Source of the DNA: Liolophura sinensis
Taxonomy: Eukaryota > Mollusca > Polyplacophora > Chitonida > Chitonidae
Direction: 5' to 3'
NCBI RefSeq assembly: GCF_032854445.1
Contig: NC_088303.1
Location: forward strand, 27,693,265-27,757,264
Length of the DNA: 64,000 bases
Shown here: piece after piece, positions 1-64,000 of the stretch
How the letters are laid out: every line of letters begins with the position of its first letter
How positions within the stretch are numbered: position 1 is the first letter of the stretch
Program-made: the position numbers and the translations under genes
The notes under the pieces: model-generated
What the model was told of the DNA's origin: nothing
Databases searched by the model: none
What the model saw: only the letters and a program-made list of their open reading frames with translations

Positions 1-792
1 GTACAGCACGAATGAAAAAGAGACACACTTTAAGTGACAAGGGCCTTAGGAAAGGAAGTCCTATAGGTTTGCTCATATGTGTTGTTACGTTTTTACTTAT
101 TTAGTGTCTGCTTGTTCATTAGTCTTTTTAACACTAACCTTCTATTGGCTGTGTATTTTTTTTAAACCCGGCAAGTTTATAGAGGATCTATAATGTTTAC
201 TTGATATTTTTGTAGAGAAAAGGAAAAAAAAAAAAAAGTGATGCCCAAGTATTTTTGTGAATGTTCGTGACATTTGCTCTGAGCTATGCTATATATACCT
301 CTGCTTGGTGAATTTTTAATTGAGGTTTGCGAAATGTATACCTACATGTATATTGAAAGGAATCCAAATGAAAGTTGAATTATGACCGTTTAGGTTGTCG
401 AGGTGTAACTTGTAATAACCCGTGCCGGTCCATTCTTGATACTAGGTGTTAAAGGCCGATGTAAGTCCAATAAGGTTACCCAGGATTACAGTCCATGTCA
501 TGCGGGACACTATAACTCAGCAGTTCCCTTAGGTCACAAGCGAGCACAACCGATGAGGGATTTGCACTTTTAGGTTAGCTGTGGGGCGGATTTTCAGAAT
601 TGTGCAAATAATCGTAGTGTCCAAATCAGGGTATAATCCAGTATACAGATTTATGTGTTGCCCCCCCCCCCCCCCCCCCAAAAAAAAAAACATCCCTACA
701 CAGGTTGCCATGTGCATTGGCAAGAGCTTGTCTATAAAATGTGATGTTAGCTGATTCAAATCTGAAGTTGTGTTGTTCTTCTATCAGTTGGA
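1..792. other. Left-edge intergenic DNA
   Basis: I see no convincing exon here on either strand. The only distinct structure is the C/A homopolymer at 661-690. A SINE begins at 793. Confidence 0.5.
661..690. repeat. Homopolymer run, C19 then A11
   Basis: Nineteen C residues are followed directly by about eleven A residues. Long mononucleotide runs like this are unstable and easily misassembled, so the exact lengths should not be trusted. Confidence 0.9.
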
Positions 793-1041
793 TTTATTTA
801 TTTATTTATTTGATTGGTGTCTTACGCTGTGCTCAAGAATATTTCACTTATTCGACGGAGGCCAGCATTATTGTGGGAAGAAACTCACGGCCATCTGCAG
901 GTTGCTGAAAGACCTTCCCACGTACGGCCGGAGAGGAAGTCAACAGGAGCTGGACTTGAACTAACAGCGACAGCATTGGTGAGAGACTCCTGGATCATTA
1001 CGCTAGGCTTGCGCGCTAACCAACTGAGCCACGGAGGCCCC
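793..1041 (-). mobile_element. tRNA-derived SINE, full-length copy
   Basis: Read on the minus strand, the element starts with a tRNA-like head. An A-box-like TGGCTCAGTTGG lies near its 5' end and a B-box-like AGTTCAAGTCC lies about 70 bases further on. A conserved central domain follows, then a body containing GAATATTTCAC on the plus strand, and an (AAAT)n tail seen as TTTA repeats at 793-810. It is about 250 bp. This is the best copy for defining the family in the window. I do not assign it to a named SINE superfamily. Confidence 0.85.
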
Positions 1042-1596
1042 TATAGCAACTGGACTTGTGTTAAGCCGGGCTCCCACGAAGGAATTTGTCGTATCGAAAG
1101 TAGGATGGAAATAAATTCTGTGAGACGCATTATCAAATAGCGCATATTCTACATTTTTGGTTATGGTTGAATTCAACTGGTCGACTTAACAGTTGCACGG
1201 TGTGAACGTGGCCTTAGTTTGTTCAGCTTTGCTAGGTCGGGCCGTGGGCTTCGAACAACAATACATAACCTAGCGTATATGCGATTATATGGCACTGACC
1301 TCTGTATATTATATATAGGGCGTGAAAAGCAACTATCGATTGAAATTTTAAAACTCATGACGCCGGATGTTCATATCAAATATATTCCAACAGATCTAGT
1401 TCAGGTTTTGTATTGCATACATAAAGCTCATCTTGGTGAAACAGTTGTCCTGCATTATAAAGTAAATTCGAGTTTTGCTGATTACCAAATTTTCAAGTGT
1501 CGAATAATAAGGAAGCACGACAAACAATCGAGGTAGTAGTGTTGGACATTTTGTATGGCATGTGACATGAGAATACTGCACAGATAATAAGTGTAC
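1042..1596. other. Region downstream of the coiled-coil gene
   Basis: This stretch follows the stop codon of the minus-strand gene at 1597 and probably holds its 3' UTR. I found no clear minus-strand AATAAA before the SINE. Open frames here have no recognisable composition. Confidence 0.4.
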
Positions 1597-4500
1597 TTAA
1601 ACAGCCGCCTCCCTCAACTCTCCTTCCGAATCTTCATGGTCGTCAAATAACTGGAAGTCTTCAACATCTGTGTGAGCGTGTATTCCGGGATCTATACCTT
1701 GTTCCCGACACAGTCGTTCCAATTCTCTGACGTTGGATTTGGAAAGGCGAAGGTATCCACAATTAAGCATGGCCAGAGGGTCAAAAGTGACCTCTTTATA
1801 CTGAGATTTGTACGCGCCTAAAATGTCTGAGAGCATTTCCAGTCCGGACACCCTCCTCTTGGCGTTATGATGATGTAAAGTTCCCGAGGAACCCGTCTTA
1901 CTAACGCTGCTTCTCCGGGCTAAATCGACAGATTGTCTGCAACACAAAGTAAAAAATTACCATCATTGCGTGCAGTCATACTTATAGGGTGCAATCGCTT
2001 TAGCATCCAAAATGACCAAGAAATGACAATAGGAAGATCACACTTTCTGACGATTTATTGCAGCTCGTCATTTCCTCGAAGTAGGGGTGCTTGGTGTTGG
2101 GAATGTCTTTAAATACATTTGTGGAATTTGGTTCAGAATAATTTGGTTATGACCGGGCGACGAAATCGCCAGTTACATGATCAACTGAAATGTCGGCCAC
2201 TTGTATGGTTATTAAATTGCTCCATCTGTCACAGCTTAACAGTTAGTGCATGTGCAAATATCACAACAGAATGTCTTAACTTCGCTGTAGGAAATCCAGA
2301 GGAAGATAGTTTCACAAACATTTTGCAGTTATCAGCTGAATATTGTTACTTCGTCAAGTTTGTTAGTGCATCATTGTTTCCTCTAAATCCCTCGGTCCGT
2401 ACATTTGTTCTTTGGTGTTATTTAGACATTCTAAAATAGAAGTGTGTCTTTACATTTACATTACAATAAATCTCGTGTATAGTTTTGTTCTTTTTTAACT
2501 TGACTGAAGGCCAGAATAATACATACCTTCTTTGGTGCAGCAAAGATTGCAATTCCTTCATCAGGGCTGGATCCTCGTGAAGCTTCTGTAGGTGAGGAAG
2601 GGCTGCGTGGCGCTGCGAGTTGCTGGCTCGACTGATCGGAGCTGCGCCGTGTTGCTGAAAGAAAAAAGATGCAGAATCAAGTCCATTAATCATATATATA
2701 CATGACAATGATGTCTGACGCAGAAACAGTAACTATTGGAATACTAGTACTAAATGGCCCGAGGCCTCAGGCACTCATGTATATATACATATGTTTTCAG
2801 AAAGGGTACCATATCATGACAGTGGAAATGTGCTTTATTTTCTATACGCATATATCACTGTAAAATTAAAGCAGCGATGACAGTTTGATAATCGGCAAAT
2901 GGTCATATGTATTCGGTAAAATCAGGTCTCTTATCTACTTAGCTCAGTGGGTTTTTTTCTGCAATTTATTTATATATATGTATGTATATACCTTGCGTTC
3001 AATGGCCATTTCCTTGATTTTAGCCGACAGCTCTGCTGGATCGAACACGTAGTCGTCTACTTTTTCGACCAGGTGTATGAACAGATCCAGAATTCTCTGC
3101 TGTTCCTCCATTTCTTCCCTGGAGAACATCTGGCCGCTGATCGACTCTCTCCTAATGGAGCCACGATGGCTCGGGATCACCCCATGTTTGATCAGGTCCG
3201 CTGGGGTCAACGATCGCCGATGGCTTTGTTCTGCTGGCTGGTGCTCTTCCCCTTTCCGCTCGCCCGTGTCTTTCACACTGGCTTGTCTTGGAGGCTGATC
3301 CTGAACCGTGGTCACCTTCCCTTTGCCTTTGAAGGTCGTTTTTTTGACCGGACTCTCTGGTCGCGCTGATGGACCGGGCTTGTCTTCCTTTATGTCACTT
3401 TGTCCAGATTTAGAGGCAGGCCTCTCGCTTTGTATTCTTTTTGGAGGCAAGGCGTGAGGAGTTGGGGTCGTGATGTTACTGACCCTACCCGACGCTTCCT
3501 CTTCCGGTTTAATAAACGCTTGAGCCCTGATCTGTCGGATACTGCTAGCGGCCGACAGGTTTGATCGACTTCCAGCCCTAAAGCCGCCAAAAATGATTAA
3601 TCATTCTTTCAGACAGACGGGCCTATTTGCATTCCATTTGTTGGAATGGCCCACGAGAAAACATATGCTCTAAAACAACAACATCGAGAAGAACCACACT
3701 TCATGCATGGATGAAGGTGAGTCTGGAACATATATAGAGAGGAAAGTATAGGTCATACAAATGTCCACATTGGAAATAAAATACCGACACAAGTGCATGA
3801 CAAGGTTATTAGACCAAGTCTGAGACTGTACAGTACCAGACAGTGTATACAGTGAAAGCTATGAGAATAACAAATCTTGATACTAAATTAAATTATACCT
3901 TTATTCCGGAATGAAGAGCTCAAAATTCCACGAACCGGTCAAGTCTGCGGTATTTGACAGTTTCCAGGAACGAGTGGCATTAATTTACGAGAGCTGTTTC
4001 TTTCAGGCCAATATTCTTTGCTCAGAAAATTAATGTTCCAATTTAACACGCCTCTGGTGATGGGTAAGGTGGAGTAAGTTTTATACGTTTTCACACCTAT
4101 ATACACTCTGGATAAAGAAGGTTGTCCTGGTTGCAGTGCGGACATTTGGATTAGTGGACGAGTTGTAGCTGAAGTTACAATAGCGTGCATGAAAAATTTC
4201 TATGGAAGCTTTTATGGCCTGTATAACAGTATGGCCTGTGTATCGTTGATAAAAATCCCTCTAGGATACATGTCAGTATATGTTCGCACCACAAACGTAA
4301 AGTCATATGAAAAGGTCATTTGTAAAGCCTTACAATTCAACGTGTCTTTTGCAGACATTTTTTTACCTTTATGACTTTCGTGAAGAAATGTAATCAAAGC
4401 GTGACAGCGATACTTCTATCTTTGAATTCGACTTATCGGTGGAATACGAGTTCGAAATGTGAATTGGATGTCATGCTTAAATTACGGTCTTCCCTGCAAG

Positions 4501-6485
4501 GTTGAATTCAAAACTGCTTCTCTCTTACATGTTTCCAGCTTTATTTACTATTTATATATTATAAATAATTACTTTGAGAACTGGTGTTGAAAGTTGGTTT
4601 GGAAATAGGTCTAGCGATTTTCGACTTGGATCTCCCCTTCATGGTCTATGCTATTCCTGCAGTCCAGTGTGGACCCCGAATATATATCTTGTTGGTAAAC
4701 AATTATTATTGAACGGTAAAAAAGAGCATACCCCACAATTACGACACTGTTTATTGACACTGAAATGCATTCTCAGAAACTGAGAGGTTAAAGCAAGGAA
4801 ACATGACTGGTTGACACGGTGTCACTATAATGTGATTGGGTGGGTGTCATGCCTGGTGTCATCAGCATGATAGTTCAGTGGCGGCAGCACTTTGGCAGCA
4901 TGGACTGGCCCTGCCACAAGTAGACACAATATGTACACGTACCTAATGACTCAGCGTCGTCACGTGTATGACTGAAAAATTGTTCAGTACGACATTCAAC
5001 CCCGAGCATTCCTACATGCATTCCCAGGAAACCCCAGGTGTGGAGAGTCGCCATTTTTGTATCACAACATGTTTTAAATAAAACGTGTGTTTTTCTCGAG
5101 CTGCTTAAAGTTGCTCGTGAACAAGCCACATGTTTGCGGTCGAGTGCCTTCCTCGGTAATATTATTCCCTCCAAAAGTCAAAACTATGGAAGCCGGATAA
5201 GACCATTATAGTACCATCGTTCTATCATTCCATCGCCCCATGGTGGAGCGAAGCCAGCCTTGTACCATTGCTTCGTGTCGTCGTGCTATCGCTTTGTGCT
5301 ATCTTGCCATCGCTGGTACGGTGGCGCGATGATGGCCTTATTCAACGTCCATGCACAGTCTTTCTCCAGTCCTTGCTCTGACATCAGATAGCAACGAGAC
5401 AAGAACCCGGCTTTCACCAAGATTGTCTTGCGATAAACAATCCATGACGTAATTAACTTTTGGCTTTACTGTTTTATAACAATGTAAGGTTATCCGACAA
5501 CTACATTTACTTACATTCTTTTGGCGACGGCATTCTCCAATAATAAATTGCTGTTACTTTTTTGTTCCTGGAGTTGACTGTGTTTCTTCTTAAGTTGGGC
5601 GCATTCACGGCTAGAAACACACCAGATAGCGAGAGAGATAAATACACCAATGGGCTCAGTTGTTCAAAAGTGTACCGGTATTAGGCCCAATAGTAACGTT
5701 AGCCCAGACCAAAGTTCCATTTACTTTGTATCATAGGATGAGACTGGTATTAAGATTTAAGCCTGGCTTAACTGTAATACACTTCTGAAGCTTTCCTTTG
5801 TGTCTTGAACACATGTACGTAATTGAACAGGCCCAATACAAAACCATGCAACTGTAATAGGCTTTTTAAGCCTCGTCTCCTAATTTCTGCATGCTCTAAA
5901 ATCGTTACATATCTCGGCAATGTTTATTTTATTACTTAGTTGTTTGAGGTTTTCGTGCTTGAATTCAAATTTACTTATTTATTTATTTATTTATTTACTT
6001 ATTCATTTGATTGGTATTTCACGTCGTACTCAAAGATATTTTACTCATACTGCAGCGGCCAGCAATATGGTAGGAGGAAACCGGGGAAACCCACGATCAT
6101 CCGCAGGTTGCTAATAGACCTTCTCACGTACAGCCGGAGAGCAAGTCTGCATGAGCTGAACTCACACCGACTACATTGGAGAGGGGCGCCTGGGTCATTG
6201 GGTCGTGCTGTCACGCCAACCACCTCGGCCCAATTCAACTGTACAAGTTGAAAACCACCAAGTTAAGACTAATGAAGCCTAGATGACTCAAGTCTAAGTG
6301 TATGTACACGTATGCAGACCTGTACATGCACATGGATGAAAAAGCAATGCTTACTTTATAGCTTTCAGTGAGGTGCCCATACTCCTGTCCAACACGCTTT
6401 TCTCTCGCATATACATGCGACCTTGCACCGCACCCGCTCTCTTCTGTCTGTCATCGTCAGTGCCATGTACTTTTGACATGTTCAT
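1597..6485 (-). CDS. Uncharacterised coiled-coil / low-complexity protein, 5 exons, 426 aa
   Basis: Exons in transcript order are 6485-6355, 5610-5515, 3577-2992, 2654-2527 and 1936-1597. Every junction is GT-AG and keeps phase (2, 2, 0, 2). The ATG at 6485 opens MNMSKVHG; the frame continues upstream only to a GTG, so this is the first ATG, with a second possible start two codons on. Exon 2 encodes a short Lys/Gln/Leu-rich coiled coil (RECAQLKKKHSQLQEQ). Exon 3 is basic and Ser/Pro-rich, then becomes helical (SREEMEEQQRILDLFIHLVEK). The last exon is the most protein-like part (FDPLAMLNCGYLRLSKSNV) and ends in an acidic tail. There is no signal peptide or membrane segment, so an intracellular role is likely. 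I do not recognise the family with confidence; similarity to the uncharacterised vertebrate C16orf78-type proteins is only a vague recollection. The gene structure is much surer than any function. Confidence 0.8.
5969..6231 (-). mobile_element. tRNA-derived SINE copy in intron 1 of the coiled-coil gene
   Basis: This is the same family as 793-1041 and in the same orientation: a TTTA-rich tail at 5969-6005, the body, and a diverged tRNA-like head ending near 6231. It lies in the 5611-6354 intron of the minus-strand gene, in sense orientation with the transcript. The A-box end is degraded. Confidence 0.8.
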
Positions 6486-6599
6486 TTTGACGGACACGTG
6501 TTCACAAGGAAATTCCTTGTCTACTTCATACACGAAAAATCACATACATCATGCAGTATCGTCAGAGCACAACAGATTCGACGCGGACAGAAACTGGAG

Positions 6600-6745
6600 G
6601 CTATATTGTGACGTTGACAATTGGTGACGTCATCCTGGTTTCAGATTAGCAATTCATTGGCGTGACCAAACGCGCACATCACAAGTGACGTAGCGTCAAA
6701 CTGTGACGCTACGTCACAGTGACGCTATGAACTGTGACGCTATAT
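6600..6745 (-). promoter_or_regulatory. CRE-rich promoter of the coiled-coil gene
   Basis: Directly upstream of the ATG at 6485 is a perfect CRE palindrome TGACGTCA at 6625-6632 and a related GTGACGT at 6608. A perfect 14-bp inverted repeat follows (arms 6685-6698 and 6704-6717, 5-base loop) built from TGACG half-sites. TGACGCTA is repeated again to about 6735. A TATATATAG reading on the minus strand near 6730-6738 could be a TATA box. CRE sites bind CREB/ATF/CREM-type bZIP factors. Promoter assignment is inferred from position and site density. Confidence 0.65.
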
Positions 6746-9344
6746 ATACATGTCACGATTTGAAGTGCGAACAGACTGTACGAGTTGACATATAATATAG
6801 AACCTATGAGCAATTTGACTGGATCATTTAATATTTGTTAATTCATGAATACTGCATTTGCCATGGACTTTGTCCAGTCAATCATGCAGGCCTGTTTCTA
6901 AATGTGAAGGACATCAAAATAATGTGACATTGGAACATTGTCCTGCCTCAGCGCCATCTGGTGAGAGATGAAAGAAACAAAGGTCTTTATATAAAGAATA
7001 CATATTATCCACCGGGAAGTATGGCATTAATAGCATGATATACGGAAAATCTCAATCCTTGTTCCTTTTTGAGGGAATATAGAGGTATATAGGGTGGGAC
7101 ATATACCCGTTAGCTTTTCTCTCAATTATCTCTCGTGCATGGATTCATTTTCATTCTTGGACACAATTTTTTGGATTCACCTGTTTCCAACGTTTTCTCA
7201 GCTGTGAAGCCAAATAGTGGGTGAAGATGCTCTCTTTGTGTGGTCTTGCATGAAGTTCGCTGGAAAACGCGGGCATAAATGCCTTATGTGCCTGCGTGAC
7301 ACGTGTGGGAGTTAACCAGTTACTTCATTGTTTCCTCATGGCACTCTTGGTTTCCTCTACCTATAATACTGTAAGCCGCAGTGTAAGAATTGTTGAGTAC
7401 ATGACATTAAAATAAGTCAAATAAATAAATTCATACAAATTTCATTTCCCTCCATAATGACAGCCTTCATCTAAACCTTTACGTGTATACGGTATAGCCT
7501 ATACCCAATACATACTTAATCCCATTTTTTCACTTCATAAATTCCAGTTAAAGTTTTGTCAAGTTCAGTAAGTGTAATATTTTCATTTTGTTTCATGCAC
7601 CGCTGCCTAGTTTCCTCGCAAACCCGTGAACCTTATTTCACTATAACTTAATTGATCCGTTTTCTATACAGTAGGACTGGAAGACAACTTCTTGTCAAAA
7701 TGAAATAATATGTATATACAAACAAAACAACTGAAAACAAGCATTCTGGAAACATTGCTTGCGCAATACATTGCACCTCTACCGGTTTGAGCACTCAGAA
7801 TAATAGTTAGATCGAAGTCAATTAACAAGAAAATAAAACCCGCCATAAATTTGTTGAACATGAACGAAACGCGTCCAAACTTGAACTTGGTCTGTAACAT
7901 GTCTCGGTGAGCCATGTGCCAAGTTTGAATTCGTTATAACCATCATTTAGAGGGGGGAAATCCGGAATGCTGTTACTGTCCATGCATATACATGACAAAG
8001 CGGTCATAATTTCGCTGAAAACGACTGACAAAATAGCGCTCGAACTGTATCGAAAAATTGTTGAAAAATAAAAAAAAAAGAACAACAAAGTGCCAAAAGA
8101 GGATAAAACAAACATATTTTTTCTCGAAACATAAACCTGTTTGAAACTCTAACTTGAGATGTAACTCGTCGTCGTGAAGCTGTATGCTAAATTCCAATAC
8201 CATGGACCGTGCTCTCCTTATGCAGAGGTTCGTACCCGTAGGTCTACTTCACCGATGTTGGTTAGTAAGCCTACTGTCTGACGAGGAGAGGATACATGAA
8301 CCGCTAAAGCAGATTCGTGAGGGACGTACAGTCCCAGGGGAGTAAGAAATCTACATGTGACGTAGACATTTTTTTTCCGAACAGCGAGCTCAAATGGGTA
8401 TATGCCATATTGGTGAAAGACAAGTGATCCTATATATCGACCTTCATATAAGACAACCCAATCGTCCCAACGAAAGTTGTTGATTGCTTATATTGGCATG
8501 GAGAGTGGAGGGGATCGAGAGAATCTCGAAATTTCCGTATCCCAAGCGGGGATTGCAGATACTGAAACCTCTTATGTCTGAAACATTGAAAGCTAACCAT
8601 CTCAACCGTGCTGGGTCCCTGTATTAAATAAAGTACGGTACAGTATACATGTTCATCTACACCGGATCTGCCCTAACATGAGAAAAGCAAATTTGAACGC
8701 GACGTTAGATCACAAGCAAAGAAATATCAACATCCCCCCCACCCTCCCAAGAACGCGAAACACTTAATTTGTCCTCTCTGAATACAGATTGTATGTCTAC
8801 TCTGTAGCCCTTGTATATGTTTCCGTGTAACATTTCATGTGTTTATTTGATTAGATTTGGTGGGTATTTTACGCTGTGCTTATTAACTTTGCACTTAAAA
8901 TATATGACGATGGTGTGCGGGTGTACGGGTGTATGGAAGGTAGCCCTAACCATGTCTATAAATTGCCGTTTGTTTACGGACAACGCTCCATCGTCAGGTC
9001 AGCCCATACAGCCAAAATGCCTTGTGTCCATCTTGTGTGTAATTTGTCAACTGAATATCACACGGTCGATTGTTTTAAGATGAAGCTTTACCATGCACAT
9101 AAACGGTTGACCTGTCAATGTCGGGTTTGAAGAGTTGTGTCCTTATTTCCACAAAAAGAATCAAAGAAGCACACGCACATAACACACAAGCAAAACAAAT
9201 GCTTCGCCCTCGTAAAGTGCCAACTTGAATGTAAACAATGATGAGTGTTTGGAGAAGCAACCGCAAGCATACCTTCTATACTCATTACATCGCAAAGTAG
9301 AGAGCGGTGCACCCTCTGTAAGGAGTATAACATACCACTATTGC
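6746..9344. other. Intergenic region
   Basis: No exon with support was found. A degraded SINE tail on the plus strand is likely around 7340-7430 (GAGTACATGACATT followed by CAAATAAATAAA), and another SINE fragment on the minus strand around 8841-8884. A 47-codon plus-strand ORF at 8202-8345 is described under findings. Overlapping minus-strand ORFs at 7664-8203 have compositions I cannot relate to any family. Confidence 0.4.
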
Positions 9345-9545
9345 CTATGGCACGCTAACTAATCCGGGACGATCAATGTGAGTTCAAGTCCAGCTCAAGC
9401 TGGCTGTGCGTGAGAAGATCTGTAAGCAACCTGTGGCTGGTCGTTGGTTCCCCCCTCCCCTGCAACGGCTTCCTCCCACCACAATGCTGGCCGCCGTTGT
9501 ATAAGTGAAATATCCATGAGTACGGCGTAAAATACTAATCAATAC
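9345..9545 (+). mobile_element. tRNA-derived SINE, plus orientation, degraded head
   Basis: The B-box-like GAGTTCAAGTCC at about 9380, the central domain and the body ending near 9545 are all readable on the plus strand. The A-box end is poorly conserved. It forms an inverted, tail-to-tail pair with the copy at 9694-9939. Confidence 0.75.
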
Positions 9546-9693
9546 CCTGAAGATTCCTCGGTTAGGTTGAGGCACTCCGAGCGCCCTAATTAGCAAACCA
9601 CCGTCATTCACCCGTTATCTTAAAGAACATTTCCATGGTTTGGGGATTTGTAATGTTAGCGTAGTTTACCTTAAATCTCATTTTCGGCTCGTT

Positions 9694-9939
9694 ATATATA
9701 TGATTGGTGTTTTACGCCGTACTCAAGAATATTTCACCTATACGACGGCGGCCAGCATTATGATGGGAGGAAACCAGGGGAAACCCACAACCATCCGCAG
9801 TTTGCTGCAGACCTTCCCACATACGACTGGAGAGGGAGCCAGTATGAACTAGACTTGAACTCATAGCAACCGCATGGTTGAGAGGCTTCTGGGTTATTAA
9901 GCTGCGCTAGCGCGCTAACGACTGTGCCACGGAGGCCCC
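9694..9939 (-). mobile_element. tRNA-derived SINE, near full length, minus orientation
   Basis: A well-kept copy: the body starts with TGATTGGTGTTTTACGCCGT at about 9700, and the tRNA-like head ends at GCCACGGAGGCCCC (plus strand) near 9939. The tail is replaced by a short AT repeat. Confidence 0.85.
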
Positions 9940-10943
9940 CCCACTTCGGTTCATTAGACAGGATGCATGGACATGTCGTACTGGTAACTTAAAACTACAT
10001 GTACTAGCAAAATTATACATGGATCAACCCAAATTGATGCCACCTTTGATGATTGACAATGGAAAGAACACTAACAAGTTTGAAGGAATTACAGATTTAC
10101 TTCTGTAAAGATATACAGACATCAAAGGCAAACAACGACAGAATGTTTTGATATACAGCTTATCATGGCTAACGACTATACATCCGTGGAGAAAAAAAAA
10201 AAAACGATCATAATCCAAAAATTTACACAATGTGCATAAGGCCAAGTGATTTAGTTCGGTCATGTCAACCAGTAAGCAGATTAAAATACACAGTCCATTT
10301 ATATCATTAAATGCTGAAGAAGAATCAGAAGGACTGGCTTGTTGTACCCAGAAAAAATGCCAAGGATTGCAAGAATTTGGCTCTCTTCAAATGAGAAGCA
10401 TTACCGGGTACAACAACACTTCTCACGAAACTGAGACGGCCCAACAAGAAACCTTTTCTGCCTATTTTTGTGTTCTGCTCTTCAAGGTCAAAGAAGCCTG
10501 ATTCAAAGTCACAGCAATAGTATATTCACGTCACCTCTGACGCAACCACTTCAGATCAGAAGGCATTAAAGATGACTCTTACGAATGAAATTCTGTTAAT
10601 GTGGTACAAAACATTAAGCAGAAATCGATTTCAACGGCTAATCATGCAACGTGAGAGAAAGAGATAATTGCACACAATTGCATACACCGAATTTTTTTAA
10701 AAAAAAGGAAGAATTTCTGTTCTGGTATCTCGTGCAGAGAGGAAAGAGTTCGCTTCTTTCTCTAGTCAAGTCTTCTGGACACTGACTAAACTATCTACAG
10801 TACAGACGAATAAAACAATGCCACATCCATCTCTAAAGCAAGTGCACTCAATATTGTACAAATTTTTAGTTTAATCTTTAACACTTTCAACATAATTTCG
10901 GCAATATCATCACAGCACCTCCTTTCTGAAGTTGTTATTCTTG

Positions 10944-10988
10944 CATATTTAGTGCTTCCTCACTGAAACACTATGTATACATGTACCA
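10944..10988. repeat. 45-bp repeat, left copy flanking a SINE
   Basis: The sequence beginning CATATTTAGTGCTTCCTCAC recurs at 11251-11295 with four mismatches, directly on the other side of the SINE at 11001-11247. A shorter relative lies at 13206-13240 in PARP2 intron 16, so this is probably a dispersed repeat rather than only a target-site duplication. Confidence 0.7.
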
Positions 10989-11000
10989 CCCAATACCATA

Positions 11001-11247
11001 TTTATTTATTCTATTGGCATTTTACACTCTACTCAAAAATATTTTACTTATATGATGGCAGTCAGCACTATGGTAGGAGGAAACCAAGCCGAGTCCATAG
11101 GAAACCCTCGACCATTGGCAGGTTGCCGACAGGCCCTTCCACTTACGGCAAGAGAGGATGCCAGCATGAGCTGAACTTGAACTCACAGGGACTGCATTGG
11201 TAAGAGGCTCCTGGGTCTCTCACTAGCCAACTAAGCGACAGACCCCT
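11001..11247 (-). mobile_element. tRNA-derived SINE, diverged full-length copy
   Basis: The tail TTTATTTATT, body and tRNA-like head are all present but more diverged than in other copies. It is flanked on both sides by copies of the 45-bp repeat (10944-10988 and 11251-11295). Confidence 0.8.
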
Positions 11248-11250
11248 CAC

Positions 11251-11295
11251 CATATTCAGTGCTTCCTCACTAAAATACTATGTATACAAGTACCA
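11251..11295. repeat. 45-bp repeat, right copy flanking a SINE
   Basis: Direct repeat of 10944-10988 with 41 of 45 positions matching by eye, in the same orientation. Confidence 0.7.
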
Positions 11296-12367
11296 AGCAA
11301 CAGCAGACAGACACCAAGCTGTCCAATAATTAGTCAATACCGTATGTTGATTTTCATTCTCTTTGGTTGTTATTGAACACCATATTTGTGAATTTCATGT
11401 TGCTAAGTTTGCCCCTCCCTGGGCATGATGATCTTGTACTGGTTGTGTTACTCTTCCCTATAAGACTCATGGGTTCATAGGTACTGCAAGAAGTGGCCCA
11501 AATAGTACAAAATGCTAAGAATAAGGTAATTACTGCCTCAATAGATCTATTTGGTATCCGTGCGGTAATTCACTGGACCCCTACAATACAGAAGGAGAAA
11601 GAGCAGCCACAAAGCAACAATACAGGCTCCACAGAATGCTTTTGAATCACCTAATACATGAATGGGCATGCAATTAAATTTTAGGCTATTTCTCTTCATG
11701 ACAAAGGAAAATGTGCACCTCCCGAAGGGAGTGGGGGGAGGAGGGAACCTATGATATGCTCACTCATGGCTACATTGGCCCCATCATCTTGAACCTTACA
11801 ACTGAACACCGTACAATGTAACATAATGTTTACCAATATGGTGGTACTTTTTGAAATACATAAACTTATGTATATAAGTCTGATATGCTAAAATGGACAG
11901 TATAGTTAAACAACATGCATTATACTCTACCAGTGCATGAAATGTGTCATTCATAGAATCATCAACTAAAGCTTCTTATTTCCTGCCCTATTGCAACATT
12001 ACAGACACTGATTGCTCCGGTATATAGAAAAACCAAGGATCTCTTCCCCAATGACTATGCTTGTATACAAGTCTTTGTGTGTTTGAAAAAAAGAAATCAT
12101 TCTTATAGATTACACAGTAACTACAAACAGTTCACAATTAGAGGTATCTCTACGGACACAAGAACCGCTTTTTTGTATTTGTACAGAAGTATGTGTGGAT
12201 TTGAAAAACAAACACAAATAATTCTTCACAGCTTTCTACAGAAGCTACCAACAGTAACAAGACGATGCACTGTGGGCACAAGAACTGCTCTTAATTCTTC
12301 TTCTCCACTCTGTAAAGCTACATGTAAGTCAGTCACTGTTTATCACTGAGGCAGTGTCTTAATGGTT

Positions 12368-15300
12368 TCATCTGAAGTCAAACTGTGTTTCCACCAGATA
12401 TCTCATCTTAATCTGTCGGGTATCGTACACGATGAACTCATTGTAGTTCAGCGTATAACCATTTGGGTTGCGAACACCAGTGTCTTTGGCTTTACCCATG
12501 GGCACCACAACACCATCAGACCTGCAAAACAGACACAATATAGTGAAAGTTACAGTGTGTTCAGTGGAGTTATCAAGTCAAATTATTTATGGAGAGGTAC
12601 ATACACATACACACACACACCGTCCCACACAATCCTTGTTCAATGCTTAATCAGTACAAGCAGAATACTTAAATATATGGTGTCAGAGCCGAGCCCAATA
12701 GCACCATATATTTCCGAATCGAGTTACTTAGCAACTGCTCACCACATTTATCTTACAAAAGACCAATCAATGCACCAATGAAGGCTGATGAGCTAGTGAA
12801 TTAGTTCAGCGGAGTCGTTGTTTTCATGAACGAAACAAGAGAGATAACCTTGTCAGGAGACATGTGACCACTGCTGCTGCATGAAAACCAGAGTATTTTT
12901 TCTGATGAGGGATAAGTACTAATGTATGTGCTACCACTCTTTCTTTCAAGCATCAGTGTTGGCAAATACTGTAAAATTATTTCGTTGATTTAGTAAAGAG
13001 ATACATCAATATGGTAATGTGTTTGATGTACCACTACAACTGTGGCAAGACAGGCCCCTGGTGTCCAGGACAAATTTGACAGAGCCATTTCTGTCTTTAG
13101 TCAAAATCTGAAATTCGTTTTTGAGCCTATTGTGGAGCCTTCAAAAAAATTTACCACCTTAAGACAAACAACTTTCAACACCTGTACCACAAACTATGCA
13201 TACTGGCATATTTTGAGTGCTGCCTCACTCAAATACCATGCCAGAAAACTGACAATGTCAGTATTTGGTCTATTTCCTTATGAAGAGCCCTAAGCCAAGA
13301 TAATTTGTTTGATTTTTTGGTTTGGGGCAACATCACTGTCAACAATATTTAATATATATGAGATTATATCACAATAGTGTCTGCCTGAAAGAAGGTTGGG
13401 CCCACTGTTGATGTGTTTACAGAGCTTCTCCACTGGAATGTCTCTTTCAGTTACAATATATCCGGTTGACCAGCACTTGGTCTCTTCCTACATGCAAGGT
13501 AGTGCCAAGGTTACTGATGTTTAGGTTTCATGTATGACTCAGCTCGGACTGAACCAAAATCCATCACTTATAAGAAAAAGGCTCTATCTGACAAGCACAG
13601 CCAGTCCTAAGTGAGGATGAAGCCAGGTCACAAGACTCAGGATTGATCCCAGATCTTTGGCTTATGAGCTGAACACTCAAACATCTCAGGTTGAACCCAC
13701 TGCTACCAATATAACAGGTATGTGATGATAGTCTTACTTAAGGTTCCAATTTCCACACACAATGCCCTACACATCCATTATTACTTACATGGTGTGATAA
13801 CCCTTAGGATCAGGTGCGATGGATCCCATGCCCTTGACACTGTGGGTACCGCTGGGGAGTTTGTGTGCGTTGTAGTCAGCAGCCATGAGTTCATTACACT
13901 TGCCAAGTGACACCTGGAAGAGCAAAACAGGTCAGTTACAGACTACAAAACAATGAATTTGGGGTAATTGAATCTTCAATCAATAACGTTGTCACAAAAA
14001 TACCTAATCATTGAGGCGCATGTTAAATAAGCTTTACTGGCTGTTTATGGTTATCATCTGACTTCCAATCATAATTACTGCCTCTGATCACAATTTTTTT
14101 TCATATTTAAACCAAATTCCCTCTTTATCAGTGAGTTTTAATCCACATATCTGATAGGATTGCCTATGTGAATCTACAGACCGGAGTCAATTCTCCTCAT
14201 CATTTGAACACTGTCATATTTTAATCTTAATTTAAGACAGGGGTTCTAGCTCACCCACAACGCTGAAGAGTAGATCGCTAGGCTTCTTTTCCTTCTTGTC
14301 TTTAAAGGGGTACAGAATCAATTCTGACTGGCTGGTATCAGAGACAGGCAAGTCCAGGCTATGCCCTGCCTCAGCTGAATCAAGGCTGCAAGATTTAACC
14401 CAGGAAACCTTATCTCCACTGACAGCCAATCAGCATCGATTCTGTATCCCTTTAAAAGATCTTTCTAAGAGAGGCAAACAACTAAAGAATAATGAAATGA
14501 CTTACTTCACAGAGGAGGACAATTCCTGTGTTTTTGGCTGGCGAAGCAAAACAGTAGTTGGCACTTTTACTGGACATGTCAGCAAAATATACACCTTTAC
14601 CAAACTGCGGGAGAAAAAGGAATTTGTGTGAACAATATATATATATATCATGAAACACTTTAAGGTCATATAAAACAAGCAGAAACGCACGTTCACATAG
14701 AAAAAGTACTAAATTTAATTTCCATCTACTCCTGAAAACATAATCTTGGAAAACCTAACATTCAATACTATTATGTGACTATGGCAGGTTATTAAATAAA
14801 AAGTAAGGCTTACTACATTGCATTCTACAGTAAAAGTTTGGTTTTGAAAGCAGTGATAAAAGCTGATATTTTGCAAGCAGTGATAACTGTGTAGACTTTG
14901 CAAGCAGTGATAAAAGCTGATATTTTGCAAGCAGTGATAACTGTAGACTTTGCAAGAAGAAGCAAGTATGAATGTATGTATGCTTAGGTTTCAATGAGAA
15001 AGCATAGGTAATAGCTAGTACATCGTAAGTAGTGATAATAGCTGGTACTTTGCTAGCAGAGATAAAAGTTGAGACTTTCCAAGCACAGATAATAGTAGGA
15101 CTTTGCAGCATTGATAATGTAAGCAGTGATAACAGCTGAATCTTTGGTAAGATAATAGCTTGGATTTTGCAGGCAGTGATAATAAGGGTGGTACTTTACC
15201 ATGTATCCTGTAACAGGTGCCTCTGGGGGTGCGATCTTCAACCCCTGGCTAAGGATCCCCATCCAGTTGGTCAGACGTGATCCATGCCACAACAACATCC

Positions 15301-18300
15301 TGAAACATGAACATCAAAATGTATGCAGAAAAGAACAAGGCAAGCCATATTTCTTTACATCAAATGCGAGCTCCTAGTTCAGTTGGAGGTAAAAACGCAT
15401 AGAGTGATTGATTGGTTGATTGATCGGCTGATGTTTATTGCTATGATCAAGAATTTTGTGGAACTTGTGGATTTGGACTAGTCAAACGAAAATAGGCTAT
15501 TTCATAAGCCAAAACGGATTTGTCAACTTCTGCAAATTGTGTGACATAACAGTTGTCCTGTTTTCAATTAACAAGTTTCATTCAACATTGAATAAAACAT
15601 ACAGTGCACTAGAATTACGAAAACTTATTCCTTCAAGTTTTCTGTGAATAAGAGAATCCCTCTTACCTGTTCCCACAGTCTTTAAAGTTTTTCTCTTCAT
15701 TTTCTTTCTTGCACTCAAAAACATCTATCACCTTCATCTTGTACTGACTGTGAGTCTTCGCATGTGTATTCTGCAGGTACTGTTCAATCAGCTACAACAA
15801 CAACGGCAACCCTGTAATTCTATGTCAAGCCCCAGGCACAATTATTTCATTCTTACCCTCACAGCATTTCACTAAACTAAATCATCTGACATCAGTTACT
15901 ACTCTTTCTCTTTTAGTATTCTTCTCTTTCACATCTAAACCAAAACACTGTACAGAATACCAGTGAATGAAGTTGTTATCCATAAAACAGTGTCCACTAA
16001 TCCTGTGTGTTCAAACAGCATCCACTAATCTCATGTGTTTAAACAGCATCCACTAATCTCATGTGTTTAAACAGTATCCACTAATCCTGTGTTCAAACAG
16101 CATCCACTAATCTCATGTGTTTAAACAGCATCCACTAATTCTGTGTTCAAACAGCATCCACTAATCTCGTGTTTAAACAGTGTCCACTAATCCTATGTGT
16201 TCATACAGCATCCACTAATCTCATGTGTTTAAACAGCATCCATTAATCTCATGTGCTCAATCATCATCCACTAATCTCATGGGTTTGAACAGTATCCACT
16301 AATCTTGTGTATTAATATAGCATCCACTAATCTCGTGTTCAATCACCATCCACTAATCTCATGTGTTTAAATAGTATCCACTAATCTTGTGTATTAAAAT
16401 AGCATCCACTAATCTCATATGTTCCATCACAATCTTCTAATCCTACGTGTTTAACAGTATGCACTAATCTTGTGTTCAAGCGGCATTCACTAATCTCAAA
16501 TGTTCATCTGACAGCTCTGTGGTTTCTGACCATCAGAGGCTTAATGTGCATCTAATCTAGCTTCCTTGTTTTTTGTGAGAACTGGGCAGAATGAATATGG
16601 CAAATTTAATAGAACTCTATTGACTTTGCGGATCTATTTAATTGAAATAATTTGTGGCTTCATCTTTCTAAGCTTAATATAAAATAAGCTTACAGCGATC
16701 ATCTTTCACAACGACCCCAAACAATTACCTGCAATTTTTTCTCACCAAAATGATTAAACCTTAAGCTCTGAAATGATACTATGGTGGCTCACTCAATAAG
16801 GAAGCTGCAAGCTGCACATCAAGATAATAAAGTGAGTATTAACCAATATTAACCGAAACTTGACTTTAAACACAAAAGTCAAAAAGTTTGAAAAAAAAAA
16901 AAACACGATTTTTGATTAATACCTGGAAATCCTCAGACTGTTTGTCCATGACGGACAGGTCACAGTGAAGTGACTGATAATGACGATCCACAGGGTTGAT
17001 TGACATATCACCTGTCTCAAGAGTTCTCATAGCCACCTCGATGTCGTCCAGCGCCTGGAAGAAACCCCCAAAGAGCGTCAGTGACAAAATATAGCAATTA
17101 ATAACAGCAGAGCTAAGGTGTAGCGAAATTACTGTGTATGATGTACAGGTAAAATTTCCTCTATGACACATGTTTGGCCCAATTCTGACAGCTTTAAGGT
17201 TGTTTGGACAAATGCAAATTTCAGCATCAAAAGTAACAATTTTTATGATCTGAACTGGCATAAGAGCATCTAATTCTTTATTAGCAAACCTTACCGAGGC
17301 AATATGTACCACGAACACATGTACCCATGTATCCACATACTTCAAGGTGTCATTACGTACCATTAAAACATCTGATCATTTAAACCACAAAATGTTTACC
17401 TCAAGCAGCTGAATCTTCTCTTTCAGACATTGTTTTGTGCGGATTAATGGTGGTTGCCTCATCCTGTAAAGTATAAAAGACTGATTAGTTGACCATAAAC
17501 GTTTTAATTGTACATCAACTGATAGATAAGTAAAATACAAAAAAAAAAAAACACAGTCGTTTGATTTCACGTCAGCCAATATCAATACCAGGCATTATAA
17601 ATAGCTTGTGTAAGTCATTGTTGACTGGTTTGAGCCAAGTGGAAAGCCTTATTGGCCCAGCTGAAAGTTGCATCGGCCGAGATGAAGGTCTTATTGGCCA
17701 AGTTGAAGGTTGTGCTGGGCAAACTGAAAGTCATACTGGCTGAGTGGAAGGGCAAACAGAAAGTTATATAAGCTGAGTTGAAAGTTGTATTGGGCAAGCA
17801 AAATGTTGTATTGGCCTCATTCAAAGTCATGTTGACCAAGAAAGAGTTAAGTCTGAGTCCTGTCATTTGTCTGCATAACTATTCCTAAATTATATTGTAT
17901 TTTTTGCTAGGAAAGTCATCAATTATCATGGAGCATTGGGGTGTGGAACTAGCTCGAACTTGCCAAAGGTCATGTGAGCTTGTGTGTGTTTGACTCACCC
18001 AAAATCATGGGGTATTCGTGTATAGAATTCACTGCATGCCTGTTCCAATGCTCTGCCAATTTCACCTTTCTGAATACAGAAGTCTATTTTCTTCAAGGCA
18101 GAGTACCCAGCTTTTATCTGATCTTTGGTCAATTTTCCTGCGAAAATAGAACTATATATTACAATGTTATACAACAAACAAACAACAGCAATTAATAGGA
18201 AACTGTTCAAATTACCTGCAAAAAAAGTGTCTTCCATTTGTATCAAATAACAGTAAATCTCAGTTTAAGCATATATTAGAAATAACAATGTTTGACCAAC

Positions 18301-21300
18301 CTACTGTTTCAGTTGATGGTAAACATCCAGGTATGTCATCAGTCGAGCCTAAAGTCCATGCAAAGCTATTTTACTCATGGTGTGGTAAGTATTGTTCTAA
18401 ATGTTAGGGAGGTGTTAAATGGAGACTGACATATAATAAATGTCTATTTGCTGGTGCACAATATTTATATATTTATCTGCTGCACTCAAGAATATTTCAT
18501 TTAAACAACAAAGGTCCCAGCACCCCCCACCCCCCCACTCAACCATCCGTAGGTTGTTAGCAGATCTTTCCACATACGACCTGAGAGGAACCAAGCATGA
18601 GCTGGACACAAAGCGACCTTTGGCCGCCAGGCCACCGACGCCCCCTGGTGCACCCAAGTTGCTTCTTTGCTTGTGCTTTAATGTCACCAAGGCATATTCT
18701 TTACATGATGAACACCAAACAAGGAAATAATTTGATTTCCAATTCATAAATCTTAAAGTATTGCTTAACTTCAATGTAGAACAGTAAACACATATACTTT
18801 GTTTCAAATTCAATTTTTAAGAAAATTTTTTTTTCCAAGAATGAATTAATCTTACCTAAAGGTGCTTTTTTGGCATCGTATTTCATCTCAATAACAGCTT
18901 CCTCCATTAAGCTAACATCACAGATCAGCCTGATAAGGTCCTGTAATTTAGCTTCCAGTTTGGAATCTGGAACTTTCTCACTGGGTTCTCTCTTCAAGGT
19001 GTCCCCACCAGCCTTGTCTCCTTCCTAATTATACAGTGAGGATGACAGTGTCAATAAATGTGCCTCAAAATATGACCATAATGGCACAGTGAAAAAAAAT
19101 AAACTAGGTCCAGATGATTAAAATACACAAGACTGTCCTATTTAAAATTCTTCGGCGAAGCAGTTATTCAAATACAATGTTACAATGTTGGCATGAAAAA
19201 CCAACATTGCACAACATGGAGCATAACTCTTTAAATTCTGAAGCGATGTGACTGTTTTCATTCGATTCTGATCTGGGGGTAGAGAAAAAAAATGAACCCC
19301 ATCTTGTAACAGTAAGCGAAGCACGCAGTAAAACCATATTTTGGGCAATACTCCATTACTCATTCTGGTAACACATTCAAAGCCAATATTTCATGAGGAC
19401 ACTGCTTTTGACATGCTGCTAGTACAAAATTATTATTTTTGAACACAAAATATGTAAAATTTGTAATTTGTCTTTTCCCTTTACAAGACAGTTAGTCAAA
19501 TCCTCACCTTAGGCTTGTAATCCATTTTAAGCATGTCATACTTTCCTGCCACCTTTTCAAAACAATCTCTCATATCCCAACTGTTCTTGGTCTTGTCTTG
19601 AAACCTGAAACAGAATATCAATGTCACACTTCACAACACTGGGTAATAACTTATAATAACACATATTAAAAATGCATTCCGTGTGTATAAAAACCAATGT
19701 GTCAGTATGTGACAAACCTCCAAATACATGTAACAAGCCAGAGACATCATTTGAACACAGTTTTCACCTTAGCAGTGGTGATAAGGCCAGGGCCTAATCT
19801 AGCCCTTCTCAGCGTCCGATTACCGGACGCTGCCGTTTCCTCGAAGTGCCCTTTGTTTAAAAAAAAAAAAACAGGTTATAAAAAAAAACAAAAAAAACAT
19901 AGCCAGAATTCATTATAAGACTAGGACTATCTACTTAGTTCCTAGGATTGGGCTAGCCATTCGCCACATTAGTTTTGGCGAATATAATTTCTGTGTGGCG
20001 AAAGCAAATTGCCGTACCTTCGCCACAGTGGCGAAAGCATTGAATGCCTTTTAACTGTCATCTGCGATGGCAGAGTTCTCCACATATCAGTAAATACAAG
20101 CCATTCAAAGAATGAATTTTCGGGCTTGGTATGTGTTGTGGTTTGGACGTGGGGTGGGGGTCAACCGTAAAAACCGAGGCCCTTTAAAATGTATGAGAAA
20201 CGAAATATTCAACAATGAAGTGCCCTTCACTGGTGGTTCCACCCCCTGCCCTTCTGAGGCCAGATTAGGCCCTGAAGGCCATTCTTAAAAAAAAACATTC
20301 CTTACCCCAGTTTTATCAGAAAACATTTGGATGCTTACCAAATTTGCAAGGAATTTTTTATGCTGGCAAATTAATAAGACGCTAAAAACTGTTACTTGTG
20401 TCCAAGGTGCCTTGATGCCAATGCTAAAATGAGGCAGAACTTGCTGTTTTAGTGGTTTTGATCATGTCTCCCATGAGCCTGCTCCTTAACCAACACTTGT
20501 AAATTTAACAAAATGCTAAAACCTATGTCTTTTAATCAGCTGGAGAAATTCAGAAATCCACAACGAAAATTAAAACAGAAGTGTCTGCATTCCTACAGCA
20601 CACCAATCAAAATCAGAACTGTAAGAGTCAAATATGAAGTGATATTTTCTACTCTCACGTTTCAATGGGGACTACTTATTTGGGGACTTAAGATGGCCAT
20701 GAACAAATGTTAAGGTCACCATTTTAACATAGGTAGTGGAATTCACTCTTTCTTAGGAGGGAGTGACATGGCCGGAACTACTCCTAGGTGATATACACGC
20801 AAGTGAAAGAAGGTGATTAGGAATTTTGGGAAAATTTCGAGGTTTCTTTCACCAACAATGTTGATTTCAGTTTTATCAAAGAAGCAATTGGAAATAACTC
20901 AAATAAATACACTATTTATAAACAGGCCTTGAAAGGGGAACACTTTAGAGCAGAGTTCTAAGAAACTGTCTTTCATACTTTTTGGAGAAAATCTGTTTCG
21001 CCTTTTCAATGTCTGACCCACACGGCACCAGGTTGTTTTGGCCAGCATAGCCCACACGACCCCACCTTAGCCACACATAGAACATTTTCTTTCCTTCTTC
21101 TTGGAGTAGTTGTATAAGGAAGTATTTGTTGTTGTTGTTACATATATTAGTCTGTAAAATAAAAACAGAAGCCTCTGAAAGTTAAAACATGTATTCATTT
21201 AAATCTAGAACAATCATGCCATAGTATCATTTACATAGGCCCAAGAAATATTTGTACTCGTCAAGAAAAACAAAATATGATTTAATAAATCTGACTGTTC

Positions 21301-24300
21301 ACCCATAAACTCAATCATCCAAAACTTTACCTACACAGCAGCATTTCAAAATAAAATGGCCAACAATTGTATCAGTGTTGTCAAAATAAATTCAGTTTTA
21401 TATAGTTGTGTACCTATTTGCACCCAACAGACTCGAGGTACTCATGGATTTTTACTAAATTTGGATGCTTACCAAATTTGCAAGTTTTTCAGAAAATCAT
21501 CTCCACACACAACACAATGGCATAAATCAAGATGTCTCAATTGAATTCACAAGGGGGAAATAATTAATTAAAGGACCTGGTACGGTAAGGCGGAGAATGG
21601 TCCCCAGAGTGCAAATTTCAAAATCCCAGCACAACTCTGTAAATTTTGGAATTAGAAGTATAAGACTTGTTGAAGCACTCATGAAAGTTACAATGCCATA
21701 AGAGAAATGGTAGTAGCTTAGTAGTAACCTGCCAAAAATGCCAATTTTTCGTTCAAACGAGGCACTGTCTTTTTGATTTACAGTGTGAAGATCAACGTTA
21801 ACCAGAAAAATATCTTCACTGAAACCTTCATGTGTATTTATATGTGCTGTCAAAGTTTCGTTCTGTTAACGTTTGTTTTCATACGTAAAACATAAACTTC
21901 ATAATGTGATGAGTTTTGTCATATTTTATTAAGTTTAAAATCTGTATTTCTGCCATGGTCTATCAAGCATCAAGGATGAAAACAGAAGTAGCCCTAAGAG
22001 TGTGTCAGCAGCTGTCACTCACAGCTACAGTCATTTTCACTACTCGAGGTCTACAGTTTCTTGCATTGCGGCCGATTCCCCGCCTTACCATACCAGGTCC
22101 TTTCATGTGGATATTTAAGACAACACACCTGGTTAAGCATACAATCCCAGACATCCTTTCCTTCACAGAATACCCGCGCCTTCCCTGCCAGACTGCATTC
22201 AGGATCTACTGGAGCTTTACCAGTCAACACCACAGTCTTCACTGTAAGTTAACAGACACGAAAGTCACAACTGTGTAACAGACTTATCTCATCATTGCTT
22301 ACCACCATATTCAAAAAGTTTCCAGTTAAAAGAATGACCCATAGTTTTATGATTGGAGAAAACCATGAACATCTGGCAACTTACTGATAAACTTTCCACC
22401 ATATGACAAACAAACATTCCATATTAGTTAAGGTAAATGATCTTCAACGAACATTAAACGGCACAATTAGTCACACAGACTTCATTGACTGCTTATTGTT
22501 CCATGGAACCATGGTCCCACAAGAATCTACGAAATTCCCTAACCAAGGTAGAGTCTGAAAACTGTGGAACATAGTCCACGGTATAAGGTGGTCACTTCTG
22601 ATGGGTTGGTTATTCAGAGTTCTGAGCAGTTACCTCCATCAAGAAACTTCACTGTACTTGTAGATGTTAAACTGAACAAAGCAACCGGCAGTGCTATACC
22701 CACCAATAACAAACTATTCCTTTATTTCAGTCCACGGTGAGGCCATCGTTACAAATACATTCACTGGGCATAACTAACCCTACCCTTTAAATTTGTTTAC
22801 ATTTAGTGTTTATTGGGATTTTGCTAGGTTTCTTTCACTTCTCCCTCAATATCAACTTTTCAAAATCCCTATGCTCATTAGTGAAAAGAAAAAATTCTGC
22901 ACAAAACAACCCTTTTTTTTTCTGTCAGGGCCGTTTAATGCAAAACAAAAATTTTTCAAGTACGACTTGAAACAATGAATTTAGTGAAAGCAGTGTTTGC
23001 ATTTTAGCAGTGTGATATGGTGATTATTTATTTATTTATTTATTTGACTGGCGTTTTACCTCATACTCAAGAATATTTCACTTATGCGACGGCCAGCATT
23101 ATGGAGGGCAAAGTCCGGTGGAAACCAAGTCCATCCACAGGTTGCTAGCAGACCTTCCCACACATGGCCAGAAAGCAAGACAGCATGAGTTGGACTTGAA
23201 CTCACAGCTACAGCATTGGTGAGAGGCTCCTGGGTGTATGCGTCGGCATCCTAACCCTGTCAGCCATGGATGTGATGTGATGAAGACGTGAACTTGTGAG
23301 TTTGTGAGCTATCTGAAGTGAATTAATTACATGTACCTATCTCTTTGCCCTCCATTTCCATTTCATGGCGTGATTTCTTTCTGTCAGACTTGCTCTTTCC
23401 AGATCCAGATTTGGTAGTTTCTCCATTTTCATCTGGTTCAATCTTAATCTTTTTACCATTAGTCTGGTTCTCATCTGTAGCTGTCTCCCTTGATGAACTC
23501 TTTCGCCCTCCAGACTTCCTTGTCACTGGCTCAACTTTAGCATCTGTCAAAACAGATTTCTCATCAGTAATTTAAAGTGATGAGATACTGAAAATCCTTC
23601 TGCCATAAACGATATCGATCAAAACTATAGTATTTTGCATTTTTCAGTTTTTCCAGTTCAGTCTCCAAATTCTCACAAATATAAAATGAACAAAGCAAAG
23701 CTTTACCCACCTGTCTTCACCCTCCTGACTTTCCTGACGACTGCAGTATCATCATTGACTTGTTCCTTGTTGGTCAGGTCCACTGTGTAAGATCGGCCAC
23801 AAGCTGAGATGGCTGCCTCAGTCTCCCCACCCCTGCTAGCGTCCTCCAAGCTGCAGCTACACGCTGTATCATAACTGTTCCACTTACCTCTCTCATCTTC
23901 CCACTGCCACACATAGAAATCTGCAAAAGAAACCAAGCAGGTTTCACATCAATCAGTATTTACTTACTTATTTCCAGGCCCCTTGATAACAAAGGCAAAA
24001 TTTTAATCATTAAATTTGGTATGTTCCTTTCCGTTATATTAGCTGAAATTTGTTGTACAATATCTTTCCCAGAAATTATGTTATCGACCAATATTCTGAC
24101 CTTGTCAGATTAGAAATAAGAGTTTTAAATTGATTTGAAATTTTGACTGAAGTTTAAGATTGTTTCATGATCCTGGGGCCTGGGGTCTATTTATTTTATT
24201 GTTGTTTACTGACATGCTCAAGACTGTTTCATTTGTACAATGGTGTGGAGGAATTGTGAAGTTTATCATCATATTAAACACAAAAATCATAGTCATCTTT

Positions 24301-27300
24301 TAATATCAGGTATAGGAACTGATGGCCAGAAAAAAGTCTGAAAATTGTAATCAAAGTCTGAAAAAACCTCCATCAAAAAAAATCAATAGAAGTCAGGAAT
24401 TGGAGGAAAATTCCCATGCCTGTTATATATTCTTAACATAAATGCAAGCTAACAAGTTTTTCCTGCCAGGTCAGTTTCAACTTTTTTTTTAGTTTGTTTT
24501 AAGTCAGGTGCCCTTCAAAGAGATAAAAGAATTGCAGTTGGGTATTAGCATGAACACTGGGTGACTTCAATTCATAACATAGTGGGGCAATTAGTTTGAA
24601 TTGTTTCCAGTTTTAGCCACTTTAGATTTATCTGGTGTCCAGTCAGTGTCATGAAACTTCAAACACTTTAACCCAGCATCCTCAGTGTGTTTATCCATTA
24701 TCAACCAATCAGCACAGATTCTTTTACAATGGAGTTCAGATTTACCTCCATCAGAGTCTTGCACAGAACAGCGTATACGTCTCTCCCATCCGGTCTTCTT
24801 GTTCTTCTGAACCATTTGTTTGAATTTCACCAACAAAATGACATCTGAACCAACTTCGAGCACAACCTGAAAATTTGAACATAAAAGCCAAGTAGGTGAC
24901 ATTCTCGTAAAATGAGGTATGCATGGATTTTAAGAGAGGATTCTGGTTTTTACTTTCAGGGGCCAAACGTGTAACCATAAATATGATACTTTGGCAAAGC
25001 AAAATTGGAACTCTCTCATTATGCATTTTACACATGCATTTTGAGGTTTCCATGTCATATACACAGCAGAAAGTAATGATGCTAAACCTGACAGCACTGC
25101 CTGACAAAGGTAGTGATCATGTTTTTTCTCTTTGTCACTGCTTTTCTGTCTGACACCATAATATCCAGAAAAGAATTCCATGGATGAAAAAATGGCAGGA
25201 ACTTAAGATAAGGGTGAAAAAGGAATGTGTTCACTGCATTGAAGTTATATTTTACTGGTTGATCATTCACTGAATATTCACATTTCTGGTACATAGACCA
25301 TAGTGAGCCTGTCAATAACTGGAAGCTTAGGCTTCTCTTAATTAACAGCTTACTTCTCATGACCAGCACGTAATGATTATTTTTGAACAAATAATCATCA
25401 CCCATTGTTTTAATGATTGGGCCCTTCAAAAACTTCAATTGCAATTTTGAGTTATCTCCCTTGCAACTCCATTGCAAACAAATAGTCCTATCAACCGTGT
25501 TGCTTTGAACCTTTTCAAAAGATCTTTTTGAGCTGTCCAAGGCCACATTTACCCACTGTTCTGTCTGACAATGCTTTATCTCCACATGTAGAACAATCAA
25601 AAATAAGGACACTAAAACAACAACGAAGAGACCTTTCGCCACAACATGGTTCATTCATTCGTTTAAGAGGCCAACATAAAACCCCAACAATACACACGTT
25701 AAGAGGCCTTAACCCCACAGCTGAAGGAGATTAACAGCAGTAGGATGATGTTTTATATTAAATATCTACTGTACCTGTTGTTTTTCATCACCAGGTTTTA
25801 AACTGTTGTATCCAGTAACGAGGGTGCCATTGTGGCCTTCATTGAAGGCCGTCCATATGCCTCCATCCCCCTCCCATTCAAACTGCACCACAGAACCCTG
25901 GATCTCTGTGCTGGACACACGAGGCCTCTTCTTAGATGGTTCCTCTCCATTTTCTGTCAAGGTAAAGCATAACATTCTCACTTAATCAATCAACCAGTAA
26001 ACCATATGCAGAACAGACAGCATGAATTTTTTCTCTATAAAGCTATATGCTTATGATTCTTATGGTGTTGACTTGTATATTTGCATTGCAATCACATTAA
26101 AAAGTACATTAATCTTGGCAAAAAGGTGAAGTTTTCAAGGGTTGTGAAACACATTACAAAACCTAGCCTCCCTTATGGTAGTTGTGTTTTCATTAATGTA
26201 CACATAGTCAAAGGAATAAAATTCATTTTAATAAGCCGAGTCAGCATTTCAAGAGTCACCCAAGTTCACGCATATATGGGTCAGACAAGGTGGGGGATTT
26301 CGCAAAGTAATGCAGGTACAAAACACACAAGCTGGAGTACAGGAAAAAATAATAAAAAAATTAACAATACATCCAATAGTCATATGCTGTATTTCCAAAT
26401 GGGTCTTTGCATGTATGACATGATTGTGAAAATATGAAATCTATCAAAAATATATTCTGATTCTGAGGAACATAATTCTTGAGCACCTAATAATTTGTGG
26501 ACTAATTTCATTCAACTTTGTTCAACATTTTTATAAAGATGTTTATCGAATATACCCCTGAAAGCAGCCAACACGCATGGAAACAAATTGAAGGGGGGGT
26601 CTACAAATAAAAGCATCAAAACAGTGGCTTGGTGTCTTTCTCCACGGCCATGTTTGGCATCATTTTCCCATCACTACATCTATTCCAGGAAAACGAAGAA
26701 TTCTATCCACCAATAAACAGATCACACACATAGCACAACTTAACTGAAGTTCTGATGTTTGCCTTCGGGTTTCTTTTGAACAAGGTAGACCAACGACCAA
26801 ACAGTATGTCAGTTTAATAAGAATACATGCAGGAACACTCAGAGTTCAACTTCATTAATGGAGTGCTACAAGCGCTTCAGAACAATATCTATCTTTCTGC
26901 CAGGTTAGAGCACAGCAAGAACAAGGCAAACAGAGGGCAGATGTTTCTTCATAACACTGGGAAAAAGATGGGGGAATTGATTAATACATGAAAATAATTA
27001 ATTATTTACAGAATACAGTCACGCGCATGATATACTGTATGTCAACATTCACAAAAAATTCAAAACTTCAATAATTCAAGACAATTAATGATTGAGAAAT
27101 TTATTTATGACTATTGAGGTTTTTCCATCATGACTGTTGCAAGCCTGAGGTCCACACCAGCGTTTTCTTTCCAGTCAAAATACAACATTAAGAGTATTTA
27201 AACCCTCAAAGATTCCCCCTGGTAAAGTTAAAACTTAAACCGCCCACACTGATGGAAATAAGCTTACCAGAGATCATACCTGGCTCGGTTCGACATTCAA

Positions 27301-27400
27301 CCCCAGTGTTCGATATGAAAGACATTTACAGTTTCTTGCTAATGTCTAATAAAAAAGGCGACTGACAATCGCTAGACATACCTGCTTTTCGCCTTGGCAT
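12368..27400 (-). CDS. PARP2: PARP2-type poly(ADP-ribose) polymerase with two WWE domains, 17 exons, 741 aa
   Basis: Transfers ADP-ribose from NAD+ onto proteins and onto growing poly(ADP-ribose) at DNA breaks; the family is nuclear. Coding exons in transcript order: 27400-27382, 25953-25775, 24866-24746, 23920-23711, 23543-23337, 22241-22129, 21151-20979, 19604-19508, 19024-18856, 18137-17999, 17463-17400, 17054-16923, 15791-15667, 15299-15200, 14604-14506, 13913-13789, 12521-12368. All junctions are GT-AG and in phase, and the sum is 742 codons including stop. Domains: WWE about 28-105, WWE about 108-176, basic linker 177-245, WGR about 246-360, PARP regulatory helices about 390-500, catalytic about 512-741. 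The H-Y-E triad is His588, Tyr622 and Glu719, so the enzyme looks competent for polymer synthesis. From the WGR onward it follows vertebrate PARP2 closely ([32 protein letters not shown]). Human PARP2 is 583 aa; the extra length is the WWE pair and linker. Confidence 0.93.
14301..14456. mobile_element. Short TIR element (MITE) in PARP2 intron 15
   Basis: Terminal inverted repeats of about 18-30 bases: TTTAAAGGGGTACAGAATC on the left, matched by the reverse complement of GATTCTGTATCCCTTTAAA on the right. The 156-bp element is too short to code. The TTTAAA ends could be a target duplication containing TTAA. A diverged relative may lie at about 24596-24735. Confidence 0.75.
14840..15190. repeat. 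Degenerate minisatellite, about 26-bp unit, PARP2 intron 14
   Basis: Variants of GCAAGCAGTGATAAAAGCTG recur through the intron; the two units near 14860-14940 are almost identical and the rest drift. It ends close to exon 14. Confidence 0.7.
15985..16500. repeat. Minisatellite, about 28-bp unit, PARP2 intron 12
   Basis: About 18 imperfect copies of a unit built on CATCCACTAATCTCATGTGT plus TTAAACAG. Unit length varies by one or two bases between copies. Confidence 0.85.
17615..17850. repeat. Degenerate minisatellite, about 24-bp unit, PARP2 intron 10
   Basis: Around ten diverged units of the form TTGGCCAAGTTGAAGGTTGT. Both strands stay open for 60-80 codons because of the repeat, which explains spurious ORFs here. 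Confidence 0.65.
18463..18645 (-). mobile_element. tRNA-derived SINE, degraded and internally deleted, PARP2 intron 9
   Basis: The body (CTCAAGAATATTTCA) and central domain are recognisable. The segment around 18515-18540 is replaced by a C-rich run, and the tRNA-like head is eroded. Confidence 0.65.
19784..20280. mobile_element. Non-autonomous DNA transposon with TIRs, PARP2 intron 7
   Basis: The left end AAGGCCAGGGCCTAATCTAG pairs with the reverse complement of the right end (CAGATTAGGCCCTGAAGGCC), and similarity continues inward for about 70 bases. The 497-bp element encodes nothing. Its centre contains several alternating TGGCGAA / TTCGCCA motifs that can fold back. Confidence 0.75.
21569..22104. 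mobile_element. Non-autonomous DNA transposon with TIRs, PARP2 intron 6
   Basis: Inverted ends of about 28 bases: AAAGGACCTGGTACGGTAAG at the left and the reverse complement of CTTACCATACCAGGTCCTTT at the right. About 535 bp, non-coding. The right end is only about 25 bases from the 5' splice site of PARP2 exon 6 (exon ends at 22129). Confidence 0.8.
23026..23270 (-). mobile_element. tRNA-derived SINE in PARP2 intron 5
   Basis: The TTTATTTA tail at 23026-23044, the body with CTCAAGAATATTTCAC and the B-box-like region near 23190-23205 are clear; the A-box end decays by about 23270. It lies about 65 bases from the end of exon 5 and in transcript-sense orientation. Confidence 0.8.
23337..23543 (-). 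other. PARP2: PARP2 exon 5: basic linker
   Basis: A low-complexity Lys/Arg/Ser-rich segment (residues about 177-245) joins the WWE pair to the WGR domain. It contains KKIKIEP and SDRKKSRH, candidate nuclear-localisation and DNA-binding stretches. The basic N-terminal tail of vertebrate PARP2 plays a similar part, so this exon may be its counterpart displaced by the WWE insertion. Confidence 0.75.
23711..25953 (-). other. PARP2: PARP2 exons 2-4: tandem WWE domains
   Basis: Exons 2-3 encode the first WWE domain: [11 protein letters not shown] at the start, then [19 protein letters not shown], the usual position of the poly(ADP-ribose)-contacting region. Exon 4 encodes a second, more diverged one: [15 protein letters not shown], then [15 protein letters not shown] and KVRRV. 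WWE domains of the RNF146 type bind iso-ADP-ribose, the internal unit of poly(ADP-ribose). Which copy keeps the binding residues cannot be settled by eye. Confidence 0.85.
25082..25654 (-). CDS. Hypothetical 190-codon ORF inside PARP2 intron 2
   Basis: An ATG-started frame runs for 190 codons within the 24867-25774 intron, on the PARP2 strand. It opens with a hydrophobic stretch ([17 protein letters not shown]), which would make a signal anchor, and continues with mixed polar sequence. I recognise no family and no motif. Its length is more than chance normally gives at this base composition, but other unlikely-looking ORFs occur in the window. It may be a nested gene, an old insertion or chance. 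Confidence 0.2.
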   Translation of the reverse strand: MNHVVAKGLFVVVLVSLFLIVLHVEIKHCQTEQWVNVALDSSKRSFEKVQSNTVDRTICLQWSCKGDNSKLQLKFLKGPIIKTMGDDYLFKNNHYVLVMRSKLLIKRSLSFQLLTGSLWSMYQKCEYSVNDQPVKYNFNAVNTFLFHPYLKFLPFFHPWNSFLDIMVSDRKAVTKRKNMITTFVRQCCQV

Positions 27401-27769
27401 CTTCAATTTTATCAAATCTTTGTTAAGGTACTGTACAATTTAGGCAATGTGATTGAGGGCATGACTAAAACCAGAAAACGATTTTGTTTTGACAATGAGT
27501 TCAAATTATTTCTTATACTTGTCATTGTAAGATGCTGTTTAAAATCATCTTGTACAATTTGTAATAATTTGCTTCATTTTGTGAGAAAAATGCAAGCGAT
27601 TGCTATCCCAGATTTTGCGAAAACGCTGTGCCGGTACAGCGGACTTTCGTTTCCACAGTTAAATTTTATACTTCTACCGTGTGTCCCTTTCCCGCCATTC
27701 GTTGACGTCATCAGCATAAAGTGACGTCATCAAAATATTTACATACGGGGCTGAACATGCGTCGGCCAA
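27401..27769. promoter_or_regulatory. Divergent promoter between PARP2 and the receptor gene
   Basis: Between the PARP2 ATG (27400, minus) and the first candidate exon of the plus-strand gene lie an E2F-like site TTTCCCGCC at 27688-27696 and two perfect CRE palindromes TGACGTCA at 27703-27710 and 27722-27729, 19 bases apart. GCCATT between them resembles a YY1 core. E2F control would suit a DNA-repair gene. No TATA box is seen. Regulation is inferred, not shown. Confidence 0.6.
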
Positions 27770-27800
27770 ATGAGTACAAACGGATTAGCCGTGTGTAATG
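27770..27800 (+). other. Possible first (leader) exon of the receptor transcript
   Basis: A strong donor AATG|GTAAGT occurs at 27800/27801, just downstream of the CRE pair. A good acceptor TCTGTTTCAG at 30491 would join it to the exon holding the receptor ATG. In that splice an upstream ATG at 27770 opens a 24-codon uORF that stops well before 30782. The true 5' end is unknown. Confidence 0.4.
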
Positions 27801-30491
27801 GTAAGTCGTTTCTGTCTTGTTTTGCATATCCCGTGGCGATCACACCTAAAAATTCAGAGGTAAATTCACACAATGTAGGTACACAGCTGTATAAGGGCTA
27901 CATCTATGGATCTGGATTGTGCAGGAATATTATCGTGGAGAATTTTGTGAGGTTTATTGCAATATGCGATCCCGAGGCTGGTCAAATTTTGTGTTGTCTG
28001 GAGTGGGGTCATCCATTGATGGGAAATACTACGCGTAGTAGAGTTGACCGAGGAATCGGTAACGGGAATGTGGCATCGCTGCAGATAGTGCCGAACAGCT
28101 CAACGTACGATCGAAAATATTGTTTATACTCAGCTCAGTGAAAAAAGAAAATGTCGAATTTTCTTCCTTTTATAAACTGCAAACTGTTTACATCTTCCTA
28201 AAATTAAAAACAAAGATCACCCTTCTGACATTCTGACTTTGAGCAAGCCACTATGGATTACAGTTCAAGTTGTTATGTTGTCAGTTTTGCTTTCTATAAA
28301 CTTGTATGTTGACTTAAAACTCTTGTTTAGAACTGTGCATGTGTTATAGCTTAACATGTATCAAAATTTTATAAAAGAATGGTCAAAATGCAAGGGATAT
28401 TCAAAATGTCACAGATGTAGTAATGTTCGCAAGCACAATTCCTTCAAATTAAGGAAAGAAACACAATTGAAAAGTCTAAAGTGATTTGAAAATGGTGTGA
28501 AGACAGTTAAAACTTGTAGGCCACTGGTGAAATATGATCAAGAAAGCAACATAATTGTAGCTATCTCAATGAGTAATATGCATGTTGGGAGATACATGTA
28601 TGCTGTTACAACAATGGTGAACTTGTTAAACTCTTTCCCATCTTTATCAAGACGGTCCAAAGTTGTGAACTCATTAATTCTTCCCTTTATTACGTTTCAT
28701 TTATGGCTGAATTTGTGCTCATAAAACATATATGAAGTACACACGCATTGCAACATCACAGAAGAAAGCGATGTGTGCTACTGTCATTTGGACCTTCTTT
28801 GTAGTTCGCCGCCAAATCTCCCATTAACTGAGGGACACCCCTTGAATGATATCCTCGCTTTATGGCGCAGTAGAGTCGATTAACCAACTTTAACATGTGC
28901 TGCTGGCACTATGTCTATTAGAAATAGAGAACTGATTAAGAAGGATTACAATTATCTTCTTCATTGTGTTTCTTGTGGGTTTGGGTGTCAGATATTGTAA
29001 ATATAATCATAATCTATGAGTAGTTATTATTAATATTGCTATGTTGAAAGCATGGGGCTTGACTGTTGTTGTAATGGAGTAACTTCAAAGCTATCACAGA
29101 GCAAAAATGAGGCATGATTATCACATTCTAGGGAATTTCTTTCAGTGACTACAAATTTTCACACATATTTAGTGCTCTGCTATCTCTTTTTATCTAATTT
29201 GCTCATGGCCTGTGTCGTGTAAAAAAACAGATACAGTTCAATACTGTAGCTATTGAAAGCTGGCGATATTGGGCAGGTCCAGAACCGAAGTGTTTGTTTC
29301 AACTTAACCAGATTGGCCAATATACATGTAGCCAATACTGATTCATATGGCATTAAGCAACAATCAAATAACCAAGGTCTTACAATTACACTTTATGACT
29401 TGTTCCTAACTAAGGTAAACAGTGTGTAAGGCCTTTATTATTTGAGTCTTGTTCAATCTCTGTTTTAATATTTGTTTCATTGGGTAGTATTCTTAGAAAA
29501 AAGTATGAATGACAGAAGAATTCTTAAATATAAACAGTTGTCATTCTCATAAGGAGAGCCTTCATCATCAGCTTTTCTTATGTGGATAAGTTGAAACTGA
29601 CACTGTGGTTTTGGTTTCAAATAATAGATCTCTTTGGCCTTGCACAGTTTGTAGCAGTCATTGTATTAAGCTATAATTACTGTGAAAGCTGTCCTCTGAC
29701 ACTGTTCACTATGACATGCTCTAATTAATGGAGACAGCTGTCAGAGGATAGTATCGAAGTCTTGGTGTAATCGTACACTAACATCTCCGGAACTTATCAC
29801 TGCAAGTTATGGAGTCATCTCAGGCTTTATGTGGGTCTGTGGCAGAAAACAATGGTAATCTGAATGCAATCTGCATATACATGTACTTGTATGTACGAAC
29901 TCTGTAGATTAGAAATTCTGCCAGGCAGATCTAATATCACTTAATATGATCGTCTCATATCATATGTCCAGACTAACATTGTACTGACAACAACACTGTC
30001 ATTTATTCTGTTAATCTCTTAGATCTATGTCTTTCACAAGGAATGCTTATTAAGTGTTAATCTATTTGGCATCATGTCATAGATGTATTATTTTTTTGGG
30101 GAAGTGAAATATGAAACTGGTCTCACCTCAGAATTTTGAATTTTTTTTTTTTAGTGTGAATAGACTGTACAGAACATTTAGTTCACATGTTAGAATGTTA
30201 CTAACTCTCAAGGTTGAGTTCTCAGTCAGTACATGTAAGTACTTAATACAAATTGACATAAATCACATTCTTTTGTGAATTCTGTGGCACATCCATTAAG
30301 AGATACAATATAATGCCAGCTGGTACATTAACAGAGCAGTGAGATTTAAACTTAAAATCAAGCATTTGTATTTTGTGATGTGCAGATGCATGGATTTAGT
30401 TTATAAGTAAGCACTCCAGACTGAAAAGTGATTCTTTCTTTAGAGAGAAAAAAGTTAGATTTTTAATGGCAGAATACCCTATCTGTTTCAG
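27801..30491 (+). other. Probable leader intron of the receptor gene
   Basis: No exon is supported in this 2.7 kb. The open frame that continues from 27770 to 28141 is best read as run-through past the donor at 27801. No repeat family was recognised. Confidence 0.4.
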
Positions 30492-30781
30492 ACCAGGAAG
30501 ACAATGTGGCATGGAAGTTGGATTCACAGCCCTAATGTTCTGTGTGTATAAAGATGATGTGTCTCCATTCTGTGTGAAGATGATCCAACCATGATGTGAA
30601 ATGAATTGTGTGCTCCAGATTTCTTGAGCTTTTACCCAACAGTTATGTTTACATCACTGTTTCAGCCTGTTTTTATTGTCTGTAACATTGGTCCTACTGA
30701 ACCGTAAGAGTGCAACATTATCGTGAGCAAAGCTAGACGACATGTAAGCTAAACATAAACATGTGATTGTGGGAGCGTGTG

Positions 30782-30881
30782 ATGCAAGCCATCAGCATGA
30801 AGAGAGAGCTCTTGACGGTTTTCAGTCTGGTGTCCAGTCTGGTGTCCACGGTCTCAACAGCTTGCCTGCCAGCTGATCTCG
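30782..30881 (+). other. VKR: Receptor exon 1: signal peptide
   Basis: [20 protein letters not shown] is a typical n- and h-region, with a likely cleavage after STA. A second in-frame Met five codons into the ORF could also start translation. The exon probably begins at 30492, after the acceptor TCTGTTTCAG. Confidence 0.75.
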
Positions 30882-33800
30882 GTGAGTCTCTGTTATGTAC
30901 TAGCTTAATATTGATTTATGGGCAAGAAGAAATCCAAATGCTCAGTGATGAACCTCATACAAATGATACAAGTGATAGGTCTGAATAGGATTCGACATCC
31001 ATGTACATAAACAGCAGAACAATTTGCCCTCATCTATGAACTTGTGTAGGCCTACTGAAACAGGCTGTTATTTACCGTTGTTCATATTTAGAGATGGTCT
31101 AGAAATATTAAATGTATGTGTGTGCAAGTTAATACTATTATTAAGAGCCTGGAAATAATTTTTAAGCTACTGTTGGACATAATTGACAAATTTTCCAGCT
31201 ACTCGAATTCTTCAACCTTTTCAACCAGCCCTGCAAACAGTATTGTGAAACATTCAGAGAGAACTACATGTATATGTATGGGCTGTAGAGAGATAAGTTG
31301 CACAGTTTTATGAAGCTTGCATCTTAAGTGATACAAACAGATCAGTTTTAGTGTCATTTTCACAACAGTTGTATGCATAAATTCCGCTTAAAAGAGTGCT
31401 TTAGTGGTTGAAAAGGTTGAAGATTTACAGTACTGTAATTCTTCAACCTTATTGCATATTTGCAAATTGTTTATTAAAGCATTTTCTCAAGGCATTATTC
31501 TGTGTAGATTGATAAAGTTATACTTTTTGTGAAACTCTGAAATTTGCCAACCCAAACCATTGAGTTTTGTCTCCAAAATCAAATAAAAAATGTGCATAAA
31601 TTGCACCAGAAGTCCATTATCTAGAAGTATGCAACTTCCCTATAGCTAGTCTCCATGGCACAGTACAGGTTATGTTATCTGTAGAAGCTCGTGCCACCTG
31701 GTGGAGAAATATGCCAACTTCTTGGGTGGAAATTGTGAACTAAATCATAGGAAATCTAACTGTAAAGGGCTGCTACAAGAACTGGCCACACCTGAAACTG
31801 AAAATGTGTATTTAAAAACTAAGATTTGGATAATCTTTGTTGGTATGCAGTTATAAACTCATTGACTATTTTTATATTTCCAAGCAACTCTAAAACAATT
31901 ACCAGTACTATCAAAGACATCGTTGTCCTTTTACAAAACTCTCAGTTGTCATAATTTTTTTAATTATGTTTCAACACAACCACATTTGGAACCCTACATA
32001 CATCAACCGTTTCTCAAATGTTAGCTGCGCAATAGAGAAAAAAAAAATACATGACTGTGCAGATACGTCACATAATGTGTTATAGATGGAAGAAAAATGT
32101 AAGGTGCCGTGGAGATTAGCTATAGGGAAGTTGCATACTTCTAGGTAATGGACTTCAGATTACACTGAATGTTGCCCTTTCATATGCAAAATGGTTGAGG
32201 AATGAGGGTACTCACTTTATTAAAGCGTTCCAGTCAGTGTTGTTTACATGGCAGTTTTGTTATGAACAAACCCTGTCAAAATACTGTTTGGTGCAGGACG
32301 TTGACCGTACCCTGCTGCTTGTTTCCAGGCTTGGTGTTAAGAGGATTTATATATTTGATTGGTGTTTCACACTGTACTCAAGAATATTAATACAAGGCAG
32401 CCAGCTTTATGGTGGAAGGAGTCTGGAGTAAACCCACGCCCATCTGCAGGTGTTATAAAGATGAAATCTGTGTTATGTAATTTTAGTGTGATATTACGTT
32501 TAGGTGTGTCCCTGTTAAATAGTTAAGGTGTACAGTTGTGTGTGTTATTATGCGAATGAAAATGTAAACCACCAAAATCTATTCCTTTGATGGCCCAAAA
32601 GGGTAGAAATTAACAACTGATATTTATGCATGTGTACATATTAGAAACACTGACGCTTACCCAAGATACAATGCTTACACATTGTGTTTTCATGTCAAAG
32701 TATACAGCAGTTCTGAACTGAATGACTGTAAAAGAATGTATTGTTTTGACATGGTAATGTAACTGAATATTTAATAAGATGAAATAGATATTTGGACATC
32801 TGGCTTTACATGATATGTTGTACTCTCTGAACTTGTGTACTTGATACAGAGTATCAGTACACATTTAAGACCCAAAACCTGCATATGCCGAACATGTTCT
32901 GATAAATGCTCAGCTTTGACAGATTGTTTAAACCTCTGTAGAAATGGGAAACAAATATGTTTGACCGATGTCAGAAGTAGGTATGCAATGATATGGTCTG
33001 TCTACTATATGATGTAATATGCGATATGGGAGTGATGATTCGATAGGTATCACTATACAGTTGAATGAGCTCTCTGTATACAGGGTTTGAACATGCCAAG
33101 ATGGTATACATGTAGAAGTTTAAAGCATGTCCAGTCTACTAAACAAGATGCCCAAGATGAAACATAAACCCATGTAAACTTGAGTTTTATCAGTGTAAAC
33201 ATATAACTTTATTAATAATTTAAGCTAAGAATTTTCACTATAGGTTTTAATTATTGCTTCTTAGATTAAAACAATCTGCATTGGATTTGATGTGGGTGAT
33301 CTGTTTACCCTGGCAATATTTTATATCATCACATGTGAAAAAGGAAATGTTACAACATCTTCATTTGACACTACGTTCTTTGTTTACTTGGGATAAAACA
33401 GTACGGATCGTTTGATTAGCACGTCATAGCATGTCTTGCGTAAATGAGCCAACTGTGTGTGTAGCACGCGCTTCCAAGAAACCCAACATGGGCTTGTACA
33501 CAGGCTGTTTTAAAATTTTATGAAGTATGTTTGGGGAAATTTAAAGGAGAGGAAAACTTAAATATCAAACAAACCCCTTTGAAAAGAGTATGCATTTTCT
33601 CTTGCATGCCATAAAAAAATTCTAATATGTACCTCAAGTTGTAAAAATTAAAAATAAAGTCAGGACCAAAATCCACTGTGGGCGACTCCATTTTGACTAA
33701 GAACTAGTCCTGAAGTATTCTGTGTTAGGAGGAGAATTGCTGTCGGAAACCGCCGATGTGCAGTTCGTACATTTTTGGTAGAACTCTTCTTCCCAGGAGG

Positions 33801-36800
33801 TAGTGAACAGTACAGTTTGTTTTCCGCTTTTCGATTGGGACACTGGAATGTTGGACATAAGTTCCCAGTTTACACGAAGAAGCCGGCAGTTTTAACGACT
33901 CTTATTGGCTGAGGGTGTTAAGGATGGAGGGCGCGATGGACTCAGTGGTTTATGCCAGCTTTGTCGTTTTCAGGCTTTACGAGTATGGCGAGGAAAAATC
34001 ACAAAATTATGCAGCAGGCACCACCAGATAGAAAAAAATGTGCTCTTTTGAGCCTATAGTGTCAAAATTTTGTCTTCTTCTCCTTTAATGAGAATAAATA
34101 ATTTGTTGTAAACAAATGTATAGTAATACCCGTTTTGGCTTAAAGTGAGTTGTATCGTAGTGCAATGAATTCCGATACACCGATATCATTACATTCCAAG
34201 TCAGAAGCAGTATATTAAAGAATGATATTGGAAACTATGAACTTTATAAGGTGTACAATGTACTGCACCTGTAGTGAGTGGATCACTAATTATGACTCAT
34301 TCTGTCTATTAACCTGTGTGATATTAAATGGTTGTATTCATTCAGTTCCCTGAACATCCATTCCCATCATACAGTGTGATAACCATGCAAAAATTCCTTG
34401 TAAAGCTTGGTACAATTTGATGAGAAATGTCTGTTACATTATCTGTTTTTGAAGCATCACTGTTTGCTCATGTTAGTTACATAGGCATTGCCAGAGGACA
34501 GTGACAGGAGTTAAATGAAGCAAAATGTTTTTAAAGAAAAAAAAAGATGGATCAACCTATGGAAATCTGAAATAGTAAACTAAAAGTGTTGGTGTTGTTA
34601 TTGCAGCGGCCAGCCGTGTGCGTTATTTCTACTGCCAGGAGCGTAACCTGCCGATCGTGTTGGAGACAAGCAGCCGGTTGTCACACCAAGTTGTCACCCA
34701 CATCTTGCAGGTGCTGCTAGTGGAGAGGCTGGGCTACAGGGATGTACCCATTGTGGAAAAGCTGGACATGAATGCCACTGCTATCATAGACAGGATAGCA
34801 GGCTGCCATCAATCCAGGTTGGCAGCTCTTTACAAGCACACACTCTCTGACACAGAGCTAGGTGGTGAGGACTAAGTTCTGTAAGGTTTAGAGAGTACAG
34901 GTCATATCAGATTAGACAGAATCTCAGGGCCACACTGACCGTGCCAGCTACATGTACATGTACTCAGATAAACTTTGTAGAAAACTGACCTTAGCTTAAA
35001 AAGTGCAATTGTTAAAAGAAAGAACAGTTTATTTGAAATGCCAGCATCAGAATGAACAGAACAAGCTTCACACACAAAAAAATTTCATGCCACTATTAGT
35101 AAATACCCTAGCTTTATCCCTCTAGAAATGTTGAAGAGGAATAGAAGAGAGATTGCTTATTTCATGTAGTAGTCTGCTCAACAAGATGTCAAAACTTTAC
35201 CTGTTCATTTAACACTTGCTACATCCTTTTTTAGCACTCACTTTGTCATTGAACTCAAGCTTAAAAGGAAGTAAGTGTTTACATTGTGTGAAATCCCATT
35301 TTTCTCTGTGCTGTACTTTGTTAGTAAAATTCCAAGTGTACTTTTCTGTGATTTACAATATGAAAAGCAGATGTGATTTTTCACCAACAAATCACCTGCC
35401 TGAATAGCGCCTCACCGAATTACCTTCCTTGAGGTCACTCAAACTAAGTAAGCTTATGGTTAGGTGGGACCTCAGAAGAATGCCTAACTGCAAGTGTCAG
35501 AGTTGAAGTAACATGAGCAAGTGGAAAACCTAGCTTTGAGACTGATTTGAATTTTGTAAATGTATTTGGAAAGTTCTGTGCATTTTTATTCATCCATTTG
35601 AAGGTTTAATAATTTTAAATTTCTGGGTCTAATAATAGACAAATTCAGCAAGTTGAAAAACATGGACTGATATTTTTTTTTCACATTTTGTTGCCAAGAA
35701 AATATGTGTTACTGTTTGCAGCTTTAATAGGTAAGATCGCACTTCATGTAGTTTCACACCTTACAAACTAATCTCGCGTCATGTCATAGTCGCTGTTGTG
35801 TAACAAGGAAGGTAATTCAGAGCAGGTCTATTACAGTTAGTACAGCAGGACCATTAGTTTGTGAATATTTCATGAAATTATTGGCGAATTATGATACATA
35901 CCCTGTGATTTGAGCTTGTGCGGTTTGGGTTTCTTTAGTTGTCGTCATGAGCTGATGGATGAGCGAGTCATACCAGAGACGATGGTGAACATCGGCGTGT
36001 GGTTACCAGCGGGCTTCAGCAAATCGCAGTGGACAGAGCACAAGAGAATAGTAGATTGTGGCCCTTTAGGACCGTTTGGGAGGTTGGTAACTTTGTAACA
36101 TATACAGTACGCCACAGTTTTATGGTGAACTACCACGCAAAAATTATTGTCAGCAGTCTTCTCCTGTTATTCTGGATAACTGGGAAATTTTTTTTGTGAA
36201 AATTATGAAGCATTTCAGTATAAATTCAACATGAGTTATTTTATTTTGCTGTTGTCAGGCTGGGATGGTTCATGTCCACTAATGATGTGGAGGATTTTTG
36301 GAACTTAGGAGTTATCGCTGACCACTGGAGAGCACTCAAACTCCAAGATGTCCTCATGCGGTTTTCTCTGGGGAAAGAAGAGATGGATGAGATCAGAGTG
36401 TTGACAAAGCGAGAGGGCTCCGATGAGCCACAGTGTAACTCTGCTGACTGTGAGAATGGAATGTTTTATGGACATAAGTGTAAAGAGACTGGTCGCAAGT
36501 GTGCCATATTGTTGTCAAGTTATCCAGGTAAGGTCAAAACAGTTGGCTCTTTTCATGTTGATATAACGAAGTATTTGAATGTCTAAACAGTAGACGAAGA
36601 ATGCAAGCATTTGTTTGCATGAATTTTGCTGAGTTTGTAGTTTTCTTTTATGCAGTGGTTTACATTGGACCCAGGACATATCCAAGAAAGATTTTTTTGG
36701 ATTGATTGGTTTTTTTATTCACCATTACGGCATATAGATTACAGTCATCATTACATAAACTAATGGCGGGAATTCGGCTCTTAGTGAGCTTGTTCTATCC

Positions 36801-39800
36801 CATAACAATGGAACAGATATACTCAAATAGCAGACATAGTAAATGTGATATATAATTGTAGAAATGTAGAGTGTTAAATTTTTAAAAAAATAAAATAATG
36901 CTTCGTGGAAATGTAATGGCGTATGTGCAACATACCAATCTAGTAGAAACTAAATTTCCAATGAGTGTGCTTTGACCTCATATTTAAGTAGAGAGGTTGA
37001 ACAAACTAGCCAAAGGTTTGTTGGTAATTTATTCAAATCACAAGTACATTACAGGGTCTGTTTTTCTCTATTTGAAGAGTTGCGGGGGGTATTGATAGGC
37101 TGGCACTGAGTGGTGTTGGTATATTGGGGTTGGAAGGGGCATCGATAACTTTGGACTGAGTGGTGTTGGTATATTGGGGTTGGGAGGGTTATTGATAACC
37201 TGGGACTGAGTGGTGTTGGTAGTTCGGGGTTGGAAGGGGCATCAATAACCTGGGGCTGAGTAGTGTTGGTATATTGGGGGGTGGGGGGTATTGATAACCT
37301 GGGGCTGAGTGGTGTTGGTATGTTGGGGGGTGGAGGGTATTGATAACCTGGGACTGAGTGGTGTTGGTATGTTGGAAGGGATATTGATAACCTGCGACTG
37401 AGTGGCGTTGTTATATTGGGTTTGGGAAGGGTATTGATAAACTGGTACTGGTAGTGTTGGTATGTTGGAGCTGAGTGTGGTGTTGAAATATTGAGGCTGG
37501 GTGGGGTATTCATATCTTGGGACTGGGTGGGATGTTTGTATACAGCGACTGGGTGGGGTGACAATATCCTGGAACAGTGTAGTGTGTTGCTGAGACTAGT
37601 GTTTTCTTTGTTTTCCAGCCATAGACCAAGGTGTGCTGATTTCTCAGGTGAGACTGCTGGAACTTCCCGTCATCATCGTCTGGATTGGACCCCATCTCTC
37701 ACCTTACATCCAACAACGAAACCGACAAAATCTTCCTGTTCTGTTTTTTGACTGGCAGACAAACACGTTAACATCGTCTGGCAATTTCACGCGTTTAAAA
37801 TTCCCTACCTGTGGTACGGTAGGGACTCAGTTACCTCAGGCCTGCGACTACGATGTGAATCAGCTGACTAAATTAGCCTGGTCTAAAATAAAAGCGCGGG
37901 CCCCTGCTGCCTTCCACCTGCTGTCTCACATGAGCCTCACACAGGAGCAGTACAAAGAAATAGCTCTTGAGTACAATGAGAACGAGGGGAAGAAGACCAT
38001 TCCTGATCTAGCCTGTGATTGGATAAAAGCTAATCACCACATATGGAATAAGTGGATCTCCAAAGACTGGTCAGACAAGACAAACGTCTTGCTGGGTGGA
38101 TTCTTCCCAATATCTGGCCAGTATCTTTCCCAGCCAGGGCTGGTACAGGGTAAGTACATTTAACACGTGTACACATTTGTATTGTTAAATTCTACATGTA
38201 TTAGTATCATACTGTTGTAGAAATACAATGCATTGTATGAAAATGGGACATTTTAATTTAATAAGGTTATTTCTTTTTATGATCATTTTAAATAATGAAA
38301 TGATTTAAAAGCATTTATATACATTTACTTTGTCTTAAAATATTTCATGAAAAATCACAAATAGGATATAGTTTTAAAGTAACAAAACTGACCTATCATT
38401 GCTTTGAACCTCTACAGAATTTTGGACAGTTAATGTATTTTTTTAGTTAATTGGTTTCAAATTTCCGAACGTTTGTATTGACAGGGGCCAAGATGGCCAT
38501 TGAGCTGATCAACAAAAACAGCAGTATTTTACCTCATCACAACCTGGACATCATTGTCAGTGACACCCACTGTACCCCTGATGTGGCCACTAAAGCCTTC
38601 ATCAAGTACATCACCAGTGACCACAAGGCCAAACTGGCTGGGATTCTAGGTACGGAGGTTTATACACAGGCTTTAAAGCCAGGACTCTAAAGTCATTGTG
38701 GGATAAAAAGATTTTTTAACTGCCTTGACTACAAATTCTGAAAACATATGTTGTCAGGGTTGTCTACTCTAGCCCACTATTGCTGTAGGGAATTGTACCT
38801 AGGCTGTCATTGGCTCATCAGTTCAAAATGCTATTAGGAAGAACCGATAAATGTTCAGGTGACCTGTTCAAATCAAGTACAGCTGTATCCTGAAATTTGT
38901 TCTAGTAAGCAGTGGAACTTTTTGGAGCCATTTACAAAAATGTATAGAGGGTTATTGTAAACCAGGTGTGAGCACCCAAATTCTTGCCCCAAGGTATGAT
39001 TACAAATAAAAGTTTATTTTATAAATATAAACAAAGTGTACTTTGCATATCTTGTAACAGATATCCAAAATTATAACTTTGAATGTGTTATAATGAACAT
39101 AGGCTTGTTTGTTAGTAGCTTTTGATTGTTTTGTTAACTAAATGTTCTCAAAATTCCTTTAACTTTAAATGTACATGCTGGGCAGGCAGGCATTGCTTTG
39201 TATTGCATCTCTGTTACACTACTGGGGCCACTGTCATATTCCTTTGTTAATCAATTTTTTACAACTTTTCTTGTCTATCACGTTGCCTTATGGCGCCACA
39301 ACCCAGTCTTTTACAGAAATTATGAAAAAAAAAGTTATGCGAAGTATAACTTAAAACTGTTGTGAAAGTGTCCCTTGTTTGTTAAAGGGGGCCCACTTTC
39401 ACAAAACTCTTTCTTGTAAATTTGTCTAGGTTAAAGTGCCGTAAGGAGAGGTCATTTACGAGAAAAGTTACGAAAAACTGATTTACGAAGTTTTGTGAAA
39501 GTGGGCCTAGGGCCCTCAAGCCTTAGTTCTTGTTTTGTTGATGTAACATCAAAATCAGCATTGACATGTAAAATCTGTGATCATGCATTGCAAGTTCACC
39601 TTTGTAATACATGTAGTGAGGATAGAATGAGAACCTTGGAATCCCCTTAAGGTATCGTTATCTGTTCATTATTACAGGACCAGCATGCTCAGATGCAGCT
39701 GAACCTATAGCAGCTTTGGCCAAACATTTCAACATGATCACCGTAAGTTATGAGGCAGAGGCCATGTCACTGGCAGACAGAACGCGCTACCCTTACTTCT

Positions 39801-42440
39801 TCAGGACTATACCTCAAGTCTGTAGACATAGGTGAGTACTGTAGTTGTGAAAGCTGTACATTTATACCACCAACAGGCATTGTGCATATTAGATTTCACT
39901 TAATGTTTCACTTATCATTTTTCAAGTGACATTGTTTGCTTGATTCTGAGCAATTCATCCACCTTGTGGTGCCATTTAAGGGCTTTTTGTGAAGTTTGAT
40001 TGTTTGATTCTGAGCAGTTCATCCACCTTGTGGTGCAATTTAAGGACTTTTTGTGAAGTTTGATTGCTTGATTCTGAGCAATTCATCCACCTTGTGGTGC
40101 CATTTAAGCACTTTTTGTGAAGTTTGGTTGTTTGATTCTGAGCAATTCATCCACCTTGTGGTGCCATTTAAGGGCTTTCTATGAAGTTTGATTGTTTGAT
40201 TCTGAGCAATTCATCCACCTTGCGGTGCCATTTAAGCGCTTTTTGTGAAGTTTGATTGTTTGATTCTGAGCAGTTCATCCACCTTGTGGTGCCATTTAAG
40301 GGCTTTTTGTGAAGTTTGATTGTTTGATTCTGAGCAATTCATCCACCTTGTGGTGCCATTTAAGCACTTTTTGTGAAGTTTGGTTGTTTGATTCTGAGCA
40401 ATTCATCCACCTTGTGGTGCCATTTAAGGGCTTTCTATGAAGTTTGATTGTTTGATTCTGAGCAATTCATCCACCTTGCGGTGCCATTTAAGCGCTTTTT
40501 GTGAAGTTTGATTGTTTGATTCTGAGCAGTTCATCCACCTTGTGGTGCCATTTAAGGGCTTTCTATGAAGTTTAATTGCTTGATTCTGAGCAATTCATCC
40601 ACCTTGTGGTGCCATTTAAGGGCTTTTTGTGAAGTTTGATTGTTTGATTCTGAGCAGTTCATCCACCTTGTGCAATTTAAGGGCTTTTTGTGAAGTTTGG
40701 TTGCTTGATTCTGAGCACTTCATCCACCTTGTGGTGCCATTTAAGGGCTTTCTATGAAGTTTGATTGTTTGATTTTGAGCAGTTCATCCACCTTGTGGTG
40801 CCATGTAAGGGCTTTCTATGAAGTTTAATTGCTTGATTCTGAGCAGTTCATCCACCTTGTGGTGCCATTTAAGGGCTTTCTATGAAGTTTAATTGCTTGA
40901 TTCTGAGCAATTCATCCACCTTGTGGTGCCATTTAAGGGCTTTTTGTGAAGTTTGATTGTTTGATTCTGAGCAGTTCATCCACCTTGTGGTGCAATTTAA
41001 GGGCTTTTTGTGAAGTTTGATTGTTTGATTCTGAGCAGTTCATCCACCTTGTGGTGCCATTTAAGGGCTTTCTATGAAGTTTAATTGCTTGATTCTGAGC
41101 AATTCATCCACCTTGTGGTGCCATTTAAGGGCTTTTTGTGAAGTTTGATTGTTTGATTCTGAGCAGTTCATCCACTTTGTGGTGCAATTTAAGGGCTTTT
41201 TGTGAAGTTTGATTGCTTGATTCTGAGCAGTTCATCCATCTTGTGGTGCCATTTAAGGGCTTTTTGTGAAGTTTGATTGTTTGATTCTGAGCACTTCATC
41301 CACCTTGTGGTGCCATTTAAGGGCTTTTTGTTAAGTTAAATTTCTATCAGAAAAACTGAACTGAAGAAAAATCAAAAGTATTACTTTAAGGCCTTTATGT
41401 GCTTCTGAAAGTTCCTTCTTACATAGCAAACTCTAGGGGAAACACAGTAGTCTCCCGGAGATGTATCTTGTGGCTTGTGTTTGAGATGCTTGTCTTTGGA
41501 TGGACACTCAAGATTTTTGAGATTCTGATATTCTGTCTGCGTTGTGCAATGAAAACACTTACCATCAGTCCGTTGTCAAAACAAGCTCTACTGTTGGGTT
41601 TATTTTATTTTTTCTTCGCATAAATTAACACTAATTTAACCAATGTTATTCTGGCTCTAACCCGGATAAAATAAAGATATGGATGACAGTAAAATTAAAG
41701 AACAGTCAATTACCAAATGAAGTAGAAAGCTGTGTTATTCTTTGGTTCTGTGGTAGAGACCATTGGTTAAGAGGAGTAACTCTGATTCAATACCAAAAGG
41801 TCAAAGCTCTTATATGAGTTTAAAAAAACTTCAACAATCCAATATTTCTGTGAATTTGTGGGACCCTTTAAAATGGAAGTACCTGATGAGAAATTAAAAT
41901 GGTTGTGTAATAGAAAATAAAAACAAGGTTACTGTTGTGTGTCACAGTCGACTTTAGTTTAATGCCAGAGGTCACCCAAATTTATAGATGAAACCTTGTG
42001 TGCCATTTATCAAGATATGCTGTTCTTTCAGGTTTGTGTATGCTGATTTTTTCCGTAAGATGGGTTGGAAACAGGTGGGTACTCTGTCTGAGAGTGGTCA
42101 GGAGCTGCCTGAGTATCACATCCTGCTGCAGGACTACCTTAGCATTAAGGGCATCACCATCGCTGTCAAGAGGAAGATACTGCGGGCAGCACAAACATTT
42201 GATCTCTCACAGGTAACTGATCTTTATTTTGATACATGTAGGTAGGGGTTTGATTTTCTTTCATCCTGGAAGTTGTAGATAATTTTCTTGAGCTGATGGT
42301 TGATTTCTGATGAATTGATGTTAAATTATTCTTGTCACTTACATATGTTGCAACTTTCTTATCAGTTGATGTTTTTTGGAAGCTTTCTTATCAGTTTCTG
42401 TCTCCTCTTATGATGAACACCTATCGCCTGTTTTTGTGTC

Positions 42441-42472
<32 letters not shown>

Positions 42473-45400
42473 TCTGATGATTTGTTTTGTCTCAGAATGT
42501 TTAGCAGGAACTTCCAGAGTCCACTATCTTTCCTTTAATTTAGTAAACATTAAGAGATGAGCAAAATTACTCACTGTCGTGCAGATTGGAATACAGTCAA
42601 ACCACCTTGTAAAGTACAAACACCATTTTATCCTCAATACTTTCAGGTGTTTGCAGAGATAAGAGAGAAGAATGTGCGCGTGATCATCTGTGACATGTTT
42701 GAACCTGCAGCAAGGGCGGTCATGTGTGAAGCATATAGACAGGTTTGGCAATCATCTGCTTCACGCTTCAAACTTAATATCATCTGCCTGCAGATTACTT
42801 CAGTAGCCATTGAGAAAATATATTCTTTGTCTATGTGTCCAAAATCTCTTTGCAGTTTGTCTAATCTTAAAAATATGTTTTTAACAAATTAATTGACTTT
42901 ACTTATTATTTCATTCCAACTTCCAATTCCAGTGACAAATGAATTTTTAAAAAGAAAGTTTAAACAATTGTGACGCTCCTTGTGTAAGTGATAATTGTGA
43001 TAAGTGCGGTTTTTGAAATTGTACATAAAGTATTGTCATGAATCTGTGGAATGCAGGAAATGTTGTTAACAAGTGCTTCTGTAGAGTTTAAACTTAAAAC
43101 TTGATGATGTTCACTCTGAATGTGTTTACGTAGAACACGATCAAGGTAAGGGAAACTTATTTTTGTGGTACTTCATAATAAAGATGAACACCAAAGAAAA
43201 AGGCTTTGTGCTATATGGAAATCTTTTTCTCTTTAGAAAATGACAGCATATGAAGGCTATGTGTGGTTCCTGCCAGCTTGGTTCAGCGAGGAGTGGTCCG
43301 ATGTGGACTACTTTAACAGGAGGCCCAACACAGGCGATTCACAACCTCAAGAAAACACTCCCTGTAGCACGGAGCAGATGAACCGTGCCATTCAGGGTCA
43401 TTTTGTCTTGTCCAAAGCATTTTATGATGGTGACAACACGGAGGTTGTTGGTGGACTGACAGTCAATCAGTACCGTCAGGAGTACGAGAAACGTGTGGGC
43501 AGAGAGGTAAACTCTCAACACTGCTAAACCCAGAGGCAAAAAACACATTTTTCTTTGTTTTTCTTATCTGACAAATCCTGTTTGTGCATTCTATACGGTG
43601 ACTGGTAAAAACTGTGGAGAAGTGAGATTTGAAGTTAATTTAAGCCATTTATGTCATATACTTTGTCACAGAATCAGACATAAATGTAAGTGTTACACAG
43701 TTTTGAGTTCATATTATAAAAACTGACAAGACTTTTCTTGAAACGAGAGTGAGACAAGATTTTTTTTCTTAAATTGTCTGACTAATGACTAATAGGTTGC
43801 AAATTTTGTCTGATTATTAGAGTTTTATTAATTATACTATGGTGTTTTGAGGATTTTTTTATTTTTGTTTTTGGAAGGTAGGATGATACCCTACTGGAAT
43901 ATGTAAGTTTCTGCACCAAAAGTAATATTTCCTGACATGTATTTATTTTATAACATTCATTTATTGTAATAACCGTCCTGTCTGTCCATCAGAATGTTGA
44001 CAGCACCCCGTTTGCCTCGTACGTCTACGATGCTGTATGGACCTGGGCCTTCGCATTGCACAAACTATTCTTAGAACAGCCTATTGCTATAGAGCACCTG
44101 AACACCAAAAATACCACGGAGTAAGTAATCTACCTGGGACAGAAGTTAGCCATTTGTTTCAAGCAAAAGATCTGAAGCAGCCAAATACCTTTGAACATGT
44201 TTGTCTACAATATCAGGCCTTTTTTTTTAAGATGTGTGTTAAAAGATTGTGTCTGGGGCAGAAGAAGCCTGGTTTTCTGTGCTGATACTGCAAAAAAAGC
44301 TTTGGATGTGGATAGTTCAAACCTGTAGTTTGTAATTGCTATCAGAAAAGCCAAATTTAATCCCCGAGTCAGGTCATGTCTTACACTTCAAATCTGGTGA
44401 TATTGGTACCTTCATACATCCATGGCTTTCGGTATACGGGAATAGTCCTAGGCCTGGGCAATATCAGTACACTGTTATGTCTGGTGTCTTCTGCATGGAA
44501 TTCCAGTGAGGCAGCACCATAAATGTGTTAGCATTGGGATTGGCCTGCTGCATGAAGACACCACTGTGGTATGATTGAGGCAGTGTGGGAAGTGATGTTA
44601 TACTGCCAAGAACCAAATAGTAGTGTTTTGAGCTCTGTATTCACAGGGCACTGATGAAAGTCATGACCTAGACAAACTTTCAGGGAGTGAACATTCATCA
44701 TGCTTGTGCAATCATGACCGTGATGCTGTGTGTTCTGTATTTACAGGGCATTAATGAGAGCCATGACCAAGACCAACTTCCAGGGAGTGACAGGCTGGAT
44801 TTCCTTCAAGGGAGCAGACAGAATAGGCATTTTGACCATTGAACAACATTTTCTAAATGGCACAAATCTTGTGGGTCGCTACCTCCCAGACACGGTCTCG
44901 GATCAAGGAACTCTTCAGCTGGATGAAGACAAAATAGTGTGGCTGACTGGGAGTCGGCCGCATGATGGGCGGCCAGGTAGTGCCATTAAGCCTCACATGC
45001 ATGGTTAGTGCTTGCTGATTTCACTCCCTCACCCTATTAACACCGCTCATGTCCAGCATTAAGCATCCACACACTGTGTTGTGTTATTACCATACCACCA
45101 CCCCATATTGGGGAAGCTGTATGAGTTATGTCTGTATATTTCTCTCCAGGTATTGTTACCCTACTTGAGGTTGGCCTTAATTGATCTTGAATTGATTGCT
45201 GATGACAGCACTATTGTATACTAAGAGGTGATTTTCTGTTTCCTTTAATATAGATGAAGGTGCACTTCGAGGAGTTGTGATTGTTTTAAGCTAGAAATGA
45301 GTCATGCCTGCAATGAATAATTTGAAAGAAGCTGTCTGGATTTGTAAGAAAATTGTGAAAGGCTTCTTTATGTTAATTTGTTTTTGTGCAGCATGAAACT

Positions 45401-48400
45401 GAATCAGAAGTAGTAATTTGAAACCATACCAAGAGTGGTGCAGTGTTCAGTAAAACATAGTTTTGTGACCATAAAATACTAGTAAAGTCGCCAGCTGTAA
45501 ACTAATTTTTCTTCTTCCAAAAATGCCTAAATCATATGATATATGAACGCTTCATACTGAAGCCTTTGTCTTTATTCTCTATCATGTGTGTAAGAAGTCA
45601 ACAGAAACCATATGTATGGTTAGGTGTCTAATGCACAGTAAATGTCAAAGTTGCGATATGCACATTAAATTAACACGTTTGAATTCCTGTCATGTGAATG
45701 ATCTGGTGAACTCTACAACAGGTAAGAAGTTTAGCTTTGGGCTTTTGACTTAAGTCTCAGACTGAAACTAAGCCTGGGCTTAATTTCTAATACATTTTTC
45801 AACAACTTGACTCGCGGTACAGTACTGTATTTCACCTAAATTTTGGTATTTTTGAGAAGAACCATTTTGCTTAGTTCTAAGTGATTAGTTCAAAAGTGTT
45901 TTGTTTTTTTTCTTTTCTGAAATTTACTTAACTTTTTTGCCGTAAACTGTAAGTGTTAGTATTTATGGTATCATTTTAAGGCCTTTGTGAGCTTCTGGAG
46001 GTGCATTTTCACATGCCAAACTAGGTGAAGTACAGTAGTTGATAGCTCATCTATATGCGTGCAGGAAAACCGATGTGTTCATGTAAATTATTACTCATAT
46101 GTAACTTCCACGTAGCTGGAATCTTCCCAAAATACCCACCCATATTAATCAACAACCCATCATAACCTGTACAGTTTAATACTGTGTCACGGCCTGATCT
46201 TGTCATTCATGTATTCATAGTTACTAGTACACTTGTATGAAGATGTGAGGTGCACCAAGTTATCTGTTTGTCACTTATTTATGAATGCAGTTTTAATACA
46301 GCACATATCACTAAAAAAAAACAAAAAAAAAACAGCTGTGGACCAGTTCTGACTTCGACTGCTAAGGGCTAGTTCTAAGATGTTTATGGGCCAGCTCTAG
46401 GATGTTTATGAGCCAGTTTTAAGATGTCTTTGGGCTAGTTATGACATTTGTAGTTCTAAGATTTCTACGGAAGATGACTAAGGTCTACCGCTAAGATGTG
46501 TCTGGGCCAGTTCTAAGGTGTCTATGGGCTCATTTTAAGATGTCTACAGGCTAGTTCTAAAGTGCCTATGGGCAATTTCTTGGATGTCTACAGGCTAGTT
46601 CTAAGATATCTGTGGGCAAGTTCTAGGATGTCTACAGGCTAGTTTTAAGATGTCTAAGGGCAAATTCTCGGATGTCTACAGGCTAGTTTTAAGATGTCTA
46701 AGGGCAAGTTCTAAGATGTCTGCAAGTTAGTTTTAAGATGTCTGTGGGCTGTTTCTAGGATGTCTATAGGCTAGTTTTAAGATGTCTAAGGGCAAATTCT
46801 CGGATGTCTACAGGCTAGTTCTAAGATGTCTATGGACAAGTTCTAGGATGTCTACAGGCTAGTTTTAAGATGTCTGTGGACAAGTTCTAGGATGTCTACA
46901 GGCTAGGTTTAAGATGTCTAAGGGCAAATTCTTGGATGTCTGTGGGCTAGTTCTAAGATGTCTGTGGGCAAGTTCTAGGATGTCTACAGGCTAGTTTTAA
47001 GATGTCTAAGGGCAAATTCTCGGATGTCTACAGGCTAGTTCTAAGATGTCTATGGACAAGTTCTAGGATGTCTACAGGCTAGTTTTAAGATGTCTAAGGG
47101 CAAATTCTCGGATGTCTACAGGCTAGTTCTAAGATGTCTGTGGGCAAATTCTAGGATGTCTACAGGCTAGTTTTAAGATGTCTAAGGGCAAATTCTCGGA
47201 TGTCTACAGGCTAGTTCTAAGATGTCTATGGACAAGTTCTAGGATGTCTACAGGCTAGTTTTAAGATGTCTAAGGGCAAATTCTCGGATGTCTACAGGCT
47301 AGTTCTAAGATGTCTGTGGGCAAGTTCTAGGATGTCTACAGGCTAGTTTTAAGATGTCTAAGGGCAAATTCTCGGATGTCTACAGGCTAGTTCTAAGGTG
47401 TCTATGGACAAGTTTTAGGATGTTTAGAGGCTAGTTTTAAGATGTCTAAGGGCAAATTCTCGGATGTCTACAGGCTAGTTCTAAGATGTCTGTGGGCAAG
47501 TTCTAGGATGTCTACAGGCTAGTTTTAAGATGTTTAAGGGCAAATTCTCGGATGTCTACAGGCTAGTTCTAAGATGTCTATGGACAAGCTCTAGGATGTC
47601 TACAGGCTAGTTCTAAGATGTCTGTGGGCAAGTTCTAGGATGTCTACAGGCTAGTTTTAAGATATCTGTGGGCTGTTTCTCGGATGTCTACAGGCTAGTT
47701 TTAAGATGTCTGCAAGTTAGTTTTAAGATGTCTGTGGGCTGTTTCTAGGATGTCTATAGGCTAGTTTTAAGATGTCTATGGACAAGTTCTAGGATGTCTA
47801 CAGGCTAGTTTTAAGATGTCTGTAGACAAGTTCTAGGATGTCTACAGGCTAGTTCTAAGATGTCTGTGGGCTAGTTCTAGGATGTCTACAGGCTAGTTCA
47901 AAGATGTGTACAGGCTAGTTCTTAGCTTTTTATGGGCTAGTTCATTCAATACTACAGTCTAAATTCCACATAAGGTAACACTTTTGGTTTATAGTTGACG
48001 TATATCACCAAAACCTGCGAGAAACATTAAAGCCTGACAAATGATTACAACAGTCATGTTGTGCCTGTTATGTACTGAAACTGTATGTAATTGTTGCTCC
48101 ATAAACAATTTGTTTTTGGAATTTCTAACAGTAGTATTGTGAAACATGCATGAATGCATGTGAACAATAATTTGCACAAATTGAATGTAGAGTTAAATGA
48201 TATGACATGTCTTTCCTTGTATAAGAGTTTATAAGTAACAAACAAATAAACTCTGCCACAAAGTATTTGGTAACAAATGATTGTTTCAAATAGCATGCAC
48301 TTGAGCCTGAATCCACTGCAAAAATACCTATTGCTGTAGTGGACCACTTTAACTCCATGTTCTCGCACTGTTCTTGATAAAATAAACTATATCAGAGGAA

Positions 48401-51400
48401 ATTATCCACTGATTGAAGTTTTAACTGAAACTGTTCATCTGGATACCTGCAAGTCTGAGATCCACGAAATGTTGGCTTATTGCAATTTTTACTTTTCGTG
48501 TTGGACAATGTTCATGATGATTAGTTCTGAGTACTTGTTTGAACATTGGATATAACATATACTGTGTAACATTTGTAACATATTCAGTGAGGCTTTGACA
48601 ACAGAGCACAATTTACAGGAAGATGTGTTTTTCAAGTTTTCTGAATCCGATAAGACTGTCATGAAACATCTGTCTTGAAGGGACTTTTGTTTACATATAT
48701 TGCTAATGGTAAATAACACCTCTCATATCATAGGTCATTCAATTAAACTCTACAAATATCTCATCATGATATGAACTAGCATATTTGGTCTTTTTTGCAA
48801 ATTTGTGTGATTAGCTAAAATCATATGCCTAAGATATTCATGCAGATTCCTGCGCACATTTACCTAGTCTTACCATGTTTATCATAGGTGGAGACATACA
48901 CAGTTATAGATCATGCAAACATTGGTCATTTTAGTTAGGACGACTAGAGTAGGTTGTAACCAGTCAGTTCTATGAAGTGTTCACTGTAGCCCTAGTATAT
49001 GTCTCTCTCGCTCCATCTCCACATAGATCCTGATCTGTGCAGTGTTGAGCCTCTCCGTTTACTGCTGAACGTCAACTGTGAGTCGGCCATCATCATTCTC
49101 AATGTCGTCTGTCTAGGCATCTTCATCATCATCACCATTATTCTGCTGCTTGTCCTGAAAAGAAGGTAGGAACATTTAACAGCCTGCCAGACATTCAATA
49201 TGCATTTTTTCGTGTTTGACATGTTTTCATGGGGGGGGAATACATGGATGATATGCAAGAATTTCTTCACTTACACAATGTTGTCAGGTTTATAAGTGGT
49301 GGAAACTAGACATGGAAAACCACTGACCTTTGGCAAATTACTAATGAACTTTCCCATGGATGGCGTACAGAATTACACTTGATATTGGTGAAGACAAGTG
49401 AACTTTTGCGAAACTGGTGCTGGTGGTCACTAAGGCACCACGAACAGTGAGAGCAGCAAAAGTGCTCGCTAATTTGTATTAGTGTGCAGCTAGCAATAAA
49501 CCAGAACCTTCTGGAAGAAAAATTTTTCAAACACATTAAAAAATACATTAATGTAATTATGCTATACTTTGATGGAAGCACTATTGCATACATTTTGCTA
49601 CATCTTCTTACGTACATCATTTTATTACATTATTTCCTTATTACTTGCAGGTATGATGCAAAGGTAAAGGCCACTCAGGATCGTATGAAGGAACTTGGCC
49701 TTTTGCCATCAGATTTATCTGCTTACCTGTCACTGGATGAATGGGAGATCCCGAGGGATCAGGTTGTGCTCAACAGACGCCTCGGGGAAGGGGCCTTTGG
49801 AACAGTGTATGGAGGAGAAGCTTATTTTTCTTCGGATGGGTGGCTGGCAGTTGCTGTGAAAACTTTAAAAATTGGTGCGAGTATAGAAGAGAAGGTAGGT
49901 GAAATTTTACAGTCAACTATGAGATAATAGAACTTATAAACTTTTCATGAAATCATGCTAAATATAGAAGTAGATTTCTAAAAACTGGTTTTCGGTGATA
50001 AAAAGTGAACTGAAAGGACCACCAGCTTCTAAATCCACAGGTTTCACTTTTTGAAAAATTAATTCGACTAGAAATACTTGGTCTACATATTTGTATTCAG
50101 CTGTCATTTTACTGAAAGTGGATTGTCTTTACTTTCATACCTGGTCTTACTAGGTGTAAATATATATATATATACAGACTGTCTGCCTGCAGCTTTCAGG
50201 AGATGTGCAAAGAACGGTGCTCATTTTATCCATTTACCCATAAAGCTAGTAGCTATCATACCTGTGAAAATACTCTTGAGTGGCACCTAACACCACTATC
50301 AAACTATGTGTAACAATAACAAAAAAACTATTTTCATCAGCTCTGATAATTTATTTTTTATTTGGAGAAAAATGAAAAACAATTATCTTGGGACTGTGAA
50401 AAAGAATACTCAAACGTCATAAAAACGGCTGTTTGATTAGTGTGTGCACCTTGTTTGTGTCATTTGTAAACAGTTGGTAGCTGTTATCTCTGAGACTGTA
50501 ACTGTTGTTGGAGGCCTCCCTGGTTCAGAAAGATAAAGTTCTGGCTCACTGTGACTATCAGATACTTGGGCAGTTAGGTCACATGTTCACGCTTGCAGTT
50601 TTGGCTGCAGCTTTAAGTCAGAAAGTTTGATGCATAGAAACCAAGGGTCGGTGGTGTACTGCGGGCACTTCCCCCCCCCACCCATAATCAGTCATCATAG
50701 CTGAAAGATTCTGTCGTTCAGAGTCAGTTACGTACATGTAACTATCACTGTCTTATTTAAGCTGGACTTCCTGAGCGAGGCTGAACTGATGAAACGCTTC
50801 AAGCACGCAAACATTGTGCAGTTACTGGGCGTGTGCACAAGGGGCGAGCCAGCGTATGCCATCATGGAGTTCATGTTACATGGTGAGATACCTGTTGTTT
50901 TTGTATTCCATGTACCAAAGAGGCTTGAGTTGGGCAATTATGTGTTCATGATAGTGCCATAATCATTATGAATCAGAGGATTATGTGATATTAGTTGATA
51001 TTGTAATGTTGCCTCAGTGAATATATAGGAGACATTATCTTGCATCAGACAAAATACTTTCTTTCACTGGGCAGCAATGCTCATCTAAGGGACTTGTATT
51101 TCTGAATCCAGTAGCTGATACCATATCATGCATTACTAGGATATACCTACCTTTGGTCATGTTTTGGTATGTAAACTTTCAGTTTTCCACTATGGCATCA
51201 TCCTACCTTCCTCAAAATGTCTTTCTCACAGAATCCGGCAAAATGAGTAATTTTGGACATTTTAGGGCACATACAGTATTTGGGGCAACATTTTATGTGA
51301 GTCTATGTCTTATCCATGCAGTTAAGTGAACAAAATCAACACTGCATGTAATGTGTGATGTGTTTCAGGTGACTTGAAGACCTATTTGTTATCGCGCCGT

Positions 51401-54400
51401 AATCTTGTGGGTCAGAACAGTAAAGAGGCTGAGGATGTGACTGCAAGACGGTTGACTCAAATGGCTTTAGACATTGCTAATGGGATGAAGTATCTTCATG
51501 ATTTCAAATACGTTCACAGGTAAGGTGTTGCTAGAACTGATTAGCCACAGTTAGATTGTTTTGTCAAATCTTATCGCACGTCCGTTTTTATCATGGTTTA
51601 CAGCCATTCATAAGTGATAAGAACCGCCTCTTATGTTGAAATATTTTAAGTCATCCTCCTGTTGAGATGGGTTTATGGGGATTTGAACTGTGGGTGTGAA
51701 CTTTTAAACCTGAGCCACTGATTAGTATTTTGCCCACAGTATATTTATAAAATAGCGGAAAACCATTCTTACATGTATGTATAAAAGTCGAGCTAAGAAA
51801 AATCATTCAAGCTTTGAATACAGCTTTGCAAAGAAAAATGATGTCAGCGGGACTTATTCCAGTAATTCAGCTGTTTAGGATGTAAACTGTTGAGCTCTCG
51901 ATATGTTTTATATACCAATGTCAATATTTTGACCTGCCAAATCAGCCAGTGATAGTCGAGAATCACAGGTAATGTAGGGGCAATGTCTCCATCATAACTC
52001 CATACCTTTCTCTATTACATCTTGTCTGAAAACAATATCTGAAAAATATAGTGTAACAAAATCTCAAAGAGTCAACATCAGTGAAACTGAGCTGTCTCTT
52101 CCCTGATTACACTGTTTGTGAAGCCTTCGTGACAGTAAGCGATCAACAATGCTTGTGTGACTCTTCCCCAGTTTTAAATTTATTTATTTGTTTATTTGAT
52201 TGGTGTTTTATGCCGTACTCAAGAATATTTCACCTAAACGACGGCGACCAGCATTATGGTCGGAGGAAACTGGGCTAAAACCCACGACCATCCACAGGCT
52301 GCTGGCAGACCTTCCCACATACGGCAATTTTAAATTCATTGAAGACTAATTGTCTTCAATCATTATGGCATTCAGGTCTGTATGTAACAGGCACATGAGA
52401 AATGGTGTCAGTAGCTTGCTCAAGGCCTGTGGTAAGGTTCTTTAGTATGGCTCAACAACAATCAGTAAATAAATGAATAAATTTTTTTAGGTAAAAAACT
52501 AAAGTTGATCAATTGTCTTCCATGCTATACCTCAGAGGTGAGAAAATTTGTCACCATAAACCAGATGTTAGTGGGTTGAGTTTTGTCCACCCATAAAACT
52601 GACCACAATAGTGAAAAGTGAAAATATGGAGTTCAGCAACAAACAAATAAAGAAAGATATTTGGTTCCTTCATACTCTGATGAGTTTGGATTACAGTTAA
52701 CTTTATGTTTCCTCAAATCCTTACTAGAAGCTGCAGAAAGAGTAGAGACCACCAAGAAAAAAAGAGACACACTAAAGTCAAGATGCTGTCAGTTTGAAGC
52801 TTTAGTCCGATTGGCTGTTTGAGGGTAAAGCTTTACCCTAAAAAGCTTTTTTAGTATAGCGCACTGATGTGTTTTCATGTAATAGATAGAAGTTTTGTCT
52901 TTCAGGGACTTGGCGTGTAGAAACTGTTTGGTTCATGGAAGTAAGACTGTGATGATAGGTGACTTTGGCATGACACGCCCAATGACTGATGCTGAATATT
53001 ACAGATTTAACAGAAAAGGTGAGTAGTACCAAAGGCTATCAGGTGGTATATGTACCTCATGTTGCAATAGTGCTTAACGTATCCAGTATTTCCAGTAATT
53101 ACTGTAACTCTTCAACCCTATCAACCACGAAAGCACTTTTATCAGTGGAATTTATGCATAAAATTATTGTGGAAATGACACCAAGAATGATTTGCTTGTG
53201 TCACTAAAAATGTAAGCTTCATGAAACTGTCCAAATTTTCTCTCTACACTCTATAGTTCTCTTAGGAGAACGTTTCAAAATATTGGTTGCAGATGCGCTT
53301 GAAAAGGTTGAAGAATGGGGGTCGTTTATACGTTGGCATTTTAGACTTACATAGTACTCTTTTTCTTGGTTCGAACAATTCGTACATTTGTCCTTCATTT
53401 TGCCCCTGTGTTCTGTTCAATCTTTTGTATCTTCAAACTACCTAGAGTATCAACATGGAACCTTCTTTAATAGCTACTTTGTCATTGTGATTTTTTTAAT
53501 GTCTTGTAAAATCTGTACCTTAATCTTTCTGTCCTCCTGCTTTTCCATATCTGGTGTTTTATTCAGAGTTGTGTCTATAAAGTGCATTTGTATTAACATG
53601 AAACATGTTTTAATAGATAACTTACACATTGTCAACTCAAAGCGCTCTATCATAGTCTCATTTTTCTGGGCGTCAGTACATGTATAAGAATTTTGATGTG
53701 TTTTTCGTGACAAAGAGGGAAGCATGTGTCTTGTAAGTGGACTTACAATTTTTTTTATGTTATACAACCACTTAATTTCCGATGTTGAACTTCTTGGAAA
53801 GAGCATTTACACATTGGCCCATGTGTACACTGAAATGTTACATCGGAGTACTAACATTTGATGCGGTCTTAACCTAAGAGGACAAATGCGTGTTTCAGGG
53901 ATCCTGCCTGTACGGTGGATGTCCCCAGAGAGCTTGTGTGATGGTATCTTCACCTCCATGTCTGACATATGGAGTTACGGGGTGCTGGTCTACGAGATAG
54001 TCACCTTTGGTAGTTTTCCTTACCAAGGTTTGTCTAATAACCAGGTGTTAGAGTATGTGAAGATGGGCAGTAAGCTGACCCCTCCTGTCAACTGCCCTGA
54101 GCTGCTGTAAGTATCGCAGTTTGGCCTCACTCATCTGAATGCTATTTATAGCAGTTTTAAGGATTTCTGTACACAGTTTTGTTGTTCATCATGACATTTT
54201 TTCATACTGATGCTGCTGTGCATAACAAAAATCGTAAAAAGAGAAAAAACTCATGAAGCAGATTATAAGTTTAGAGCTAAAACCCATTTCTTTTGTGATA
54301 TGATTTATATTTATGAGTTGTCATAGAATTATGTGTATTTCAAAGAAATCGCGTAAATATGAGTGAAGAGCAAAGATCTTTACTGCAACTTGATATTTTT

Positions 54401-55338
54401 CTTGGAAGTCGGTGGTGCACTAAAGAATTGTAGGGTTTACAATGAAATCAGCTTGTCTAAATTCCCAAGTAACACTTCTTTTTTTAAATTCAAAATTTAC
54501 AATCTCTTTTTATGTTACCTTTATGGACAGTTTGTATGGAAGATCATCATTTTTAAGTAAATAAATGCAGATACAGACAGAATTACAGTTTTAATGTAAA
54601 AAAAAAGGAAATTACCTGATTTTACTGTAATACTGTGTGTGAACTTTCTTATTTAACAAATGATATTATTGTATGGAATCTGTCCCTAATGGCTGATTAA
54701 ACACAGAGAGTTTGAGTGCTGAGGTGGTTATTCTGTATTTCAGGACAGACTTTATCAGTCAGTGTACAGAGTTCAACCCTTATAAGAGGCCTAAGGCAGA
54801 AGAAATTATAGAAATCTTGTCGAAAGAGAAGGAGTTCCTTCAGCCAACCCTGGACGCTCCTAGCAGTGCTGTGGTCATGGAGTGCACAGACAGTGTCGAA
54901 ATCAAATCTTCCAATCAAAACACTGTGACGCGTTCAAGCACGCTTAACTTCCCTATAAACATCAAACGTTCGTCGAGTTCTCAGGAACGGCTAGCCCTTC
55001 TGAGGAGCAATTTGCATGTGCCACCTCACTGTGTAAGAGTGTCGCAGGCCAAGTCGGCCTCGCCGCGCTCCACCCTCACTGAGACATCCACGCCTGACAG
55101 ACAGCGCCGACACAGCATTGCTACGTTGCTTCACACCCCACGCAATAGCATGTCCCCCAGCCAGAGCCAGACCCAACTCCTGCCTCTCCTGGGCAGTGGC
55201 AGTGTTACAACAACAACACCCCGTACCCCTCCTCCACAGGCAGCTCCCCCTATCTACCAGGCGGACAAGGGAGACAACAGCAGCGACTACTTCAGTGATA
55301 ACTCTAAGGAGATGTGCCAGGCAATAACAACAGTTTGA
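30782..55338 (+). CDS. VKR: Venus kinase receptor-like tyrosine kinase with an extra OpuAC domain, 19 exons, 1349 aa
   Basis: Single-pass cell-surface receptor tyrosine kinase. Coding exons: 30782-30881, 34607-34817, 35939-36082, 36259-36527, 37619-38149, 38485-38649, 39678-39831, 42032-42212, 42647-42742, 43237-43506, 43993-44120, 44747-44976, 49027-49165, 49651-49894, 50762-50882, 51369-51519, 52906-53018, 53899-54106, 54744-55338. All are GT-AG, phases agree, and the total is 1350 codons with stop. Order: signal peptide (about 1-28), OpuAC-like clamp (about 45-388), GABA-B-like Venus flytrap (about 397-810), transmembrane helix (about 846-870), kinase (about 905-1180), Ser/Pro-rich tail. 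Venus kinase receptors join a class C GPCR-type flytrap to an insulin-receptor-type kinase; flatworm and insect members act in reproduction, and reported ligands include amino acids and peptide hormones. The exon 2 donor (AG|GTTGGC) is the least certain junction. The OpuAC module is the unusual part. Confidence 0.9.
31206..31424 (+). mobile_element. Palindromic MITE, family A copy 1
   Basis: Starts AATTCTTCAACCTTTTCAAC and ends with the inverted GGTTGAAAAGGTTGAAGAT. About 219 bp, non-coding. The copy at 53106-53316 is the reverse complement of this one over its whole length. It lies in receptor intron 1. Confidence 0.75.
31437..32203 (+). mobile_element. Fold-back DNA transposon, family B
   Basis: It begins AATTCTTCAACCTTATTGCA and ends ATGCAAAATGGTTGAGGAAT. 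Internal arms 31606-31660 and about 32105-32165 are inverted copies that share AGAAGTATGCAACTTCCCTA. About 767 bp with no ORF of note. It starts only 13 bases after family A copy 1. Part of its left half recurs at 61.9-62.3 kb in opposite orientation. Confidence 0.7.
32345..32449 (-). mobile_element. tRNA-derived SINE, 5'-truncated fragment
   Basis: Only the tail-proximal body (TTTGATTGGTGTTTCACAC, CTCAAGAATATT) and part of the central domain remain. It lies in receptor intron 1. Confidence 0.75.
33541..34088. mobile_element. TTAA-bounded MITE in receptor intron 1
   Basis: TTAAAGGAGAGGAAAAC at the left pairs with the reverse complement of the right end (TTAAAGGAGAAGAAGACAAA). TTAA at both boundaries is the target preference of piggyBac and some other superfamilies, so this is likely a non-autonomous member of such a group. 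548 bp, no coding potential. Confidence 0.65.
34607..38058 (+). other. VKR: Receptor exons 2-5: OpuAC/ProX-like ligand-binding domain
   Basis: By-eye alignment to E. coli ProX, the periplasmic glycine-betaine/proline-betaine binding protein, runs end to end: [18 protein letters not shown] against the ProX LGY segment, [10 protein letters not shown] against its [24 protein letters not shown] against PVFYYTWTPYW, and [13 protein letters not shown] then [12 protein letters not shown] against the ProX C-terminal helices. Trp125 lines up with ProX Trp65 and Trp263 with ProX Trp188, two of the three betaine-caging tryptophans. The third (ProX Trp140) falls in CNSADCENG and is not a Trp. [12 protein letters not shown] matches a common family pattern. 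Extracellular placement follows from the signal peptide. The ligand is unknown. Confidence 0.8.
37080..37560. repeat. Minisatellite, 50-bp unit, receptor intron 4
   Basis: About nine units carrying GGGACTGAGTGGTGTTGGTA then TATTGGGG; unit starts at 37105, 37155 and 37205 show the exact 50-base spacing. The array is G-rich on the plus strand and runs almost to the exon 5 acceptor at 37618. It produces a spurious 171-codon minus-strand ORF. Confidence 0.85.
39388..39507. mobile_element. Short palindromic element, receptor intron 6
   Basis: GGCCCACTTTCACAAAACT at the left is exactly inverted as AGTTTTGTGAAAGTGGGCC at the right; the whole is about 120 bp and can fold into one hairpin. It is probably a MITE. 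Confidence 0.75.
39941..41335. repeat. Minisatellite, 64-bp unit with 256-bp higher-order period, receptor intron 7
   Basis: About 22 copies of a 64-bp unit beginning TGATTCTGAGCAATTCATCC. Units start at 39941, 40005 and 40069. The variant TTGCGGTGCC occurs at 40221 and again at 40477, 256 bases apart, in identical flanking units. This shows duplication of four-unit blocks. Each unit holds a small palindrome, CACC-TTGT-GGTG. Confidence 0.95.
42441..42472. repeat. (TGA)n microsatellite
   Basis: Ten and a half copies of TGA in receptor intron 8. Confidence 0.95.
44633..44693 (+). pseudogene. Duplicated fragment of receptor exon 12 (dead exon)
   Basis: TCACAG then GGCACTGATGAAAGTCATGA repeats the acceptor and first 40-odd bases of the real exon 12, which starts at 44747 with GGCATTAATGAGAGCCATGA. 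The two acceptors are exactly 100 bases apart. In the exon 12 frame the fragment reads ALMKVMT and then a stop, and the rest of the exon is missing, so it cannot replace exon 12. Confidence 0.8.
46345..47945. repeat. Minisatellite, 22-bp unit with 176-bp higher-order period, receptor intron 12
   Basis: About 73 copies of 22-bp units such as GATGTCTACAGGCTAGTTTT-AA and GATGTCTAAGGGCAAATTCT-CG. The TATGGACAAG variant falls at 47051, 47227, 47403 and 47579, each 176 bases (eight units) apart. This defines a regular higher-order repeat in the centre; order decays towards both edges. Confidence 0.95.
49027..49165 (+). other. VKR: Receptor exon 13: transmembrane helix
   Basis: Residues 846-870 are an uninterrupted hydrophobic run including [18 protein letters not shown], closed on the cytoplasmic side by KRR, as expected for a type I membrane protein. 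Confidence 0.95.
52179..52325 (-). mobile_element. tRNA-derived SINE, 5'-truncated, receptor intron 16
   Basis: TTTATTTATTTG tail, body (ATTGGTGTTTTATGCCGTAC) and central domain end abruptly at ACATACGGC; the tRNA-like head is absent. It is antisense to the receptor transcript. Confidence 0.85.
53106..53316 (-). mobile_element. Palindromic MITE, family A copy 2
   Basis: Reverse complement of 31206-31424: it shares AATTTATGCATA, AAGCTTCAT and the ends AACTCTTCAACC and AAAAGGTTGAAGAAT. It lies in receptor intron 17. Confidence 0.75.
54829..55338 (+). other. VKR: Receptor C-terminal cytoplasmic tail
   Basis: About 170 residues rich in Ser, Thr, Pro and Gln, with a basic patch [12 protein letters not shown] that resembles a basophilic kinase site, and two tyrosines in acidic or polar contexts (PPIYQAD, SSDYFSD) that could recruit SH2 or PTB adaptors. 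Stop TGA at 55336-55338. No further domain. Confidence 0.8.
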
Positions 55339-58300
55339 GGATATTACACTGGCTGTAATATAGTCCTTAAGAAGTGATGATGGTAGAGTTGAAGAGTTAC
55401 ACGTAGAGTGGTATTGCAGGAGGGATGAGTGAAAAGATTAAGGGAAATACTGTGTTATCAGGAAGAAAGCACAGGTAGTGAAATATTGTAGTATTAAACA
55501 TGCTGTAGGTGAAAAAAAAACCTGGCTGTTAAATACAGTGGTCTGCAAGGAAAAGTATGTGAGCTTTTTAGCAGATGTACAGTTAAAATGAGAGAAGGTG
55601 ATGCACTGATGCATTTGAAGAAGAAGTGTTGCTGTAGATACATATGCTAGGTGACACAAGGGAGAATGTAATGTGGTTTTATAGTACTGATGGTGGAGAG
55701 TGAGGAAGCACAGGGGTGTTTTAGAAATATGAGGTGACGGACAGTGGTGTCAAAGCCAGAGAAGGTGGGAAAGACGAAAAGAGTTGTTCGTGGTGTTAAT
55801 GAGAATGACATTGAAGTACAAGGGTGTTGTTCATGAGAGCTGAACAAAGAAAAATGGTGTTAAAAAGGAGAAACCAGGAGGAAAACATCCACAGTGCTGT
55901 CAGGTCTAAAATTAGGTTAAGTACTGTGTCAAGAAAATGGTGGCAAGGGGGTAGCTAGGGGGCATAGTGGTATCAAGTTGAAAGTTAGATGGAGGGTAAT
56001 GGTGCCAAGCGAGTCAGCAGTGTCAAGGTGTCAGGTGAGCTGGTAGAGCACGGTGATAGAGTGGCGTCCAAACAGGGTTGTGGAGCACAGCAGAGCCCAG
56101 GTGACAAGGTGAAGGACAATCACATTAAGAGCTGGAAAGGTCATGTAGAGAGCAGTTGAAGGGAGAAGAGTGGAGTATTAAAGACAAACTGGGTGTCAAA
56201 GTGAGGCTGGACGAACTGTGCCCATGTGAGGGCGTATCAGGTCTCAAGGCTTGGACAAGCATAGAATGAATTCCTACGTTGAGTTTAAAGGGCATTATTT
56301 ATTTGTGTGTTATTTTTTGTTTTGATTATTTCTTTGGGAAAGATCTGGATAATTCTGTATGTCTAACTTGAGCTTATTATAATTAAGAAATCAGATGTCA
56401 CAAACAAGGCTGTGTGTATGAACTACATGTATGTAGCCCACTCATACAGTTTGCATCATGTCCTGATTACAGATTTCAGTGTGTTTACATGTATTGCTTT
56501 TGATGTACTCGGAAACGCTACTTCTTTAGGTAGAACAGAAACGGCAAAAGAAAGAACATTTTATTTGATAAGCTCTGTTCAGGTTTTATTTAGGCTAAAC
56601 ATAGAAGTGGGTCCTATGTGTTTTTCCTTATCCACTCTCCCTAACTTGAGAGGCCTGTTAGGACACTGATGTCCTTTTTGTCAAATTCAACCTTTTCCAA
56701 AACCCTAGCAGTTAATACTAGCCAACTGTTTTCCAGACATTTGGTGACTAACAGTGTATTAGGTGTTTAAGAGCCCTCTATTAGGTGCAGATGCGCTGAG
56801 CAGAAACTCTCTAGCCTATCAAGTGACTGTGAAGCAGGTACTCATTTGTGGACTCATATTACATGGGCAAAGTGAACAATCCCCCTGAACAATGATCTGT
56901 GTAAAGACGTACAGTTTGTATTAATCCCCTCAAGGTTGAATCTCCCAGGTGTAGCTCTGTGTTCATACGGAAAGCTCATGGGTGCGTTCGTTTCACAGTT
57001 CTGGACGCTCCGGACATGAATCGAGTGTGACGGGAATTTGTGACCCTCGAGGCTGGAGAGATGGTGGTATCTTATCATCAGTTCGTCACAAGGCTTCCGG
57101 TTTGCTACATTTAAAGCAAGACAGACTATGTGTTTTTGTTCAACTGATGCCTGTGATGGCATAGTTCTGAACAAACGAGTCCCAGGTTAAAATCATTAAC
57201 TAGTGTGCTATGTCTGCCATGTGTAAGTTGCACACAACCTTCACTGCAATGAACAATTACTGATACGCAAAATGTATGATTATTGCCTTGTCCTTTTTAA
57301 ACCTCGGTGAGAAAAAAAGAAAGAAATAGTACTATAATAATTGAATTGCTTATGTTTTGTGTACACAACTTCTGAGAGTCTGATCGTTCTGTTGTACATG
57401 TACATTGTAAAGTTGACATTTAACTTTAATTAGTCGCCTTTATAGCACATCTGTATGCAGCCATTGCTGACTAGGTTACAACATGACAAGATGTGAGTTT
57501 TTATTGACGTTAGATTTAACTATCAAACTGACAGACACATGTTTACTAGTCGTGGTTCTGTACTACCTTGACAACTTCTAAAATAGATTGGCTGTTCTGT
57601 AAATTTTAGCAACTAGCCTTTCTGTCTCTGGTAAACAAATCTAAAGAATATTGTGGAGGAATTATCAGGTAGCAAAGTTCAAGTTAATCGTAAGACATGG
57701 GCATGAACATTGTCTTTTGTAAAGGTGTTGTTAAGCTGTTGTAAAATGTGTCGAGGTTTGTTTTATATCCAGGATGGACAATTCCATCCTTTTTAAACAG
57801 TATCCCACGGTCATATATATTGTTTTTAATATTTGTAGTTATTCATTTATTTACAATATTATACATAATTATCTTATCATTTATTAAATGTATACATATT
57901 TAAATGATTTATATATATGTTATAATTATACGTACATTCATATCATCATTTGCATATTATTGTATATTTTGTGATATTTCATCACCTCGGCCAAAACAAA
58001 AAAACGGTTGTGAAACTTTATATTTTGTCATCCAGAAACATAATGTTAACCGGTACTCGTCTCTGAAGGGAAAAGGAAGGCATTATACATTAGTTTTGCT
58101 TTGAAGAGGAAACACTAGAACTTTAAAGCTAAATCAAGGTCCCTCTCCAAACCTCCCCACCCACCCCATCCCCACTTCTCTGGAAACACAAATCTTCCCA
58201 TAAGAAAAAGAAATGGAACAAAGAATCCAGGCTTCAAATTATTCTGGGGCAAACCCTGTTACCCACTGCAGATGTAGAGTTTGCTTTAACATGCTTACTA

Positions 58301-58913
58301 TGCAGCTTAAAAAATGTACATGCTATGTGCATGGTACCTCATCTGCTACATGCTAGTGTATTAATAAGGTTTAACTGCATTTCTACAGCATGATATTTGG
58401 CCGTTTTTGGGGCTCTAATAACGTTTGCAGTGTTTTTGGAAATGTTGAAGACAACAGCATTCGGGTACTATCTGAGCAGCAATGACATAATGGACCATAT
58501 GACCCCTCACCACCTCCCTCTCACCACCTCCCTCTCACCATCCTAGTGCTAAATGAATATTCATTCCCCAATAACAAGCCTTGCAAGATCTGTTTTTTTT
58601 TTTTATTTTGTTTGTTTGTTTTTTGTTTTTTTTTCAATTTCTTATACATTCACAATCTTGCTCATTAATTTGTATGGATTCATATCTTGATATTTTTAAT
58701 TGTATAAAGGCATATTAGTTTGTAAAGAACATCAGATATTTTTAATAGCTTTTTTGTTGTGGACATAGCATAGAAATTTGCATACGAACAACAAACCAGA
58801 TATACAGTCCATATCAGGTGATGGGACACTTCCACACCATCTCCATCCTGTATGCATTCCATTATGCCTGAAAAGCAGTGTGCTTTGATTGGCTAACTCC
58901 ACGTTGTAAGTGG

Positions 58914-58989
<76 letters not shown>
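58914..58989. repeat. (TA)n microsatellite
   Basis: About 76 bases of nearly pure TA with one C interruption near 58927. Confidence 0.95.
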
Positions 58990-58995
<6 letters not shown>

Positions 58996-61900
58996 CAACA
59001 GTGTAATTTCCAGAAAGGAATTGTTATTAATCCATAAGTCTTGTACATATAGGAAACATCTTAGAATAATAATGTGAAATTTGAAAACCAGGAATATAAC
59101 GGAACATACATTTACGGTGAATTACTGTACATTGTATGCTTTGTTTACTTACATGGAAGGACAGTGTTCACACAGGCAGATTTGACTTCACCCTTATTGT
59201 GGAAAAGACTTTAATTTGCGTAATAAACATAGCAGACTCTAACCACCCCACTGCCCACCCTCTTCTGGAGCCTTTGTGTTTTGTAGAGACCCCTTCTGGA
59301 GCCTCGGTGTTTTGATCAACGTCAGTGATAAGCCTATAGTTTGTGTGAAAAAAGTGGTATTTATTCTTTCCTCTGATAATTTTGCCCATGTCATCTTTCA
59401 TAACTTTATTGAGCTACCGTTCAAATTCAGTTGTATTTTAATAATGTGTTTAATGTCTTTCAGTCTATTCAACAAACTGAAGTAAACTGAGGCTTAAGAA
59501 AGGTGTTGTGCCATAATGAATTGTATTGCCATATGCAAAAAGCCTCAAAATTTTAGTATTTGAATATTCTCTCTCCTTAGAACAAGAGATTGATTTTACA
59601 GAGATAGAAATGTTTTTCCCAAAAAAAGACACCAAATTTTCCAGTTTTCTGTTAATGCGAAGTAGCTCAGTTACAGCCTCCCCAAGAGTCACATGTACGT
59701 ATTCAACACAAAAGGCAGCATTTTGGTTTGAATTCAAAAATTTTTGGTTGAACAATGCAGCGGAGGTAATTTCAAGAAAACACTTTCAAACTTGTTGTGT
59801 ACCTCAAACTGCTAATTCTGATCAAGGTGCTGTCAATGTCCCGCATTTTTGCATGATGATTTTGTGTTTATTTAAGAATACTTTAATATTGTTATTGTGT
59901 TTTGGAGTGGTAAAGTGGATTCAAAGAATCAAAAAATTGTATTCAAGCTTGGACTTTTACATGGGGAAAGATTGATTAGAAATAGGGTGAAGTGGGAAAG
60001 ATCAATTGACGCACACTCGTGTGTACACCTCGTACCCGTGGCCGGGCATGCAGTTCTCCCATCTCAAAAATAATCATTTGTATGACTTTGGTTCTGAAGA
60101 AATCTTTGCACTGTACCAGTATGTACCACAAAGAGCATATATAACAGTCTAGATACATGTAAGTAAAATGGGTGATGAAGTTGTCTTTGTGAGAGAAATT
60201 TTTTTCAGGAAATTTGAATGTATCAAATAGAGTTCATATTTTGTAAGCTGTAGGCAAAAACTACATATCACACAACAGGCATGACTGAAACATCTACAAT
60301 GTACATGTGACACTGGTTGTGTTTTTTTTTTTTTTGGCAAATCTGATTTTTATGCATTTGTATATTTTAAAATTTTTGCATAAGTGTCAGTGTAATGTAC
60401 CATCCTTTGACGTGTGTATTAAAATGACTACCTGTAACCAGTATGTGCTTGCATATAAGATCCATTAATATACCTCCACAGGTGAGCTATAGAAATCATC
60501 CTCACATTTCAGAAATTGCACATTTCCTTGTGTGTTGTCTTTTTTGCTTTAGATGTATGTTCTTGATATGTATATATATTTACCAGTACTTAACAGGGGT
60601 TATATTTGGATGTGTCAAGATCAGTTCATATATCTTATCCTCAGAACAATTTGTAAACCTACTGTGCAGCTTCTTGCAGTATCTTTCTCCAGGCTGCAGT
60701 GTTTCAAGCTTATCTTTTAAAAAAAACTGTACAGATATCAGGAAATCTTTCATACAAGATAATGATACCATTTTAAAACACCTGTATTGCGACATAGCTT
60801 GTTCTTTTAGCTGTATGGGATTCAGTCAGCTTTTAATAACCTGGAGAGAGGCATGTATATGTATATATTTTGTATCCATTCTCAACAAAGTTGTGACTGT
60901 GTGCTTTGAAGCTATAGGTTCAATGCTACAGTAAGGTTATTGCCTATGCAGTCGTTTCAATTGATAATGCATTTATCCTAGAAAAGGGTCCAAATTTTTG
61001 TTCCCCGCAAAACTGCCTTGTAAGGTCTGTGGCCAAAACCTTAAAAGTGGCTATTTGTATTGATGGTTATTCCTTTTGGTTTATTGGCTTAATCTTTAAT
61101 GTTGACAGAAAACTACTTTCAAGTTTAATGTTCTTACATTGCTACAAGGTCAGCAGTTGCCTCAAATCCTCTCACAGAAAGGAGTGCTGTGAAATTAACA
61201 TGGTATTGTCTGTTTTTTCTTTTTCTCTCCCTCTCTTATCATAACTGTTGTACATGTACCTGTGTGTACTGTATATATAATATTAATATGATGTGTATAT
61301 TGTTGTTATACCTTGTTACCCTGCTGTTATCAGACTGGAATGTAGCTTTTATTGACACCATTGAGATTTTTTAATGTAACAATGCATAATACATAAATTT
61401 GTAAGCACTTCTGGTCTGGGTGAAGTGTTTAGAATACAAACACCAGACACGCATGTGGTGGATCACATTTCTTTTTTTAACTTGTCTCTTTTTCTTAAAC
61501 AAATTTACTTGTATATTTAATGCAGAAATTTATGCAGCTATTTTTGTTCTTTTTTTTAAAGAAATATTTGCAATTAATTGAAATGAAAATGTATTTTTCC
61601 CAGAACAAATCCTTGTGATGTCACCAATTTTCCTAGTATGTCCATGTTCACGCATGTTATATTGAAATTGTGTGCATCATGACTGTTGTAAGCAAAATTT
61701 ATTACATTTTCTGTTGTTTCTATATTGTCAATACTGATGAAATCTGATACATTGTTTTAAAGACTATAGCATGTGTATATAATGCAAGAAATAAAGCATT
61801 CCAGCATACTAAAATTAAAATCAAAGACAAGATTACAAAATTGCTTTCTCAGACTTGTTTGGTGTGTGCAACCTCTTAACACTACTTACCCTAATTGCTC

Positions 61901-62100
61901 AACTTCTTCAAATATTAAAGTTCAAAAGGAAACTTTCAGTGCAATTTATGCACATTTTTATTTTGATTTTGGAGACAAAACTGAGGTTGGTCAATTTCAG
62001 AACTTCACAGAAAGTATAATTTTATCAGTCTACACAGAATAATGCCTGCAAAATATGCTTGAATAAACACCATGCAAACATGCGAAAAGGTTGAAAAATT
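61901..62100 (-). mobile_element. Partial family-B element, first copy
   Basis: Shares AGTGCAATTTATGCACATTT, GATTTTGGAGACAAAACT and ACACAGAATAATGCC with the reverse complement of 31437-31606. Ends in AAAAGGTTGAAAAATT. Confidence 0.65.
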
Positions 62101-62119
62101 ACAACCTTTTTGGACTCTA

Positions 62120-62297
62120 AATTCAACCTTTTTGCATATGAAAAAGTTTTAGTGCAATTTATGCACCTTTTTAATTTGATTTTGAAATTGGCCAATTCCT
62201 AGGGCTTTGCAAATAGTACAAGTTCATCAGTTTACAGAGAATAATGCCCTGAGAATAAGCTTAATAAATACCTTTCAAACATGCTAAAAGGTGGAAG
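62120..62297 (-). mobile_element. Partial family-B element, second copy
   Basis: A direct repeat of 61901-62100, starting ATTCAACCTTTTTGCATATG and ending CATGCTAAAAGGTGGAAG. The pair may be a tandem insertion or a local duplication. Confidence 0.65.
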
Positions 62298-62611
62298 ACT
62301 TCCGTACCCTGATTGTATTCAGTGGACTACAACAAATTGCTGCACTTTGACAATTCCCTGTGTATTAACCACTAGAATTTCTCACAAAGGCTGTATGCAT
62401 TTTAGCTTCAGCTCAGATATATATACTAGAGAATGCAGTTTGGAAGCTTGCCAGCGTGCGAGTGTGTCAGAGAGCACTTTCACAATTATAGGTACATGTC
62501 TATATGTAGACCCCATGACACACTCACCCACCCACTGAAGGCCTATGCTGTTATAACAGTGGGAACAATGCAGTATTGTACTTTGGGGTTGTATGAGGTG
62601 GTTAGGATGGT

Positions 62612-62698
62612 TTTCTTCCCACCATAGTGCTGGTTGCCATCGTATAAAGTGAAATATTCTTGAGTACGGCATAATCAATCTAATAAAGTAAATAAATA
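62612..62698 (+). mobile_element. tRNA-derived SINE, tail fragment
   Basis: Plus-strand reading: CTTCCCACCATAGTGCTGG, GTGAAATATTCTTGAGTACG and an AAATAAATA tail. Only about the last 85 bp of the element remain. Confidence 0.85.
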
Positions 62699-63037
62699 TA
62701 CATGGTTAATGACAAAATTTCACACTCCATTTTTAGAGGCAAAAAATATTAATGTTTTACTACCTTAAATCTTTGTGCCAAATTTTCATTCTCAGCAACC
62801 CAATTTTTTTTCTTTAATCAATTTTTAAGTTGAATTCATTGATGTTTGGTGTATAATAAATATGTTAGTGAATAAAGACCAGTTCTATTTTTTGTGTGGC
62901 GCCCAAATGTGAACAACAAAATTTGGCTGCTGAAAATGAATTATTTTTACAGTAGAATCTTAACAGGATTTTAAAATTTTTTGGTTTTCAATCATAAAAG
63001 TACATGGTTTCTCGAAGTTAAAAACATAGGCTTATCA

Positions 63038-63043
63038 TTTATT
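63038..63043 (-). terminator. Candidate poly(A) signal for the right-edge gene
   Basis: AATAAA on the minus strand, about 105 bases downstream of the candidate stop codon at 63148-63150. Confidence 0.4.
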
Positions 63044-63147
63044 TACAAAAAAATACATCTTAAAATGATTCTGCATGACACCGGCAGTGTGGATATTTAA
63101 CATGACGTTTGTGAGGTCCCCTTCAATCCACTAGTGGTCTCCCTTTG

Positions 63148-63240
63148 CTACGCCCTGCGTGGCTTTTTACTCTGGGGCTCCTTGTCGCTGTGCTCGCCAC
63201 TAACCTCTGGCCCTGCCGGCTCTACACTGAACCCAGCGAT
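63148..63240 (-). CDS. Probable last exon of a gene running off the right edge (partial)
   Basis: On the minus strand an acceptor TTATCTGTTTCAG is followed by a GC-rich open stretch ending in TAG. In the longest frame it encodes 30 residues, IAGFSVEPAGPEVSGEHSDK then EPQSKKPRRA. Its GC content stands out from the surroundings, and a poly(A) signal follows at the expected distance. A basic KKPRR end suggests a nuclear or nucleic-acid-binding protein, but the family is not recognisable. The incoming reading phase is unknown, so the frame is a guess. Confidence 0.45.
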   Translation of the reverse strand: MAGFSVEPAGPEVSGEHSDKEPQSKKPRRA

Positions 63241-63504
63241 CTGAAACAGATAAGAACCTTGTTAGGGAGGATATATAGACAGATCTGTGTCTTCTGGAAT
63301 GGATGTGTGTTGATGTCCCAATCAGAAACTTTTCTAGCCTAATTCAGCCCCTATGTAGTCTGTTGTTCACTCCTGCTTTTGTGAGGACATTTTGTGGGCA
63401 AAGAATAATAGTCAATCCAGCTTGGACCTTCGTTATCATTGCAGAGGAAAAAGGTGCCCAATTCTCCACACTGAATGATTGATTGGGGTTGAATGCCATG
63501 TTCA

Positions 63505-64000
63505 GCCACACTGTGGATTCCCCAGGTTAACTTGCCTGTTGATTCACCAGGCAGACTCACCTGTTTATTCACCGGGTTAACTTGCCTGTAGATTTACCAC
63601 GTTAACTCACCTGTTTATTCACCGGGTTGATTCGCCTGTGGATTCACCACGTTAACTCACCTGTTTATTCACCAGGTTGACTCACCTGTAAATTTACCAC
63701 GTTAACTCACCTGTTTACTCACCGGAGTGACTCGCCTGTGGATTCATCACGTTAACTCACCTGGAGGATTCACCACGTTAACTCACTTGTGGATTCCCCA
63801 GGTTAACTCACCTGTTTATTCACCGGGTTGACTCGCCTGTAGATTCACCACGTTAACTCACCTGGAGGATTCACCACGTTAACTCACCTGTGGATTCACC
63901 AGGTTAACTTGCCTGTTGATTCACCAGGCAGACTCGCCTGTTTATTCACCGGGTTGACTCGCCCATAGATTTACCACGTTAACTTACCTGTAGATTCACC
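63505..64000. repeat. Minisatellite, about 25-bp unit, continuing past the window end
   Basis: About 19 copies alternating between forms like GTTAACTCACCTGTTTATTC and GTTGACTCGCCTGTAGATTC, giving a 50-bp dimer. The array is cut by the window edge. If the minus-strand exon at 63148-63240 is real, the array lies in its upstream intron. Confidence 0.9.

Follow-up and report, generated by a model that had tools for sequence, protein, structure and literature searches.

What kind of receptor is encoded at positions 30782-55338 of a stretch of DNA from the chiton Liolophura sinensis (GCF_032854445.1, NC_088303.1), and does its ectodomain hold one bacterial-style clamp or two? The whole stretch analysed, 64,000 nt in length, is termed the window, and all positions below follow its numbering. 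A preliminary description of this DNA had proposed a receptor tyrosine kinase bearing two clamps of the periplasmic-binding kind that are unrelated to each other, one OpuAC-like and one GABA-B-like, the former perhaps responding to an osmolyte or methylamine.

Gene model

An independent rebuild of the gene on the forward strand yielded 19 exons in consistent phase (Table 1), 18 of 18 introns of the GT-AG type and a predicted protein of 1358 aa plus stop, with no internal stops. The gene is genuine. The 19-exon, phase-consistent frame given previously thus stands, while its length of 1349 codons does not; some exon edges must differ between the two models, and nothing is changed thereby. Long introns of the gene region contain tandem repeats.

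Table 1. Exons of the receptor gene in window numbering, with encoded features and their basis.
Feature	Position	Strand	Basis
Exon 1: start codon and putative signal peptide (aa 1-34)	30782..30881	+	Gene model, Kyte-Doolittle; reading frame open from 30767; hydrophobic start only
Exon 2: OpuAC-type domain, first part (aa 34-104), with R57	34607..34817	+	Gene model, alignments
Exon 3: OpuAC-type domain (aa 104-152), with W125	35939..36082	+	Gene model, profile alignment, residue counts
Exon 4: OpuAC-type domain (aa 152-242), with invariant W155 and C211/C216/C226/C233	36259..36527	+	Gene model, residue counts
Exon 5: OpuAC-type domain end, with F285, W287 and the Pfam match, followed by Venus flytrap start (aa 242-419)	37619..38149	+	Gene model, Pfam, PDB profile
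Exon 6: Venus flytrap	38485..38649	+	Gene model, Pfam, PDB match
Exon 7: Venus flytrap, including GPACS (from aa 474) and RTIP (from aa 516)	39678..39831	+	Gene model, Pfam, motifs
Exon 8: Venus flytrap	42032..42212	+	Gene model, Pfam
Exon 9: Venus flytrap	42647..42742	+	Gene model, Pfam
Exon 10: Venus flytrap, including GYVWFLP, a VKR motif (from aa 624)	43237..43506	+	Gene model, Pfam, motif
Exon 11: Venus flytrap	43993..44120	+	Gene model, Pfam
Exon 12: flytrap end and linker	44747..45003	+	Gene model, PDB match
Exon 13: transmembrane helix (aa ~853-880)	49027..49165	+	Gene model, Kyte-Doolittle
Exon 14: juxtamembrane region and kinase N-lobe (GEGAFG, VAVK)	49651..49894	+	Gene model, Pfam, motifs
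Exon 15: kinase	50762..50882	+	Gene model, Pfam
Exon 16: kinase; HRDLACRN starts at exon end	51369..51519	+	Gene model, Pfam, motif
Exon 17: kinase catalytic and activation loop (DFG, YY)	52906..53018	+	Gene model, motifs
Exon 18: kinase (PVRWMSPE)	53899..54106	+	Gene model, motif
Exon 19: kinase end, C-terminal tail, stop codon	54744..55338	+	Gene model

A false merger of two adjoining genes, or a misassembly, might also produce such a model. Apart from the repeat-bearing introns, nothing in favour of this was found. Exon 5 alone codes for the end of the first clamp and the start of the second, which makes two separate mRNAs, with exons 2-5 on one of their own as the preliminary description had considered, very unlikely. 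Moreover, the four exons of the N-terminal domain lie in order on one contig, and the identical domain order recurs in more than 100 proteins. Several of these are encoded on transcript-sized contigs, and complete proteins of relatives were found on contigs which barely exceed their coding sequences (P0002, 1355 aa on 5168 nt; P0006, 1366 aa on 4288 nt; P0014, 1363 aa on 5067 nt). We therefore reject a merger, to which we attach practically no probability.

Domain architecture and receptor identity

The predicted protein comprises a signal peptide, an OpuAC-type domain (~29-395), a GABA-B1-like flytrap (~399-800), one transmembrane helix and an intact insulin-receptor-like kinase. Pfam matches, PDB matches, hydropathy and motifs all agree with this layout, which is the one previously listed. 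The kinase (5.3e-85, aa 921-1186) and ANF_receptor (4.7e-53, aa 420-776) families were matched clearly in the profile comparisons proposed earlier. The third, OpuAC (PF04069), was matched over aa 272-378 at 3e-4, its score depending on the query: the whole protein reached 20.9 bits, short of the gathering cut-off of 21.2, and the N-terminal region alone 25.5 bits (1.2e-5), which exceeds it. The N-terminal domains of five of eight relatives also matched PF04069 at E <= 0.01. Kyte-Doolittle hydropathy featured a signal-peptide-like start at aa ~10-29 and a single strong transmembrane peak (mean 3.2) in exon 13. A lesser hydrophobic stretch (1.83) occurs at aa 246-265, within the OpuAC-type domain.

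Among solved structures, the closest relative of the second clamp is the ectodomain of GABA-B receptor subunit 1 (2.1e-46), and the closest kinase is that of the insulin receptor (7e-88); VKR2 (7ZVS) was matched at 2.3e-81. GABA-B receptors are class C GPCRs and have neither a kinase nor an OpuAC-type domain. The proposal of two unrelated clamps is upheld, as the flytrap profile is unlike that of TmoX, the bacterial protein to which the first clamp is compared below; at a probability of only 0.2 between the two, a recognisable tandem duplication was rejected.

On the evidence of its predicted protein, the gene is the chiton's Venus kinase receptor (VKR), a known invertebrate receptor type. The extracellular flytrap, single transmembrane helix and intracellular tyrosine kinase of VKRs were all found, as were all the insulin-receptor-like kinase motifs (GxGxxG, VAVK, HRDxAxRN, DFG, YY, PVRWMxPE), and the VKR flytrap motif GY(V/I)WFLPxW (PMC3703292) is present as GYVWFLPAW. 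The amino-acid-binding Ser and Arg of the VKR flytrap, given as S66 and R107 in that paper, have candidate counterparts in GPACS and RTIP, which fit by local motif only, with spacing off by a few residues. The closest 27 matches of a protein search were all VKR-type, and LOTGIDRAFT_109151 of Lottia, named LgVKR in the same 2013 family paper, is 51% identical over 97% of the predicted protein. A GABA-B-type flytrap, one transmembrane helix, an insulin-receptor-like kinase and GYVWFLP are common to the chiton protein and LgVKR, AmVKR, SmVKR1/2 and AaeVKR. The family plays a part in flatworm and insect reproduction, and PMC4026697 reports its absence from vertebrates.

The VKR type itself being known, the new part would be the second bacterial-style clamp in its ectodomain. 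The chiton domain order is that of most VKRs compared, and it departs from the published description, which has one flytrap only; in the portions consulted, the VKR papers speak of a single flytrap and leave the first half of the ectodomain unmentioned. We found no description of an OpuAC-type N-terminal domain in VKRs in the literature searched, which lay mostly outside subscription journals and may hold an account under other wording. The preliminary description had raised the prospect that an OpuAC-flytrap-kinase order is already described as the VKR standard; the order is general among the VKRs compared, yet no such publication was found.

Kinship with bacterial binding proteins

The N-terminal domain is, judging by profile comparison, related to bacterial TmoX, ProX and OpuAC proteins. 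Its nearest solved relative is TmoX of Ruegeria pomeroyi, which binds TMAO (PDB 4XZ6) and was matched at 4.1e-13 by a profile of eight N-terminal domains. Eight tryptophans align with those of TmoX, including the box residues Trp102 and Trp222. With hhalign, 117 such domains aligned to 66 TmoX-type proteins over 275 columns, most of the domain (probability 97.2, score 83.4), whereas a reversed profile and 20 column shuffles reached at most a probability of 1.0 and a score of 21.1. Chance similarity was rejected on this basis. Homology to TmoX takes in both lobes of the domain; arthropod rows alone aligned in the C-terminal part only (108 columns).

Differences from these proteins are nonetheless considerable. 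TmoX is part of an ABC importer and the chiton domain part of a receptor; the chiton domain lacks Glu131, Phe106, Trp177 and perhaps Trp55 of TmoX and has an extra cysteine-rich segment. The glycine-betaine-binding ProX/OpuAC proteins (PF04069) match the C-terminal part of the chiton domain in both Pfam and NCBIfam ProX, but the Pfam score is near its cut-off, the NCBIfam score is 24.6 bits where 215 are needed, and the cage is incomplete.

Distribution and age of the N-terminal domain

Emphasis had previously been placed on a peculiarity of marine molluscs, and this does not hold: at least 80% of the N-terminal domain is carried by 117 of the 129 VKR-like proteins compared, the chiton included, among the matches listed. 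Carriers occur in molluscs (LgVKR among them), annelids, chelicerates, crustaceans and insects. Coverage falls below 80% in the other 12, one of which, the Patella model P0024, lacks the domain altogether. Proteins P0028-P0059 and P0161-P0177, taken from their Pfam lists for other kinases or receptors, as well as P0178-P0180, were left out of the set of 129; 18 of the 138 matches of one search also fall outside it. Identity to the chiton protein among relatives was 27-46% in the N-terminal domain, 31-58% in the flytrap and 57-73% in the kinase.

A coral protein model (P0180) combines the N-terminal domain, its start missing, with a flytrap and no kinase. Together with its presence in molluscs, annelids and arthropods, this makes the domain look like a standard part of the VKR ectodomain. 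Two trees of 31 rows each, one for the N-terminal domain and one for the kinase (no outgroup kinase), place lophotrochozoans apart from arthropods, strongly supported in both cases, and this common split implies that the fusion is old. The domain, which makes up the first ~365 residues behind the signal peptide, was probably joined ahead of the flytrap before the lophotrochozoan/arthropod parting, and possibly before the cnidarian/bilaterian one.

The bacterial type of fold could instead point to horizontal transfer of a bacterial gene, gained recently and by molluscs only. Occurrence in arthropods, annelids and a coral protein, as well as the split common to both trees, led us to reject a mollusc-specific gain, which we consider exceedingly improbable. 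A search with the N-terminal domain for bacterial or stand-alone animal relatives, whose candidates needed common short exact words and 0.55-1.75 times the query length, returned three proteins: an insect-like fragment (by eye), a fragment close to chiton exon 5, and the coral protein described above. All three lack a kinase, and none is bacterial. Within the chiton's own 609-Mb genome, no second copy was found; four exon matches fell on this gene and one further match was at chance level (E 0.79). The PF04069 model returned nothing at E 0.001 from the same genome; the single candidate that received a score fell short, presumably since so weak a match does not stand out across 609 Mb.

Were the family to possess a second clamp with kinship to methylamine-binding proteins, previous ligand studies would have covered half of the sensor, and the domain would offer a bacterial-like, screenable target in VKRs and a concrete new place to seek their signals. 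In that case, too, a domain of the compatible-solute-binding type would have been fused in ancient times to an animal receptor kinase. L-arginine is a reported ligand of bee and schistosome VKRs; dimers, activation by arginine or calcium, and neuroparsin (OEH) as the mosquito ligand are reported for other members. According to PMC4522560 and PMC4888303, VKR activators outside mosquitoes are an open question, and molluscs are said to have a VKR, yet no neuroparsin found in them.

Candidate pocket residues and possible function

Of the 117 domains, W155 is kept in 117, R57 in 110 and W125 in 108, while position 287 is W in 88 and Y in 17; W125 and W287 occur together in 87. W125 is absent from nine rows, position 287 is neither W, Y nor F in eleven, and both tryptophans are lost in five bivalve-type rows, including Pinctada and Ylistrum. 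TmoX Trp102 maps to W125 in seven of eight alignments and Trp222 to W287 in eight of eight; Trp55 maps to R57 in three of eight profile sets and is unaligned in five. Glu131, the ligand of the TMAO oxygen, is matched to a hydrophobic position, mostly F/L/Y, the Phe220 position is mostly Leu in insects, Trp177 aligns mostly to the variable residue 243, and Phe106 is unaligned. The complete aromatic cage and polar partner of quaternary-amine binders were not found. Cysteines 211, 216, 226 and 233 are kept in 114, 111, 116 and 117 domains, respectively, and this cluster sits in a stretch largely gapped in the TmoX alignment, a hint that the lobe has been remodelled.

A second small-ligand site in the N-terminal domain is plausible. 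We infer that its pocket may bind a ligand, and that this may bear on receptor activity as follows. The receptor would dimerise, small ligands would shut the flytrap, and the insulin-receptor-like kinases would then trans-phosphorylate tandem tyrosines, leading to Akt and MAPK signalling. In most lineages the N-terminal clamp would most likely close on a small ligand, cationic or zwitterionic, between W125 and W287, R57 perhaps lying opposite the ligand's carboxylate, and its closure would set the sensitivity of the dimer. Taken whole, a VKR with an anciently fused N-terminal clamp, most likely still closing on a ligand and tuning the dimer, is the explanation towards which we lean, with modest confidence. 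A bolder version is decidedly more tentative: most VKRs might be dual-clamp receptor tyrosine kinases, in which an ancestral TmoX/ProX-related clamp takes up a small metabolite, cationic or zwitterionic, in the W125/W287/R57 pocket and gates activation. In reproduction and growth, the receptor would then combine this metabolite input with one from an amino acid or a neuroparsin, and some few lineages of bivalves would have lost or changed the second input.

Two other readings of the domain must be weighed. It may retain its fold and bind no small molecule, serving as a spacer, as a dimer contact or as the surface on which a hormone of protein nature, such as neuroparsin, docks; OEH, a protein hormone, is reported to bind mosquito VKR dimers (PMC4522560). 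The missing counterparts of Glu131 and Trp177, the frequent Leu for Phe220, the cysteine cluster and the five rows which keep the domain without both tryptophans are consistent with such a role. Yet W125, W287 and R57 are kept across great evolutionary distances, and the joint loss of both tryptophans looks as if they served one site. Mean entropy at the six mapped TmoX pocket sites is also below average (1.39, against 2.12 over all aligned columns), though with n=6 the sampling p of 0.041 is marginal. We regard a non-binding domain as a real, if less favoured, possibility. A sensor of betaine, TMAO or choline as osmolytes, akin to the input first suggested for this gene, appears improbable. 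It draws on TMAO-binding TmoX as closest solved relative, tabulated in PMC10087775 as a choline binder also, and on the mapping of two of its four box tryptophans to residues kept in most rows, but Glu131 is replaced, the third tryptophan is perhaps Arg, and some marine bivalves have lost both that were kept. Terrestrial insects keep the domain, mostly with Leu for Phe220, and a purely marine osmolyte role is thus not favoured.

Architecture of the receptor

The receptor gene, with its model rebuilt from the DNA, comprises 19 exons in consistent phase, with GT-AG boundaries at 18 of 18 introns, and encodes 1358 residues. Pfam recognizes a tyrosine kinase (5.3e-85) and an ANF-receptor flytrap (4.7e-53), while a hydrophobicity plot shows a signal-peptide-like start, a single strong transmembrane peak (3.2) and, within the OpuAC-type N-terminal domain (N-domain), a weaker hydrophobic stretch (1.83, residues 246–265). 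Among solved structures, the flytrap is closest to GABA-B receptor subunit 1 (2.1e-46) and the kinase to insulin receptors (7e-88); Venus kinase receptor 2 (7ZVS) matches the kinase at 2.3e-81. All kinase motifs listed for active Venus kinase receptors (VKRs) in the available portion of PMC4026697 are found in the window protein, and the gene is an ordinary VKR orthologue.

The preliminary description had placed two clamps and a kinase in one protein, and exon 5 bears this out: encoding residues 242–419, it alone carries the end of the N-domain and the start of the flytrap. Four relatives with the full architecture (database proteins P0002, P0006, P0007 and P0014) derive from source sequences scarcely longer than their coding sequences, a length that suggests transcripts.

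Kinship of the N-domain

Against a Pfam cut-off of 21.2 bits, OpuAC (PF04069) matches the whole window protein at 3e-4 (20.9 bits) and the N-terminal part alone at 1.2e-5 (25.5 bits); the NCBIfam ProX model weakly matches two of eight N-domain members. A profile of eight N-domains retrieved six chains up to E 1 from all PDB sequences, of which only two fell below 0.01: TmoX, the TMAO-binding protein of Ruegeria pomeroyi (4XZ6, 4.1e-13), and 7YLE (0.0021). The latter and 3L6G (0.074) are both named betaine-type binding proteins; the remainder were a permease subunit of an ABC transporter (7AHC, 0.17) and two chains whose names are unrelated (0.35 and 0.41).

When 117 VKR N-domains were aligned by hhalign with 66 TmoX-type proteins, drawn from 80 loci, the probability was 97.2 (E 2.8e-11, 275 columns) and eight tryptophans coincided. 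Controls were clean, with 0.2 for the reversed profile, at most 1.0 for 20 column shuffles and 0.2 for the VKR flytrap against TmoX. Lophotrochozoans alone gave 98.0 and five random 31-row sets 96.45–97.3; arthropods alone gave 95.3, but their alignment spanned just 108 columns, all in the C-terminal part. Judged by these profile comparisons, the N-domain is homologous to OpuAC/TmoX proteins; the preliminary description had proposed an OpuAC/ProX-like domain.

Four near-invariant cysteines (C211, C216, C226 and C233; residues 211–233, exon 4) lie in an N-domain segment that mostly has no counterpart in the TmoX alignment; they may form a VKR-specific disulphide knot.

Distribution and inheritance

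In a first homology search, 27 of 59 matches were VKR-type, the rest being other kinases or receptors by their Pfam lists. These 27 (12 from named molluscs, three from annelids, one from a wasp and 11 others) have N-domain coverage of at least 87% in 25 cases, with 62% in P0018 and none in P0024. They include LOTGIDRAFT_109151, the LgVKR (Lottia 109151) of the 2013 family paper (PMC3703292, available portion). Among the best 120 of 138 matches, a profile search found VKR-type proteins in ants, bees, beetles, bugs, flies, cockroach and termites, and also reached scorpion, tick and crabs. Many arthropod entries bear database names such as receptor guanylate cyclase, GABA-B receptor subunit 2, atrial natriuretic peptide receptor or insulin-like peptide receptor.

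Across the 129 proteins compared, window included, N-domain coverage was at least 80% in 117, 50–79% in 11 and nil in one. The two-clamp architecture of the preliminary description is correct, and its noteworthy part is family-wide, wider than had been stated. Precomputed Pfam lists give OpuAC for only four of the 128 database proteins (P0025, P0027, P0124 and P0129), which may explain why the domain was passed over.

A search with the N-domain alone returned three proteins: a fragment insect-like by eye, a 93%-identical fragment and a coral protein. The coral protein (P0180, Stylophora pistillata), annotated as GABA-B receptor subunit 1, documents the pairing of N-domain and flytrap rather than a full VKR; its model, without a kinase or the N-domain start, may be a truncated VKR. 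The 93%-identical fragment (P0179, 207 residues) matches the region of window exon 5, and its ends differ from the spliced protein in the way that a close relative's unspliced or partial transcript would.

Trees of the N-domain and of the kinase, each of 31 rows hand-chosen from the 129 and without an outgroup, both separate 13 lophotrochozoans from 18 arthropods (support 98/98 and 99/98). They concur on this split and on a number of smaller groups but differ in some details. The window protein groups with nine other mollusc rows at 99/97 in the kinase tree and, more weakly, at 85/87 in the N-domain tree. The N-domain was found once in the window's own genome (609 Mb in 632 contigs).

The accepted ectodomain plan

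VKR ectodomains are described with one flytrap in the available portions of PMC2680970, PMC3703292, PMC4026697, PMC4522560, PMC4038586, PMC5601475 and PMC4888303. According to the exon table of PMC3703292, the flytrap begins in exon 4 for both Lottia and Capitella, whose schistosome and sea urchin counterparts have it from exons 7 and 9, respectively; upstream coding sequence was therefore already present in those models. It begins in exon 2 in Nematostella and exon 1 in the tapeworm Hymenolepis, where the N-domain may be short, missed or absent. Our full-text search found no paper on a VKR with OpuAC and none on an OpuAC domain in metazoa; the second clamp goes unmentioned in the literature searched. 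Its family-wide presence revises the accepted ectodomain plan of VKRs.

A putative ligand pocket

The TmoX box comprises Trp55, Trp102, Phe106, Glu131, Trp177, Phe220 and Trp222, with Glu131 binding the TMAO oxygen (PMC8918994, available portion). The table in PMC10087775 prints this glutamate as E122; the residue count of TmoX fits 131. In the 117 N-domains, Trp102 corresponds to W125 (W in 108), Trp222 to W287 (88 W, 17 Y), Phe220 to F285 (27 F, 73 L) and Glu131 to L153 (84 F, 12 L, 10 Y). Trp55 corresponds, where the stretch aligns (three of eight profile sets), to R57 (110 R). Trp177 falls on variable residue 243 in five of eight sets and on 219, on 244 or unaligned in the others; Phe106 is unaligned. 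We file the N-domain as an OpuAC/TmoX homologue, not a betaine-binding protein, because the complete TmoX/ProX-type cage was tested and did not appear in the aligned VKR N-domains.

Of the 117 rows, 87 keep tryptophan at both W125 and W287, and 83 have R57 as well. Mean entropy is 1.39 at six mapped sites versus 2.12 across the aligned columns as a whole (sampling p 0.041), a weak signal. In most lineages, the residues that persist favour a putative live pocket. Those that have changed speak against TMAO or betaine as such, and the osmolyte or methylamine input suggested earlier loses ground with an incomplete cage and Glu131 replaced; an arginine standing where the cage has a tryptophan would fit a carboxylate ligand.

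Both tryptophans are replaced in five rows (Pinctada P0008, Ylistrum P0016, P0006, P0007 and P0012), two of which also lack R57. Such joint loss can be read as a dispensable site, or as two residues that would serve one ligand, disused in some bivalves. All five are bivalve-type VKRs. W125 is also absent in P0126, P0132 and P0136, presumably bugs, and P0158, presumably a fly, to go by genus names; residue 287 is Arg, His or Leu in rows that we likewise take, from genus names, to be cockroach, termite and some other insects.

Other features of the window

The window also holds exons which, from their domain set, we take to be a PARP2/3-like poly(ADP-ribose) polymerase, an open frame that is probably an exon of another gene, and several tandem arrays.

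Coordinates of the receptor gene and other features in the window
Feature	Position	Strand	Remarks
Receptor gene	30782-55338	+	
Exon 5 of receptor gene	37619-38149	+	
PARP exons	14485-21181	-	WGR 1.4e-15, PARP regulatory 1.6e-11, catalytic 1.1e-12
Open frame with DUF4638 match	1600-1956	-	2e-8
Tandem array, 28-bp units	15985-16498		
Tandem array, 50-bp units	37086-37468		Intron 4 of receptor gene
Tandem repeat, 22 copies of 64 bp, 92% matches	39932-41337		Intron 7 of receptor gene
Minisatellite, ~33 copies of 44 bp (22-bp based)	46366-47943		Intron 12, between flytrap and transmembrane exons
Tandem array, 25-bp units	63511-64000		Extends to window end
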